NCBI GenBank assembly: GCA_029964075.1
Contig: CM057147.1
Location: 12,359,513-12,423,512 of the forward strand
Length of the DNA: 64,000 nt
Direction: 5' to 3'
DNA from: Patiria pectinifera
Taxonomy: Eukaryota > Echinodermata > Asteroidea > Valvatida > Asterinidae
How positions within the stretch are numbered: position 1 is the stretch's first letter; every line of letters begins with the position of its first letter. Made by a program: the position numbers and the translations under genes. Shown piece by piece: positions 1 through 64,000 of this stretch. The notes under the pieces were generated by a model that saw nothing but the letters and a program-made list of their open reading frames with translations, did no database searches and was not told where the DNA came from.

Positions 1-3000
1 AAGATGGTGGCTGTCTTACATCGCATTGAGGAAGCTCTCCAATTCGCCAGTCAAAGCAAGCATGGGCAAGTGCTCGATGTTGCGGCTATCAATAGCCCAG
101 GTCAAATCGTGTTTTCAGGTGAGACCTTGACTGTTGAGGGTCTGGCTAACGAGCTGAAGTCAGATAACATAAAGTGTGTGGTACTTAAGGTAAATAATGC
201 TTTTCACAGCAAACAGCAGGAGGTTGTAAAGAACCCTTTCCTCAAGAAAGTGGGTAAGTTTCTTAAGGTACAAAACTCGTCGGCGAAGCGACGCACGATT
301 CCAATGATGTCAACTGTGACTGGGCGTTATTTGACGCCTGAGGAGGCTAACTCTCCTGAGTACTGGTATCAGAATATCAGACAGAAGGTTTCCTTCATGG
401 ATTCCATTCAGAATCTTGCAAAAGATGGCTACCGTGTGTTCGTGGAGATAGGTCCTCACTCCTCGCTTCTGCCGGCCCTCCGAGACACACTTGCTGCTGT
501 TCAGACTACAGATGATGCATTTATCACAACTGCATCTCTGCTACGGCCCCGAGACACCACCACATTGGCCAACGATTCTGAGAATCTCCTGTTGGCGCAA
601 ATGAGGCTTCATGTGAGTGGCATCCCCGTGAAGTTCCATAGCTTGTTCAGTTCCACGTTTCGCCGAGTCGTGTCGGTCCCACACTACCCGTGGCAGCGAG
701 AAAAGTGCACGAATGTTTCTCCTGAAGGAAAGGAGGAATTGCTCTTTCCTTTGTTGGATGGTCACCACATTCTCCTTGGAGAGCCCGTGGATACAAGTTA
801 TCTTCAAGAAAGTCCGGTGAAGATATGGCGAGCTGACCTGAATGCATCTCGGGTACCTTGGGTTCAGGATCACGTCCTGCAGGGGGCTGTAGTTGTCCCT
901 GCTGCTGCGTACACAGAGACAGCTCTTGCTGCAGCTCGATCGATGAACTCTGATCCCTATCCACTGATTCTAAGTGGACTGACATTCGATCGATTCATGT
1001 TTGCCTCAAACTGCGAAGGTACTTTGGAGACGACAGTTGAGGAGAAGACATCGGAGCAATTTCTCTTCACGCTCCGGAGCCACAACGCGTCCAGAGGAAC
1101 GTGGATCCAACATTGTCACCTGAATATCATCCCTCCATCTGTAGCCAATGTTAGTGAGTTGATGAACGCTACAGTTGATGAAGAGCGCATCATCGCAAGG
1201 TGTGGAGAGATCCTTCAAGGTGAGGAATTTTACATCAGGGCATCAGAATGTGGGTTTGAACTAGGATCGACATTTAGATGCGTTCAGGAGATTTCAACGT
1301 CAAACGATTTTCGAGAATGTTTAGTGTATGCTGACGCCTCTCCCAGCTTGCAGAGGGAATTTCATCGTTACGTTTACCATCCAGCTTTTATGGATAGTTT
1401 CTTGCAAGCCTTTGCCGTTCTCCTGATTTTAGCGACTAAAGCAGAAATGGAGGCTTCCGGCAAAACTTTCAAACCTGTGTATAGGGTTCCAAAAAGCATC
1501 AAGACGTTCACTGTCGCTGCTCCAACCTCACCGCGTGTATGTATCCACGCGAAGATTAGCGGAAAGGACAAGCGTTTTTGTGACATTGATGTGGCTGACG
1601 CAGACACAAAGAAAGTATTCTGTTCAGTTAGGGAACTTGTGTTTGAAACCTTTCAAGCTGACAAGATTGAGCCGCAGGTATGGGGTCTAGCTTGGAAAAA
1701 TCACGGGTCAGTAGTTGTCACAAACGGATCATCCGAATCCCCATGCGCTAAAAAGAAGTTGGTCGTCTTCCCGGATGATACAGAAGTAAGCAGTTCATTT
1801 GTCGATTCGCTAGTGAAGGTACAGGCCTGGGATGTTACAATCATTGATACGAAAAGGGCCGATGCTGTGCAACAGGCAGTTACCGTCGTTTCAGACAATA
1901 AAGAATCTGATGCGCTTGTGATCATCATGAAAACAGAGATTTGTGATGTCGATTTGAATTCGGGATCGGTCATGTCGAGGAATCAGTTTGAGGAGTGCCA
2001 AAAAGGCATATTGTTTTGTTACTCTGTCTTAAAGACGTTACAGCAGGAGGGGATCAAGGCCAAGGTGATTCTAATCACAAAGGGTGCGCAGCATGCAAAA
2101 GAAGAGGACGACGTCAACCCATTTGCAGCGATCCTCAACACTATCGGAGTCACAGTCAGTCATGAAGAGCCTTCAATTAGAGTATTTACTGTTGACCTGC
2201 CAATGATGGCAAGCAGCCTTGAGTGCGCCACAATTGCTCAGGAAATACTTATCAAGGAAGATTATTATCTGAATGACGAAAATGTAGTCGCCGCAAGGAC
2301 ATCAAACTCCACACTCGAAGACGATCAAGCTCTTATAGTGGATTTCTATTCACCTCGCTTGAAAATGGAAAATCTCTCCAAAGCTTCCGGAGTTGTGCCA
2401 ACAAGGTTCTGGTCAGTTGTTGAGCGAGAGGTGTCTGATCGTAGTCGTGTCTTCATTCAGAAAGCTCCTCCCAATGAGTTTGATAACACCGATTCAGACA
2501 CTGTCCGTGTGAAGGTCGAAGCTTTCAGTGTTTGTAACAGGCATGATTTGGAAGGGGACAGCAAGGTAGGACCAAACACATTCGTGTACGCTGGTAGAGT
2601 CGACCCATCAGAATCAAAAGATGTCAGTGAAACGTACTTGGGTCTTACTTCTTGTGATGAAGTAAAATCGTGTATGACCGCTTTGTCACAGGATTTAGTT
2701 GAGGTGCCCTCCCATCTCACGCCCAAAGAGGCAGTCAGTATCGTTAACGATTACTTCCCAGCCGCCGTCTTCTTCAATCAGGCTTTGCAAATATCTGCAG
2801 GTATGCGTCTTGGCTTCAAGTTCGACTCTCTTGGTAGTTGTGATATCGCTACGATTCACCTGTCAACTAAATTGGGAGCTGAAGCGGTCCTTTTAACTGA
2901 TGATCGTGATGATCTCGCAGAAACTAAGACAGATATACCTGTGAAGTGCCTCAGTGAGATAGATGAAGCCTCATTTGATGTGCTGTTTCTGTCTTTCAGA

Positions 3001-5352
3001 TCGTCATCCTTGGGTCGCACACTGCAGTCGTTGTTGCCGAAGTTGAGAAGAAACGCCTCTGTTGTGATAATGCAAAGACTGAGACAAGATGCAAGACTTC
3101 CGATGCTTCCTTCAAAGATGAAAATTGTTGCCTTCGATACTGATCTCCAGTCAGCAGTTGATGGATTATCCGGTGCCGAGATATCAGCTACTCTGTCGAA
3201 TCTCTGGGATATGTTTGTCCCAAATGTTGAAGGTAGTCACCTTACATGTAAAACCAACAATGTTAAGGGACTGTCTTCTCTGGCTGAACAAAATACTGAA
3301 ATTCCCAAATCTGAGGTCATCGAGGTGGAATCAGCGGAGCTTATGTTGCCACCTTCTCTTGAGAAAGATGGTTTCGTTGCTGATGGAGAATCGGCCTACT
3401 TCATCACAGGAGGAACTAAGGGGTTTGGTCTCAGACTTCTAGAGTGGCTGATACAAAGAGGAGCTCGATACATCTACGCTGGTTCAAGAGGGGAAATAAA
3501 TGAGGAATTACAAGGGGTAATTAAAAAAGGACAGGAAATCTCTGCCACAGTACGACACATTCAGTTGGATGTCTCTAATGCCACCGACGTTGAAAGGGCA
3601 TTACAGGAAATGAAAGATGACCAGTGGCCTGCTTTGAAAGGTATATTCCACTGCGCCGCTGTCTTCAGTGATGGATTCATTCAAAATATCACAACAGAGT
3701 CTTGGAACAGTGTCATGGCTCCGAAGGCTTATGGGGCACTTCTCCTGCACCAGTTGACGCTTAAGCTTGGCATCGAACTGGATCATTTCATCATGACCTC
3801 TTCCATCGTGTCTCTGATTGGCAATGCGGGACAAGGTAGTTACTGTGCAGCCAACGTCTTCTTGAACGCCCTTGCCCAGTATCGACACAGGCGTAATTTA
3901 CCAGCAACTGCAGTGCAGCTTGGGTTGATAAATGACGTTGGGTTTGCAGTTCGCCGTGGTATTGTTCAAATGTGGGAGAAGACGGGCGTAGAAAGCATGA
4001 GTCCCGAGGAAGCTCTGTGTGTTGTCGGTTGTGCTTTGTCAGTTCGTCAACCACACCTGGGTATCTCAGGTTCCTTTAATCGGAAACTATACGCAGCGAC
4101 GCATCAGGGTCTCATGATACAACACTTTAGAGAAAAGCATGGAACCATATCCGTGATGAAAGATTTGTTTCAAGACAGTGACGTGTATCTAACTGCCACT
4201 AACGATACCCTGCTTCAGTCCATTTTGAAGCTTCCGTTCGCCAAAGCCAAAGAGGTAGTTATCGAGGCTTTGGCGAAACTTCTCAGTCAGCAGCTTGGGT
4301 TGTCTGATGAGCCTCCGCATGATGCCTCTCCCATTGCCCTTGGTTTGGATTCCCTCATGGCTTCAGAGGTCAGCCAGATGATCAGTCAGCAGTTTGAGGT
4401 CACTGTGGGAGCTGTGGATCTACTTAACGACAAGAACACGATCCAGGAGCTTTCGAAAAACATAACAAGACAAATACTGGCAAAGACGGACTCAACCACC
4501 CTGACTGGTTTTGATAATGAAGTCTCGTCCGTCTCCAAAGAGAAGAAAGTTGTCATCGAGGGTGATATGCCGAAATCGTTGGGACTGAAGCTTGTGTGCT
4601 TTCCCTCCAACGGTGCAGGACCTTCGCTGTTTTCACACTGGATACAACATCTACTACCATTTGGAATCCAAGTATTGATGATCCAGCTTCCGGGTTGGGA
4701 AGGGCGTGAAAGCGAACAACCACTAACAGAAATGAGTGATATTGCACGGCTTGTCCACGATGAGCTCGTACCACATCTTTCAGATATTCCCTTCATATTT
4801 TTTGGCCACAGCATGGGCAGTCTGGTCGCGTTTGAAGTTTCTCATCTCCTTCTGAAGGAAGAAAGCATCTGCCCCCGCCACCTGTTCGTCAGTGCTTGGT
4901 ACGCACCGACAACACCTTATCCCCACCCAGAAGAGCTCAATATCTCACCGGCAACCTTTGAAAGGTTGAGGAAGACCCTGGAGAACCACCCAAAGCTCTT
5001 TGCAAATTTAGCGAGGATCAAACAAGTAAAGTTCAGTTTTATGGATGATAGAGCCTTCTTCAATTCCGCCCTCATGCGACGGTTGTTACCTTGCATTGAG
5101 GCCGCCATTCAAATGGTTAAAAGCTACGATGTCAAACACCAGAACCCGTTGCCATGTGACATCACAGCTTTTGGTGGGAAACAAGACGGTTTTGTTCCAC
5201 CTGAACTCCTGGACGGCTGGGAGTGGGAGAGGTCCAAGAAGCATAACTTCAAGAAGACCACCTTGCCCGGGAGGCATATGTACATTCTGACAAACACGGC
5301 AGAGATTGTGAAGGAAATATGTCTTACGTGCAAGAAAATAGGAGCTAACTGA
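1..5352 (+). CDS. Animal type I polyketide synthase, 3' part (AT-DH-pseudoKR-ER-KR-ACP-TE)
   Basis: Multidomain enzyme that builds and reduces a polyketide chain on a carrier domain. The frame is open at the left edge, so the ATG at 4 is internal; KS and the AT active-site serine lie outside. Numbering the ATG as 1: the end of AT with AFHS at 66-69; DH with a HxxxGxxxxP motif starting at H290 and a D464xxxQ motif; a pseudo-KR structural region about 560-785; an ER-like region about 785-1090 without a recognisable glycine-rich NADPH loop, so probably inactive; KR with TGGTKGFG at 1135-1142 and K1241, S1270, Y1280, N1284; ACP with phosphopantetheine site DSL, S1450; C-terminal thioesterase with GHSMGS (S1603), probable D1728 and H1758. 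The thioesterase looks like the stand-alone type II/OLAH kind. There is no intron in 5.3 kb. Related animal synthases make pigments and other polyketides in echinoderms; the product here cannot be told. Confidence 0.93.
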   Translation, partial: KMVAVLHRIEEALQFASQSKHGQVLDVAAINSPGQIVFSGETLTVEGLANELKSDNIKCVVLKVNNAFHSKQQEVVKNPFLKKVGKFLKVQNSSAKRRTIPMMSTVTGRYLTPEEANSPEYWYQNIRQKVSFMDSIQNLAKDGYRVFVEIGPHSSLLPALRDTLAAVQTTDDAFITTASLLRPRDTTTLANDSENLLLAQMRLHVSGIPVKFHSLFSSTFRRVVSVPHYPWQREKCTNVSPEGKEELLFPLLDGHHILLGEPVDTSYLQESPVKIWRADLNASRVPWVQDHVLQGAVVVPAAAYTETALAAARSMNSDPYPLILSGLTFDRFMFASNCEGTLETTVEEKTSEQFLFTLRSHNASRGTWIQHCHLNIIPPSVANVSELMNATVDEERIIARCGEILQGEEFYIRASECGFELGSTFRCVQEISTSNDFRECLVYADASPSLQREFHRYVYHPAFMDSFLQAFAVLLILATKAEMEASGKTFKPVYRVPKSIKTFTVAAPTSPRVCIHAKISGKDKRFCDIDVADADTKKVFCSVRELVFETFQADKIEPQVWGLAWKNHGSVVVTNGSSESPCAKKKLVVFPDDTEVSSSFVDSLVKVQAWDVTIIDTKRADAVQQAVTVVSDNKESDALVIIMKTEICDVDLNSGSVMSRNQFEECQKGILFCYSVLKTLQQEGIKAKVILITKGAQHAKEEDDVNPFAAILNTIGVTVSHEEPSIRVFTVDLPMMASSLECATIAQEILIKEDYYLNDENVVAARTSNSTLEDDQALIVDFYSPRLKMENLSKASGVVPTRFWSVVEREVSDRSRVFIQKAPPNEFDNTDSDTVRVKVEAFSVCNRHDLEGDSKVGPNTFVYAGRVDPSESKDVSETYLGLTSCDEVKSCMTALSQDLVEVPSHLTPKEAVSIVNDYFPAAVFFNQALQISAGMRLGFKFDSLGSCDIATIHLSTKLGAEAVLLTDDRDDLAETKTDIPVKCLSEIDEASFDVLFLSFRSSSLGRTLQSLLPKLRRNASVVIMQRLRQDARLPMLPSKMKIVAFDTDLQSAVDGLSGAEISATLSNLWDMFVPNVEGSHLTCKTNNVKGLSSLAEQNTEIPKSEVIEVESAELMLPPSLEKDGFVADGESAYFITGGTKGFGLRLLEWLIQRGARYIYAGSRGEINEELQGVIKKGQEISATVRHIQLDVSNATDVERALQEMKDDQWPALKGIFHCAAVFSDGFIQNITTESWNSVMAPKAYGALLLHQLTLKLGIELDHFIMTSSIVSLIGNAGQGSYCAANVFLNALAQYRHRRNLPATAVQLGLINDVGFAVRRGIVQMWEKTGVESMSPEEALCVVGCALSVRQPHLGISGSFNRKLYAATHQGLMIQHFREKHGTISVMKDLFQDSDVYLTATNDTLLQSILKLPFAKAKEVVIEALAKLLSQQLGLSDEPPHDASPIALGLDSLMASEVSQMISQQFEVTVGAVDLLNDKNTIQELSKNITRQILAKTDSTTLTGFDNEVSSVSKEKKVVIEGDMPKSLGLKLVCFPSNGAGPSLFSHWIQHLLPFGIQVLMIQLPGWEGRESEQPLTEMSDIARLVHDELVPHLSDIPFIFFGHSMGSLVAFEVSHLLLKEESICPRHLFVSAWYAPTTPYPHPEELNISPATFERLRKTLENHPKLFANLARIKQVKFSFMDDRAFFNSALMRRLLPCIEAAIQMVKSYDVKHQNPLPCDITAFGGKQDGFVPPELLDGWEWERSKKHNFKKTTLPGRHMYILTNTAEIVKEICLTCKKIGAN

Positions 5353-8300
5353 AGTACTCAAGAATGTATTATGCTATTCGTTCCTGCAAAGTTAGTATAT
5401 AAAACAAGATGGCTTAATTGCTTTCAGTACAAATTCCACACCCCTTCACTGATTTCATTCTTCCTGCTTTAATCAATATTAATAATTACCGTGGAGAGTT
5501 GATGGATTATGATTAGTCGAGACTCGAACACGTGGGGGTATATTAACGGTGATGAAGACCGGCTTCAAAGACCTCGCGAATCAATGGCCCCTAACCAGCA
5601 TTGATCAAGCATCATGTAAATTAACGTACCCTTGTGTTTCTGCATTTGCATGGTAGGCCTATGATTTGATATACGGTAAAGCTTACAGACTTTTCGCTTG
5701 TGTCTTAAATGAAAAATCGCACTAGCGCTCAGAAAAAAAATAGTGTCAGTTTAATTATTTGCGCGAAGCCACAATCAGATTCTTCTAGGTTTTTTTATGA
5801 CTAGTGTTTATTCTATTTTTTAAATTCGATTGCAATGCAGATGCTTACTCTTGTAAAGAGAAAATTGGTATTAGGAGAAAAGTAAGTTTAGGTGGATAGA
5901 TAGTATTTTATATATTTGTTATTGAAAAAAGAGTATATTATTCGTATTTTTACATATGCAGTAAATGTGCCTCTAAATTCGGCAGATTTAAAACAGTTTA
6001 CTTTGAATTACGTTATATAAAGTTATAAATGTAATACTTTATGAATAGGATACGCATCCAAAACATGTTGTTATAGCTAATTCTACAACTGATAGTCAAA
6101 TCAATGTATTGCCTCAATGGAAAATTTGAGAGCGTAACACGGTAAGGGAATTGTGTTAAATTGTTTAGGATTCTATTTGAACGATATGATCATACTTTTT
6201 AGCCTGTCAGTATTTTAATGGTGTTATTTTGAAGATTGTCAGAATATATGTTATTCTTGATGCTTTAAATGTTATAATTAGCACATTCTGCTTTATTTGA
6301 TATGCATTTCAATATATCCACTGCAATAGGATGCCTTGGCAAATAACATTGGGCATTTGAACACAGACACAAGATTTCCTATAATGGCCGAATTCTCTGT
6401 TTATAATTATTTGATCTAACACTAACTTAGATTTTTTTTCTGACGACGAGACCACGCAAAACCAGTGGTGGGAACTTGTATCTCGATTATTACTTATACA
6501 GGCATATGCACTTCTTCTATTCCTAAATATCTTTGTCTGAAGCCAATGAGCGACATGATTTCACTGAAATGAACGATTGTAAGGAAAAAAGTAAGCTGTC
6601 AGTTCCTGTTACAGGTGTTTTCACAAGCTACAATTATGAAAAACAGGACCCTTTGCAACCTACAGATGATGTTACTTATGCAATCGTACTGCACACTTTT
6701 CGGATACTTGTTTAGCAATTTTAATTGCTAAACACCCTTCTAAACACTTTCTTGCTATCACTTCGTAAACATGTCTAAATACTAAACATGTTTAGCGTGA
6801 GGATGGATAGTGTTTAGCAATTGAACATTGATGTTAAGGAATTGGACACGTAGTGTTTAGCTTCTATACAAATTTTAAAGTGTATGAGGCAATTAATTAC
6901 TATTTCAGTATTTTAGGAAAGTATTGGTGATCTTTAAAAGATTTTTCGGTAATCAGATAATTATGTAATAAGAATCTGAAAGTGGCAGGTTGGCATTTGA
7001 GAGGGTGTATTTTTTGTAGAGAAAGCTATTTTAAAATTCATAATTTTTGCCTCATACGACCGCTTGATGCTGCATGGTAACGGTGCACATACATAGGTAG
7101 AGTTATTTGGCAATATTTATTTCTAATTGTCTGTAAAAGACAATCCTTATTTTATCCCAAAAATGAAAGAACATTAGAACATATTTTTTTTTATGCAGTG
7201 TTCCATTACTGTCCTTAACCCCCAAAAAATGATCAGAAAAATGAAATAGGCAAATATATCCATGTAATTAACGAGTATGTTGCCTTACAAATTTGTATTT
7301 TAAACGCGGATTGTCCCACACAACATGTTTTTTAAGACGTGAACAAAACAGAAGATGTTTTTCTTTGTCATGGTAAAGTTGCATACCCCTTGCTCTTAAA
7401 AATTGCTTCGTTTTTGTTCATTGAACGAATCGTCAATTTCGAAGTTATCATTGCCAGGTAGTCAATAATTTGCAAAGAAATAATAATTTGTAAAGAAATA
7501 ATTCAGTAACTAAACGTCGGTGGATTATTTCGTCCTGGTCTCATTCCAAATTGAACAACTATTATATCGCTAGGGGGAAAATGAGAAAGAAAACAAAAAC
7601 TATTTTCGAGCTGAAATTCGAAAAAAGCAAGAGGAATCATCTTTAAAATACTTTTTTAATCATCAAAACAGTATATCTATTTTGAGATCAATATGTCTTG
7701 CAAACTAATCATGGGAAAAAATTAATCTCATGTTGACGTGGTGTATTTTATTGTAATTAAAGAGGTTTTAACATACTTATGCTTTGGGAAATAGTCTGTA
7801 CTCCTAAAAACACGATGTTTCCTCTAGTGTTTACTAAAGTGTATTCACACACGTTTTGGAACCTCTATAATAAACTTGAAATGGCATTCGTAAATTCTAT
7901 GTAACAAGTTTATGTGATTAAAATAAAATAACGGGTTCTCCACACCCTTCGTGGATCAAGCCCAAAAACTTTACGCGGATTGGCCACGTGGAGAATTTTA
8001 TCACTACATGTGTTTATAGGTCACTAACCGTGGCATGCCTGTACATGCACATGGCCAGGGATTGTTTACAACCTATCTGAGCTCTGGGCGGCACGAGGGT
8101 TGACATAAAGGGTTCGGCGGCACTTAGGGGTTGGCCACTAAGATCTCCCAAATTGCACAAAGGCATTGGGCGCCATCTTGGCTTCTGTCTTTCAACACTC
8201 CATACTCCGGAATGGCTAGGGCCTGGCCAATGGGAGTCTACAGGCTTGTGGTGTATAGAAAGGGTGAGGATTACATGGAAGATTAGCCTAATTGGATCGT

Positions 8301-8614
8301 TGAAAAAAAATATGCCCATATTTGGAAAATGTGCATGTTATCGTCCGCTCGCTGCGCGAAGGGTAGAGACGCTACTAAGCTTTTAAAAACATGTCTGCGA
8401 TATAAAGGGACAAATAATTGCCGTAAATGTGGTTACAGTATATTGTTGCATAAATGTTATGGTTTGCTTTCCGAAGCTTGTTTAGAAAATCTCTTACTGT
8501 AATTTTGCTGAAGATTTCAGAACGATAACTTACAAGTAATGGGCCTGGTTTACGTTTTATAATCATTTAAAAAGAATTGACCGGAAAGAAGAAGTAACTA
8601 TCAGAAGCAACGAT
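5353..8614. other. AT-rich intergenic region after the polyketide synthase
   Basis: No gene is supported here. The first few hundred bases must include the 3' untranslated region, but no AATAAA is evident near the stop codon; the first ones I see are at about 7868-7930. Short inverted repeats built on GTTTAGCAATT occur at 6710-6733 and again near 6810-6825. The stretch at 7930-8390 is richer in GC but holds no convincing frame. Confidence 0.5.
6710..6733. repeat. Short perfect inverted repeat
   Basis: GTTTAGCAATT, two T, then AATTGCTAAAC: an 11-bp perfect stem. The same GTTTAGCAATTGAAC core recurs about 100 bp downstream, so this is probably the remnant of a small foldback element rather than a transcription terminator. 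Confidence 0.5.
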
Positions 8615-8754
8615 TTACTGACCGATACGTTTCCTTCGCCGTTGCTCAAACAGTTTGCGCACAGATTTGAGTTTCTTCTCCAGACGAGCCTCGATCTTGG
8701 CTTCCTGTCGTTGCATCTTCAAGGCTCTCGCTTCTCGCATATTGTCGAATGTTG
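8615..8754 (-). CDS. Possible lone terminal exon of an unidentified gene
   Basis: On the minus strand a good acceptor (GCTCATTCCAG) precedes an open stretch of about 45 codons ending in TAA at 8617-8615. The peptide is strongly charged, with REARALKMQRQEAKIEARLE and then KKLKSVRKLFEQRRRKRIGQ at its end, and would form a basic helix. The codon use looks more coding-like than the surrounding DNA. I found no matching upstream exon on the minus strand between here and 13.5 kb. It could be the last exon of a gene whose other exons I failed to see, a pseudogene piece, or chance. I do not recognise the family. Confidence 0.3.
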
Positions 8755-10039
8755 CTGGAATGAGCAATGACGTGCATTGGAACCACCAAACCGTTTTAAG
8801 GGTGTACATCCCTAACTTATTATCTACAGTTTTTTTTTGGGTAAATTTTATTATTATTAGACCATCGCCTTAACATTCTCCAAGAAGAGGGTTGTCTTAT
8901 TTTCTCAACCCATGTTCTATACTGCTGTGTGCTAATGGGAGTTCGCGTAATTATAAGCAACAATAAATGCACCATTAAGATGATACAGACTGATCGGAAT
9001 TGAGAAGTCACGCTGTCATTTTCTGATTACAGCCCAAGTGACAGTAAAAACTTAGAACCTGAAAATCACTTATACAGGTTTTCCCACACAACAAAAAAAT
9101 CACAGTCTAATGTACTGCTGAGTAGAATAATTGGTCTTCCAAATGTTTTTTAGTTGGTTTATTTCAAGGAAAGTGGCCACAGACGATATTCAACCCTTGA
9201 GTTGGAGTAAGCGTAGCGGTTTTTTTTTCTTCAAATAGGTTAAAAGTTCCGCCCCGATATTTTTTGTTCTTGCAAAATGAAAGTTATTCGCTTTAGTAAA
9301 TGAGACATCGACCGAAAAAAATCGGCCCAGCAATAATTCCTTTCTCGCCAGGTAGGCTTAATTGCTCCCGCCCCACAATCACTCAATGGACCTAGATAGT
9401 CGGCCCTATATTTTATCATTGACAACCGAACTCCAGCTACGATGGACCGGGAACTGTCTGCTCCAGAGCGGATCTGTTTGTGTCCAAAACAAAATCCTTT
9501 TTATTTCAGAGGGTTGCAGATGCCCCCCCCCCCCCAACAACAACAAAAAAATGATGAAAAGGGAGGGTTTTTGGTTGACATAAAACATACAAGTTGAACG
9601 TTAATTTTACAATAGAACAAAAATATAAATTATTTGTTTAGGGGCACGGGGAACGCAACAAAACAAAAACTTTCTAGTTTGCAATAAAAACCCCAATAAT
9701 GAACATCAAAGTTGTTGAACAGCCTGAGACAGTGAATTCACGTGAATTTTGTTTTCGCAAGCGAATTCATTTATTTAGCGCCCTCCATTGTCGCGAATTC
9801 ATTTAGTCTTGTATCCTGACTGACCTAGTATTATCTAAACGATACAACTGTCTACGCATTTACACCATATACTGTACGTCGTACCGTGAAATACGCGGAA
9901 GATTCAAGTATTTATATCCTCGATGTTCGTGTTTTCGATGGTGTAAGGATTTATTTCAAGCAAGAGAAGAACACCGACGAAGGCTTCGGTTCCAAACTGT
10001 TTGGGCTGGTGGTGGAACACGTACCGCACACACAACAAG
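8755..10039. other. Intergenic, nothing identified
   Basis: AT-rich sequence with short homopolymers (poly-T near 8830 and 9220, a C run at 9523-9534). No supported gene, RNA or complete element. Confidence 0.5.
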
Positions 10040-10230
10040 TGGAGTGTCATAGCCTAGCGGTTAAGAACACCGGACTCATGCTCGACGCTCTGGTGTTTCA
10101 GTGGCGTGGGTTCGAGACCGCCGGGTGGACACTAGTGTGCCCTTGAGCAAGGCCCTTAACCATTATTGCTTCGTCCTTCGGATGAGACTTAAAGCCGTAG
10201 GTCCCGTGTGTTGTGTAATCCAATACTCCC
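10040..10230 (+). mobile_element. tRNA-derived SINE
   Basis: A tRNA-like head carries a polymerase III A box (TAGCCTAGCGGTTAA, about 10050-10064) and a B box (GGTTCGAGACC, 10109-10119). It is followed by the CCCTTGAGCAAGGCCCTTAA and CCTTCGGATGAGAC stretches that are common in SINE bodies of marine deuterostomes. The 3' end is not clear and no target duplication was identified. Confidence 0.75.
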
Positions 10231-13050
10231 ACGCGGAGTATTTGAAACAACTAAGAAGAACCAACTGAGAACAAACCGTGGAGAAACAAACGAACTGGTT
10301 GTGTGGTACGACTCAGCGCTAGTGCGTCGCAATGCAATGGTTGCAACAACTAAAAAAAAACTTGATGCCTCGAAATCAGCTACACGGACGATACTTGTAT
10401 TTGTCGTGGAAACATGTCTACAACTTGAAGTTGATGGAGTATGCCTAGAACAACCTGAAGATATTCAAGAAGAGCCAGAGGACTTTGTACATTAGCGAAT
10501 TAATTTACGCGGTTTTCTCTGGTATTTGAATGACACACTACTGGAGTGGGGAGGTATGTTCTATCATTTTTGTTTGTGTTCTAATCTTGTTCAGTGTGTA
10601 TTAAATTACTAATTGATTGCTGCTACCCAGCAGACATGGCAGACGTACGTAGACGTACAATCCTCTCTCAGTGCATGCCGTGTATACAGTCTTTAGTCTT
10701 AGGCTGGTGCCTGGTGGTACTTTAGTATAATGAGTTTATTTCACCATACATGTATTTACAAAATCACGACAGACCTAAATTGATGTCGCATATACTTATG
10801 ATATACCGCATCTTTCATTTCGAATTCACACCACAGCACAGGCAGCCAGTTTCCAACAACAAAGCACAAACAGTAACACTTTCAAGGGTTTGGAACAGAA
10901 ACGTCTAAGGAAAGATCCCCATATCTGGCCATCACTAATTTTTTTCCCTTACGGTGACCTATCAGACATCAGAAAGTGATAATATGGCCTAAATAGTCAA
11001 ATTTAACAGGGAAAATATTGAAATCTTTACTGAGAAAAAAAAAACTCTAAAATGTTCAGACCAGTCTAATAGGGTTTGTGCACAGGGTGAAACTGATGGT
11101 CGGATATGGGAATCTATCTTTTGTGTTGTTGTAAACACTTACATTTTCGCGGGGAGAAGAGAATTGAAGAGCAATAGATATCCTCCATGGCTGGTCAAAA
11201 CTAAACAGACTTGTGCACAGATACAATGTGTATGTCATGTGTTAGAAGTAATTATGTCGTGTTAATAAAGGAAGTGAACATGACAAGAGGTGCTGTAAAA
11301 CATGCAAAACAAAATCAGGCCAACTTTACCCACTCTTTGGCCGACAAAATTCTCCACAATTTCCATGAGGCAAAGACAAATTCCTCAGTATTTCACCAAC
11401 CAAGACCAAGTTGGAATTCTCAATTCAATTTGTAGAGGAGACTTTTCTTCACCATTGTGCACCTGAGAGGGAATTCAAGTGATATAAATTTGAGGCCAAA
11501 GACTAGACTGGTACATGTGCAACCACGGTCCAAATGTTTGAATAGACCGGCCTCTTCTTCAATCTAGTTGCTGACTATGGAGAAAATGTGTAGAAATAGA
11601 GACCATGTGCCAGACATGCCAGATGTTGCTTTTGGCACAGTTGATTGATGTTATGCAGCACTGAAGGGTTGTTGGACTGGATGTTTCAGGTGCCAGTTAA
11701 TTTTCTTTTGTTGCATGTTTTCAATATCTTAAGTTTTGAAACTCTCATATATCATACGCAGTAATGAGAGCCCAAAATTTTCGGATTAAGATGAGCCCTG
11801 AGCGTATCAAAAGTAAATCCTTCAAAAAGGGTAAAATCAATCTGCCTTTCCCTTCCCACAACACTATTTTGGCCATTATACAAATGCCTCTAATAGCAGG
11901 ATGGACAACAAAAAAAGGAATTTGTTTGAGATTCAACTTCTGTGAATTATGTGGCTGCATATGTTGCAGCATGCATAGCAACTAGTAGCTGGTTGCTTGT
12001 TTAATTGTTGTAGCAAGGGAATCCAAGGAAGAAATATTCAGTAAGATGGCAACACTGAGCCAGTCTAAAAGCTAACTAAAAGTATAAATGCTGAGCTGTT
12101 AAGATTAGTCATTGCCAGATCATAGTCAAGAGAAAACATTGCAAAATATGATGCCCCGCCGGGAAAGCCAATAAAAGAGGCACACTGTTTTTATATTTTG
12201 TTTTTCAAGGAATTGTCACAATATGTGGCACTTGTTCGGAAAGTTCAATAGTATACAAATATGCCACGGAGAGAACGTCCTCAGCAAACCTCATGACACT
12301 TCGGCAACAGAACTCAATATGACAACATGAACAAATGTCATGGCCCTGCTTGCTACCATTAGCGAAGAATTCCCGCTTACTAGCAGAAAATTCCGTGCTT
12401 ATACGGCTGGCATATTTCACGGGTTTAAAAGTGAGGATTTGTTAGCTTTTGTGCATGTGGACATCCTGTAACCCAGGGTGCTGTGATTTAAACATGCAGA
12501 ATTGGCACAGATTTTTGTTTGTTAATGTAAGCGCTGTTAGTACATTGAGCGCTGTAAGCGCAGAATTCTGTGGAAAGCAGAGGCATGAAATTGGGCACTT
12601 ACATCACACAAAACAGTGAAACAAGCAGAAGGTATTAAACTAGGCTGCGTGACATAGTCAGCATATAAACACACAGCTGCGCAATACCTGAAAAATTGTC
12701 CAATACTCAAGGTTAAATGAATATCAAGACCAAGAAAATAAGTTCAATTGGTTCTTGTGAGGTCACGGAGTAGAGCTATATTGCACGTAGGACAATATAC
12801 ATGTATTTGGGCGTTTCTGAGTTACACCGTGAGCTGTATATTAATAGCTGCTTTTGAATTTCCAATAGTGTTCCATTGAACAGTTGTTGGCCATTAAAAA
12901 GGGGGAAATTTGTCCAACCGTTTTCCATCTGTGTATAATCAAAATGATGTTTAGACATCCCTGGCCCTTTTCCCAAATAATTGTATCTCGTCTGTGGACT
13001 TATTGTGCAAAGTTTAGGCGGAAAATCGTCCACTCTATCCGTAGTGCCCT
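10231..13050. other. Intergenic with old dispersed repeats
   Basis: No convincing gene. About 12795-12910 matches a sequence at 18095-18136 and 18508-18555 (shared TTTGGGCGTTTCTG and a shared AAAAAGRGGGAAATTTG), so this is an old dispersed repeat. The open frames in the region look like chance. Confidence 0.5.
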
Positions 13051-13578
13051 GTAAAAAAAAATACTATTGGAAACAGTCGTCTGCTGCACTCGCATGTGGT
13101 CATGGATCCCTAAACATTAGCTAATATAGACATGTAAATCGCATCAAGTCACTAGACGAATTGTTCGAGGACAAAATGTCGTAAATATTTATCTGAAAAA
13201 ATTCTTGAAAAACACCCTTCCACTTCATGGAAACAATTAGATTTTTAACATGTTGTTTGTGTATTTATGTAAAGTCGTTTAGTGCTTGAATGGTTTCTAT
13301 TGCAATTTGTTCTGGGTCTTAACTTAAATTGACCGGACTACAACGGCAGTATTTCATAGTAGGTGATTGGGCAAAGGACCAATCAACGCGTTCATGGATG
13401 TAGAGAACTCTCGCCCTAATAAGAACACACATCCGGGAGTGCGAGGCATTTGGAAGCCGTCGATTCCGAGGGCCACAACTAAAAATTGAAGTTCTTGATC
13501 AAAATTTCAACTCGTGAGACGTGGGGTTTTCGAAACTCACAGTGAAGACCAGCAATTGCTGATCAAGGAGCTGGTACA

Positions 13579-13663
13579 ATGTATCTGAGCCGGAACACGG
13601 TGCAGGTGGTCTGTGCGGCCGTCGTGGTTCTGTGTGCTGTCCAACACGTCTTTGCGGTGCCAG
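13579..13663 (+). CDS. Mucin gene exon 1: signal peptide
   Basis: ATG followed by 27 further codons and one base, then the donor GTATAT. The peptide starts MYLSRNTVQV, has a hydrophobic core VVCAAVVVLCAV and ends QHVFAVP with a plausible signal-peptidase site after VFA. It ends in phase 1, matching the phase-1 start of the next exon found at 22598. Nothing else in the preceding 8 kb could start this gene. Joining it to the mucin exons 9 kb away is inference; intervening small exons may have been missed. No TATA box was recognised upstream. Confidence 0.7.
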
Positions 13664-15159
13664 GTATATAGCTTGAAAATTACACCCCGTGCTCTTAAAC
13701 ATGGATTTGTCTTTCCTCTAAACGAATTTTCAATTTGTATGTTCTGTTTTATTGACACAAAAATATTCTGATTTTAGGCGTCTGCCACCCTCTGAAAAAA
13801 GTGCTTTTATTTTGGGCATATCTAGAGAGCGAAAGTGTCTGACAGCCAAAACTAGAATTTTGCGAAGAAATAATTAAATAACTAAAATGTAGGTGGATTT
13901 TTTTTTTCGTTCGATGTCTATTTCAAACGCGAATTACCTTTATAATTCTAAAAAAAATAGCCATTAAAAAAAATCTATTTGTCGAGGTGAAACTCGAAAA
14001 ATTGCGTCTTTAACATTTTTCGTCGTACCGGTAGTAAAACATGCAAAGAAAATTGCTAACATTTAAGAAAAGTTTCAAATGAATGAAACACTTCGTTCAA
14101 AACTTGCAAATAGTGGTCATATCATCATGCGTTTGGTTTCGTACAGAAAAGTTCCACTGCTCACGATCACAAATATCCATCTTGCCATAAATTATTTAAC
14201 TTGATAATCCATGTGTTAAGGCTCTTTTTAGTTTAAACTTTATATGAAGTTGTGCATTTTTTGTGATATTCAAAATCATTTTCGACTTGTATTAGTTACA
14301 AATTTCGTTTCAAATTCGCTGAACTTAACTGCTCCGTGGAGTACCAAACGGGTCCAAATTAATGGATTTCAAACGCAATTAAAGTATCTTGTCGGCTAGG
14401 TTTTGAAAATTAGGTTTTGACAGTTCTGCACAACTGGGTGGATTTATTATCCGAATACGAAATATTATATATAAGAGCGGCAGCTTAATGAGTGCAGTTC
14501 TATTCCATTTCCAAACTAATTCTGTTTATGAATAAATTGAACAGTATGTGTTTTTGCTATGAATAGATCTTCTTCATGTAAAGACGGGCTCTCATAACCC
14601 GGCCGCATTAGACTCAATCATAGGGTACCATACTGGCTCCGTCTTAATCCAAATGCAGCATTTGGCTGGTAAAATAAGAGCGTGTCAAGAAAAACTCGTA
14701 TGATACAGTTTTTGTTTAAACACTTTTCACTTCAGCGTGCACCATGGTAGAATGCACCGAAGTAATCAAGACTTTTCCCCGAGACTTTCGGGACCTTTTT
14801 TATATTAGATCAGTTTTGTTTCAGAGACAAAAAAAACGTCGACAAGCAGTTTTTACTTGAAGTGTTACCCCCACCCAAAAAAAATACCAATCGTGGGAAC
14901 ATGTGCGAGTTAGGGTGCGTCCTACCTACAGGGAAGTTGCCGGCCCGATCACTCGACCAGTGCAGCACATGATCTCACTCGGACTCGCTCAATCTCGCTC
15001 ACTCGGACGTACTCTCCCGCTCGAACACACATCCACCAGAAATAGTCCAAGTCTGGAAAATATTCCAAACTGTTTTGATTTACTTGAGTCAAACTATACT
15101 CTTAGTGTTTGTAACTATTCTCCCTGTAACTCTTCCCATTTTTTAATGAAGAATATCAA

Positions 15160-15340
15160 CAGCTAAAATGCATTTTTTTCAGAGCCAAATCTCACCAATT
15201 TCTGTGAAGAGTTCCATTTCCCCAATCAAATGATAATTTTAAATCTACTTCATCAACGCTAAAACAGCTCAACTATTTTGTTATATAACTATGTGTCAGA
15301 AAGCACGGAAATAAATCTAAATCTAAATCTAACTAATGTC
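15160..15340 (+). mobile_element. Possible 3' end of a non-LTR element with AAATCT tail
   Basis: An AT-rich segment ends in about three AAATCT units at 15312-15332. Short tandem repeats at the 3' end are typical of CR1/L2-like LINEs. No coding part is visible. Confidence 0.35.
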
Positions 15341-15444
15341 AAAATCAAAGCGGCTCATCCGTGTTGGACTTAAATCAAATCAGATGTTCCATTGAAGTCC
15401 AACGGAAGGGGCTCAACTAAAAATATAATGCAGTAAGATGGTAA

Positions 15445-16090
15445 ACGTTTGACCTGCAACTTAATATTCTGAAACTAAATGATCTCTGCCACCATCGACT
15501 GGGTATACTTATGTTAAAATATACTCACAACATGCTCCCTCCAATTTTAAATCATCTATTCTCATTTACTTCTTCTGTTCATTCATATGAAACACGTAGT
15601 TCATCAAAAGGTGATCTGTTTGTGAGAAAAAATATAACTTCCTTTTTTAGAAACAGTCCATTTCAACGTGGTGTCATATACTGGAATGAACTCAACATTG
15701 GTTTAAAAGAGTGTACTACCGTGGTTTCATTTGCCCAAAAAAATTGAAAAAATCGATCATCAATACTTATACTTAACTTAAAAAAACAAAAACATTTTCG
15801 TCTCTGCTTTGCTTAGTCATTATTTTACATATTGTACAGGGTCTCACTCTTAAACCTATTGTCCTGTCTTAGTCCTGTATAGTTGGTTAAGTTTTGTCCT
15901 GTCCCAGGGAAAGGTACAAAAAGCAGTGCTTCACCTTTTTCCTTTACGTTGACATCATTTAATATTTACACTTAATTACATACTGTCTGTGAAGAATGTT
16001 TTGTTTATACATATATATACTGTTTTCTGTCTGAATTGTTTACCGAGGATGTCAATGTGAAAATTAATGTCGAATTGATTTAATTTGATT
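15445..16090 (+). mobile_element. 5'-truncated LINE (C-terminal end of reverse transcriptase ORF and 3' UTR)
   Basis: The frame from 15445 to 15747 encodes the region after the reverse transcriptase core of a non-LTR retrotransposon: LKLNDLCHHRLGILMLKY, then LLPPILNHLF-like text (read NMLPPILNHLF), YETRSSSKGDLF and RGVIYWNELN. These match the usual L-P, Y-x-T-R and G-x-x-x-W-N landmarks of CR1/jockey-like elements. The frame ends in TGA at 15745-15747 and an apparent 3' UTR runs to about 16090. Everything upstream of the C-terminal piece is missing, as expected from incomplete target-primed reverse transcription. Confidence 0.65.
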
Positions 16091-16445
16091 GGGAGCTTAT
16101 ATGAGGTGATAATTGTTAGGAATTTTCCTGATTTCAGGATTGAAGGAATCCCGTTTGAATTAGTGAAAATCTTTTTACATAGTGATATACATGTACAGCG
16201 AAATAAGCTGGTATTTACAAACCTACACCAAGTACAAACCTAAACCATAGACCCTATACATTGCTCTGATGGGAGCCTGAGCAGCTGTCACAACTGCCCC
16301 CAGAAATTAGGGCGGTGGAATTTTCGGGACTGGTTTTCCCACCCACAACTTCGTGCAAACACCAAGAATAATCCTCTCAGTTGTTCTGTATATTTACAAA
16401 TAAGTTAATATGCACAAACTGTAAATTTAAAGGCGACGAATAATC

Positions 16446-16645
16446 TTTACAAATATTATGTACAAATCCTTACGAATATTTTATTTACAGAATGAGGCGA
16501 TAGTGACCCTATAAATAATGTAGATCAAGGTCTAGGAGCCTGTGAAATCCAAGTGATGGGTATAAAACTCACCTTAGGTAAAGAAAATGGATCAATCAAT
16601 TAAATGCAGGAAAGTCAACAGCTTTAAGTATAGAACTTATAATTA
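16446..16645. repeat. Direct repeat copy 1 of about 200 bp
   Basis: Starts TACAAATATTATGTACAAAT and runs to about TATAGAACTTATAAT. It matches 17731-17946 with a few substitutions and small insertions. The two copies are in the same orientation about 1.3 kb apart, with GC-rich unrelated DNA (16840-17040) between them. Short terminal direct repeats of a small nonautonomous element, or a simple segmental repeat, are both possible. Confidence 0.6.
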
Positions 16646-17730
16646 ACCAAATCTATTTAAATTAACCAAAGTAACTCAAAAGAAGTTTAACCTACGCTAA
16701 GAAGAACTTAATGAAGCAACCAAGAACAAAATAGTTAAATCTCAAATTAAATGTACTTTAATAATATTATATTAAACCTACTATAATCCGGCAATAATTA
16801 TTCAATATATTTAGGGCACACCGTAGTTTACGGTTCAACTTGCGTTGGCATGTGCATGGGTGGAGTACTCTCTCGCACTTGGACCACGGCTTGATGGTGC
16901 GCAGCCACCTCGGCGGAGCCTCTGTTGTAGGCAGCCGGGTGATGTGAAATAAAGCCGGGCGTCACGGTCGAGCAGCTCGACGGCGGTGACGCTGGGTAGC
17001 TGCTGTCAGCCTGTCGCAGGGCCTGTTTGCCTCAAGCGACGGTCTCTTTGGAATAACGGCTTCTAGCTAAGCCAGTTTGCCATCTACCATATTTATAATT
17101 ACGGATTTAAGAAGTACATGCGTACACCCTAACATTGTAAATAGTTATATCAAAATTGATCGAACTATTCAATGTTCGCCAAATTATCACAGAGCCATAT
17201 TTAAAGGACTCTAATAAAAGGCAATAAACGCTCAATGTAAGCCAGATATAAAAAAGAGAATTAATCTGGAAAATATATTCTCAGTTCATCCTTAAGAAAC
17301 ACGATGTCTCTAGGGTATTAACATAAACGCCTTATATCAAGTAACGCTCAAGATATATTACTGCCATCTAAAAACACAATCAAAAGTATGTTTACTTAAA
17401 AAGAAACCAAAGCCTCAAACTAACCGTCTGATGGCAGATCAAAGTCAGGACCTGATATACGGCGATATTTTGCAAATTTGCTGTCAGCAAAATGCTACAC
17501 TCAGTGAGTTTGATCGCGATCGGCGTTTTTCTTGCCTATCTTTTTTTTTTGACGCGCGGGCTGCGGGTCACATGATAGGTAGGGTTTTTAAATAATACCA
17601 AGAACGCCATAAGAAACAAAATATGAGACCATGGCAACATGAATATTTATAAGACACATGCATTACTTATTAGTTATATACTTACAGTCTACTGAAGGTA
17701 CAACAAACACGAACAATTCACATGGACTAC

Positions 17731-17946
17731 TGTACAAATATTATGTACAAATCCTTACGAATATTATTTACAGAATGAGGCGATAGTGACCCAATAAATA
17801 ATGTAGATCAAGGTCTAGGAGCCTGTGAAATACCTGAAATACCAGTGATAGGTTTGAAACTAACCTTAGGTTAAGAAAATGGATCAATCAATTAAATGCA
17901 GAAAAGTTAAGAGCTTATAGAAAAAGTATAGAACTTATAATCAACC
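17731..17946. repeat. Direct repeat copy 2 of about 215 bp
   Basis: Partner of 16446-16645. It carries a short extra insertion around CCTGAAATACC and another in the AGCTTATAGAAAAAG stretch. Similarity stops abruptly after ACTTATAATCAACC, which marks the repeat edge. Confidence 0.6.
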
Positions 17947-18136
17947 TGGACACATTTCCAATTATACATTTGAATTGACCAACTGAAATATTTCGTTTTC
18001 AGGGCAGTCTTATGGCATTCATACTTGTGTCAATCTAAATATAATCCCGGATCCAAGTTTTAGAAACTGGTCACGGTGTAATGAAAGACTATTTTATATA
18101 TTTGGGCGTTTCTGGGTTACACCGTAAGCTGTATTA

Positions 18137-18504
18137 GGCTAAAAAAAAAGTCTCCGGTTTCTGGTTTGCACGCGCGTCGCCGTAGCCATGCGCGTCGGCA
18201 AAATGATTTTTTTTTTCAGTGTAAGATGATGTCTCACAACCGCCAAACTCAATTGTTTGACTTGAATCCTGCTGCTGCACAGTTTTTAACGTGTTTTTAG
18301 ATGGAGTTACGTTCGAGTATAAGCTTTGTGTGGCCTCTCTTGACTCCCTTATAATTTTGCACTAAATTTGGTCTGGCACCATTTGCAGTCATCAGCCGAC
18401 ATTTGAAGAAGAAAAAAAGTTAAGAAAAAAAGAAAAAAAGCCGCGTCGCCGCACCACTTTTGGGGCAAGCTCCATACCAGAAACCGGAGACTTTTTATTT
18501 GGCC
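18137..18504. mobile_element. PIF/Harbinger-like MITE, 368 bp
   Basis: Terminal inverted repeats of about 30 bp: the left end starts GGCTAAAAAAAAAGTCTCCG and continues GTTTCTGGTTTG; the right end is its complement, ending CCGGAGACTTTTTATTTGGCC-like. It is flanked by TTA on both sides (18134-18136 and 18505-18507), the 3-bp TWA target duplication of PIF/Harbinger elements. It lies inside an older repeat whose uninterrupted relative is at about 12795-12910, which supports the insertion. There is no transposase, so it is nonautonomous. Confidence 0.8.
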
Positions 18505-19904
18505 TTAGCTGCTATTGATTGTTTTGAACATTGTTGTTGGAGATTAAAAAGAGGGAAATTTGAGAGTTGGAGGTTTTATCTCTCGGTCAGGAGACTGACT
18601 CTGTATCAAGCAGGACAGTTTGACAGATGGTCTGGTACATTAGCTTTGTGCTTATATAGTCGGTCAGTTCAGCGTTTTCAGGGGCGGGTTTAGCTACCAG
18701 AGGGGGTTGAGTGAATGGTGTCGAAAGTACGCCTTGGTAGGGAGTCCGGAGATCCCCCAACCCCCCGAAAACGTTGGAACCTACGATGCTCTCATCTGTA
18801 TGCAATTAGAGAATAATTTAAAAAACTTAAAATTACATTTATTATTTCGGCTCGAAATTTATCATTTTCGCCGAGTGAACATAACATTGTACTTGCGTCG
18901 TGACGAAGTATATCAGGCATTAACTAATTGCTTTGCAAGACTTCTACAAAATCACTGAGTCGTGTGGGACTCGAACCCTGAACCTCCTGGCTGCTTACTA
19001 CTTCAGAACATAGAACCATTTATCTGAATCTGCCCAATTTCTTTTCTTTTTTTGACATTGCCACAGGCTTAAAAGTTGAATTAAATAATCATTGATTATG
19101 ACATAGCTATGTCTTTACAATAATCGCCCTTTGTTACAAGCAAGGACGATCAGGCCAATCTGATTTAAGTGCAACGTGGAAGCAAGGGCAAGCCCCCCTC
19201 CCACCTTCCCATAAAAAAGCGGGGGGAACAAAAAATGCAATGACCAATCGGCCCACCGCGCAGTACAGTATCAGAAAATACACAGTATCCGAAAATAGTT
19301 CAAATAGCTCACAAAATGCTTAAAAGTCTGTGACAAGCCTAAGGTAATCGATGGTGCAATATAGCTAGCTGCTTGCGTCAGATGGACAGTTTTAATTCGA
19401 CTATTGTTATTAATTGCCCTTTACGTTCTTCGCATTCGTTTTCAGTTCATACTTCAATCAACTAGGTTGAACGTTTTCGGTCCAATATGTAACATAACGT
19501 GGTATTTCCATGTCGAATACACGGGGCGTAAACTGTTCAGATAAATTTGTTGATTCTATGCCAATTTCATTTTTTACAGAATTTTCAGGCCCCGCTTATT
19601 AGTGGATTTCCCACATTTTTCCAATCTCACAATGCATTATGCGAGCATAATGCTTTTGGGTGCTACTGGAATAAACTTTGAACTCGATTGAAATTTTAAC
19701 AAATAACTAGCGAGTTTTAATGAGCTTCCTGCCTCCGGCGGTAACCAAATAGCTTTGGTTATGCACCACAAAAGATCTCATTCATTCATCCGTCACATCA
19801 GCACAAACAATTTTACAGGATTTACGACGCCAAAAGTGTAGGTGACCGAACTCCATGAGGCAATGGTGCGCAGCCTTTGTGCTCCGTTAAGGGCATTAAC
19901 CGCC

Positions 19905-20078
19905 GCTTCATACTTCATGCGAATGCGAATGCAAAGCGAATTTGACGTCACGAAGCATTCGCTGCGAAATTCGCCCGAGTTTAAATATGATCAACTTTTA
20001 CGAATTCGCAGCGCGAATACTTGCCACGACGTCACAAATTCGCGTTCGCTTTCGCTTTCGCGCCGAGTATGAACCGGG
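19905..20078. mobile_element. Foldback MITE-like element
   Basis: The left arm (TTCATACT, then GCGAATGCGAATGC, then GCGAATTTGACGTCACG) pairs imperfectly with the right arm (TGACGTC on the complement, GCGTTCGCTTTCGCTTTCGC, AGTATGAA), giving inverted arms of about 65-70 bp around a short AT-rich centre. No exact target duplication was found. Confidence 0.6.
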
Positions 20079-21659
20079 CTGTAACGTGATTCCGAAACTG
20101 TGGTTATACGCGAAACGCGTCCGCTCAACGTATGCCTATTATTAATAGTCATCAAAAAAGCTATTTCTAAACAATATAGAAGATCATATTGCACCCCGTG
20201 TTTATGATATGAATTTTCATTTTAGATTATTACATATACACTGAATATGCATATGAAAGTATACTCCTGATATCCTCCGATCCTCCCTTAGTTATTGTAA
20301 AACGCCCGATATTGACTAATGAATATTTGCTTTTCACAAGACCCCCCCCCCCACACCTTACGTTCAACTTCATTTGCACCATTTGGCATTGCACATTTCC
20401 GTTTTGCTTGTAAACTCTTATACGACGCTGCTAATAATTCCTATGCCCTCTTCTTCCAAACCCCACCCCTCCATCCGATGCGCATGCTCAACGATTCCAA
20501 ATCTACCGTAATGGCTCGCTTCAGTCGCTTGTCCAAGCCTGTAAATTCTGTATTCTATACAATGATACTCCAAATAAAGCGTGAGATCGGCTCAGAAACA
20601 CGGCGAAAAGTTCTCTCTGGGCGTATCTGGGTTATCCATTGAATTCGTTTCTATAAGTTTCACCCCCTCACATACCAACAATTGTGTTTCAAACAAAAAT
20701 AATATTACCACTGCGGCAGAGACCGAGACTGATGTGTTTGCACTTTCTTTGTCCCTTACCCCGTTTGGACAGTTTTCTTTCTTTCATTTTTTCTTTTTGG
20801 GGATATGGCGTTTTGCTCATATTTTTCGAATCAACCTTTGTGAGTTGAATATGAAAATAAGTAAGTAGGCGTTGTGATATCTCGATAAAAGAGGAGAGCC
20901 TCTTTTTATTTAAAAAACAAAAAGTTTTCTCTTCCGGTGTAGCCTTGTTTCGAGTATTTTCGATATTGTTTTATCGATTAAGTACGCCCGCTCCATCTTA
21001 TCTATAGCGCCCTCTACCCGCCGATGTAGCTTGACCGCTAGGGGTGGAGACCAGTACCTAAACTGCCGTAGACCTCAATGCTGAATGCCCCCACTTCGGA
21101 AATTCAGGAAAAATACTCATAGCTCTCCAAGGTGTTCGAGAAACACATCAATTTATAGCTCATTTCATCATATTTCATTTTTTTTCAAACCGAAGATGAT
21201 CACCCCTTAAAATAGTCCTGAAGCCCATCGCCATTTTGAAAAACGGATACACTCCATTGCAAAAAGAGCGCTTTTAGGGCCACCATTTCATCCAATTTTT
21301 ACAGATATACAAGCTCACGGTCCTGTGCACGGCTTCCGCCCTTATTTGCTACAAACCCTCAAGTTCATGGCTCACAATTTGCTTAAATAAATCGTGATTT
21401 GCACGGCGTTGGCAATTTCGAACCGATTTACTGGCCGCACCCCTAGAGCCAATAACCACGTGGAAATGTCCATGGTACGTACCTAATTGGTCATTCACGG
21501 GTCCTCATTTGACAACAAACAATGTCAAAACAAAACTGTGATTTCTTCTTGAGGTTTTGTGGTATGACACCAGAGTGATTGAGTGTGTTGTACTGTTGTG
21601 TTGTGATTATTAAATAACGACATTTAAGCTGAGAGTCACTGCAAACCTTTCATTTGGGA

Positions 21660-22265
21660 TTCGGCTACTGAAAATACGTCAAGAAGTCTAGGACTTGACG
21701 AGACCTCGGACTTGCTGTTAAAGACTTGTGACTTGCCATGATACTTGCTGTTGTAGACTTTGTACTTTACTTGGTACTTTTTGTTGAAGATTTGGGACTT
21801 GACTTGATACTTGCTGTTAAAGTCTTAGGATTTGACTTGAGACTTGCTGTTGAACACTTGGGATTGACATGATACTTTCTGTTGTAGACTTGGGGCTTAA
21901 CTTGGCACTTGTTGTTGAAGACTTGGGATCCACTTGATACTTGCTGTTGAGGACTTGGGACTTGACTTAACATTTACCTTGAAAACTTGGGACTTAACTT
22001 GACATTTGCTGTTGAAGACGTTGGACTTGACTTGATACTTGCTGTTGAAGACTTGGGACCTGACTTGACACTTGATGTTGAAGACTAGTTGGAACTTGAC
22101 TTGATACTTGCTGTTGAAGACTTGAGACGAGACTTAATACTTGCTGTTGAAGACTTGGGACTTGACTTGAGACTTACTGTTGAAGACGTGGGACTTCACT
22201 TAAAACTTGCTGTTGAAGACGTGGGACTTTACTTGAAACTTGCTGTTGAAGACGTGGGACTTGAT
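21660..22265. repeat. 33-bp minisatellite rich in ACTTG
   Basis: About 18 imperfect units of 33 bp with the core GACTTGGGACTTGACTTGA followed by TACTTGCTGTTGAA. The open frames across it are repeat artefacts. The same period and a related ACTTG/ACTCG core recur at 56650-56930. Confidence 0.8.
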
Positions 22266-22597
22266 CTTCGTGGACAGCGGGGGGGGGGGGGGTGGCAGAA
22301 CATTCCAGTCGACGATTGTTTTTGGAAAAATGAGTTCTTACATATATCTCGGTTCTTGAGTTGAAATGCTTTAATCTTGCTTGAATGTAAGCGGGTGCTC
22401 CTAGTTGGTGTCAATCGCCTCTCTGCTGCAGTAACACATAGCTCACCATTTCTGATTTTGAAAAAGTTGTTGATATGGAGAGAGAGTGATTGTAGGAACA
22501 ATGCTGGTTTCTGGGTGTTTTTTATCAGTTTAATTTAGTCAAGCTTGTCTAATCCATAAGGGCTGTAATACATATATTCCTTATCCCGATCCCACAG

Positions 22598-25500
22598 ATC
22601 CACCGTCTTACACCACGAAGCCATATATTACTTGGTGCCTGTGTGATGGAACCACAGAATCCTCAACCACACCAATACCAAACACCCCAGGACCATCAGA
22701 TTACACAACAGGAGTCCAAGAGTCAACCAATGAAGTCTTAAAGACAACCCCTGAAGAAACAGAGTCAACCACTGAAGTCACAGCGTCAACCGCTGGAAGC
22801 ACAGAGTCAACCACTGGAGTCACAGCATCAGTTGCTGATGAAGCCACAACTTCAACTGCTGAAAACACAGAGTCAGCCGCTGAAAGCACAGAGTCAACCA
22901 CTGAAGCCACAACTTCAGCCGCTGAAGCCACAACTTCAGCCGCTGAAGCCACAACTTCAGCCGCTGAAAGCACAGCATCAGCCGCTGAAGCAACAGCTTC
23001 AGCTGCTGAAGCTACAACTTTAGCCGCTGAAGCCACAACTTCAGCCGCTGAAAGCACAGCATCAGCCGCTGAAGCCACAACTGCAGTCGCCGAGGCCACA
23101 ACTACAGCCGCTGAAGCCACAACTTCATCCGCTGAAAGCACAGCATCAGCCGCTGAAGCCACCAATACAGTCGCTGAAGCCACAACTACAGCCGCTGAAG
23201 CCACAAATTTAGCTGCTGAAAGCACAGCATCAGCCGCTGAAGCAAAAACTTCAGCCGCTAAAGGCACAGCATCAGCCGCTGAAGCCACAACTACAGCCGC
23301 TGAAGCCACAAATTTAGCTGCTGAAAGCACAGCATCAGCCGCTGAAGCAACAACTTCAGCCGCTAAAAGCACAGCATCAGCCGCTGAAGCCACAACTTCA
23401 GCCGCTGAAGCAACAACTTCAGCCGCTGAAGCAACAACTTCAGCCGCTGAAAGCACAGCATCAGCCGCTGAAGCCACAACTTCAGCCGCTGAAGCAACAA
23501 CTTCAGCCGCTGAAGCAACAACTTCAGCCGCTGAAAGCACAGCATCAGCCGCTGAAGCCACAACTACAGCCGCTGAAGCCACAACTACAGCCGCTGAAGC
23601 CACAACTACAGCCGCTGAAGCCACAACTACAGCCGCTGAAGCCACAACTACAGCCGCTGAAGCCACAACTACAGCCGCTGAAGCCACAACTACAGCCGCT
23701 GAAGCCACAACTACAGTCGCTGAAGCCACAACTACAGCCGCTGAAGCCACAACTACAGCCGCTGAAGCCACAACTACAGCCGCTGAAGCCACAACTACAG
23801 CCTCTGAAGCCACAACTACAGCCGCTGAAGCCACAACTACAGTCGCTGAAGCCACAACTACAGCCGCTGAAGCCACAACTACAGTCGCTGAAGTCACAAC
23901 TACAGCCGCTGAAGCCACAACTACAGCCGCTGAAGCCACAACTACAGCCGCTGAAGCCACAACTACAGTCGCTGAAGCCACAACTTCAGCCGCTGAAGCC
24001 ACAACTGCAGCCGCTGAAGCCACAACTGCAGCCGCTGAAGCCACAACTACAGCCTCTGAAGCCACAACTACAGCCGTTGAAAGCACAGCATCAACCGCTG
24101 ACGCAACAACTACAGTCGCTGAAGCCACAACTACAGCCGCTGAAGCCACAACTACAGCCGCTGAAGCCACAACTACAGCCGCTGAAGCCACAACTACAGC
24201 CGCTGAAGCCACAACTACAGCCGCTGAAGCCACAACTACAGTCGCTGAAGCCACAACTACAGCCGCTGAAGCCACAACTACAGCCGCTGAAGTCACAACT
24301 ACAGCCGCTGAAGCCACAACTACAGCCGCTGAAGCCACAACTACAGCCGCTGAAGCCACAACTACAGTCGCTGAAGCCACAACGTCAGCCGCTGAAGCCA
24401 CAACTGCAGCCGCTGAAGCCACAACTACAGCCTCTGAAGCCACAACTACAGCCGTTGAAAGCACAGCATCAACCGCTGACGCAACAACTACAGTCGCTGA
24501 AGCCACAACTACAGCCGCTGAAGCCACAACTACAGCCGCTGAAGCCACAACTACAGCCGCTGAAGCCACAACTACAGCCGCTGAAGCCACAACTACAGCC
24601 GCTGAAGCCACAACTACAGTCGCTGAAGCCACAACTACAGCCGCTGAAGCCACAACTACAGTCGCTGAAGTCACAACTACAGCCGCTGAAGCCACAACTA
24701 CAGCCGCTGAAGCCACAACTACAGCCGCTGAAGCCACAACTACAGTCGCTGAAGCCACAACTTCAGCCGCTGAAGCCACAACTGCAGCCGCTGAAGCCAC
24801 AACTGCAGCCGCTGAAGCCACAACTACAGCCTCTGAAGCCACAACTACAGCCGTTGAAAGCACAGCATCAACCGCTGACGCAACAACTACAGTCGCTGAA
24901 GCCACAACTACAGCCGCTGAAGCCACAACTACAGCCGCTGAAGCCACAACTACAGCCGCTGAAGCCACAACTACAGCCTCTGAAGCCACAACTACAGCCG
25001 CTGAAGCCACAACTACAGTCGCTGAAGCCACAACTACAGCCGCTGAAGCCACAACTACAGTCGCTGAAGCCACAACTACAGCCGCTGAAGCCACAACTAC
25101 AGCCGCTGAAGCCACAACTACAGCCGCTGAAGCCACAACTACAGTCGCTGAAGCCACAACGTCAACCGCTGAAGCCACAACTGCAGCCGCTGAAGCCACA
25201 ACTACAGCCTCTGAAGCCACAACTACAGCCGTTGAAAGCACAGCATCAACCGCTGACGCAACAACTACAGTCGCTGAAGCCACAACTACAGCCGCTGAAG
25301 CCACAACTACAGCCGCTGAAGCCACAACTACAGCCGCTGAAGCCACAACTACAGTCAATGAAGCCACAACTACAGCCGCTGGAGCCACAACTACAGCCGC
25401 TGAAGCCACAACTACAGCCGCTGAAGCCACAACTACAGCCGCTGAAGCCACAACCACAGTCGCTGAAGCCACAACTACAGTCGCTGAAGCCACAACTTCA

Positions 25501-26233
25501 GCCACTGAAAGCACAGCATCAGCCGCTGAAGCCACAACTACAGTCGCCGAGGCCACAACTACAGCCGCTGAAGCCACAACTACAGCCGCTGAAGCCACAA
25601 CTACAGCCTCTGAAGCCACAACTACAGCCGTTGAAAGCACATCATCAACCGCTGACGCAACAACTACAGCCGCTGAAGCCACAACTACAGCCGCTGAAGC
25701 CACAACTACAGCCTCTGAAGCCACAACTACAGCCGTTGAAAGCACAGCATCAACCGCTGACGCAACAACTACAGTCGCTGAAGCCCCAACTACAGTCGCT
25801 GAAGCCACAACTACAGCCGCTGAAACCACAACTACAGCCTCTGAAGCCACAACTACAGCCGTTGAAAGCACAGCATCAACCGCTGACGCAACAACTACAG
25901 TCGCTGAAGCCACAACTACAGCCGCTGAAGCCACAACTACAGCCGCTGAAGCCACAACTACAGCCGCTGAAGCCACAACTACAGCCGCTGAAGCCACAAC
26001 TTCAGCCGCTGAAGCTACAACTACAGCCGCTGAAGCCATACCTACAGCCGCTGAAGACACACCTACAGTCGCTGAAGCCACATCATCAGCCGCTGAAGCC
26101 ACAGCGTCAGCCGCTGAAGTCCCACAGCCAGCCGCTAAAGTCCTAAAGTCATTAAAAAGAGTCCGTGAGTCAGCAACGCCCATTTGGTGTTACTGTGGAA
26201 GTGCGTCTGAGCCAACAGTATCAACAACTGAAG
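22598..26233 (+). CDS. Mucin gene exon 2: Thr/Ala/Glu mucin domain (1212 codons)
   Basis: Acceptor ATCCCACAG before 22598, donor GTAATG at 26234, phase 1 at both ends, 3636 bp. Read in the frame that starts at 22600 I found no stop, and every spacing measured between variant repeats is a multiple of 21 bp. It opens with PPSYTTKPYITWCLCDGTTE, continues with ESTTE-type text, then about 150 heptads of the type AAEATTT with ESTAS variants, and closes with ATPIWCYCGSASEPTVSTTE. This is a dense O-glycosylation (PTS) domain bracketed by two W-C-x-C motifs that may form disulfides. The frame has no ATG, so start-codon-based gene finding misses it. Confidence 0.85.
22900..26110. repeat. 21-bp coding minisatellite with higher-order repeats
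   Basis: The basic unit GCCGCTGAAGCCACAACTAC plus A is 21 bp (seven codons). The marker variant GTTGAAAGCACAGCATCAAC recurs at 24076, 24454, 24853, 25231, 25630, 25735 and 25861, spaced 378, 399, 378, 399, 105 and 126 bp. So blocks of 18 or 19 heptads were themselves duplicated. Confidence 0.9.
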
Positions 26234-26523
26234 GTAATGGTAATTCCAATGTGGAAATGTAAAAGGAGAGATAAAGATATCTGTCCATCTGTCTGGCTGC
26301 TAACTAGCGCTGATGTATAACCACTCGATCACCGAGCTTGCCGGGGTCGGCTGGTTTGGTAGAATCACATAGCAGCGGGTCGGGGGCAACACTGGGTGTA
26401 CAGTGCTTATAAAGTATGTCGGTGAAGGGCAAAACCCAACATTGAATTCACATCATCCAGGCGCGAATAAAACGCTTATTGCCAAATCGACAAAATACAT
26501 TTCATTTGGTTCGCCTCTTTTTA

Positions 26524-26742
26524 GTAACTTCCCAGTTGCATGCCTGTATGGAACGTTCCTTTTTGGAAAGTGCTGTGTTTCCAGCGTGTTGCCAACTGAA
26601 ACAGGCCGTTTCCGAGTAAGCGTGCACACGCTTGGACCAGTGTCACCGGGCGGAACAATGTGGGAACAATGCATACTCCCAATTGGAACAGGTGATGTTC
26701 TCCAGTGGAACGTTCCAGCGCATTCCAACTATTCAGACGTTC
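26524..26742 (-). mobile_element. Diverged reverse-strand copy of the GGGAACGTCT MITE
   Basis: The reverse complement reads GGAACGTCTGAATAGTTGGA, then GGAACGTTCC, then ACCTGTTCCAATTGGGA. It follows the order of the 231-bp MITE at 39513-39743 but with many differences. The ends are approximate. Confidence 0.45.
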
Positions 26743-26872
26743 CATTATTTCTCCTTGGTGATCGCCTGCCATGCCCCTGTTTGCAATTCAGATGTGTATC
26801 AACTATCGTATATGACAGGGTAGCAATGGGATCCGTGCCGCAACAAAGAGGGCGCGTTTTTTCAGAGTTATA

Positions 26873-27050
26873 ACCAAGTCATTTTTTTCCAAGCCAATTC
26901 AAATCCCAAGTCAAATTTTAGCAATTCAAGTCAAGTCTCAAGTCAATTTTTTTCAAAATCAACTAAAGTCTCGAGTCAATTTTTCAAAGATCAAGTCAAG
27001 TCCCAAGTCAATTTTTTTCGAGTCAAGCCAAGTCTCGAGTCAAATATTAG
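26873..27050. repeat. CAAGTC-rich tandem repeat
   Basis: Four or five units alternating TCAAGTCAAGTCTCAAGTCA with T-rich spacers, of about 40-45 bp. A shorter relative lies at 27955-28045. It belongs to the same sequence theme as the ACTTG minisatellite at 21660-22265, read on the other strand. Confidence 0.65.
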
Positions 27051-27402
27051 ATGCACATACTGCGTACGGGAACCAGTTTATGTGTTCGACGTCGGAGCAG
27101 GAGTAGAGATGGGAATGGGGTATATAAAAGTGTGCATCATGTAAAGAGATTAAACAAAAACAATACTTTTCAAACATCTTCTCTCCAACACCATATTTTC
27201 TATCTAAAAAGTCTACAAACGAATTTTGGTACATTATTTTCAAACTTGTTTAATCGTGTTGAATGTTTGAAGGACGTCTGACAAAATGTCCGTCCGAACG
27301 TATTCGTTTAATGCATGATGTGAATTCTTGTTGTTTTATGGCGGATTGAGGGTAGTAGCCTTTTTCCAGTCATTTAATCCCTAGTTGCATTTAGCATGCT
27401 TA

Positions 27403-27655
27403 CACTCTAAAAACAACTTTCCTAGTTATTGAAAATTGACAAGGAATTTAGTTAAACAGGCAAACATTCATAATATGACTAGAAAAAAAGTAGTTAGATT
27501 TGACTCCAATTTTAGTTATTTGCATATTTTTTTTTAGTACAGACTGGACAAATCTAGTCAGATTGACTGATTTTCAGTTGCGCCCAGCTGACTCTAAATG
27601 GCAAGTCAAGTTTGACTGGTTTCTAGTCAAGTCTGGCTAATGTGTTTTTAGAGTG
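27403..27655. mobile_element. Mariner-like MITE, 253 bp
   Basis: Perfect terminal inverted repeats CACTCTAAAAACA and TGTTTTTAGAGTG, flanked by TA on both sides (27401-27402, 27656-27657), the Tc1/mariner target duplication. The interior carries repeated CTAGTCA-type motifs and no coding capacity. Confidence 0.75.
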
Positions 27656-27954
27656 TAAGGTAAACTACTTAATGTGTAAGTGTAGCCTATAGTCTCTATG
27701 GAATGACCGCTCTATAACAACGGATGCCACTCACTACGCACGGCACAAACTTCACCTCGCATGCACGAGGTCGAGTATACGTTGGCCATAACACACTCAT
27801 AATGCTAGTCATTTAAATGACGTGTGGCATGCTCAGGATGCTGGTTGCTAATTTGCTATGTATATCTGCATTCTTTTCAACCGACTATGCTGATGCGCAC
27901 GAACGCACGATTTGTGGTTTTTTTTGTAACTTTAAGAAACGTGTTAATGTCAGC

Positions 27955-28045
27955 AAGTCAAATTTATTCCAGTCAAGTGAAGTCCCAAGTCATTTTTTTT
28001 TCAAGTCAAGTCAAGTCTCAAGTCATTTTTTCCCAAGTCAAGTAT
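27955..28045. repeat. CAAGTC-rich short tandem repeat
   Basis: Two units of AAGTCAAGTCTCAAGTCA-like sequence with T runs, related to 26873-27050. Confidence 0.55.
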
Positions 28046-28290
28046 GCGTGCTCATACTGTACTGTACTTGTTCGTGCCTTAAGTAAGCACGACTTCCTGA
28101 ATGTGCAAAAGTTACAGCCACCGCGTCATCGCGTGAGTGTCGGGCGTCGGCGGTGCGTGAATACGTTCGAATTCAACTTGCAATTGTCTCCGTCGCGAGA
28201 CTAATCCCTGCCTCCAATAACTTTGGATACCTTCAAAATACGCAATGGATGGGTCGGTCACCCCAAAATCTCCGTTTCTGTGCACAGAGC

Positions 28291-28957
28291 ACATATCGTC
28301 ACCTACACCACGAAGTAACACTCTACCGTGTTAAAACCATATTTTTTTTTGGATTTTCAGTTTTTTTGATTTTCAAACATTATTCATCAAGGCCTATCAT
28401 TGTTCGAAGTTTCAGAGCTTCAAGAGCTTTAGTTTAATAATTACGCTAAGTATCCATGGCAACTTTTGCGCAAAAGTGACAATTTTTGTTTTTTCGAAGT
28501 AACACTCAAGTTTCATTTACCATTGCAATGCATGTCGCGCTCTCTTCTCATAAGAAAGCAAAAACGTTATCACGAAGTGACATTCTTCTTGTAATAAATT
28601 GTATGAACGCGCGCGCGCTGACCTGAAGGTGCACTTTCCTCGTGTTGTATACATTGAAGAGTGTTACTTCGTGAAAACGAAAATTTACAGTTTCGCAGCT
28701 TTTTCGGTTTCACGAACTAATACTCATCTTTTTTCTTATTTCTTGTTTATTTAATACACAAACGGGTGAAAAACAGCAGATTTAATTAATTCAATTCATC
28801 AAGTGTCCACAACGAGAAACCCAACTGAAAAAAACCTGTCGTCTTGACGCAAAGTGTTGTTTAAGAAGGCGTTCAACTTTAAATGCCATCTTCTCCGATT
28901 GCTAGTTTTTACCGGTATGTACATGAGTGTTACTTCGTGGTGTCGGTGACGATATGT
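28291..28957. mobile_element. Foldback DNA element with 34-bp inverted ends
   Basis: The left end ACATATCGTCACCTACACCA followed by CGAAGTAACACTC is matched in reverse complement by the right end, with one mismatch in 33-34 bp. Inner copies of AGTAACACTC and GTGTTACTTCGTGAA lie at about 28495 and 28657. TA dinucleotides lie just inside the ends, so a TA target duplication is possible but unproven. No coding capacity. Confidence 0.7.
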
Positions 28958-29078
28958 CAACACATGTAGTGATTCAATTTCATATTGGTTTGGGCCACAT
29001 ACAAATTACTTGTTAACTGAAAGTTAGAGAACATTTTCGGCCATTTATGTCTTTAAACAATGCTTTCTTCAACCACAG

Positions 29079-30380
29079 GCCCAGTCACATCAACCACAGG
29101 CTGGGGCACATCAGCCATAGGCCCATCAACCACAGGCCCAGGCACATCACCTATAGGCCCACCAACCACTGTCCCAGGCACATCAACCATAGGCCCATCA
29201 ACCACGGGCCCATCAACCACAGGCCCAGGCACATCAACTGTAGACCCATCAACCACAGGCCAAACAACCACAGGCCTGGGCACATCAGCCATTGGCCCAT
29301 CAACCAAAGGCCCAGGCATATCAACTATAGGCCCATCAACCACAGGCCAAACCACCACAGGCCCGGGCACATCAGCCATACGCCCATCAACCAAAGGCCC
29401 AGGCACATCAACTATAGTCCCATCAACCACAGGCGAAACCACCACCGGCCCGGGCACATCAGCCATAGGCACATCAGCCATAGGCCCAATAACCACAGGC
29501 CCAGGCATATCAACTATAGGCCCATCAACCACAGGCCCTTCAACCACAGGCCCAGGCACATCAACTATAGGCCCATCAACCACTGGTCCATCAACCACAG
29601 GCCACGGCACATCAACTACAGGCCCATCAACCACAGACCCAGACACATCAACTGTAGTTCAATCAACCACAGAACCATCAACCGCTGTCCCAGGCCCATC
29701 AACCACAGGCCTATCAACTACAGGCCCGGGCACATCAGCCATAGGCCCATCAACCACAGTTCCAGGCACATCAACCATAGGTCCATCAGCCACGGGCCCA
29801 TCAACCACAGGCCCAGGCACGTCAACTATAGACCCATCAACCACAGGCCCATCAACCACAGGCCCATCAACCACAGGCCCAGGCACATCAACCACAGGCC
29901 CATCAACCACAGGCCCAGGCACATCAACCACAGGCCCATCAACCACAGGCCCAGGCCCATCAACCACAGGCCCATCAACCACAGGCCCAGGTCCATCAAC
30001 CACAGGCCCATCAACCACAGGCCCAGGCACATCAACCACAGGCCCATCAACCACAGGCCCAGGCCCATCAACCACAGGTCCATCAACCACAGGCCCAGGC
30101 ACATCAACTACAGGCCAACCAACCACAGGCCCAGACACATCAACCATAGGCCCAGACACATCACGGACAAATGCACCACCCACAGAGATAACTGCAACAC
30201 CCACAGAGACAACTGCGCTACCCACAGGGACAACTGCGCCATCCACAGGAACAACTGTGCCACCCACAGGGACAACTGCGCCACCCACAGGGACAACTGC
30301 GCCACCCACAGGGACAACTGCGCCACCAACAGGGACAACTGCGTCACCGACGGGGACAACTCTGACACCAAGTACCGGCG
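29079..30380 (+). CDS. Mucin gene exon 3: Thr/Pro/Gly/Ser mucin domain (434 codons)
   Basis: Acceptor TTCTTCAACCACAG before 29079 and donor GTAAAAG at 30381, phase 1-1, 1302 bp open throughout. The peptide is TGP-STTGPGTS-type repeats (for example TGPGTSTTGPSTTGPGTS), then about ten TAPPTGT heptads and LTPSTG at the end. This is a second PTS domain of a composition different from exon 2, without cysteine or aromatic residues. The ATG at 29060 lies in the intron and is not a start. Both other plus frames and the minus strand stay open for long stretches because of the repeat. Confidence 0.82.
29085..30360. repeat. Coding minisatellites of the second mucin exon
   Basis: Up to about 30165, units built from CATCAACCACAGGCCCA in 15-18-bp steps form a roughly 33-36-bp composite. 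From 30173 there are 21-bp units ACTGCGCCACCCACAGGGAC plus A. The late units (29840-30110) are the most uniform, which suggests recent expansion there. Confidence 0.8.
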
Positions 30381-30699
30381 GTAAAAGTACAATTCATTGT
30401 CAGATTACTTGAATGAAGTCATGAGTTCTTTGTTAATTTTAACGTTATAGGTATAAGATGCAATGTAAGAACACAATCAAACAAACAAACACCCCAACAC
30501 CCCAACAACCCCAACAAACAAACAAACAAACACCCCAACACCCCCCCCCCCCAGCAAACAAACGCTGAGATGTAACCCATGACCAATGTAAACAAATTGT
30601 AGTATCTCAGTATTACTTGAACGCTCAAAGTTACAAAGGTTTCCGGTAGTTTCTGCTATTGTTGTCACTTTAACAAATGGTACCAAGTTAATTGTAGTT

Positions 30700-31020
30700 A
30701 GCTGTTTCGGTGTACACATCGAAACAGCTGTTGTTTTCGTCATATTTTTTTTTAGCTGTTCCGATGTACACACTTAAACAGCCCTTATTTTCGTTAAGAC
30801 TTTTTTTTTTAGCTGTTTCGGTAACACACGGACACAGCTCTTGTTTTCGTTAAAAATTTGTTAAGCTGTTTCGGTGTACACCAAAACAGCTCTGGTTTTC
30901 GTTAAGATTTTGTTTAGCTGTTTCGGTGTACACACCGAAACAGCTCTTGTTTTCGTTAAGATTTTTTTCTTTTTTCTTTTTAGCTCTTTTAGTGTATACA
31001 CCGAAACAGGTCTTGTTTTC
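30700..31020. repeat. Array of six short hairpins, with three more at 33097-33242
   Basis: Units of 52-67 bp start with AGCTGTTTCGGTGTACAC and its inverted partner ACCGAAACAGCT. The best copy (about 30916) has a 13-bp stem around TACA. Each is followed by CTTGTTTTCGTTAAGAT and a T run. Copies begin near 30701, 30752, 30811, 30864, 30916 and 30982, then 33097, 33156 and 33211. Confidence 0.75.
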
Positions 31021-31300
31021 GTTAAGATTTTTTTCCCTAATTCTCCTTTTTCAGACTTTTTCTCCATAGGTATTGTACACGTTTCTTCCACCAGTCCACT
31101 TTGTCACTTTTTTTAATCCGATCGATTTCAGACTTGGTACATACGTAGAACACCACCCACAGATGATCCTAAAAGAAATTCTATGAATCTACAGATCCAT
31201 AGGTCTGATTGGATTGTAACTTGATGGGTACCAATGCCGAGATATGTTATAGATTGAAATTCAAGTGAAATCATCATCAAATGTCATGTGACGTCCCTAA

Positions 31301-31739
31301 ACCCTAAAGGGGCCGGTTTATTTTGACCATCTCTCAGTCGGGGGGGGGGCGGATTCCGCCCCCCCCCCCCCCTAAGATCTCGGCCAAATTTTGAAACTCG
31401 GCACATGCATAGAGCAACTCTTCCTAAACAAACCCAATAAATTACATGACTATAGGTCAAAGGGTTTTGGAATTATGGCTAATTAATCATTCATATGTAC
31501 GAATGGCAATCTGCTCTGTGTACACGATGCATATGCAAAAATTCAGTTTTCACGGCGCGTAGCGTGGTCCGCGGTCCGCGGCAACCCGTGGTCCGAATCT
31601 TATGTTTTTGATCAAAAGATGCGCAAAGCTCGAGGCTAAAAAGTCATAACAGCTCGGGTCGCGAAACATTTTTTTTTAGTGGCTATCACGGAAAATGTTG
31701 AGGGGGGGGGGCGGATTCCGCCCCCGGCCCCTTTAGGGT
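31301..31739. mobile_element. Harbinger-like MITE, 439 bp
   Basis: Ends ACCCTAAAGGGGCCGG and CCGGCCCCTTTAGGGT are perfect inverted repeats of 16 bp, flanked by TAA on each side (31298-31300, 31740-31742). The sister repeat unit at about 34105-34150 runs through the same place without it. Inside each end lie G/C runs around GGCGGATTCCGCC. No coding capacity. Confidence 0.75.
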
Positions 31740-32083
31740 TAAAGGAGAATTGTGTTCTTTATAGGCGTATATTTACAGACCTATATGTTTGGATGTAACT
31801 TGACATGTACTTATAATGTGCTGTTATAGATGACATTTTAGAGACGTCACTGATTGTTCATCACTTGCACAGAGTATTTCAAATATCCGAAACATCTTGT
31901 GTTTGTCCACAAACACATTTCTAGTTTTTTTTTTTCTTCTCCTTTTTCAGACATGTTCTCCATAGGTTTAGCACACGTTTCTTCCACCAGTCCACTTTGG
32001 CACTTTTAAAAATCCAATCAATTTTAGACTAATACATAATTAAACCACTACTCACAGATGGTCCTAAAAGAAATTTGTGATCG

Positions 32084-35000
32084 TGACGTCATCAAGTGTC
32101 GGGTTAGGTCACATTAAAGATGCATTTTCCCCATAGGTTTTGTACACGTTTAAAAGCACTCCACTTTGGGCACTTTTGTCAATCTGATCGATTTCAGACT
32201 AGGTACTAGAACAAATTCGTTATCGTGACTTTATCAGGTGTCAGGTTACATTACATTAAAGATGCACTTTTCCCCATAGGTTTTGTACATGTTTTAAAAC
32301 ACTCCAGTTTGGCACCTTCGTAAATCCAATCGACTTTAGACTTGAAAGATACTTAGAACACCACCCACAAATGGTCCTTTAAAAATTCGTGATCATAACA
32401 TTATCAGGTGTCAGGTTACGTCACATTAAAGATGTATTTTTCCCATAGGCTTTGTACACGTTTTAAAGAACACTAATTTGGTACCTTTGTATATCTGATC
32501 GATGTTAGACTTGGTACACACTTAGACTACCACCCACAGATGGTCGTAGAGGAATTTTGTGATCGTGACCTCATGAGGTGTCAGGTTACGTCACATTAAA
32601 GAGGCATTTTCCCCATTGGTTTTGTGCACATTTTCTTCAAACCATACATTTTTGCACTTCTATATGCCTGATTGGCCTTACATTTGTCAGACCAGCAGCC
32701 GAAAATGGTCCCCAATGAATTCGTAACGATGACGTCATCATGTGTCACGTAACGTAATATTCGATTTTAATGTGTTTTTTTTTCAAATCCCCATAACTCC
32801 GGAAACTTGCACAAGTCCAATTGGGTTAAAACTTGGTATGCATATTTACAGGGATGTGTTATAGATGGAAATTGAAGTGAGGTCATCATCAAATGTCAAG
32901 TGATGTTCCTTATTTAAAGGGGCATTTTGTTGTTTTATAGGTCTATATTGACAGAACAATAATGTTCGATTTGGTTGTAACCTCACAAGTCTTGTTTAAA
33001 AAAAAAACATCTGTAGTGACGTCATTAAATGTTTATCTCGTGCACAGAGTATTTTAAATATCCGAAACAGCTTGGTTTGTCCAGAAACACAATTTCTAGT
33101 TAGCTGTTTCGGTGTACACACCGACACAGCTCTTGTTTTCGTTAAAATGTTTTATTAGCTGTTTCGGTGTACACAAAAACAGCTCTTGTTTTCGTAAAGA
33201 TTTGTTTTTAGCTGTTTCGGTGTACACACTGAAACAGCTCTTGTTTTCAGTAAGATTTTCTTTCTTCTCCTTTTTCATACTTTTTCTCCATAGGTTTAAC
33301 ACACGTTTCTTCTGGCAGTCCACTTTGCCACTTTTATAAATCCGATTGATTTGAGACTTGGTACATACTTAGACCACCACCCACAGATGGTCCTAAAAGA
33401 AATTTGTGATCGTGACGTCATCAGGTGTCAGGTTACGTCACATTAAAGATGTATTTTTCCCCATATGTTTTGTACACGTTTTAAAACACTCCAGTTTGGC
33501 ATCTTCGTAAATTTGATCGACTTTAAACTTAATTCATACTTGGACCACCACCCACAGATGGTCCTAGACGAAATTCGTGTTTGTGACGTCATCAAGAGTC
33601 AGGTTACGTCACATTAAAGATGCATTTTGCCCCAAAGGGTTTGTGCATGTTTTAAAACGCTCCATTTCGGCACTTTTATAAATCCGATCAACGTTACACT
33701 TGGTACACACTTAGACCATCACCCATAGATGGTCGAATAAGAAATTCGTAATCGTGACGTCATCAGATGTCACGTTACTTTACATTAAAGATGCACATTT
33801 TCCCCATCGGTTTTGTCCACGTTTTAAAACGCTCCACTTTGGCACTTTCGTAAATTTGATCGACTTTATACTTGGTACACACTTAGACCACTACCCATAA
33901 ATGGTCCTAGGAGAAATTTGTCATCGTGGCATCATGAGGTGTCAGGTTACATCACACTAAAGATGCATTGTTTCCCTATTGGTTTTGTACACGTTTTTCT
34001 TCAAACTGAACTTCGGAAGTACAAGTCTGGTTGGGTTAAAACTTGGTATGCATATTCACATGGATGTGTTATAGATGGAAATTGAAGTGAAGACATCATC
34101 AAATGTCATGTGAAGTCCCTTAAAGGGGCATTCTATTCTTTTATAGGTCTATATATCTACAGAAAATGTTCGATTTGGTTGTAACTTGACATGTACATAT
34201 TATAATGGGCTGTTATAGATGACATTTATAGTGACGTCACTGATTGTTCATCCCGTGCTCAGAGTATTTCAAATATCCGAAACAGCTTGTGTTTGTCCAC
34301 AAACACATTTCTAGTTTTTCTTTCTTCTTTTTCTTTTGTTCCACTCAAATGCGATTGACTTTGTGCACGTTTTTTTCTGACCTCCACTTTTGGCATTAAA
34401 CTTTGTCGTACATTAATCAAAGTTTGCTTAAGCATAGTCCCTATAGCAAAGATGTGTCGATTTTCAAAGGGCATTTTCGACTCTTTGCCAGTAATTCATT
34501 TACACCACTCTTTGTCCAAGAAAAGACCCTAATTCAAACAACATTGTGGAACGATAACGTCATGATGACGTCATCCGGTGTTTATTTATAGGCAATTAAA
34601 TTGTGACACTTTAAATATTTAAAAATGCATAAGAAATCAAGTGTACGCGTCCGCAGCATTCTGTTGCCGGCAAGTGATAGAGTAGGTTTAGGTCTTTATT
34701 TCATACAGTGTGCGTACAATCACGTGACCCTTGCTTCCGGTCGAAAAAGGCCAAAACCGGAAGTGGCTTATTATTTAAAAGTGTTAATAGATATGTACTT
34801 GCTTTTAACGGTGTTAGTCTCTTGGCTAAAAGTATTCTTCAAATCATTTACCAATGACGTCATGCAATCTTCGAGCGCCCTCTAGCAACAGGTTGAACAT
34901 TTGCAAAAATGTATTTTGAATAGATGTTTATGGCGAAAATTGTCGGAATCGCCTAAATATTAGTGTATATGATGAACTTGGCCCACTTAAGACGTGTGCG

Positions 35001-36449
35001 AATTTTAAGGCGAATGACGTCATCAGACCGGAAGTTATAATAAAAAGACCCTTTTTCAATTGAAAATTCCTGAAAAATCAACCATGGCAGTTTTTATGTT
35101 AGTTTTTACTGTAATTGTCGATTTAAGGGTAGGTCTAAAACATTTGAAAGCTTCGAGGCAATAAGCGAACTTGGACATGCCCTGCGCACGCTTAAAACTT
35201 CAGGTTGACAATACCTCTGCTCTAAACATGCACAGAACGTCTATATGTACATACACGTACGTTACGCGTATATATCGTATGTCAGTCAGCCTGCAGAGCA
35301 CGTGTTGCAGAGGTCAAATGCTGTCCACATCACAGTGACCGTTTTAGCCGATTTTCAGCTAACTCTGACAGATTTTATGTTCATGCATGGGCATAGTCAG
35401 GGACGTACGATAAAAAATCATAATGCCGAAAAGCCCTATGTTACATATTTAAAGGTGCAGTTTTTCTGTAGTGGGATTTTCCACAAGTCTTTTCCTAAAC
35501 AACACTGATATCTTACTGAGTAGTTCTGAACTTCAGCCGAGAATTACTATAAGAAGGAAAGAGAAATCGTATTTTTTTTTCGCGCTGTCATTCGATTCAA
35601 CATATTCCTAAGAATCAGAATATCAAGTAATATTTGATAGGAATGTTTCAGTTCAAAGGCAAATTACGAATTTAAAGGTGCAATTTTTCTGCAGTGGGAT
35701 TTTTTTTAGCCCGTTAACTTTGTACACGTGTTAGCACATTGACTTTGTTCACGTTTCCCAGCCACCATTTCAATAACGTGGCGATCTGGAATCGTCATCA
35801 GTGTTACAGCCAAGGAAGACCCTCATACAAAAATAATGCCAAGACTATGACGTAATGATGTCGTCATCACCTAATTTTTTTTATTGATTTTTGAAAATTT
35901 ACGTGCATATTATGAAGTCCTATATCTACAGAACTGTAAGTCTGATTGGGTTGAAACTTGGTATGTGGCCAATGCGGGATGTGCTATAGGTAAACAAAAA
36001 TTAGGTGACGCCATGATGACGTCATGCGGAGATTTTATATGAATTTTTAAAGTTTTTGACCTTTTAGCCATATCTCATGAACGTAACATGCAACATTCAA
36101 AATTCTTTGTGTATTTGGTCTGTTAGGTAAAAGGTATTTGCAGACAATTTCAAAAATAATATCTGACATCATTATGACGTCATAAAAATTCGATTTTTCA
36201 AAATTCATATAAGTAAAGGTCCGACTGTCATAAAAGTTAGTGGATAGGTAAATAATGGTACTAGTACACAAAGTTTAAAGTGACGTCACGATGATGTCAT
36301 CGTTTGGTTTTTATAATTTTTAGATATTTATAAAATATTCTGCTTTCACAAATTGCACACTTGCTTTCATCGGATTGACATTAAACTTGGTTCAAACCAA
36401 AATCACAATGACAAAATGTGCATTGAGAAGGGTCTTAAGGATGACGTCA
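32084..36449. promoter_or_regulatory. Cluster of 14 perfect TGACGTCA (CRE-type) sites
   Basis: TGACGTCA, the full CREB/ATF binding palindrome, starts at 32084, 32730, 33017, 33413, 33584, 33755, 34232, 34566, 34855, 35015, 36017, 36175, 36281 and 36442. Some copies ride on the 170-bp repeat (TGACGTCATCAGGTGTCAG); those after 34.5 kb have different surroundings. Whether any is bound or used is unknown. Confidence 0.5.
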
Positions 36450-36953
36450 TTGCAGGGCAAGTGACATCATTTGATAAAATTATACTTAAGGAATTATTCT
36501 AAGCGTTTTCAACAACCTTTCACTGCATGAAGCACTCAGAAAAATGACTGCAAAAGGACAAACGAAACAAATATAAATGCGAAAAAGCCCTGTGTTTTGT
36601 TTGCAAACAGACATACAGCTCTAGTTTTCTTTGGTTTTTCTTTTTCTTTTTCAAAGTGGATGATTTGTCCTTGTCAAACGTTATTTATCAAGGCCTTACT
36701 TTCCTTTATGCGATATATTCAATCAAAGCATAACAATAGATCATATTAGAGACATTATTGTTTGACAGTTCATTTCCAGTATATTTTAGACATATTTAGG
36801 GTTTTGAAAATTTGTGAAAAAAAAGATTCAGCAATAACCACAAGAAATCACCTTAACATGATTGTTTGATTGTATATAATGAACTGAGGCTTGCAAGTGT
36901 CTGGTTTTGAAAGGACTCATCACATATTTGCAAGACAGAAACTTACACACTTA

Positions 36954-37075
36954 GGGAACGTCTCAAAAGTTGGAATGTTCCACCAGTAAATATCGCCTGT
37001 TCTAATTGAGAACATCAGTTGTTCCCATTGGGAACAGCCCGGGGAAGCCAGGGTGATCTCGCGTGGGAACGTTGG
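36954..37075 (+). mobile_element. Truncated copy of the GGGAACGTCT MITE
   Basis: Starts GGGAACGTCTCAAAAGTTGG after TTA and follows the 231-bp MITE for about 120 bp, then breaks off into unrelated sequence near GGTCTTTGAAAG. The right terminal repeat is missing. Confidence 0.6.
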
Positions 37076-37204
37076 TCTTTGAAAGTCTGTCGTGCGAATG
37101 TCTGGTTTTGACAGGACGCATCACATACTTGGATAGGAGAATTGCACACCCTTAAGTCATCGTGGATGCATTTTTGTAAATAGTTCGTTCATTTGTCTTC
37201 ACAG

Positions 37205-37456
37205 CCTCACCATCACTTGTCCTGCCAAGTGTAAGTGATCAAAACACTGATGAAGGTAAGTCAACTGCTACAGTCACCTGGGCTGAAGTTACTGCAACCA
37301 GCTCTGATGGTCAACCCATTACATGTACAGACTCTTCAGATAACGAAGTCAGTCTAACAGGAGGCATGTTTGGCGTCGGATGTCATACAATCACCTGCAG
37401 TGTCACTAACTTCGCTGGTTGCACTGTTTCAGAAAGCTTCACATTCAAGGTCTCAG
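37205..37456 (+). CDS. Mucin gene exon 4: HYR domain 1 (A type)
   Basis: Acceptor TGTCTTCACAG, donor GTATGT at 37457, phase 1-1, 84 codons. It reads SPSLVLPSVSDQNTDEGKST, then TVTW, DGQPITC, GGMFGVGCHTITCSVTN and SFTFKVSG. This is a hyalin-repeat (HYR) fold of the A subtype, which lacks the usual CPxxI start. It has no early ATG, so start-based ORF calling misses it. This is the first of twelve. Confidence 0.85.
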
Positions 37457-38693
37457 GTATGTAAGTGGGAAATGTTAAAGTTAGTCACTTGAGTGATCCC
37501 ATTTGCTATTTCTCGTGTCTGTAGCATTTCTAATGTTGCTAGTGTCGTGACTTTGGGCATGATTCATAGCTCAATGATCTAGACATATTGTTGTGTCGGT
37601 GCAAAAACATCGTAACTGCCAACTTTGTCAAAATTCAGCTGGTTTGTAACTGTATCAAGATTTACCAAAATATCATTAAAGGAGAGTTTCATTGAAAAAA
37701 ATATTGTTTCATTATGACGTAAAGTTGATTAAAGTCATAAGGTCGTATCTCAATTACCAGCAAATGCATGAAAGCAGAACATTGTATCTCAGCGCGTTTA
37801 TATGCAAAATGCCATACGTTCGTGTTTGTGCATTCAAAGTCATCGAAATTCATGTTCGTGTACTGATGTGACACCAGTTAAGTTTAATTTTGTATTTTCC
37901 TAAAACCAAATTAATACATTGAAAGAAATAACACAAAATTTGTTATTTTATAATAAAAAAATAATAAGTTTGTAGAAAAGATGAGAATCAAAAATGAAGT
38001 TTATGGGAAATAATAGACATGTTAGACTAAAGACTATTCCTGCACTAAATATGATGCTACTGGGAATTACATGTATTAACAAACTTCTCGAATTGGACGA
38101 GCTAAACACAAGCGCACTGTTCAATTCTTAGATATTTTTGTTTGAAATTATAGTTAAGATATTTCGTGACTTAAGCCGATTGGAGGTTAAAGTGCTAAAG
38201 TAATGGGGCTATAGTGTGTGCTCATGCCAAAACGTCGTATCTCGACCAGTTATAAGTGACGTTTTGACAAAATTTTACTTAGCGCCGCCATCTCAAGCAA
38301 ACATGTTGTATGTTGATCTCATTCATTTAAAAGATCTCTAATCCAAAATCACATGGGACAACAAAGTATCCAACATGCTGAACAAACTGTCTTGATGAGG
38401 TTACTTTACATTTTAATGAACCGCAAACATTTAACGTGCCATCGCAAACTTATTGATGCATTTTTCTCCAAACGACTAAAAACTGAGTTACAACGTTTGT
38501 ACTTACACTTATTGAGTGAACGTCGCAACAGTTTTTTTTTTTTTCTGGAGGGGGCAAAGCACATCCCCCTCCCCAGAATCCATGTACTTTTCGAGCATGT
38601 TCTCAACTTATCATTTCTCGAGGTTGGGCAGGGACAATAAATAAACAGCAATATGACTTCACTCCTCCTTTTCTTTCTTTTCTTTTCCTTTGT

Positions 38694-38738
38694 GTTTGTT
38701 TGTTTGTTTGTTTGTTTGTTTGTTTGTTTGTTTGTTTG
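38694..38738. repeat. (TTTG)n microsatellite
   Basis: About eleven uninterrupted TTTG units in the intron between HYR 1 and HYR 2. Shorter versions sit at the equivalent places near 41310 and 46065, showing that the introns were duplicated together with the exons. Confidence 0.9.
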
Positions 38739-38892
38739 GGTTTTTTTTTTGGTTTCTTTTTCAGGGGAAGGGGGATAATTTCTGATTAGAACTGCAGCAA
38801 ATTGCAGGTACTCATGGCATGTAAAAAACTGCTTACACAAATAGATCTTTCTATATGTATGAGATATGTATTCCTTTACTGTTTTGTTTTAG

Positions 38893-39141
38893 ATAATGAA
38901 GACCCAGTAGTTACCTGTCCAGATAACATTGAGCGATGCACTATGACAGATGATGTTGTAGTTAATTGGCCCACACAACCATCGGCAATGGATAATGTGG
39001 ATGGTTCCATCAGTGTTAATGACATCACCTGTGACGCGACATCAGGTGGAGTGTATTCAATCGGAGTGACAACTGTGACATGCACGGCACAGGACTCTTC
39101 AATGAACCAAGGAATGTGTACATTCACTATCACAGTCATTG
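38893..39141 (+). CDS. Mucin gene exon 5: HYR domain 2 (B type)
   Basis: Acceptor TGTTTTGTTTTAG, donor GTACGT, phase 1-1, 83 codons. B subtype: DNEDPVVTCPDNIERCTMTD, VVVNWPTQPSAMDNVDGSIS, SIGVTTVTCTAQDSSMNQGM and CTFTITVIG. It carries the complete HYR signature with the D-x-P-V-x-C-P start and the T-A-x-D-x-x-x-N end. Confidence 0.9.
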
Positions 39142-39512
39142 GTACGTCAGTTTGAAATCACTTCCAAATCGTTTTAATCAGTTATTTTCTGTTTTAACAT
39201 GAAGCACAAGTTGATGATTTGTGTCTAATGTTATTAATCAAGTCAAATGTGATTAATTATGCGGTGTATTCCATCAAAAACATTTTTTTGTACTGTCATA
39301 TGAGAGGCATAAATTATTGTTTGAAAGTTTCCAGTATATTTTAAAGACATGTAGAGTCTCGTAAATTTGTTTAAAAGAAAATCAGCAAAAGGTCACAGGA
39401 AATCACGCTAACATGATTTTCTGGTTGTGTGTGTATTACGAACTGAGGCCATAAAGCGTCTGGATTTGAAAGGACTCATCACGTACTTGCAAAACAGAAA
39501 CATACACACTTA

Positions 39513-39743
39513 GGGAACGTCTTAAAAGTTGGAATGTTCCACCAGTACATATCGCCCGTTCTAATCGGGAACATACGTTGTCTCAACTGGGAACAGCCTG
39601 GGAAAGCCAGGGTGATCTCGTGTGGGAATGTTGGTCTATGCGCGTGCACGCTCATTCAGGAGCGGGCCTGTTTGGAACACACAGTGTCTATAAAAGGAAC
39701 GTTCAATAGGGAACGGGAACATTCCCACTCTTGAGACGCTTCC
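39513..39743 (+). mobile_element. Mariner-like MITE, 231 bp
   Basis: Inverted ends GGGAACGTCTTAAAAGTTGG-AATGTTCC and, in reverse complement, GGAAGCGTCTCAAGAGTGGG-AATGTTCC, flanked by TA (39511-39512, 39744-39745). Duplicated as part of the 4.76-kb unit; the second copy is at 44278-44508. Confidence 0.75.
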
Positions 39744-39835
39744 TAAAGTCATTGCGGGTGGCCAATTCAAGGTTTACTACTTTTTGCTGATGCTCCAATA
39801 TATCTTTTAATATAATGGTTCTTTTTGTTCAACAG

Positions 39836-40090
39836 CATCAGAATCAGCGCCACCATCACTGACTGTGCCAAGTGTAAGTGATCAAAACACTGATGAAGGC
39901 AAATCAACTGCTTCAGTGAGCTGGCCAACAATCACTGCTATCAACTCTGACGGTCTACCCATCACATGTTTACCAGGTGACGTCCTTCTAACAGGAGGCA
40001 TGTTTGGCGTCGGATGTCATACTATCACCTGCAGTGTCACTAACTTGGCTGGTTGCACTGTTTCAGAAAGCTTCACATTCAAGGTCTCAG
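39836..40090 (+). CDS. Mucin gene exon 6: HYR domain 3 (A type)
   Basis: Acceptor TTGTTCAACAG, donor GTATGT, phase 1-1, 85 codons. It reads SESAPPSLTVPSVSDQNTDE, ASVSWPTITAINSDGLPITC, LPGDVLLTGGMFGVGCHTIT and ends ESFTFKVSG. It belongs with exon 4 by sequence and by the flanking introns. Its duplicate is exon 10. Confidence 0.88.
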
Positions 40091-41498
40091 GTATGTAAGT
40101 GGGAAATGTTAAAGTTAGTCACTTGAGTGATCCCATTTGCTATTTCTCGTGTCTGTAGCATTGCTAGTGTCGTGACTTTGGGCATGATCCATAGCTACAT
40201 GATCGTGCAAAAACTTCGTAACTGCCAAATTTGTCAAAATTCAGCTTTTTGGTAATTGTATCAAAATTTACCAAAAGATTATTACAGGAGAGTTTCATTA
40301 AAAAGTATTGTTACATTATGACGTAATGGTTAAAATCATAAGGTCGTATCTCAATTACCAGTAAATGAATGAAAGCGGAACATTGTATCTCAGCGCGTTT
40401 ATATACGTTTGTGTTTGTGCATTGAAACGTCGTACCTCAAAAGTCATCAAAATACATGTTCGTGTGCTGATGTGACACCAGTTAAGTTTACTTTTGAATT
40501 TCCTTAAAACCAAATTAATACATTTAAAAAACAACATAAACAAGTGTTATTTTATAATAAAAAATGATAAGTTTGTAGAAAAGATAAGAATCAGAAATGA
40601 AGTAAATCGAAAATAATAGAAATATTAGACTAAAGACTATTCCTGCACTAAACAAGATGCTACTGGGAATTACATGTATTAACAAACTTCTCGAATTGAA
40701 CTAAGTTGAACACATGCACACTGTTCAATTCTTTGATATTTTTTTGGAATTATAATAAAGATATTTCGTGACTTTAGCCAATTGAAGTTGAAAGTGCTAA
40801 AGTAATGGGGCCTTAGTGTGGGCTCATTCCGAAACGTCGTATCTCGACCAGTTATGACGTTTTGACAAAATTTTACGTAGCGCCATCTCAAGCAAACATG
40901 TTGTATGTTGATCTCATTCATTTAAAAGATCTCTCATCCAAAATCACATGGGACAACAAAGTATCCAACATGCTGAACATGTTTCTGACTAAATTGTTTT
41001 GATGAGGTTACTTTACCTTTTAATGAACCGCAAACATTAAACGTGCCATCGCAAACCTATTAATCCATTTTTCTCAAAACGACTAAAAACTGAGTTACGA
41101 CGTTTGCACTTACACTTATTGAGTGGGCGTCGCAACAGTTGTTTTTTTTTTTCTGGAGGGGGCAAAGCACATCCCCCTCCACGGAATCCATGTACTTTTC
41201 GAGGCTGTTCTCAAATTATCATTTCTCGAGGTTGGGCAGGGACTCCATTAACTGAACAGCAATATGACTTCGCTCCTCCTTTTCTTTCTTTTCTTTTCCT
41301 TTGTTTTTGTTTGTTTGTTTGTTGGGGCGTTGGGGGTGTTTGTGTGTTTGTTTTTTGGTTGCTTTTTCAGAGGAAGGGGGATAATTTCTGATAAGAACTG
41401 CAGCAAATTGTAGGTACTCATGGCATGTGAAAAACTGCTTACACGAATAGATCTTTCTATATGTATGAGATATGTATTCCTTTACTGTTTTGTTTTAG

Positions 41499-41747
41499 AT
41501 AATGAAGATCCAGTAGTTACCTGTCCAGACGACATTGAGGAATGCACTATGACAAATGATGTTGTAGTTAATTGGCCCACACAACCATCGGCAATGGATA
41601 ATGTGGATGGTTCCATCAGTGTTAATGACATCACCTGTGACGCAACATCAGGTGAAGTGTATGCAATCGGAGAAATACATGTGACATGCATGGCACAGGA
41701 CTCAGCAATGAACCAAGGAATGTGTTTATTCACTATCACAGTCATTG
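41499..41747 (+). CDS. Mucin gene exon 7: HYR domain 4 (B type)
   Basis: Acceptor TGTTTTAG, donor GTACGT, phase 1-1, 83 codons. DNEDPVVTCPDDIEECTMTN, then NWPTQPSAMDNVDGSISVND, EIHVTCMAQDSAMNQGMC and LFTITVIG. It differs from exon 5 mainly in the middle strand (EVYAIGEIHVTCMA). Its duplicate, exon 11, encodes the same peptide. Confidence 0.9.
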
Positions 41748-42351
41748 GTACGTCAGTTTGAAATCACTTCCAAATTGTTTTAATCAGTTATTTTCTGTTT
41801 TAACATGAAGCACAAGTTGATGATTTGTGTCTAATGTTATTAATCAAGTCCCTACAAAAACACGCTCTTCTCGCAGTTGTGAGTAATGTAAAAATATACA
41901 GCTTCCCTTCTTCGAACACTGAAAGTTAATTTGAGAAAATAGACGTTCCTTTGCTAATAAAATTATTTCCATTTCAATTTGTGATATATCACAATAATGT
42001 AATAACAGGAATATGGTCTGTTCATATTAAATTTTCTTCTTGGATTTGTGCACATATTCGACTAAATAGTTTAAAGGAAAAGAAATTAAAAGATAATGAA
42101 ATCATCTCAGACTTTTTTAGTATATTTTAGAGATAATTGAGGATCACACAAGTAAAAAAAAAAATCAATAACAGGCTAAAAAAAAAATCAAAACTTGCTT
42201 TATCTATTGACTGTTTATCCATTTCAACTTCTGCCCAGAGAATGTCTGGTTTTGACAGGACGCATCACATACTTGCACGGGAGAATTGTACACCCATAAG
42301 TCATCGACGATGAATGAGTATTCGTAATGGTTCGTTTATTTGTCTCCACAG

Positions 42352-42603
42352 CCTCACCATCACTGACTGTGCCAAGTGTAAGTGATCAAGTCACCGATGG
42401 TGGTCAGTCAACTGCTTCAGTGAGCTGGCCAACAATCACTGCTATCAACTCTGACGGTCAACCCATCACATGTATAGACTCTTTAGAAGGTGAAGTCAGT
42501 CTTACAGGAGGCATGTTTGGCGTCGGATATCATGCAATCACCTGCTGTGTCACTAACTTGGGTGGTTGCACTGGTTCAGAAAGCTTCACATTCACTGTAA
42601 GAG
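42352..42603 (+). CDS. Mucin gene exon 8: HYR domain 5 (A type)
   Basis: Acceptor TTGTCTCCACAG, donor GTAAGA, phase 1-1, 84 codons. SPSLTVPSVSDQVTDGGQST, GQPITCIDSLEGEVSLTGGM, FGVGYHAITCCVTNLGGCTG and FTFTVRG. It forms a second A subfamily with exons 12 and 14. Confidence 0.88.
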
Positions 42604-43195
42604 GTAAGAACATGTTTCAAGTATATAGACAATAAATGCCACAGATACTTGGCAACAAACCTTTTAGCTATAAATAGGAAATAAATTGGCTGGTTTTAAA
42701 CTAATATGTTGAAAACCGGTTAGGATCCGGACACTGGTGCTAAACGTGAACCGTCACCTTTGGTTCTGGTTCAGTTTGGATTTGGTACGGCAAATTGTAT
42801 CCGAAAATTGGGTCGGTTTCAGTAGCAAATTAGAATTTCAAAACGAGATGCTGTGTGAGTGATCACCCAATCTTGTGCCAGAATAAACCAAGCCACACCA
42901 CAATGCTGTTGCACACCTCATTCCATCAGGTCACGATGTTAATGTAAAAGAATCATCAGCTCAAAAATAGTTGGCTGGCAAAAACAGATAGATTACCAGC
43001 CAAAATTCAGTGTGATGCACAGTGTCATGGTTTCCAGTTAATTGTTGCTTGCTTACCATAAAATTAAGTTAGCTCAGCAATAATTTCTGCTAAAAAAAAT
43101 CTTCACTGAATCTTTCAGTAAACGTTCAATGTTCAGAGTGAATGTTATTTTAATTTTGTTACAAGAGAGTTGTATTTTTTCCTGTTTTGATTTAG

Positions 43196-43447
43196 ATAAT
43201 GAAGATCCAGTAGTTACCTGTCCAGAAAACATTGAGCAGCGATGCACAGTGACAGATGATGTTGTAGTTAATTGGCCCACACAACCATCGGCAATGGATA
43301 ATGTGGATGGTTCCATCAGTGTTAATGACATCACCTGTGACGCAACATCAGGTGGAGTGTATTCAATCGGAGTGACATCTGTGACATGCACGGCACGGGA
43401 CTCAGCAATGAACCAAGGAATGTGTACATTCACTATCACAGTCATTG
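43196..43447 (+). CDS. Mucin gene exon 9: HYR domain 6 (B type)
   Basis: Acceptor TGTTTTGATTTAG, donor GTACGT, phase 1-1, 84 codons. Like exon 5 but with one extra residue in ENIEQRCTVTDD and with TSVTCTARDSAMNQGMC. Its duplicate is exon 13. Confidence 0.9.
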
Positions 43448-44277
43448 GTACGTCAGTCTGAAATCACTTCCAAATCGTTTTAATCAGTTATTTTCTGTTT
43501 TAACATGAAGCACCAGTTGATGATTTGTGTGTAATGTTATTAATCAAGTCGCTACAAAAACACGCTCTTCTTGCAGTTGGGGTAGTGTAAAATATACTGC
43601 TTCCCTTTTACGAACAATGAAGGTTAATTTTAGACAATGGGTGTTCCTCCGCAAATAAAATTATGTCCAATTCAATTTGTGATATATCACGATAATGTAA
43701 TTACAGGAATATGGTCTGTTCATATTAAGTTTTCTTCTTGGATTTGTGCACATATACGAATAAATAGTTTTAAGGAAAAGAAATAAAAGATAATGAAATC
43801 ATCTCAGACTTGTTCAGTTTATTTTACAGATATTAAGGATCACACAACTTTATAAAAAAAAACACCAAATCTACAATAGGCTTAACAAAAATCAAAACTT
43901 GCCTTATTTATTCAGTTTGAAATCACTTCCAAATCGTTTTAATCAGTTATTTTCTGTTTTAACATGAAGCACAAGTTGATGATTTGTGTCTAATGTTATT
44001 AATCAAGTCAAATGTGATTAATTATGCGGTGTATTCCATCAAAAACATTTTTTTGTACTGTCATATGAGAGGCATAAATTATTGTTTGAAAGTTTCCAGT
44101 ATATTTTAAAGACATGTAGAGTCTCGTAAATTTGTTTAAAAGAAAATCAGCAAAAGGTCACAGGAAATCACGCTAACATGATTTTCTGGTTGTGTGTGTA
44201 TTACGAACTGAGGCCATAAAGCGTCTGGATTTGAAAGGACTCATCACGTACTTGCAAAACAGAAACATACACACTTA

Positions 44278-44508
44278 GGGAACGTCTTAAAAGTTGGAAT
44301 GTTCCACCAGTACATATCGCCCGTTCTAATCGGGAACATACGTTGTCTCAACTGGGAACAGCCTGGGAAAGCCAGGGTGATCTCGTGTGGGAATGTTGGT
44401 CTATGCGCGTGCACGCTCATTCAGGAGCGGGCCTGTTTGGAACACACAGTGTCTATAAAAGGAACGTTCAATAGGGAACAGGAACATTCCCACTCTTGAG
44501 ACGCTTCC
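44278..44508 (+). mobile_element. Mariner-like MITE, 231 bp (duplicated copy)
   Basis: Same as 39513-39743 apart from a single base in the right part (GGGAACGGG against GGGAACAGG). It is flanked by the same TA and the same outside sequence, so it was copied with the segment and is not an independent insertion. Confidence 0.75.
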
Positions 44509-44599
44509 TAAAGTCATTGCAGTGGCCAATTCAAGGTTTACTACTTTTTGCTGATGCTCCAATATATCTTTTAATATAATGGTTCTTTTTGTTCAACAG

Positions 44600-44854
44600 C
44601 ATCAGAATCAGCGCCACCATCACTGACTGTGCCAAGTGTAAGTGATCAAAACACTGATGAAGGCAAATCAACTGCTTCAGTGAGCTGGCCAACAATCACT
44701 GCTATCAACTCTGACGGTCTACCCATCACATGTTTACCAGGTGACGTCCTTCTAACAGGAGGCATGTTTGGCGTCGGATGTCATACTATCACCTGCAGTG
44801 TCACTAACTTGGCTGGTTGCCCTGTTTCAGAAAGCTTCACATTCAAGGTCTCAG
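44600..44854 (+). CDS. Mucin gene exon 10: HYR domain 7 (A type)
   Basis: Copy of exon 6: acceptor TTCAACAG, donor GTATGT, phase 1-1, 85 codons. Only difference seen in the protein: NLAGCPVSES instead of NLAGCTVSES, close to a conserved cysteine. Confidence 0.88.
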
Positions 44855-46253
44855 GTATGTAAGTGGGAAATGTTAAAGTTAGTCACTTGAGTGATCCCAT
44901 TTGCTATTTCTCGTGTCTGTAGCATTGCTAGTGTCGTGACTTTGGGCATGATCCATAGCTACATGATCGTGCAAAAACTTCGTAACTGCCAAATTTGTCA
45001 AAATTCAGCTTTTTGGTAATTGTATCAAAATTTACCAAAAGATTATTACAGGAGAGTTTCATTAAAAGTATTGTTACATTATGACGTAATGGTTAAAATC
45101 ATAAGGTCGTATCTCAATTACCAGTAAATGAATGAAAGCGGAACATTGTATCTCAGCGCGTTTATATACGTTTGTGTTTGTGCATTGAAACGTCGTACCT
45201 CAAAAGTCATCAAAATACATGTTCGTGTGCTGATGTGACACCAGTTAAGTTTACTTTTGAATTTCCTTAAAACCAAATTAATACATTTAAAAAACAACAT
45301 AAACAAGTGTTATTTTATAATAAAAATGATAAGTTTGTAGAAAAGATAAGAATCAGAAATGAAGTAAATCGAAAATAATAGAAATATTAGACTAAAGACT
45401 ATTCCTGCACTAAACAAGATGCTACTGGGAATTACATGTATTAACAAACTTCTCGAATTGAACTAAGTTGAACACATGCACACTGTTCAATTCTTTGATA
45501 TTTTTTTGGAATTATAATAAAGATATTTCGTGACTTTAGCCAATTGAAGTTGAAAGTGCTAAAGTAATGGGGCCTTAGTGTGGGCTCATTCCGAAACGTC
45601 GTATCTCGACCAGTTATGACGTTTTGACAAAATTTTACGTAGCGCCATCTCAAGCAAACATGTTGTATGTTGATCTCATTCATTTAAAAGATCTCTCATC
45701 CAAAATCACATGGGACAACAAAGTATCCAACATGCTGAACATGTTTCTGACTAAATTGTTTTGATGAGGTTACTTTACCTTTTAATGAACCGCAAACATT
45801 AAACGTGCCATCGCAAACCTATTAATCCATTTTTCTCAAAAGGACTCAAAACTGAGTTACGACGTTTGCACTTACACTTTTTGAGTGGGCGTCGCAACAG
45901 TTGTTTTTTTTTCTGGAGGGCAAAGCACATCCCCTCCACGGAATCCATGTACTTTTCGAGGCTGTTCTCAAATTATCATTTCTCGAGGTTGGGCAGGGAC
46001 TCCATTAACTGAACAACAATATGACTTCGCTCCTCCTTTTCTTTCTTTTCTTTTCCTTTGTATTTGTTTGTTTGTTTGTTGGGGCGTTAGGGTGTTTGTT
46101 TGTTTGTTTTTGGTTGCTTTTTCAGAGGAATGGGGATAATTTCTGATAAGAACTGCAGCAAATTGTAGGTACTCATGGCATGTGAAAAACTGCTTACACG
46201 AATAGATCTTTCTATATGTATGAGATATGTATTCCTTTACTGTTTTGTTTTAG

Positions 46254-46502
46254 ATAATGAAGATCCAGTAGTTACCTGTCCAGACGACATTGAGGAATGC
46301 ACTATGACAAATGATGTTGTAGTTAATTGGCCCACACAACCATCGGCAATGGATAATGTGGATGGTTCCATCAGTGTTAATGACATCACCTGTGACGCAA
46401 CATCAGGTGAAGTGTATGCAATCGGAGAAATACATGTGACATGCATGGCACAGGACTCAGCAATGAACCAAGGAATGTGTTTATTCACTATCACAGTCAT
46501 TG
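46254..46502 (+). CDS. Mucin gene exon 11: HYR domain 8 (B type)
   Basis: Copy of exon 7, same encoded peptide, same splice sites, phase 1-1, 83 codons. Confidence 0.9.
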
Positions 46503-47108
46503 GTACGTCAGTTTGAAATCACTTCCAAATTGTTTTAATCAGTTATTTTCTGTTTTAACATGAAGCACAAGTTGATGATTTGTGTCTAATGTTATTAATC
46601 AAGTCCCTACAAAAACACGCTCTTCTCGCAGTTGTGAGTAATGTAAAAATATACAGCTTCCCTTCTTCGAACACTGAAAGTTAATTTGAGAAAATAGACG
46701 TTCCTTTGCTAATAAAATTATTTCCATTTCAATTTGTGATATATCACAATAATGTAATAACAGGAATATGGTCTGTTCATATTAAATTTTCTTCTTGGAT
46801 TTGTGCACATATTCGACTAAATAGTTTAAAGGAAAAGAAATTAAAAGATAATGAAATCATCTCAGACTTTTTTAGTATATTTTAGAGATAATTGAGGATC
46901 ACACAAGTAAAAAAAAAAAAATCAATAACAGGCTAAAAAAAAAATCAAAACTTGCTTTATCTATTGACTGTTTATCCATTTCAACTTCTGCCCAGAGAAT
47001 GTCTGGTTTTGACAGGACGCATCACATACTTGCACGGGAGAATTGTACACCCATAAGTCATCGACGATGAATGAGTATTCGTAATGGTTCGTTTATTTGT
47101 CTCCACAG

Positions 47109-47360
47109 CCTCACCATCACTGACTGTGCCAAGTGTAAGTGATCAAGTCACCGATGGTGGTCAGTCAACTGCTTCAGTGAGCTGGCCAACAATCACTGCT
47201 ATCAACTCTGACGGTCAACCCATCACATGTATAGACTCTTTAGAAGGTGAAGTCAGTCTTACAGGAGGCATGTTTGGCGTCGGATATCATGCAATCACCT
47301 GCTGTGTCACTAACTTGGGTGGTTGCACTGGTTCAGAAAGCTTCACATTCACTGTAAGAG
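47109..47360 (+). CDS. Mucin gene exon 12: HYR domain 9 (A type)
   Basis: Copy of exon 8, same encoded peptide including YHAITCCVTNLGGCTGSES, phase 1-1, 84 codons. Confidence 0.88.
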
Positions 47361-47954
47361 GTAAGAACATGTTTCAAGTATATAGACAATAAATGCCACA
47401 GATACTTGGCAACAAACCTTTTAGCTATAAATAGGGAAATAAATTGGCTGGTTTTAAACTAATACGTTGAAAACCGGTTAGGATCCGGACACTGGTGCTA
47501 AACGTGAACCGTCACCTTTGGTTCTGGTTCAGTTTGGATTTGGTACGGCAAATTGTATCCGAAAATTGGGTCGGTTTCAGTAGCAAATTAGAATTTCAAA
47601 ACGAGATGCTGTGTGAGTGATCACCCAATCTTGTGCCAGAATAAACCAAGCCACACCACAATGCTGTTGCACACCTCATTCCATCAGGTCACGATGTTAA
47701 TGTAAAAGAATCATCAGCTCAAAAATAGTTGGCTGGCAAAAACAGATAGATTACCAGCCAAAATTCAGTGTGATGCACAGTGTCATGGTTTCCAGTTAAT
47801 TGTTGCTTGCTTACCATAAAATTAAGTTAGCTCAGCAATAATTTCTGCTAAAAAAAATCTTCACTGAATCTTTCAGTAAACGTTCAATGTTCAGAGTGAA
47901 TGTTATTTTAATTTTGTTACAAGAGAGTTGTATTTTTTTCCTGTTTTGATTTAG

Positions 47955-48206
47955 ATAATGAAGATCCAGTAGTTACCTGTCCAGAAAACATTGAGCAGCG
48001 ATGCACAGTGACAGATGATGTTGTAGTTAATTGGCCCACACAACCATCGGCAATGGATAATGTGGATGGTTCCATCAGTGTTAATGACATCACCTGTGAC
48101 GCAACATCAGGTGGAGTGTATTCAATCGGAGTGACATCTGTGACATGCACGGCACGGGACTCAGCAATGAACCAAGGAATGTGTACATTCACTATCACAG
48201 TCATTG
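47955..48206 (+). CDS. Mucin gene exon 13: HYR domain 10 (B type)
   Basis: Copy of exon 9, same encoded peptide with EQRCTVTDD, phase 1-1, 84 codons. The upstream intron differs by one T in the run before the acceptor. Confidence 0.9.
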
Positions 48207-48816
48207 GTACGTCAGTCTGAAATCACTTCCAAATCGTTTTAATCAGTTATTTTCTGTTTTAACATGAAGCACCAGTTGATGATTTGTGTGTAATGTTATT
48301 AATCAAGTCCCTACAAAAACACGCTCTTCTTGCAGTTGGGAGTAGTGTAAAAATATACTGCTTCCCTTTTACGAACAATGAAGGTTAATTTTAGACAATG
48401 GGTGTTCCTCCGCAAATAAAATTATGTCCAATTCAATTTGTGATATATCACGATAATGTAATTACAGGAATATGGTCTGTTCATATTAAGTTTTCTTCTT
48501 GGATTTGTGCACATATACGAATAAATAGTTTTAAGGAAAAGAAATAAAAGATAATGAAATCATCTCAGACTTGTTCAGTTTATTTTACAGATATTAAGGA
48601 TCACACAACTTTATAAAAAAAAACACCAAATCTACAATAGGCTTAACAAAAATCAAAACTTGCCTTATTTATTGGCTGTTTATCCATTTCAATTTCTGCC
48701 CAGAGAATGTTTGATTTTGACAGGACGCATCACATACTTGCACGGGAGAATTGTACACCCATAAGTTATTGACGATGAATGAGTATTCGTAATGGTTCGT
48801 TTATTTGTCTCCACAG

Positions 48817-49068
48817 CCTCACCATCACTGACCGTGCCAAGTGTAAGTGATCAAGTCACCGATGGTGGTCAGTCGACTGCTTCAGTGAGCTGGCCAACAA
48901 TCACTGCTATCAACTCTGACGGTCAACCCATCAAATGTATAGACTCTTTAGAAGGTGAAGTCAGTCTAACAGGAGGCATGTTTGGCGTCGGATCTCATAC
49001 AGTCACCTGCTGGGTCACTAACCTGGCTGGTTGCACTGTTTTTATAAGCTTCACATTCACTGTAAGAG
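48817..49068 (+). CDS. Mucin gene exon 14: HYR domain 11 (A type)
   Basis: Acceptor GTCTCCACAG, donor GTAAGA, phase 1-1, 84 codons. Third member of the subfamily of exons 8 and 12, outside the recent duplication and more diverged: GQPIKCIDSL, GVGSHTVTCWVTNLAGCTVF and ISFTFTVRG. Confidence 0.88.
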
Positions 49069-49191
49069 GTAAGAAAATGTATCAAATATATAGACAATTA
49101 CTGCCACAGATACTTGGCAACAAACCTTTAACAAGCTATAAAAAGGGAAATAAATTGGCTGGTTTTATGTTTAAAACTAATATGTTTAAAA

Positions 49192-49237
49192 CCGGTTAGG
49201 ATCCCGGACACCGGTTAGGATCCCGGACACTGGTGCT
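49192..49237. repeat. Short intronic tandem repeat
   Basis: ACCGGTTAGGATCCCGGACA occurs twice in a row here but once at the matching places in the introns near 42715 and 47475, so it is a local slippage event. Confidence 0.7.
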
Positions 49238-49728
49238 AAATGTGAACCGTCACATTTGGTTCTGGTTCAGTTTGGATTTGGTACGGCAAATTGTATCCGA
49301 AAATTGGGTCGGTTTCACTAGTTGCAAATTAGATTTCAAAACGAGATTCTGTGTGAGTCTATCTGATAATCTATATGACCCAATGTTGTGCCAGAATAAT
49401 CCCAGCCACACATTGCGGTTGCACATCACATTGCATCAGGTGACGATGTTTTTGTAAAGGAATTAAAAGCTCAACAAATGTTGGCTGGCAAAAACAGATA
49501 GATTACCAGCCAAAATTCAGTGTGATGCACAGTGTTATGTGACTGGTTCCCAGTTAATTGCTGCTTGCTTACCATAGCTTATCAATACTTTCTGCTAAAC
49601 AAATTTCTTCGCTGATTTCATGTGTAAAACTAGTTTCACAAATATTTCAGTAAACGTTCAATTTTTAGAGTGAAGGTTATTTTCATATCGTTATAAGAGA
49701 GTTGTATTATTTTCCTGTTTTGTTTTAG

Positions 49729-49986
49729 ACAATGGATATCCAATAGTTACCTGTCCAGAAAACATCGAGAGATGCACAATGACAAATGATGTTGCAGTTT
49801 ATTGGCCTACACAACCATGGGCAATAGATAATGTGGATGGTTACATCAGTGTCACATGTAGAAATCAGAATAGCAACGTAGTGACATCAGGTGAAGTGTA
49901 TGCAATCGGAAAGACAACTGTGACATGTACAGCACAAGACTCAGCATGGAACCAAGGAATGTGTGCATTCACTATCACAGTCATCG
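49729..49986 (+). CDS. Mucin gene exon 15: HYR domain 12 (B type), last and most diverged
   Basis: Acceptor CCTGTTTTGTTTTAG, donor GTATGT, phase 1-1, 86 codons. DNGYPIVTCPENIERCTMTN, VAVYWPTQPWAIDNVDGYIS, an insertion TCRNQNSNVVTSGE, then KTTVTCTAQDSAWNQGMCAF and TITVIG. It closes the array of six A-B pairs before the NIDO exons. Confidence 0.9.
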
Positions 49987-50736
49987 GTATGTCAGTTTGG
50001 CGTCATTTCTTCTATTATTTTTGTCGTCATTTCTTTTATTCTTTTATATCCGCAACAGGCTCATTGTATCAGGTATCAGTTGCAGGTTTCTGAACAACAT
50101 CCCTGTCTCTTTCCGCAATGGAAATAATGAACATTATTTACAAACTTTGTTTTGAGAAGATTCTGAGTTATTGAGAATCCTGGAAATATGCCCAATGCAA
50201 ACCAATACATCATCAACCAGCGATCCCATTCCAGTCTACACCTTCAACTTCCCCAAAGCCCACGTACATACACTTGTTACGGTCAGCGGGCATTTAGGAA
50301 GCATCATATATAAGTAATTCGTTATTAATTTATTATAATACTACGGACATGTTGCAAATAAAGATGTCTGCAGTTTGTCCTGAATATTTAATGGTTGCCT
50401 CCTAATTTCCTGGCATCCCATGAAGGTCCTATGTCTCGCCAATCACATCTTTTACAAAAACTCCGAAATTCCAGTGGACCAATTATTTTCATCTTCCTTC
50501 ATCATAGTCAGAGACTATGGTTGGTCGAAACTCTTCATTTTAAAATGGCGCTTTGAAACTCTACACTTTTTTTTTCTGATTGTAAACTAAGGAATCAATT
50601 GAAAGGTCTAGTGGATACTCCCAAGCAAAATTTAAAATGAGCATTTTGATTTTGCTAAGCCATCCTGTCTGAACTCGACCAATTTGATTGACGTGGAATC
50701 TTAAAAGTTGATGTTTGTTTTCTTTTATTTGAGCAG

Positions 50737-50795
50737 CATCTAGTCTTGTTCCATTTGGGGTTGGAGACAGTGCACTCTCCAGTGTCAGTCAACCA
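50737..50795 (+). CDS. Mucin gene exon 16: start of NIDO domain
   Basis: Acceptor TTTATTTGAGCAG, donor GTGAGT. Phase 1 in, phase 0 out. SSLVPFGVGDSALSSVSQP: the LVPFG...GD...L start typical of NIDO (nidogen extracellular) domains. Confidence 0.82.
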
Positions 50796-51002
50796 GTGAG
50801 TTTGATATAATTATTCTTTCAATAAAGCAACTTGACTTTCATGCTAGGGACATTACAATGTTTACATTTAATCTGTCGGATTGAGTTCATACTCAGCCCA
50901 TGCAGAAAAGATGTTGCTTTCAATTTCAAAGACAGACATATGTAACATTCTTTTCATAATTTCTCTTGATATGTTGAAGATGTTTATATTTTTCTTAAAC
51001 AG

Positions 51003-51092
51003 TTCTATCTGCCTTCCAAGGATCGGATCTCTCCAACCTTTACTTCACGGCAGTTCTTTCCTTTTGGCAATGAGCTCTATGAGTTTATATAT
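51003..51092 (+). CDS. Mucin gene exon 17: NIDO domain continued
   Basis: Acceptor TTCTTAAACAG, donor GTAAGT, phase 0-0, 30 codons: FYLPSKDRISPTFTSRQFFP and FGNELYEFIY. This matches the NIDO strand before the V-N-x-N-G segment. A SINE is inserted immediately downstream in the intron. Confidence 0.85.
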
Positions 51093-51099
51093 GTAAGTA

Positions 51100-51832
51100 T
51101 CAGCATGACCTGTGGAGTGCCGTGGCCCCGTGATCTGGAGCATTGAATTCGTGGTCTGCGGGTTATTCTGCAGGTTGTGGGTTCGAATCCAGCCTGGGTG
51201 TGTGTGTGTCCTTGGACAAGGCACTTTGTCACTCATTGCTTCTCCCCACCGAGAATATAAATTGGGTACCTGTGAGGGCATAGATGGTTATTGTTGTTGA
51301 ATCAGCTGCTGTGCACCCAAATGGCAGCATCGAGCTGTATAGTCCCCAGGGAGCTGAGATATTTTCTTTGGAACGTTTCATTGGCCCAATGAGCAGGTTA
51401 ATCCTAACTCCCTAGCATGATTTACTAGGAACCATACCCATCCCGGCAAATTCCAACACCATATGGGAAACTGCACACACATATTTCTGACTTTGTTTCT
51501 GGAGGTGTGCCAACCCAATGTAAAAGACTGTCAGTTTAGGGGTACTGTGCCTATCCTGACAGATTCCAACAAAACATGCCGTTGGGGGTTTGATGGGTTG
51601 AGTTATGTTAAGGTTATTATTGCAGGCATGAAACTTTTCCTCGGATTTCCTCATTTTTCGCTTCTCATTGATGCCATTACAAATTGAACAATACTGTGTA
51701 AAGCCGTGTGTAGTTTGGAGTTTTTCTAAATTTCCATTTGGTTGCCAGATAATGAGGTAGTGCCTTGCGCACCAATACTAGTGGATACGTGCACTTTATA
51801 AATATGTATTATTATTATTATTTTTATTATGA
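51100..51832 (+). mobile_element. tRNA-derived SINE with an internal insertion
   Basis: The tRNA-like head resembles a class II tRNA (GTGCCGTGGCC near 51117) with B box GGTTCGAATCC at 51180-51190. It is followed by CCTTGGACAAGGCACTTTGT, CCCAGGGAGCTGAGATATTT and a 3' tail TATTATTATTATTATTTTTA at about 51807-51830. The middle (about 51405-51690) does not look like SINE body and may be a later insertion. Confidence 0.7.
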
Positions 51833-52080
51833 CATGGAGATGTAATCTTCAGTCAGATGATAGTATTTTCTGCGTTGGGGAGATGTACATTTTTAATATG
51901 TGGTTTCGCCCCGCACCGACGTAGTATTAATAAAAACTGTATATTCAGTGCTGTCCGAGAGCTTCCAAGAAAAAACAGTACATATACATATACCCCAATA
52001 TGCATGATAAATAATAAACAGCACTTTTATTTTTGCAATTAGCAACAATTTGTTTACATTGTTTTTATTCTTGTTATCAG

Positions 52081-52260
52081 TTCACTGACAACGGTGTGAT
52101 TATCCTGTCCAATAATCGACGAGTCAGACGTACAATCTACAAACAAGCATTCCCGAGTACTTTCAGTTCCTCTTTCAACGGCAACGTTAAAATGATAGCT
52201 CCATTCTGGGCAGACGTCCGAGCCGATGCATTTGACTCCACAAACAATGTGTTTTGGCAG
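52081..52260 (+). CDS. Mucin gene exon 18: NIDO domain core
   Basis: Acceptor TTCTTGTTATCAG, donor GTATGT, phase 0-0, 60 codons. FTDNGVIILSNNRRVRRTIY and NVKMIAPFWADVRADAF: the N-G-x-I segment and the IAPFWADV signature of NIDO. Confidence 0.92.
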
Positions 52261-52624
52261 GTATGTAAGATGAAATCAGCCTAGGAATTGGGAAAAGGCA
52301 ACTGAATGCATGCTCACATCTAGCCCAATATTTTGTAGATGGAATTTATGTCATGTTCGACAAAGACTATTGTTGGAGTCAGTTTCGTTAAATCCAGGAG
52401 TAGGCTGCGTGGCCGCCTGCAGCAGCACATGGTCTCCCGCTCATCACCAGGACGAACCCAAACTCTGTCGGAGAGACTAAAATTATGGATTTTCCTCCTC
52501 AAATGGACCGTTTATACTGGGCGTGATCCGTCGCATAGCGCGATCTGTCGATTTTGTAGGATTTACTTTTTAAAAAGATAATTCTCCAGAGCCGTTAATT
52601 AGAAAGAAAAGGTTTTCGACTGGT

Positions 52625-52705
52625 GGCAGTGCGATCGACCGATAGCATCACGATCGACCGATAGCGCAGTGCGACCGACATGGTCACGCACATCGACCGA
52701 TCGCG
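52625..52705. repeat. Short GATCGACCGATAGC repeat
   Basis: CGATCGACCGATAGC occurs twice within 30 bp, with further partial copies (GACCGACATGG, ATCGACCGATCGCGCC) in the NIDO intron. Confidence 0.5.
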
Positions 52706-53089
52706 CCTAACATATATAATTCATTATTATCATGTTCAAATTTAGTAATTCCTCAATGTACTGTTCTTCTCCAAGTTATGCGATCATTAGCTTGATATTT
52801 TACCAGCCCTTCTTACATTGTACATGTATGTTGCTTGCTATGGTGTCTGATGACACCTCCACCTGTTGACTTTTGTCAGTAGTACCTTGTAATCACAGCA
52901 TCACATCCTATGGACCATGTCACATCTATTTACAAAATCAGATGTTGCGGTCACAATGATGCCAATAACTGTAAGCAAACTCAGCGCTGTCGTTTTAACT
53001 GTATTCTGTGGCCACATGCAAAATGTGCTTGAATGTTTTGGTTGCCTGTCCAAAGAGTTGCAGTAAGTCACTGTATTTTGTGACTGGAA

Positions 53090-53215
53090 TCTAGTCTTCT
53101 GATGAAGGACTCGATCCAGTTAAGTCATTTGCTCGTAACGACATGAGCCGAGTTGCATCGAGTTGCCAAAAATTGGGACTCGAGTCCAGTCATTGACTCA
53201 TGTCATTACAACTCT
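53090..53215. repeat. GACTCGAGTC-type repeat remnant
   Basis: AAGGACTCGATCCAG, CGAGTTGCATCGAGTTGCC, GGGACTCGAGTCCAGTCATT and GACTCATGTCATTACAAC. It is related in motif to the elements at 56230-56925. Confidence 0.5.
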
Positions 53216-53290
53216 GTCTGTCAGTTGCCTGTCGGTATCACGTATGTGATATAAATATCTATATTATTATATCTGTTGTTTTTATGCTAG

Positions 53291-53428
53291 CTTTATGACA
53301 ACCCTTCGACGGATAGTACCATGTTGCGTACTTTGAGTAATATCGTGTCAGCACAGTATGGCAGCTTCTTGGCCAATTGGGTCCTCGTCATCACGTGGAG
53401 TAATGTCCAGTCTGTCTCATTGTCTCCT
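53291..53428 (+). CDS. Mucin gene exon 19: NIDO domain continued
   Basis: Acceptor TTTTTATGCTAG, donor GTAAGT, phase 0-0, 46 codons. LYDNPSTDSTMLRTLSNIVS, then AQYGSFLANWVLVITWSNVQ and SVSLSP. The WVLVITWxxV strand is typical of NIDO. Confidence 0.92.
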
Positions 53429-53807
53429 GTAAGTATGTCTATGGTCATAATTCAATTATCTTGATTTTATACACCTTACGAAGGAGTATTTCTCCAAACG
53501 TGATGTCAGTCATGCAGATTTATAGCACTTGCCAAAGACAATTGGAGAGACAGTTTTTACTATAGTGTCATGCGGCGAACAAAATAAAAAGCCATTTTTT
53601 GAGGTGGTGCCACGCTGTCGCGCACGTTACGCAGATTCTTAAAGACGAGGCGCGCATTTTGGTAACACCATCGGTTGAAGGAGCCCCGTAGTGCATGCAT
53701 ACTACCTGAGCATGACTCGTGCGAGCCTGGTGCCGCCGTATTGCCAACTCAGAAAATAGCTGTCGCCGAATAAGTCTATAGACTCATCAAGTCATGTTTC
53801 GTTAAAA

Positions 53808-53993
53808 TTAGAAACATTTGTTTATACATGTTTATCCCACTTCTGTTCTATTTTCATTGAATCATTCATAAATATTGTTTAAAAATCTTGGGATTTTTTG
53901 TTAGAAACATTTGTTTATACATGTTTATCCCACTTCTGTTCTATTTTCATTGAATCATTCATAAATATTCTTTAAAAATCTTGGGATTTTTTG
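53808..53993. repeat. 93-bp intronic tandem duplication
   Basis: Two adjacent copies starting TTAGAAACATTTGTTTATAC. I found one difference (ATATTGTTT against ATATTCTTT), so it is recent. The segment ends at GGGATTTTTTG. Confidence 0.85.
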
Positions 53994-54233
53994 TTGTGAA
54001 ATTTTTTCCACTTACTGAAGAAAGGTAAGTGTGTGCCGTGATAAAGATTGTTGAATCTGGTGTAGATATCATGCAAATCTATAATCTTCCCACTTTGACG
54101 GTCAACTGTGGTTCAATATGAGATTGTACTGGGATGTTCAGTACAGAATTTGTAGAAGGATGGTTCTTGTTAAACAATATATATTTGACAATATTGGCTT
54201 ACTGATGTTTTCAATATTGTGGCTTTTTTTCAG

Positions 54234-54687
54234 GAGACCAACACCTTCCAAGCTATACTATTGACAAACGGAGAACATAGTTATGTTATCTTTAACTACG
54301 ATCCATGCGGCATGAATTGGGACCCAGTCTACTTATATAACCATTACGTCATCCAGGGTTTTACGTGTGGGCGGTTTGAACGGAAGGTTTATGTGGACTT
54401 ACTGGGTAGATCCGTGTTCCGCCCTGGTAGCGTCGTAGGCAATTCTGGAATGGTAGGACGTTGGGTTTACCAGCTGGATACTCTCCATGCCAACTTCATC
54501 AATCCTCGTCTCTTCTGCTATAATTGGTATTATCGACAGAGAAGTAGCTATATCTTCTTCCTGTATTTGTATGCTGGGAGGGTTGCCAACACCTGCCCAT
54601 GCAGTCTGCAGAGTGCTCGGCGGGACAGGAGATGGGTACCTATTCCATATTCCTACGTCCTTCCCACGCATTTTTCGCTAGGATTCG
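54234..54687 (+). CDS. Mucin gene exon 20: end of NIDO, start of AMOP
   Basis: Acceptor TTTTTTTCAG, donor GTGAGT; phase 0 in, 1 out. ETNTFQAILLTNGEHSYVIF and NYDPCGMNW finish NIDO. After VVGNSGMVGRWVYQLD comes the AMOP start: FCYNWYYRQRSSYIFFLY, ANTCPCSLQSARRDRRWVPI. The C-P-C-S-L-x-x-A-x-x-D stretch is characteristic of AMOP. Confidence 0.92.
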
Positions 54688-55220
54688 GTGAGTAAAATGT
54701 GACGTCTTCATTTAAAAAAATATCCAATTATCATATTTCTTTATAGCATTGAATTTATTCGTAAAAACGTGAGATGGTTTACTATTCCTTTTGGTCAAGA
54801 GCCTGGCAGGTGGGTGGTTTTTGAACGGTTGATAAAACACCGACTGGCTAGTTTTAAACACTTTTCCAGTGTCACGAGAAATTTGGACTCCTATAAAATT
54901 AGGCCCCTTCTACCCTGTTATTGGTTGAACCTTCACAGTCCTCACTAAGGCATGCGCAATACTACCAGTGAATCCGGTTATAAACAAGAAGGTTTAAAAA
55001 CTGGCTTGTGGCCCCAAGCTGGTTTTTAAACATGTTTGTTTCAAACCGACTAAGCACATATCTATTCCCGCATAAAAGACATGAAATAGCATGGCTGCAT
55101 TGCTAAGCAAGTATTTTGATTGCTATAGTGCTATTATTTCATTCTTCCACTTACGGTATCCGTGTGTTATTTTTATTTTGGATGCTCGATATCTATTTTT
55201 CTCTTCTTGTTTTACTTCAG

Positions 55221-55400
55221 CTACTATTTGCTACGTCCGGCGTTTGCAGTTGCCATGGTTACCTGGCCCACAATGTTGCTATAACATACCAAGATGTGAT
55301 TTTCTCAGGGGTGTTCTGAGTGCCGGAGTTGCTTCAATCATGGAACCATTTCAATTAAGTCCTTTGTTCTTCTCAACCAGTCGATTTAACAGTTGGTATG
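55221..55400 (+). CDS. Mucin gene exon 21: AMOP domain continued
   Basis: Acceptor TTTTACTTCAG; donor GTAGGT at 55401 chosen because it keeps phase 1 and joins to the AMOP tail. ATICYVRRLQLPWLPGPQCC, YNIPRCDFLRGVLSAGVASI and STSRFNSWY. The G-P-Q-C-C-Y motif matches the AMOP core. The frame stays open to a TAA at 55478-55480, so the donor rests on phase and family fit. Confidence 0.85.
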
Positions 55401-55867
55401 GTAGGTCATGTTCAATAGATTCAAGGAACTCATCAATGACGATCCAATTTGTCTTCTACATCTCGAACTATCATCAATAAACTCTACACTGTATGTGTCC
55501 CCAAAAATGTGTCCGCCAATTTCTTTTAAAAGATATTAAAAGCAAAATCACAAAGTAAATTTGGAAAATTTGTGAAGACACTTCGAATCCTTGGCTTAAA
55601 CCTGTATGAGTTTTATGTACCCCACGCCTCACTGCACAATTGGTCCATTGGTCATAGCATGGCAAGACATCAGTTTCATGCTAAAGGGCAAATGATTCCA
55701 ATTTCCGAACTACAGCCCCCTTTTTTACATGAAGCACTGACATTGACACTTCACGGGCTGATTATTGAACCAAAAAAATATATAAAGCAAAAGTTTAGTA
55801 AAAATTACAATCTCTGATTGCAAGTTATACAGTGATCACAAACAGTTGTATGATTGAACCTTGACAG

Positions 55868-55978
55868 ATCAAGGAGTCTTAGTGCGCTATTACTGCTGTG
55901 AGCAGTCTTCATTGTGTCGTCTGTACAGACGATGGAGACCAATTCAGAGCTGTCGGAGATATCGCCCGCCTAGGCGGA
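55868..55978 (+). CDS. Mucin gene exon 22: end of AMOP
   Basis: Acceptor AACCTTGACAG, donor GTAAGT, phase 1-1, 37 codons: QGVLVRYYCCEQSSLCRLYR, RWRPIQSCRRYRPPRR. The Y-x-C-C-x-x-S-x-x-C-x-x-Y and Y-R-P-P pattern matches the AMOP-to-VWD joint of MUC4-like proteins. It is very arginine-rich. Confidence 0.85.
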
Positions 55979-56230
55979 GTAAGTCATCTATTTGTCTGTG
56001 TTTTTTTTTAGCAACAGTGCAAATGTGAACTGTAGCCAAATCAGACATCACTAAGGAGGTTTTATTAGCCTGAGCGTGATTTTTTATTTGAAATACATGT
56101 ATCATTCCCCTGTAAATTATTCCGTAAATGGCTTATGGACAAGTCAGTGATGACAATGGGCTCCGAGAGGCAATATTTTTAACACCATTGAGAGCCCCAT
56201 GAGCGGGACCCACTTCACGTGTGCCTAATG

Positions 56231-56923
56231 CAATGTTGTAGGACTTTAGTCCAGGACTCGGACTCCATTCCGACTCCAGTCCGACATTTTTCATGACGCG
56301 GACTCGACTCAAGTCACATTGGAAAATGACTCGGACTCGACTCGACGATGATAACTAGGAGTCAAGCTTGATGACTCGTAACTCGAGTCACGTACTCTCA
56401 TTACAAGAAAAAAACCTAACGTAGGGATGGGAAAGGATCATTGAGGAATAATGTTTGGATGATAAAAAAGATTGGAGGGAAGGGATGGAGGAGGATTTTT
56501 TAGGGATGGGAATAAAAAGGAAAACACGTTTTGGGTCTAAACAACCTATTCACACAAGGTAATCTATGCACCCTGGGATTTTCTTTAAAAAAAAACAATG
56601 GATGATTGAAATATAATTTTAAATTTGTTATTAGTTTGGTGAATAACTAAGAACAAGTGACTTGTGACTCGTACTCGGACTCGAGACTTGTGACTCAAGA
56701 CTCGGACTCGAGGCTTGTGACTCGAGACTTGGACGAGGACTCGAGGCTTGTGATTCGAGACTTGGACGAGGACTCGAGGCTTGTGACTCGAGACTTGGAC
56801 GAGGACTCGAGGCTTGTGACTCGAGACTTGGACGAGGACTCGAGGCTTGTGATTCGAGACTTGGACGAGGACTCGAGGCTTGTGACTCGAGACTCGGACT
56901 CAACGTTGGTGACTCGACTACAA
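56231..56923. repeat. GACTCG-rich element with 33-bp minisatellite
   Basis: Bounded by TGTTGTAG and CTACAACA. The left part holds GGACTCGGACTCC and similar motifs up to about 56400. The right part (56650-56920) is a regular 33-bp tandem repeat (ACTTGGACGAGGACTCGAGG core) of about seven units. Both strands are open in several frames, as an artefact of the repeat. Confidence 0.7.
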
Positions 56924-57252
56924 CACTGACCTACTGGTTCACGCATATGCAAAGTAGGCATGACTTATTTCATTCACAAGGTGTGCAAACTCCCCCCTTC
57001 TTTCCGCTGGCAGACGGGGTACTTTTGCACGGGGCCCACGGGCAGATCCAAAGATGACTGACTTTGTAGAATTATTCAGTTACCCAATTTCAATGGAGTT
57101 ACTAGGAAAAAAAGGATTTCTATAAAAGAAACTATATTTGTTAAGAAAAATCAGAAGAGAGTTAGTCACAAAACAATGATTGGTGCCATGCAAAACATGC
57201 GTGTTTTTTTTTGCAGAAATGCTTTAACTGATAATTCTTCACCAAATTGTAG

Positions 57253-57473
57253 GCTGGACCTTTGGCGACCCACACATGAGGACACTGGATGGTTTGGACT
57301 ACACCTTCAATGGTCTGGGTGAATACACTATGGCTCTCATTGATGATGACGATGGACAGAGACAGTTTGAACTACAAGGCAGGACACAGCGAGCGTTGAA
57401 CTCTGAAACCCAGCAACTATCTGAAGCAACATTCTTTGCTGGATTCGCTGCTGAATATGTTGGTGATGCAAGG
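57253..57473 (+). CDS. Mucin gene exon 23: start of VWD with GDPH motif
   Basis: Acceptor CCAAATTGTAG, donor GTGAGC; phase 1 in, 0 out. SWTFGDPHMRTLDGLDYTFN, GLGEYTMALIDDDDGQRQFE, LQGRTQRALN. This is the VWD start; G-D-P-H (57264-57275) is the autoproteolysis site known in MUC4 and in some gel-forming mucins, cleaved between Asp and Pro. Confidence 0.93.
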
Positions 57474-57821
57474 GTGAGCTCCTTTTTATCTTCAAGATGT
57501 TGTAGAAAGGACTTACTATTTGCAAATCAGTTTTCGATCTTGATGTTTCTTGTGTGTGATCCCATGCATGATCTGGTGTTCTTGTGTATGATGAGTTTAT
57601 TAAGGCAGATTGTTTTTATAGTTTCCTTGTTTATTTGTCAATAATTTGTTCATCACAAGTCAGGTCACAAGTAAATCGTGGTCGTCCTGAACAAGTAGAG
57701 GGATAAACAACAACAAAGGAATGGCTTTGTCATTAGATTCTCATTTGAATAGCTTGTGACTTAACCTGTGATGGACTTGTGATGGACTCTGGCGTTAAAA
57801 TCTTGTGTGTGTTTGTTTCAG

Positions 57822-57900
57822 ATTGAGATCAAACTAAACAGTGACGGAACCGATTTGGAAACCAAAGTTAACGGTGCGAGTGTCACACCCACAGCAGATG
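57822..57900 (+). CDS. Mucin gene exon 24: VWD continued
   Basis: Acceptor GTTTGTTTCAG, donor GTGAGA; phase 0 in, 1 out. IEIKLNSDGTDLETKVNGAS and VTPTAD: beta-strand text of the VWD-like module. Confidence 0.85.
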
Positions 57901-57957
57901 GTGAGAACTGGTTACATACCATGGACAGTGGTTTAGGAATTCCTACACATTAATAGT

Positions 57958-58566
57958 GGTGTTCCCTAACGTGTCGCGCTTCAACAGTTCCCCCAACTTT
58001 CCTCATGCAGTGTTGCGAAACTTCTTTGTTGGCGAAGATCAAACTCATTCAGTGAAATGTTAGTTCTTTTACCTTAATAATGCTCGCCGTTGAACCTTTG
58101 TGAACAATTTCAGTGTCATGAAATTTAGTCCGCAATTCAAACGGTGATGTCCGGACGTTTGGCACAAAATCAGCTAAGTATTCCCTAACATGGCGCGCTT
58201 GAACAAGTCTCAGAAAATCCCAAGTTATCATATGAGAATTTCTTAAAAGCTTAACAATTCTGATAGATCATTTTTATCGCTACTCACATACCCTACTAGA
58301 AGTTTGTCAGAAAATTATTTTTTTGGTCATTTTTGGGCGCAATTTTAGAGGGTTTACTGTGCACTTCAAAATAACTCAATACATTTTCCGCTAACTTTGT
58401 AACGGGTAGGTAAGCTCAAGATTTATGAATGGGAGTGATTAAAGAGATTGATGAAAATTCACTCACTGTGAAATTTCAGGTAAATCTTTTGCTCTGTCAA
58501 GGGGCCAGAGGTGAAAAAACGCAAAGTGCGCCACCATGGGGCTGCGCCACGTTAGGAGACATCAAC
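57958..58566. mobile_element. Possible MITE or nested foldback element
   Basis: The left TTCCCTAACGTGTCGCGCTT and the right GGCTGCGCCACGTTAGGAGA are inverted relatives. A further ATTCCCTAACATGGCGCGCT sits at about 58175. The exact ends and target duplication are unclear. Confidence 0.4.
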
Positions 58567-58997
58567 TAAACTCGCGCACAAGTTTTTTTTATGAATAGAA
58601 AAAGCAAAATTGGTATTTTCATTATGGAGTCATTATTGGCGGTACCTATATATGCTGTACATGGACACAGAGAACAATTGATACATGCACATGTGATCCC
58701 AGCCTATGTGAATTAATTACATCATTACATATGGAAATGAAAAGCTACCCAAAATGTATTGATTTTTTTAATGTTGTTTGAAATAGGTTCGAAAGTTTTT
58801 GCTGCTTAAACTAAAACATTATTTATGCATGCTGCTCATTTTTAGACCCCTTAAAGTACCCATCAGCAGGTGTATTACATTGTATTACACTATTACACTT
58901 GACAAATCCATTAAAACATACTTTACTGTGGCAGTGACGTGATGCCATCAGTACAGAGGCTTATTGTTTGATGAGTATTTCAATCTGATGATTTCAG

Positions 58998-59162
58998 GAT
59001 TACTTATTGGCAATTTCACCGTACTAAGAGAGGAGGATCCAATCAAAATCATCGCAGTCTACCAGGCAGATATTCAGTTCTCTGTTGGAGTCAGTAACAG
59101 CTTTGCTGACATCACCACACAACTGAGTGAAGACTACATGTACAAAACCAAGGGATTACTGG
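58998..59162 (+). CDS. Mucin gene exon 25: VWD continued
   Basis: Acceptor GATGATTTCAG, donor GTAAGC, phase 1-1, 55 codons. LLIGNFTVLREEDPIKIIAV, VGVSNSFADITTQL and YMYKTKGLLG, which leads into the G-L-L-G-x-x-D-G/N turn of VWD. Confidence 0.9.
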
Positions 59163-59892
59163 GTAAGCAAAGCATTTGTTGCATTGCTAATCTGATGTTA
59201 AGTCGCAAACTTTCATTTTATGCCCTGTGTAGATTTTATAACATTTGAGATCTTTGTGTGCACTGTAGCTTAGTAATGCATCTTAAAATTAATGTATTTC
59301 TTTAATATTGTACACATTATAATATATGAGGCGTTCTGGAAAAATGAGACAGAACTAGGCACAGGCTGTAGTGGAGAAAAATTTAAACAAAACAAAATGG
59401 GGGTGATTTTTATTTTTGGGGGGGTGATTTCAGATTTAGTGATATTTGTAATCTTTGATATGATCTACACTTTTTTTTTAAAGGAAATAGTATCTATTCA
59501 TTTTCATGACTACAAAACTTGCAACTTTGAAGGGCTTTTTCTCAGCATTTTACCTTTTCACATCGATCAATGGGAACTTAATACTTTTCGACGAAATGTC
59601 CAATTGAAGTGCAACAAAGGGTATTGTAAAGAGTATTTTATTCTCTTTTCTAATATCCAAAAATCCTCATTTCGATCTCTGCCAATGCTTGATGTTGTTT
59701 TATAACCTCAAGGTGCAACATAACCTGGCACAGTGGGGCAAGGAGACGTGAACACTCATGATAGACAAACTACAGTGCTGAATTTACCACAGTGGCGGCT
59801 GCTGAAACTAGTAACATGATTTCAGCAATATCTCTTGTTAACCACTTGAACTAGTGTAATTGTCATGGAGTATTTGCATGCATTATGTGCAG

Positions 59893-60009
59893 GTGTATGG
59901 GATGGGGACACAAGTAACGATGCTCTGAGACGTGATAACACCCAACAGACAGCAACTGGTCCAAATGGAGAACTGTCTGAACAAGACTTCTTTGCATTTG
60001 GTCAAACGT
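59893..60009 (+). CDS. Mucin gene exon 26: VWD end
   Basis: Acceptor TATGTGCAG, donor GTAAGT, phase 1-1, 39 codons: GVWDGDTSNDALRRDNTQQT, GELSEQDFFAFGQT. Joined to exon 25 it gives GLLGVWDGDTSND, the calcium-site turn of the domain. Confidence 0.9.
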
Positions 60010-60708
60010 GTAAGTCAATACACCCTTATTTACCAGTCATTTCTTTAGGTTTTTGGGGCAACTATATAATTCAGTTAAATTGGATGAGCAAAAGGTCCAC
60101 CCTTACGTATCTTTTGAACAAACGCACACCAGAGGAAAGCTTCTATAAACCATCATGCAGAATTGCATAGTAATATGGGCTCCGTGCACAAGTACCCCCT
60201 CCTTGGTAAGAAAGGGAGAGTTTGGGGAGACCATTGGGAGAGACATTCAAATGCATTGCTGACAACGCACGAAGACTTCCTTTGTGCAAAGTCAGAATAA
60301 AATTAGTGTTGCACATTTTGTGTTATACACGCGCGATTCAGTACATACAAGCGGTGTGCCCCATCCACGGGGCTTTCAAAAAAGCTCATTAAGTTTCATG
60401 AAGTTTAAATTTGAACCATAGCCGGCAGTTTGGAAAGCTTGGTGGTAGAGTTGCAGTACATTTCATTTCCATGGGATACATTACCACCTGAGTAAAATCG
60501 TAACAGTATTTTTCATCGGCTCTCTGAAAGCATTAGCATGCAGTGCTTCTGAAATCATGTTGGTGAAATGCAAAACCCAAGTTTAAAAGACTGTATAAAA
60601 AGGGCTAATCTGGAGCTAAAGCTTGTTCCTACATAGTTGCAATGGACAAAGATGCAGATGTATAGTTCCATATCAGTCAAGGCCTATAAACCCGTGTCCG
60701 AATTACTT

Positions 60709-60793
60709 GGCTGCGGCTGGATATAACACACAGGTCTAAGGGAAGTGGCTGCAGCTGCTTCCATAGGCACGTGCGTTATTCCTAGCCATAGCC
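60709..60793. mobile_element. Foldback MITE of about 85 bp, copy 1
   Basis: GGCTGCGGCTGG...AGGTCTAAGGGAAGTGGCTG with inverted partner CCATAGGCACGTGCGTTATT and TAGCCATAGCC. A second copy is at 63345-63429. It sits 40 bp upstream of exon 27. Confidence 0.55.
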
Positions 60794-60833
60794 AGTGAAT
60801 TCGTATCGATGTGTGACCTTTGACCTCGTGCAG

Positions 60834-61094
60834 GGGCCATCCCAGAGAGTGATTCCCTCTTCTTCTACGTTCCGCCGGGTGAGAGTTTTTCTAATATGAA
60901 CGATCCCAGTTTCACACCAAAGTTCCTGGACAATCTCACGAGTGAAGCCGATCCAGCAAAGTTCCAAGCCGCTCAAGATGCCTGCGGAAATAACAAAGTG
61001 TGTTTGTATGATGCCTTGGCAACGGGTAGTACGGATATCGGTGTGGCATCTATGCAACTCAGTGAGCAGAATACCATTGACATGATGGCAGCAA
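60834..61094 (+). CDS. Mucin gene exon 27: MUC4-type segment after VWD
   Basis: Acceptor CTCGTGCAG, donor GTAAGT, phase 1-1, 87 codons. WAIPESDSLFFYVPPGESFS, FTPKFLDNLTSE, AAQDACGNNKVCLYDALATG and STDIGVAS. The W-x-I-x-E-S-x-S-L-F-x-Y opening and the A-C-G-N-N-x-x-C-x-Y-D motif are characteristic of the region after VWD in MUC4, SUSD2 and related proteins. Confidence 0.92.
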
Positions 61095-61623
61095 GTAAGT
61101 CATGATCTGATTTGGGTTTGATGTTGGAAATGTACTTAAAATGTAGCCGTTTTTATTGCAAGCCATTTTGGAGAAAACTGAATAAAACTCAATGACAAGA
61201 GCTGCAATCAAATTACATGTTGATCTATTCTTAATTTTTTTTTCAGAGCTGTTGAAATAAAAAAAAAATGGGGAGGGGGCACAGGGATGGGGTTGGTCAG
61301 TTTTAAGCCGAAAAAAATTGAAATATCCAGCTGACAAATTGCAAGAGCGGACAAAGAGGGTTGGTACTGGATGTCAAGTGAATGATACAAACCTAAATTT
61401 TGGCAGGGTTTTACATGCTGTTTCTCCGGCAGTTTTCTATTTTCTTTTTTTTTTCGGGGGGGGGGGGGGGTCATGCCGGAGGGGGGTAAAGGTTCTTTGA
61501 ACCCTCACATCCCCCCACCCGATGTTTGCGTAATCATTCAAACACTGCCCCCAATTTATTCTAATTAATAATTCCCCAAATATCTACCTTTCCATCATTT
61601 AAAGATGATTGTATATTTTCCAG

Positions 61624-61776
61624 GCAATTTCCCACCCAATGTCACACTGGTCGAGACAGTTGAGGTAGTTGTTGGACAACCCTTCATACTGCAGATACAA
61701 GCCGTTGATCCTGATGGAGATGACATATCATATGAGTTACTGGAGGTGATTCCAGGGGCGACTATTTCATCGCCAG
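61624..61776 (+). CDS. Mucin gene exon 28: Ig-like/cadherin-like linker
   Basis: Acceptor ATATTTTCCAG, donor GTTAGT, phase 1-1, 51 codons. NFPPNVTLVETVEVVVGQPF, ILQIQAVDPDGDDISYELLE, VIPGATISSP. The A-V-D-P-D-G-D-x-I-x-Y motif is the usual start of a beta-sandwich module, also present at this place in MUC4-like proteins. Confidence 0.88.
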
Positions 61777-61969
61777 GTTAGTGTAACCTTAAACACCGCT
61801 TTCCGGCTCTGCAAAAGTTGGGGAATTGTCCTGAAAGAAGGTTGGAGTCAGTGTATGGTGCTCGCTATTGTCAGGATCCTTATAAAAACGAATGTGAATA
61901 CAAATCTATTGCCTACCCTACATTAAGACGTCCTTTTTTGACACCAACACTGTTTGCTGTTAACTACAG

Positions 61970-62154
61970 GAGGCCAATTCACATGGACACCAGCTGATAG
62001 GTCAAAGGTCACCCTCGGCTTCCTGGTGACTGATGGGAAAGCAAATGCAACATTGGAACCGATAGTCAAGCTCTGTGACTGTAAGAATGATGGTACATGT
62101 CTGTATGATGAGTATGTGGAGGGCACTAACGTCATCACAGATGGCCGTTTTGGG
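61970..62154 (+). CDS. Mucin gene exon 29: linker end and first Cys of EGF-like region
   Basis: Acceptor TGTTAACTACAG, donor GTAAGG; phase 1 in, 0 out. GQFTWTPADRSKVTLGFLVT, DGKANATLEPIVKLCDCKND, GTCLYDEYVEGTNVITDGRF. It completes the beta-sandwich (F-x-W-T-P) and starts an EGF-like fold at CDCKNDGTC. Confidence 0.9.
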
Positions 62155-62395
62155 GTAAGGATTTGTCACTGTGGCATAACCGCAGTAACGTGCACATTAA
62201 TGTTAAATGCAGCAGTGTTTAAAAGCTACACAAATTTTTTGAGGGTTACCTCATGTTTGCACACACAGTCATTTCTCAAAAGTGGGGGCGGGGCATACCT
62301 TGATCAGCACTAATGCAAGCCGGAAGCGCGAAGCTGTAATATAATTACATGAGGTTCGGGGCCCGCTCAATGGCGATAAATAAGCATGCACCCAC

Positions 62396-62754
62396 CAGGG
62401 CTGTGCATCGAAACCGGGTACCCGAGTACCCGAGTACCAGTACCCGACCATTGATGTCAGGAATCGGTTCCAGTTTATGGGATCGGGTACCCAAAATCAA
62501 CTTTACAAATAACTTAGTAACTTCTCAGCCATAGCCAGGCTACATGAAAAACAAAGCATATTTTTACGTTTAAGATGCTCACGAAAGTTGCAGTTTCCAC
62601 CGTAAAACTACTGTACACACTTGTATCTTGCTGCATAACAAGTGGACCTTTCTAAACGATCTCAACAGCAACTTCTGAAATTTGAATTTTTGAAATGGGT
62701 TTTCAATCGGGTACCCTGTTCCCGTACTACTACCTGTAAATGCACACCCCTATA
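62396..62754. mobile_element. hAT-like MITE, about 359 bp
   Basis: The left end CAGGGCTGTGCATCG and, in reverse complement, the right end TATAGGGGTGTGCAT form short inverted repeats. The 8-bp direct repeat GCACCCAC flanks them at 62388-62395 and 62755-62762, the hAT target size. GGGTACCCGAGTACC motifs lie inside both ends. No coding capacity. Confidence 0.7.
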
Positions 62755-62816
62755 GCACCCACACAAGATACCTGCATGTGCTGAATGACTAACATTCTGG
62801 TCTTAATCATTTCCAG

Positions 62817-62997
62817 GTTGTGTTATGTAACTGCACACCCGGCTGGTCAGGTGACTTCTGTGAGATGAACTATGACGCCTGTCAAGACAACCCCTGCTTC
62901 TTAGGAGTGGCGTGTTTTGATGATGACCCACCATCTTTAAATTTCACCTGCGGATCTTGTCCAGAAGGAACTGAGGGAGACGGCAAGTCCTGCATTG
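62817..62997 (+). CDS. Mucin gene exon 30: EGF-like domains
   Basis: Acceptor ATCATTTCCAG, donor GTATGC; phase 0 in, 1 out, 60 codons. VVLCNCTPGWSGDFCEMNYD closes one EGF repeat (C-x-C-x-P-G-W-S-G-x-x-C). ACQDNPCFLGVACFDDDPPS and CGSCPEGTEGDGKSCI make up another cysteine-rich repeat. Confidence 0.92.
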
Positions 62998-63344
62998 GTA
63001 TGCTGAGGATTTCTTGATCTTTCTCTGCAAGAACTTCATCTGAGCATGCTTATATGGACTCCCCCCCCCCCACAAATGTGGATACGTAACTGCACGTTTA
63101 CCTCCCCACACTGTCTCACAGTGTGTTGCAGTCGTGTGGCACATATACACTTTAGCTGTGAGCTCGAGTCTTCTGTGAACACTTGCATATTAAGCTAGTC
63201 GTCCATTTAGGAGAAGTATAAAACTAAAGTGGTAGGGATGAACACACGTTAAATAGCTAAAATCTCTAATGTTGTTTTCATTGCAAAGTATATATGTTTG
63301 AACCCCTCAAACAAATGTCACTAATAAGCCACGTCTAAATAACT

Positions 63345-63429
63345 TGGCTACTGATTGTAGTAACGCACATGTCTATGGGATGAGGCTGCAGCTACTCCAT
63401 AGGCGCATATGTAATTGCAAGCCATAGCC
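63345..63429. mobile_element. Foldback MITE of about 85 bp, copy 2
   Basis: GGCTACTGATTGTAGTAACG...GTCTATGGGA pairs with TCCATAGGCGCATATGTAAT and GCCATAGCC. It is a relative of 60709-60793. Confidence 0.6.
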
Positions 63430-63571
63430 TTATAATTCTGAAATGACCATATTAAGAAAAATATTTAGAAGGTTGATATTTTTGGGCAGTCTTTATAACA
63501 CGTGATTTTGTCAGTGGTTTGGATATTGCTTCAAATATTACGCAATGTATCTGTGTTGCCTTTCTATACAG

Positions 63572-63718
63572 ATATTGATGAGTGTGTTGTGTACAGAGAT
63601 GAGCCAGCCAGAAATAACGGACGGGGATGTGATCAAAATTGTGTCAACACCCTCGCTAGCTTCAACTGCAGCTGCAACTCTGGCTATTCCTTGTTTGTTG
63701 ACGGCAAACGATGCATCG
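63572..63718 (+). CDS. Mucin gene exon 31: calcium-binding EGF domain (gene continues off the window)
   Basis: Acceptor TTTCTATACAG, donor GTAGGT at 63719, phase 1-1, 49 codons. DIDECVVYRDEPARNNGRGC, DQNCVNTLASFNCSCNSGYS and DGKRCIG: a cbEGF with the D-I-D-E-C calcium motif. No stop codon or transmembrane segment has been reached, so the gene runs past the right edge. Confidence 0.93.
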
Positions 63719-64000
63719 GTAGGTGATACTTGAGTCGGTTGAACGTTGAGACTTGCTTTTGATAGGTTCACTTCAGTAGCATTCCAAGCACATGCCTTTA
63801 TGTCTTATTGCATGATTGGCTTGTGCTTATACGGAAATGAGACAGGATGAGTTTGTACATCAGACACACACACAGGATTGTAGGCAAGTATTAACTGACT
63901 GCATGAACCACTTTGCATGATATGCCAAAGTAACAGTGAAAATACAACGTCTTGAGTCATCTTGGCCTTGCATTCGCCAAAACGTCTTAATTCGTACCTT

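Follow-up and report, generated by a model that had tools for sequence, protein, structure and literature searches.

Vertebrate MUC4 is laid out as signal peptide, mucin, NIDO, AMOP, VWD, EGF and transmembrane (TM) segment, in that order. Hyalin is secreted, consists chiefly of HYR repeats and has no membrane anchor. In PMC9080433 and PMC8660890, the features given for vertebrate MUC4 are a signal peptide, a long mucin domain, NIDO, AMOP, a VWD with a GDPH motif, EGF and TM; the former source also describes MUC4 as the transmembrane mucin without SEA and cites the hypothesis that SEA domains were formerly present in the MUC4 lineage. According to PMC9080433, a NIDO-AMOP-VWD core and a TM segment are present in the mucin4-like proteins of Actinia tenebrosa, some of which possess additional N-terminal domains and a C-terminal SEA. 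These additions in cnidarians are CUB, ZP and FN3 (PMC9080433), as opposed to the HYR repeats described below. The sea star footprint proteins Sfp5 and Sfp7, which are linked to adhesion, pair HYR with FAMeT domains (PMC9382459). The words HYR and hyalin are absent from the main text of PMC9080433, as are NIDO, nidogen and AMOP from that of PMC9382459, and the accessible parts of the literature surveyed were not found to name any protein with both HYR and a MUC4-type core.

We analyzed a 64,000-nt stretch of the Patiria pectinifera genome (the window) and its flanking DNA, and modeled one gene that spans about 67 kb, from position 13579 to window-equivalent position 80241, and very probably codes for a MUC4-type type I membrane mucin with 12 HYR before NIDO. 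The model comprises 57 exons, all on the + strand and with AG/GT borders, in an uninterrupted frame of 14,469 nt (4,823 residues). The predicted protein starts with a signal peptide, two mucin domains, 12 HYR, NIDO, an AMOP-like region, a VWD with GDPH and C8-3_MUC4. An Ig-like linker, EGF and many calcium-binding EGF (cbEGF) domains, a SEA-like segment, a run of EGF domains and a second SEA-like segment (GSVVA) follow, and the chain would end with one EGF, a TM helix and a tail of about 70 residues. A first-pass annotation made from the sequence had listed a signal peptide, two unlike mucin domains, 12 HYR, NIDO, AMOP, VWD (GDPH), the MUC4 linker and EGF/cbEGF in series, and exons in this order were indeed recovered in one open frame, with an AMOP-like region at the place of AMOP and C8-3_MUC4 after VWD. 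Its endpoint at 63718, however, is not the end of the gene, as 27 further exons extend the model some 16 kb beyond the window. It should be noted that the exon borders were picked by the analyst with phase agreement in view and that most joints are phase 1; the open frame is therefore no independent test of the model. Long introns (about 9 kb and 7 kb) lie on either side of the mucin exons, and a further exon may be hidden in them. Nine other open reading frames in the window gave no Pfam match. A search for COX1 found no match. A SALMFamide-1 pattern occurred once, against 0 times in the reversed control; S1 was isolated from starfish (PMC4772807). Other echinoderm classes are not known to have this exact peptide, which makes a sea star the probable source.

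The signal peptide, mucin, NIDO, VWD with GDPH, EGF, TM and C8-3_MUC4 match are shared with vertebrate MUC4, whereas the 12 HYR before NIDO and the numerous cbEGF exons set the protein apart, as would the two SEA-like segments, which are weak; the AMOP-like region, if it is AMOP, is strongly diverged. Unlike in hyalin, HYR account for only about 1,008 of the 4,823 residues, and a TM stretch follows. Hyalin, Sfp5 and Sfp7 are likewise echinoderm extracellular proteins with HYR repeats (PMC9382459). The gene appears to be a MUC4-type membrane mucin of a new variant layout, in which an HYR array is joined to the MUC4 core, and this bears on how HYR repeats are used by echinoderms to build surfaces for adhesion or protection.

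Exon 1 (13579..13663) carries the ATG at 13579 and the putative signal peptide MYLSRNTVQVVCAAVVVLCAVQHVFAVP, and ends in a phase-1 donor. The matching exon of the closest relative, on contig C10 (C10:757004-757081), is 92% identical over 26 residues. Scanning 13-54 kb for an ATG with a hydrophobic core and a phase-1 donor gave four candidates on the + strand and none on the − strand. The start at 13579 is the most hydrophobic; the others lie at 49946 (within HYR 12, in another frame), 52756 (in a NIDO intron) and 53321 (within a NIDO exon). By eye, an ATG frame at 27817 also looked signal-peptide-like; it is absent from the starts listed by the scan. In a genome search, the DNA of the signal-peptide exon was seen only at the window gene and in two copies at the C10 relative, so a 5′ end of this kind is supported for these two genes only.

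The two mucin exons differ in repeat type and composition, in agreement with the two unlike mucin domains annotated initially. Exon A (22598..26233) encodes 1,211 residues of 7-residue TTTAAEA-type repeats with WCxC motifs on the flanks; it is T/A/E-rich (35.1% T, 34.8% A, only 1.2% P), and its donor is conserved in the C10 relative. Exon B (29079..30380), with a counterpart at C10:786900, encodes 433 residues of PSTTGPGTST-type PTS repeats (34.4% T, 18.9% G, 17.1% P, 13.6% S). These compositions fit Thr/Ser-rich mucin domains that would be O-glycosylated.

Twelve HYR exons, all of phase 1-1 with AG/GT borders, span 37205-49986. Six are of a diverged type, namely HYR 1 (37205..37456), 3 (39836..40090), 5 (42352..42603), 7 (44600..44854), 9 (47109..47360) and 11 (48817..49068); the canonical ones are HYR 2 (38893..39141), 4 (41499..41747), 6 (43196..43447), 8 (46254..46502), 10 (47955..48206) and 12 (49729..49986). 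Over the whole array, Pfam HYR scored 289.3 bits, with 10 stretches significant on their own; as single repeats, the canonical HYR 6 scored 49.4 bits and the diverged HYR 5 scored 21.1, for a cut-off of 21.7. Both the presence of 12 hyalin repeats between mucin and NIDO and their foreignness to a vertebrate-style MUC4, as first annotated, are borne out by these exons. Fold prediction of HYR 11 gave one model with a pLDDT of 85.5 and four with 42-46; the predicted fold had no PDB match with E ≤ 0.001, and the weak matches include beta-rich adhesin and cadherin domains.

Part of the array is repeated in tandem. HYR 3-6 (39435..43912) and HYR 7-10 (44200..48673) lie in two 4.5-kb blocks that are 99.35% identical over 4,484 columns (13 mismatches, 13 gap openings), so that a real haplotype might carry 8 HYR. 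Such identity is what would be expected of one locus entered twice, as two haplotypes, during assembly, although a young duplication would look the same. Both copies lie within one 34.6-Mb contig, and relatives also have similar, regularly spaced HYR arrays, which speaks against this inflation; we consider it possible, if rather doubtful, that the true array holds 8 repeats. The blocks can be either a real duplication or an assembly duplicate.

Downstream of the array, NIDO begins with an N-terminal exon at 50734..50795 (SLVPFGVGDSAL), continues at 52081..52260 and 53291..53428 (WVLVITWSNV) and ends within 54234..54687, where the AMOP-like region starts; the latter proceeds through 55221..55400 and 55868..55978. 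VWD is encoded at 57253..57473, with GDPH at the exon start (kept in the C10 relative), 57822..57900, 58998..59162 and 59893..60009. The C8-3_MUC4 exon (60834..61094; PF23263, 42.7 bits, cut-off 25) is followed by an Ig/cadherin-like linker exon (61624..61776; Big_9, 26.0 bits, cut-off 23.6) and by one with the linker end and the EGF start (61970..62154). NIDO (93.4 bits, cut-off 25) and VWD (55 bits) are above their Pfam cut-offs. The AMOP region reached 14.7 bits against a cut-off of 25; the same region of five of six relatives matched AMOP with 13.5, 16.5, 23.7, 18.6 and 25.7 bits, some of these matches being partial and only one exceeding the cut-off, and that of the sixth had no AMOP match. 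The MUC4-type core annotated as NIDO-AMOP-VWD-linker is thus supported by sequence comparison for NIDO, VWD with GDPH and C8-3_MUC4, but AMOP can be assigned only tentatively. When the NIDO-VWD part was searched against PDB sequences, the VWD of FCGBP was the only match at E below 0.001; the nine matches up to E 1 include MUC5AC and an unrelated enzyme.

An EGF exon (62817..62997) and the first cbEGF-type exon (63572..63718) follow, and the model goes on beyond the window. EGF_CA scored 307.5 bits over 63572-70569, mostly outside the window, and EGF was also above the Pfam cut-off, which agrees with the EGF/cbEGF exons annotated after the core. The first SEA-like segment scored 13.5 bits, behind an unrelated family at 14.0, and the second reached 19.4 bits in context, or 14.5 when searched by itself (cut-off 26.4 for both). 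If these weak segments derive from SEA, their presence in a MUC4-type gene bears on the past SEA domains hypothesized for the MUC4 lineage. The last exon (window-equivalent 79934-80241) encodes a hydrophobic stretch, judged from sequence to be a TM helix, a tail and the stop codon; it has 33 other matches in the genome. A donor-like site at 80226 could alter the final residues.

We propose that the precursor would be cut in VWD at GDPH, as the motif suggests, and perhaps also at the membrane-proximal SEA-like segment. The outer part would then bear NIDO-AMOP together with the HYR row and the glycan brush; the inner EGF-SEA-TM part would anchor it at an epithelial surface and contact the cell interior through the tail. 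The HYR row between brush and core may be an Ig-like segment, extended and exchangeable, that acts as a spacer or in binding. The initial description as a surface or cuticle mucin with adhesive repeats is favored as to 'surface' by the predicted TM helix and tail outside the window, whereas 'cuticle' and 'adhesive' would be conjectural.

A search with the NIDO-AMOP exon, in which 83 of 296 candidates were scored, revealed at least 33 loci in the genome (window included), 24 of them on C10. Places of HYR were taken from 79, 30 and 7 matches in three lists, each made of the best 150 of 1,483, 578 and 1,813 candidates. Among the matches listed, HYR lay upstream in sense within 30 kb at 14 or more of the 33 loci (window included), and neither downstream nor in antisense within 60 kb at any; the remaining listed matches within 60 kb of these loci, checked by eye, were all sense and upstream. 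Six of the other 19 loci were read directly, and all six carry two to four HYR exons in sense in the 10 kb upstream, with no antisense HYR at these loci and none in 60 kb of control stretches. Since HYR is sense and upstream of NIDO wherever it was found (20/33 loci), the linkage looks like a family architecture rather than adjoining genes, and HYR seems to characterize the family rather than the window gene alone. A TM-tail homologue was found in sense downstream within 60 kb at 17 of the 33 loci (window included) and not at the other 16; matches upstream at five loci and in antisense at four were read as neighboring genes.

These data bear on whether two or three separate genes, a mucin/HYR gene and a MUC4-type gene, merely stand in tandem. 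The phase-1 exons could be spliced otherwise, the 27817 frame might offer another start, and the C10 relative has an extra copy of its 5′ region 5 kb upstream, indicating that partial copies do occur. Against this stand the recurrent order of HYR and NIDO, the HYR exons flanked by open mucin frames on both sides in the C10 relative, and the scan between exon 1 and NIDO, whose only candidate was 49946. We find separate genes very improbable, and the annotated union of mucin, HYR and NIDO in one predicted gene, with an open frame and no convincing rival first exon, is well supported.

A separate search gave four further NIDO loci outside the 33: C7:23577690 has sense HYR upstream and TM downstream, and C10:16037969, C538 and C10:22962888 have neither among the matches listed. 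HYR was seen neither in the 8 kb ahead of one NIDO locus on C14 nor at 18 NIDO loci with 1.5-kb flanks (one matching the second half of NIDO), stretches too short for a claim of absence. Contig C13 has rows of many HYR exons, like the window gene, with no NIDO match among those listed in two NIDO searches.

The best-matching relative (C10:757004-822793) is colinear with the window gene from signal peptide to TM. The NIDO-side flank is 80.6-86.1% identical between the two, but the HYR segment does not align as DNA, suggesting that this segment turns over or moves; the place of the array relative to mucin exon B also differs. Unlike HYR segments in such fairly recent duplicates (dS 0.164) offer a direct handle on domain-cassette turnover. 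They also invite the view of a fast-turning recognition family, in which members swap HYR arrays because these bind partners that vary (microbes, gametes or cells of the same species), with the mucin part being secondary. The number of loci, their concentration on C10 and the 33 further tail matches would fit, yet the pattern would be no different if two ancestral arrays had been lost reciprocally, and we hold this view to be unlikely. Slightly less likely again is its fuller form, a C10-concentrated family of MUC4-type membrane receptors exchanging whole HYR cassettes at varied positions between brush and NIDO above a conserved tail, as a candidate mucin-based recognition system (immune, gamete or self). 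The membrane mucin reading accords with the 20 of 57 exons compared with the C10 relative, which have no stops and a summed dN of 0.055, for a ratio to dS of 0.34; by this estimate, the core exons that were compared show ordinary constraint, which also counts against a fast-turning family. Mucin exon A was excluded from the sum (7 gaps and 2 stops in a forced repeat alignment). In three of the 20 exons (SP, VWD3 and lnk2), dN exceeds dS, on few changes.

The start of the predicted MUC4-type gene was confirmed by sequence reading, as exon 1 (13579-13663, forward strand) encodes a clear signal peptide and ends in a phase-1 donor. It is followed on the same strand by mucin exons A (22598-26233) and B (29079-30380), 12 hyalin repeat (HYR) exons between 37205 and 49986, every one of them phase 1-1 and bounded by AG and GT, NIDO exons starting at 50734, 52081, 53291, and 54234, AMOP-like exons starting at 54234, 55221, and 55868, VWD exons (57253-60009), and a C8-3_MUC4 exon starting at 60834, after which come an Ig-like linker and EGF exons. 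The first-pass annotation ended the gene at 63718, but the frame runs on: the ~30 kb read beyond the window add numerous EGF/cbEGF exons, two SEA-like segments and, last, a transmembrane (TM) stretch and a tail, with the stop codon after window-equivalent position 80241. The resulting 57-exon model comprises 4,823 codons without an internal stop; because splice signals and reading phase guided the choice of exon borders, this open frame is consistent with the modelled splicing and does not prove it. An open frame at 15445-15744 resembles by eye the end of a LINE reverse transcriptase, with no Pfam match, and a 33-bp tandem repeat array (56659-56899) lies in the intron preceding VWD. The stretch 26297-26861, which overlaps a 166-aa open frame, is probably a repeat rather than an exon, as it recurs twice, with stops, in the best-matching related locus on contig C10 (C10:783746 and C10:786080).

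The mucin, HYR, and NIDO parts had been assigned to one gene, and their genomic neighbourhoods support this. Searching the genome (613.5 Mb, 1,020 contigs; the window is C19:12359513-12423512) with the NIDO-AMOP exon, with 83 of 296 candidates scored, gave at least 33 loci, window included. The same genome contains a single SALMFamide-1 coding pattern, which marks it as that of an echinoderm and probably of a sea star. Among the HYR matches listed, 14 of the 33 carry HYR upstream in sense within 30 kb, and none carries HYR downstream or antisense within 60 kb. The 10 kb upstream of six of the other 19 loci were read directly: all six contain sense HYR exons (2 to 4 each) and none in antisense, and 60 kb of control stretches contain no HYR exons. 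Since the neighbourhood is one-sided and same-strand in these 20 loci (14 from listed matches, six read directly), the pattern is hard to explain unless the HYR exons are part of the NIDO-AMOP gene. Separate genes would each need a first exon, and no convincing rival was found: a simple signal-peptide-exon scan from exon 1 to NIDO gave only 49946, within HYR12 in a different frame. An ATG frame at 27817-28083, unlisted by that scan, has a signal-peptide-like start by eye and may be an alternative start. Homologues of the TM tail lie downstream in sense within 60 kb at 17/33 loci; those upstream (5/33) or antisense (4/33) were taken for neighbouring genes.

The domain search of the joined exons bore out most of the proposed architecture, with HYR, NIDO, VWD, C8-3_MUC4, EGF_CA, EGF and, for the linker, Big_9 all above the Pfam cut-offs; AMOP fell short (14.7 bits, cut-off 25). 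In six relatives this region scored 13.5, 16.5, none, 23.7, 18.6, and 25.7 bits. Because AMOP scores thus recur (13.5-25.7 bits, one of six without a match), we take the region for a diverged AMOP whose window copy, by itself, is under the cut-off. Against a SEA cut-off of 26.4 bits, the second SEA-like segment reached 19.4 in context and 14.5 alone, and the first 13.5, below the 14.0 of an unrelated family. The second contains GSVVA, kept in the C10 relative, which presumably resembles the SEA cleavage motif. Canonical and diverged types alternate along the HYR row.

MUC4 is described as putatively self-cleaved at its GDPH site, giving one subunit with the mucin part and another, held in the membrane, with the EGF part (PMC8660890). 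By analogy, the HYR row would sit on the outer subunit, with the glycan brush on one side and NIDO on the other. HYR is tied to adhesion in hyalin and sea-star footprint proteins (PMC9382459), and the window protein could likewise be adhesive. According to PMC9080433, which also cites the view that SEA was lost from MUC4, cnidarian mucin4-like proteins have extra CUB, ZP, FN3, and SEA domains. In the accessible parts of the open PMC literature, no description of HYR and NIDO-AMOP-VWD within one protein was found; figure legends of PMC7853314 carry both sets of abbreviations and do not tell whether they concern one protein, and HYR and AMOP are absent from the available text of a review on echinoderm matrix (PMC10381214).

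The DNA of the nearest relative (C10:755-825 kb) aligns with that of the window in introns as well as exons, beginning upstream of exon 1. Its order is a signal-peptide exon, a mucin-A-like open frame, a PTS frame and 10 HYR exons, after which come two further mucin frames, the latter of them corresponding to mucin B. NIDO, AMOP-like, VWD, C8-3, EGF, second SEA-like, and TM exons follow. Over the 20 exons compared, all outside C10:805001-815000, dS was 0.164 and dN 0.055 (ratio 0.34), with no stops; dN exceeded dS in three (SP, VWD3, and lnk2), with few changes each. This locus carries two copies of the 5' region that includes the signal-peptide exon, ~5 kb apart (C10:751431-751852 and C10:756762-757183; 90% and 88% identity).

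DNA pieces shared with this relative are 80.6-86.1% identical on the NIDO-side flank and mostly 81.5-94% (one 73%) on the 5' side; from 30.2 to 50.7 kb of the window, no piece aligned above the printed score. HYR protein matches between the two, among those listed, are 34-49% identical, and the array lies 3' of mucin exon B in the window and 5' of the matching frame in the relative. These sequence comparisons suggest either that HYR cassettes were exchanged or moved whole or that two ancestral arrays were reciprocally lost. The array of the window also contains two copies, 99.35% identical, of a 4.5-kb block that carries four HYR exons (39435-43912, HYR 3-6; 44200-48673, HYR 7-10); either the block was duplicated recently or the assembly entered it twice.

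Contig C10 (23.8 Mb of the 613-Mb genome) holds 24 of the 33 NIDO-AMOP loci. Several pairs of loci score equally and are possibly duplicated haplotypes. At C10:14179272-14222799, a very long HYR array, with dozens of repeats ~0.8 kb apart among the matches listed, stops 8 kb short of a NIDO locus that lies downstream of it.
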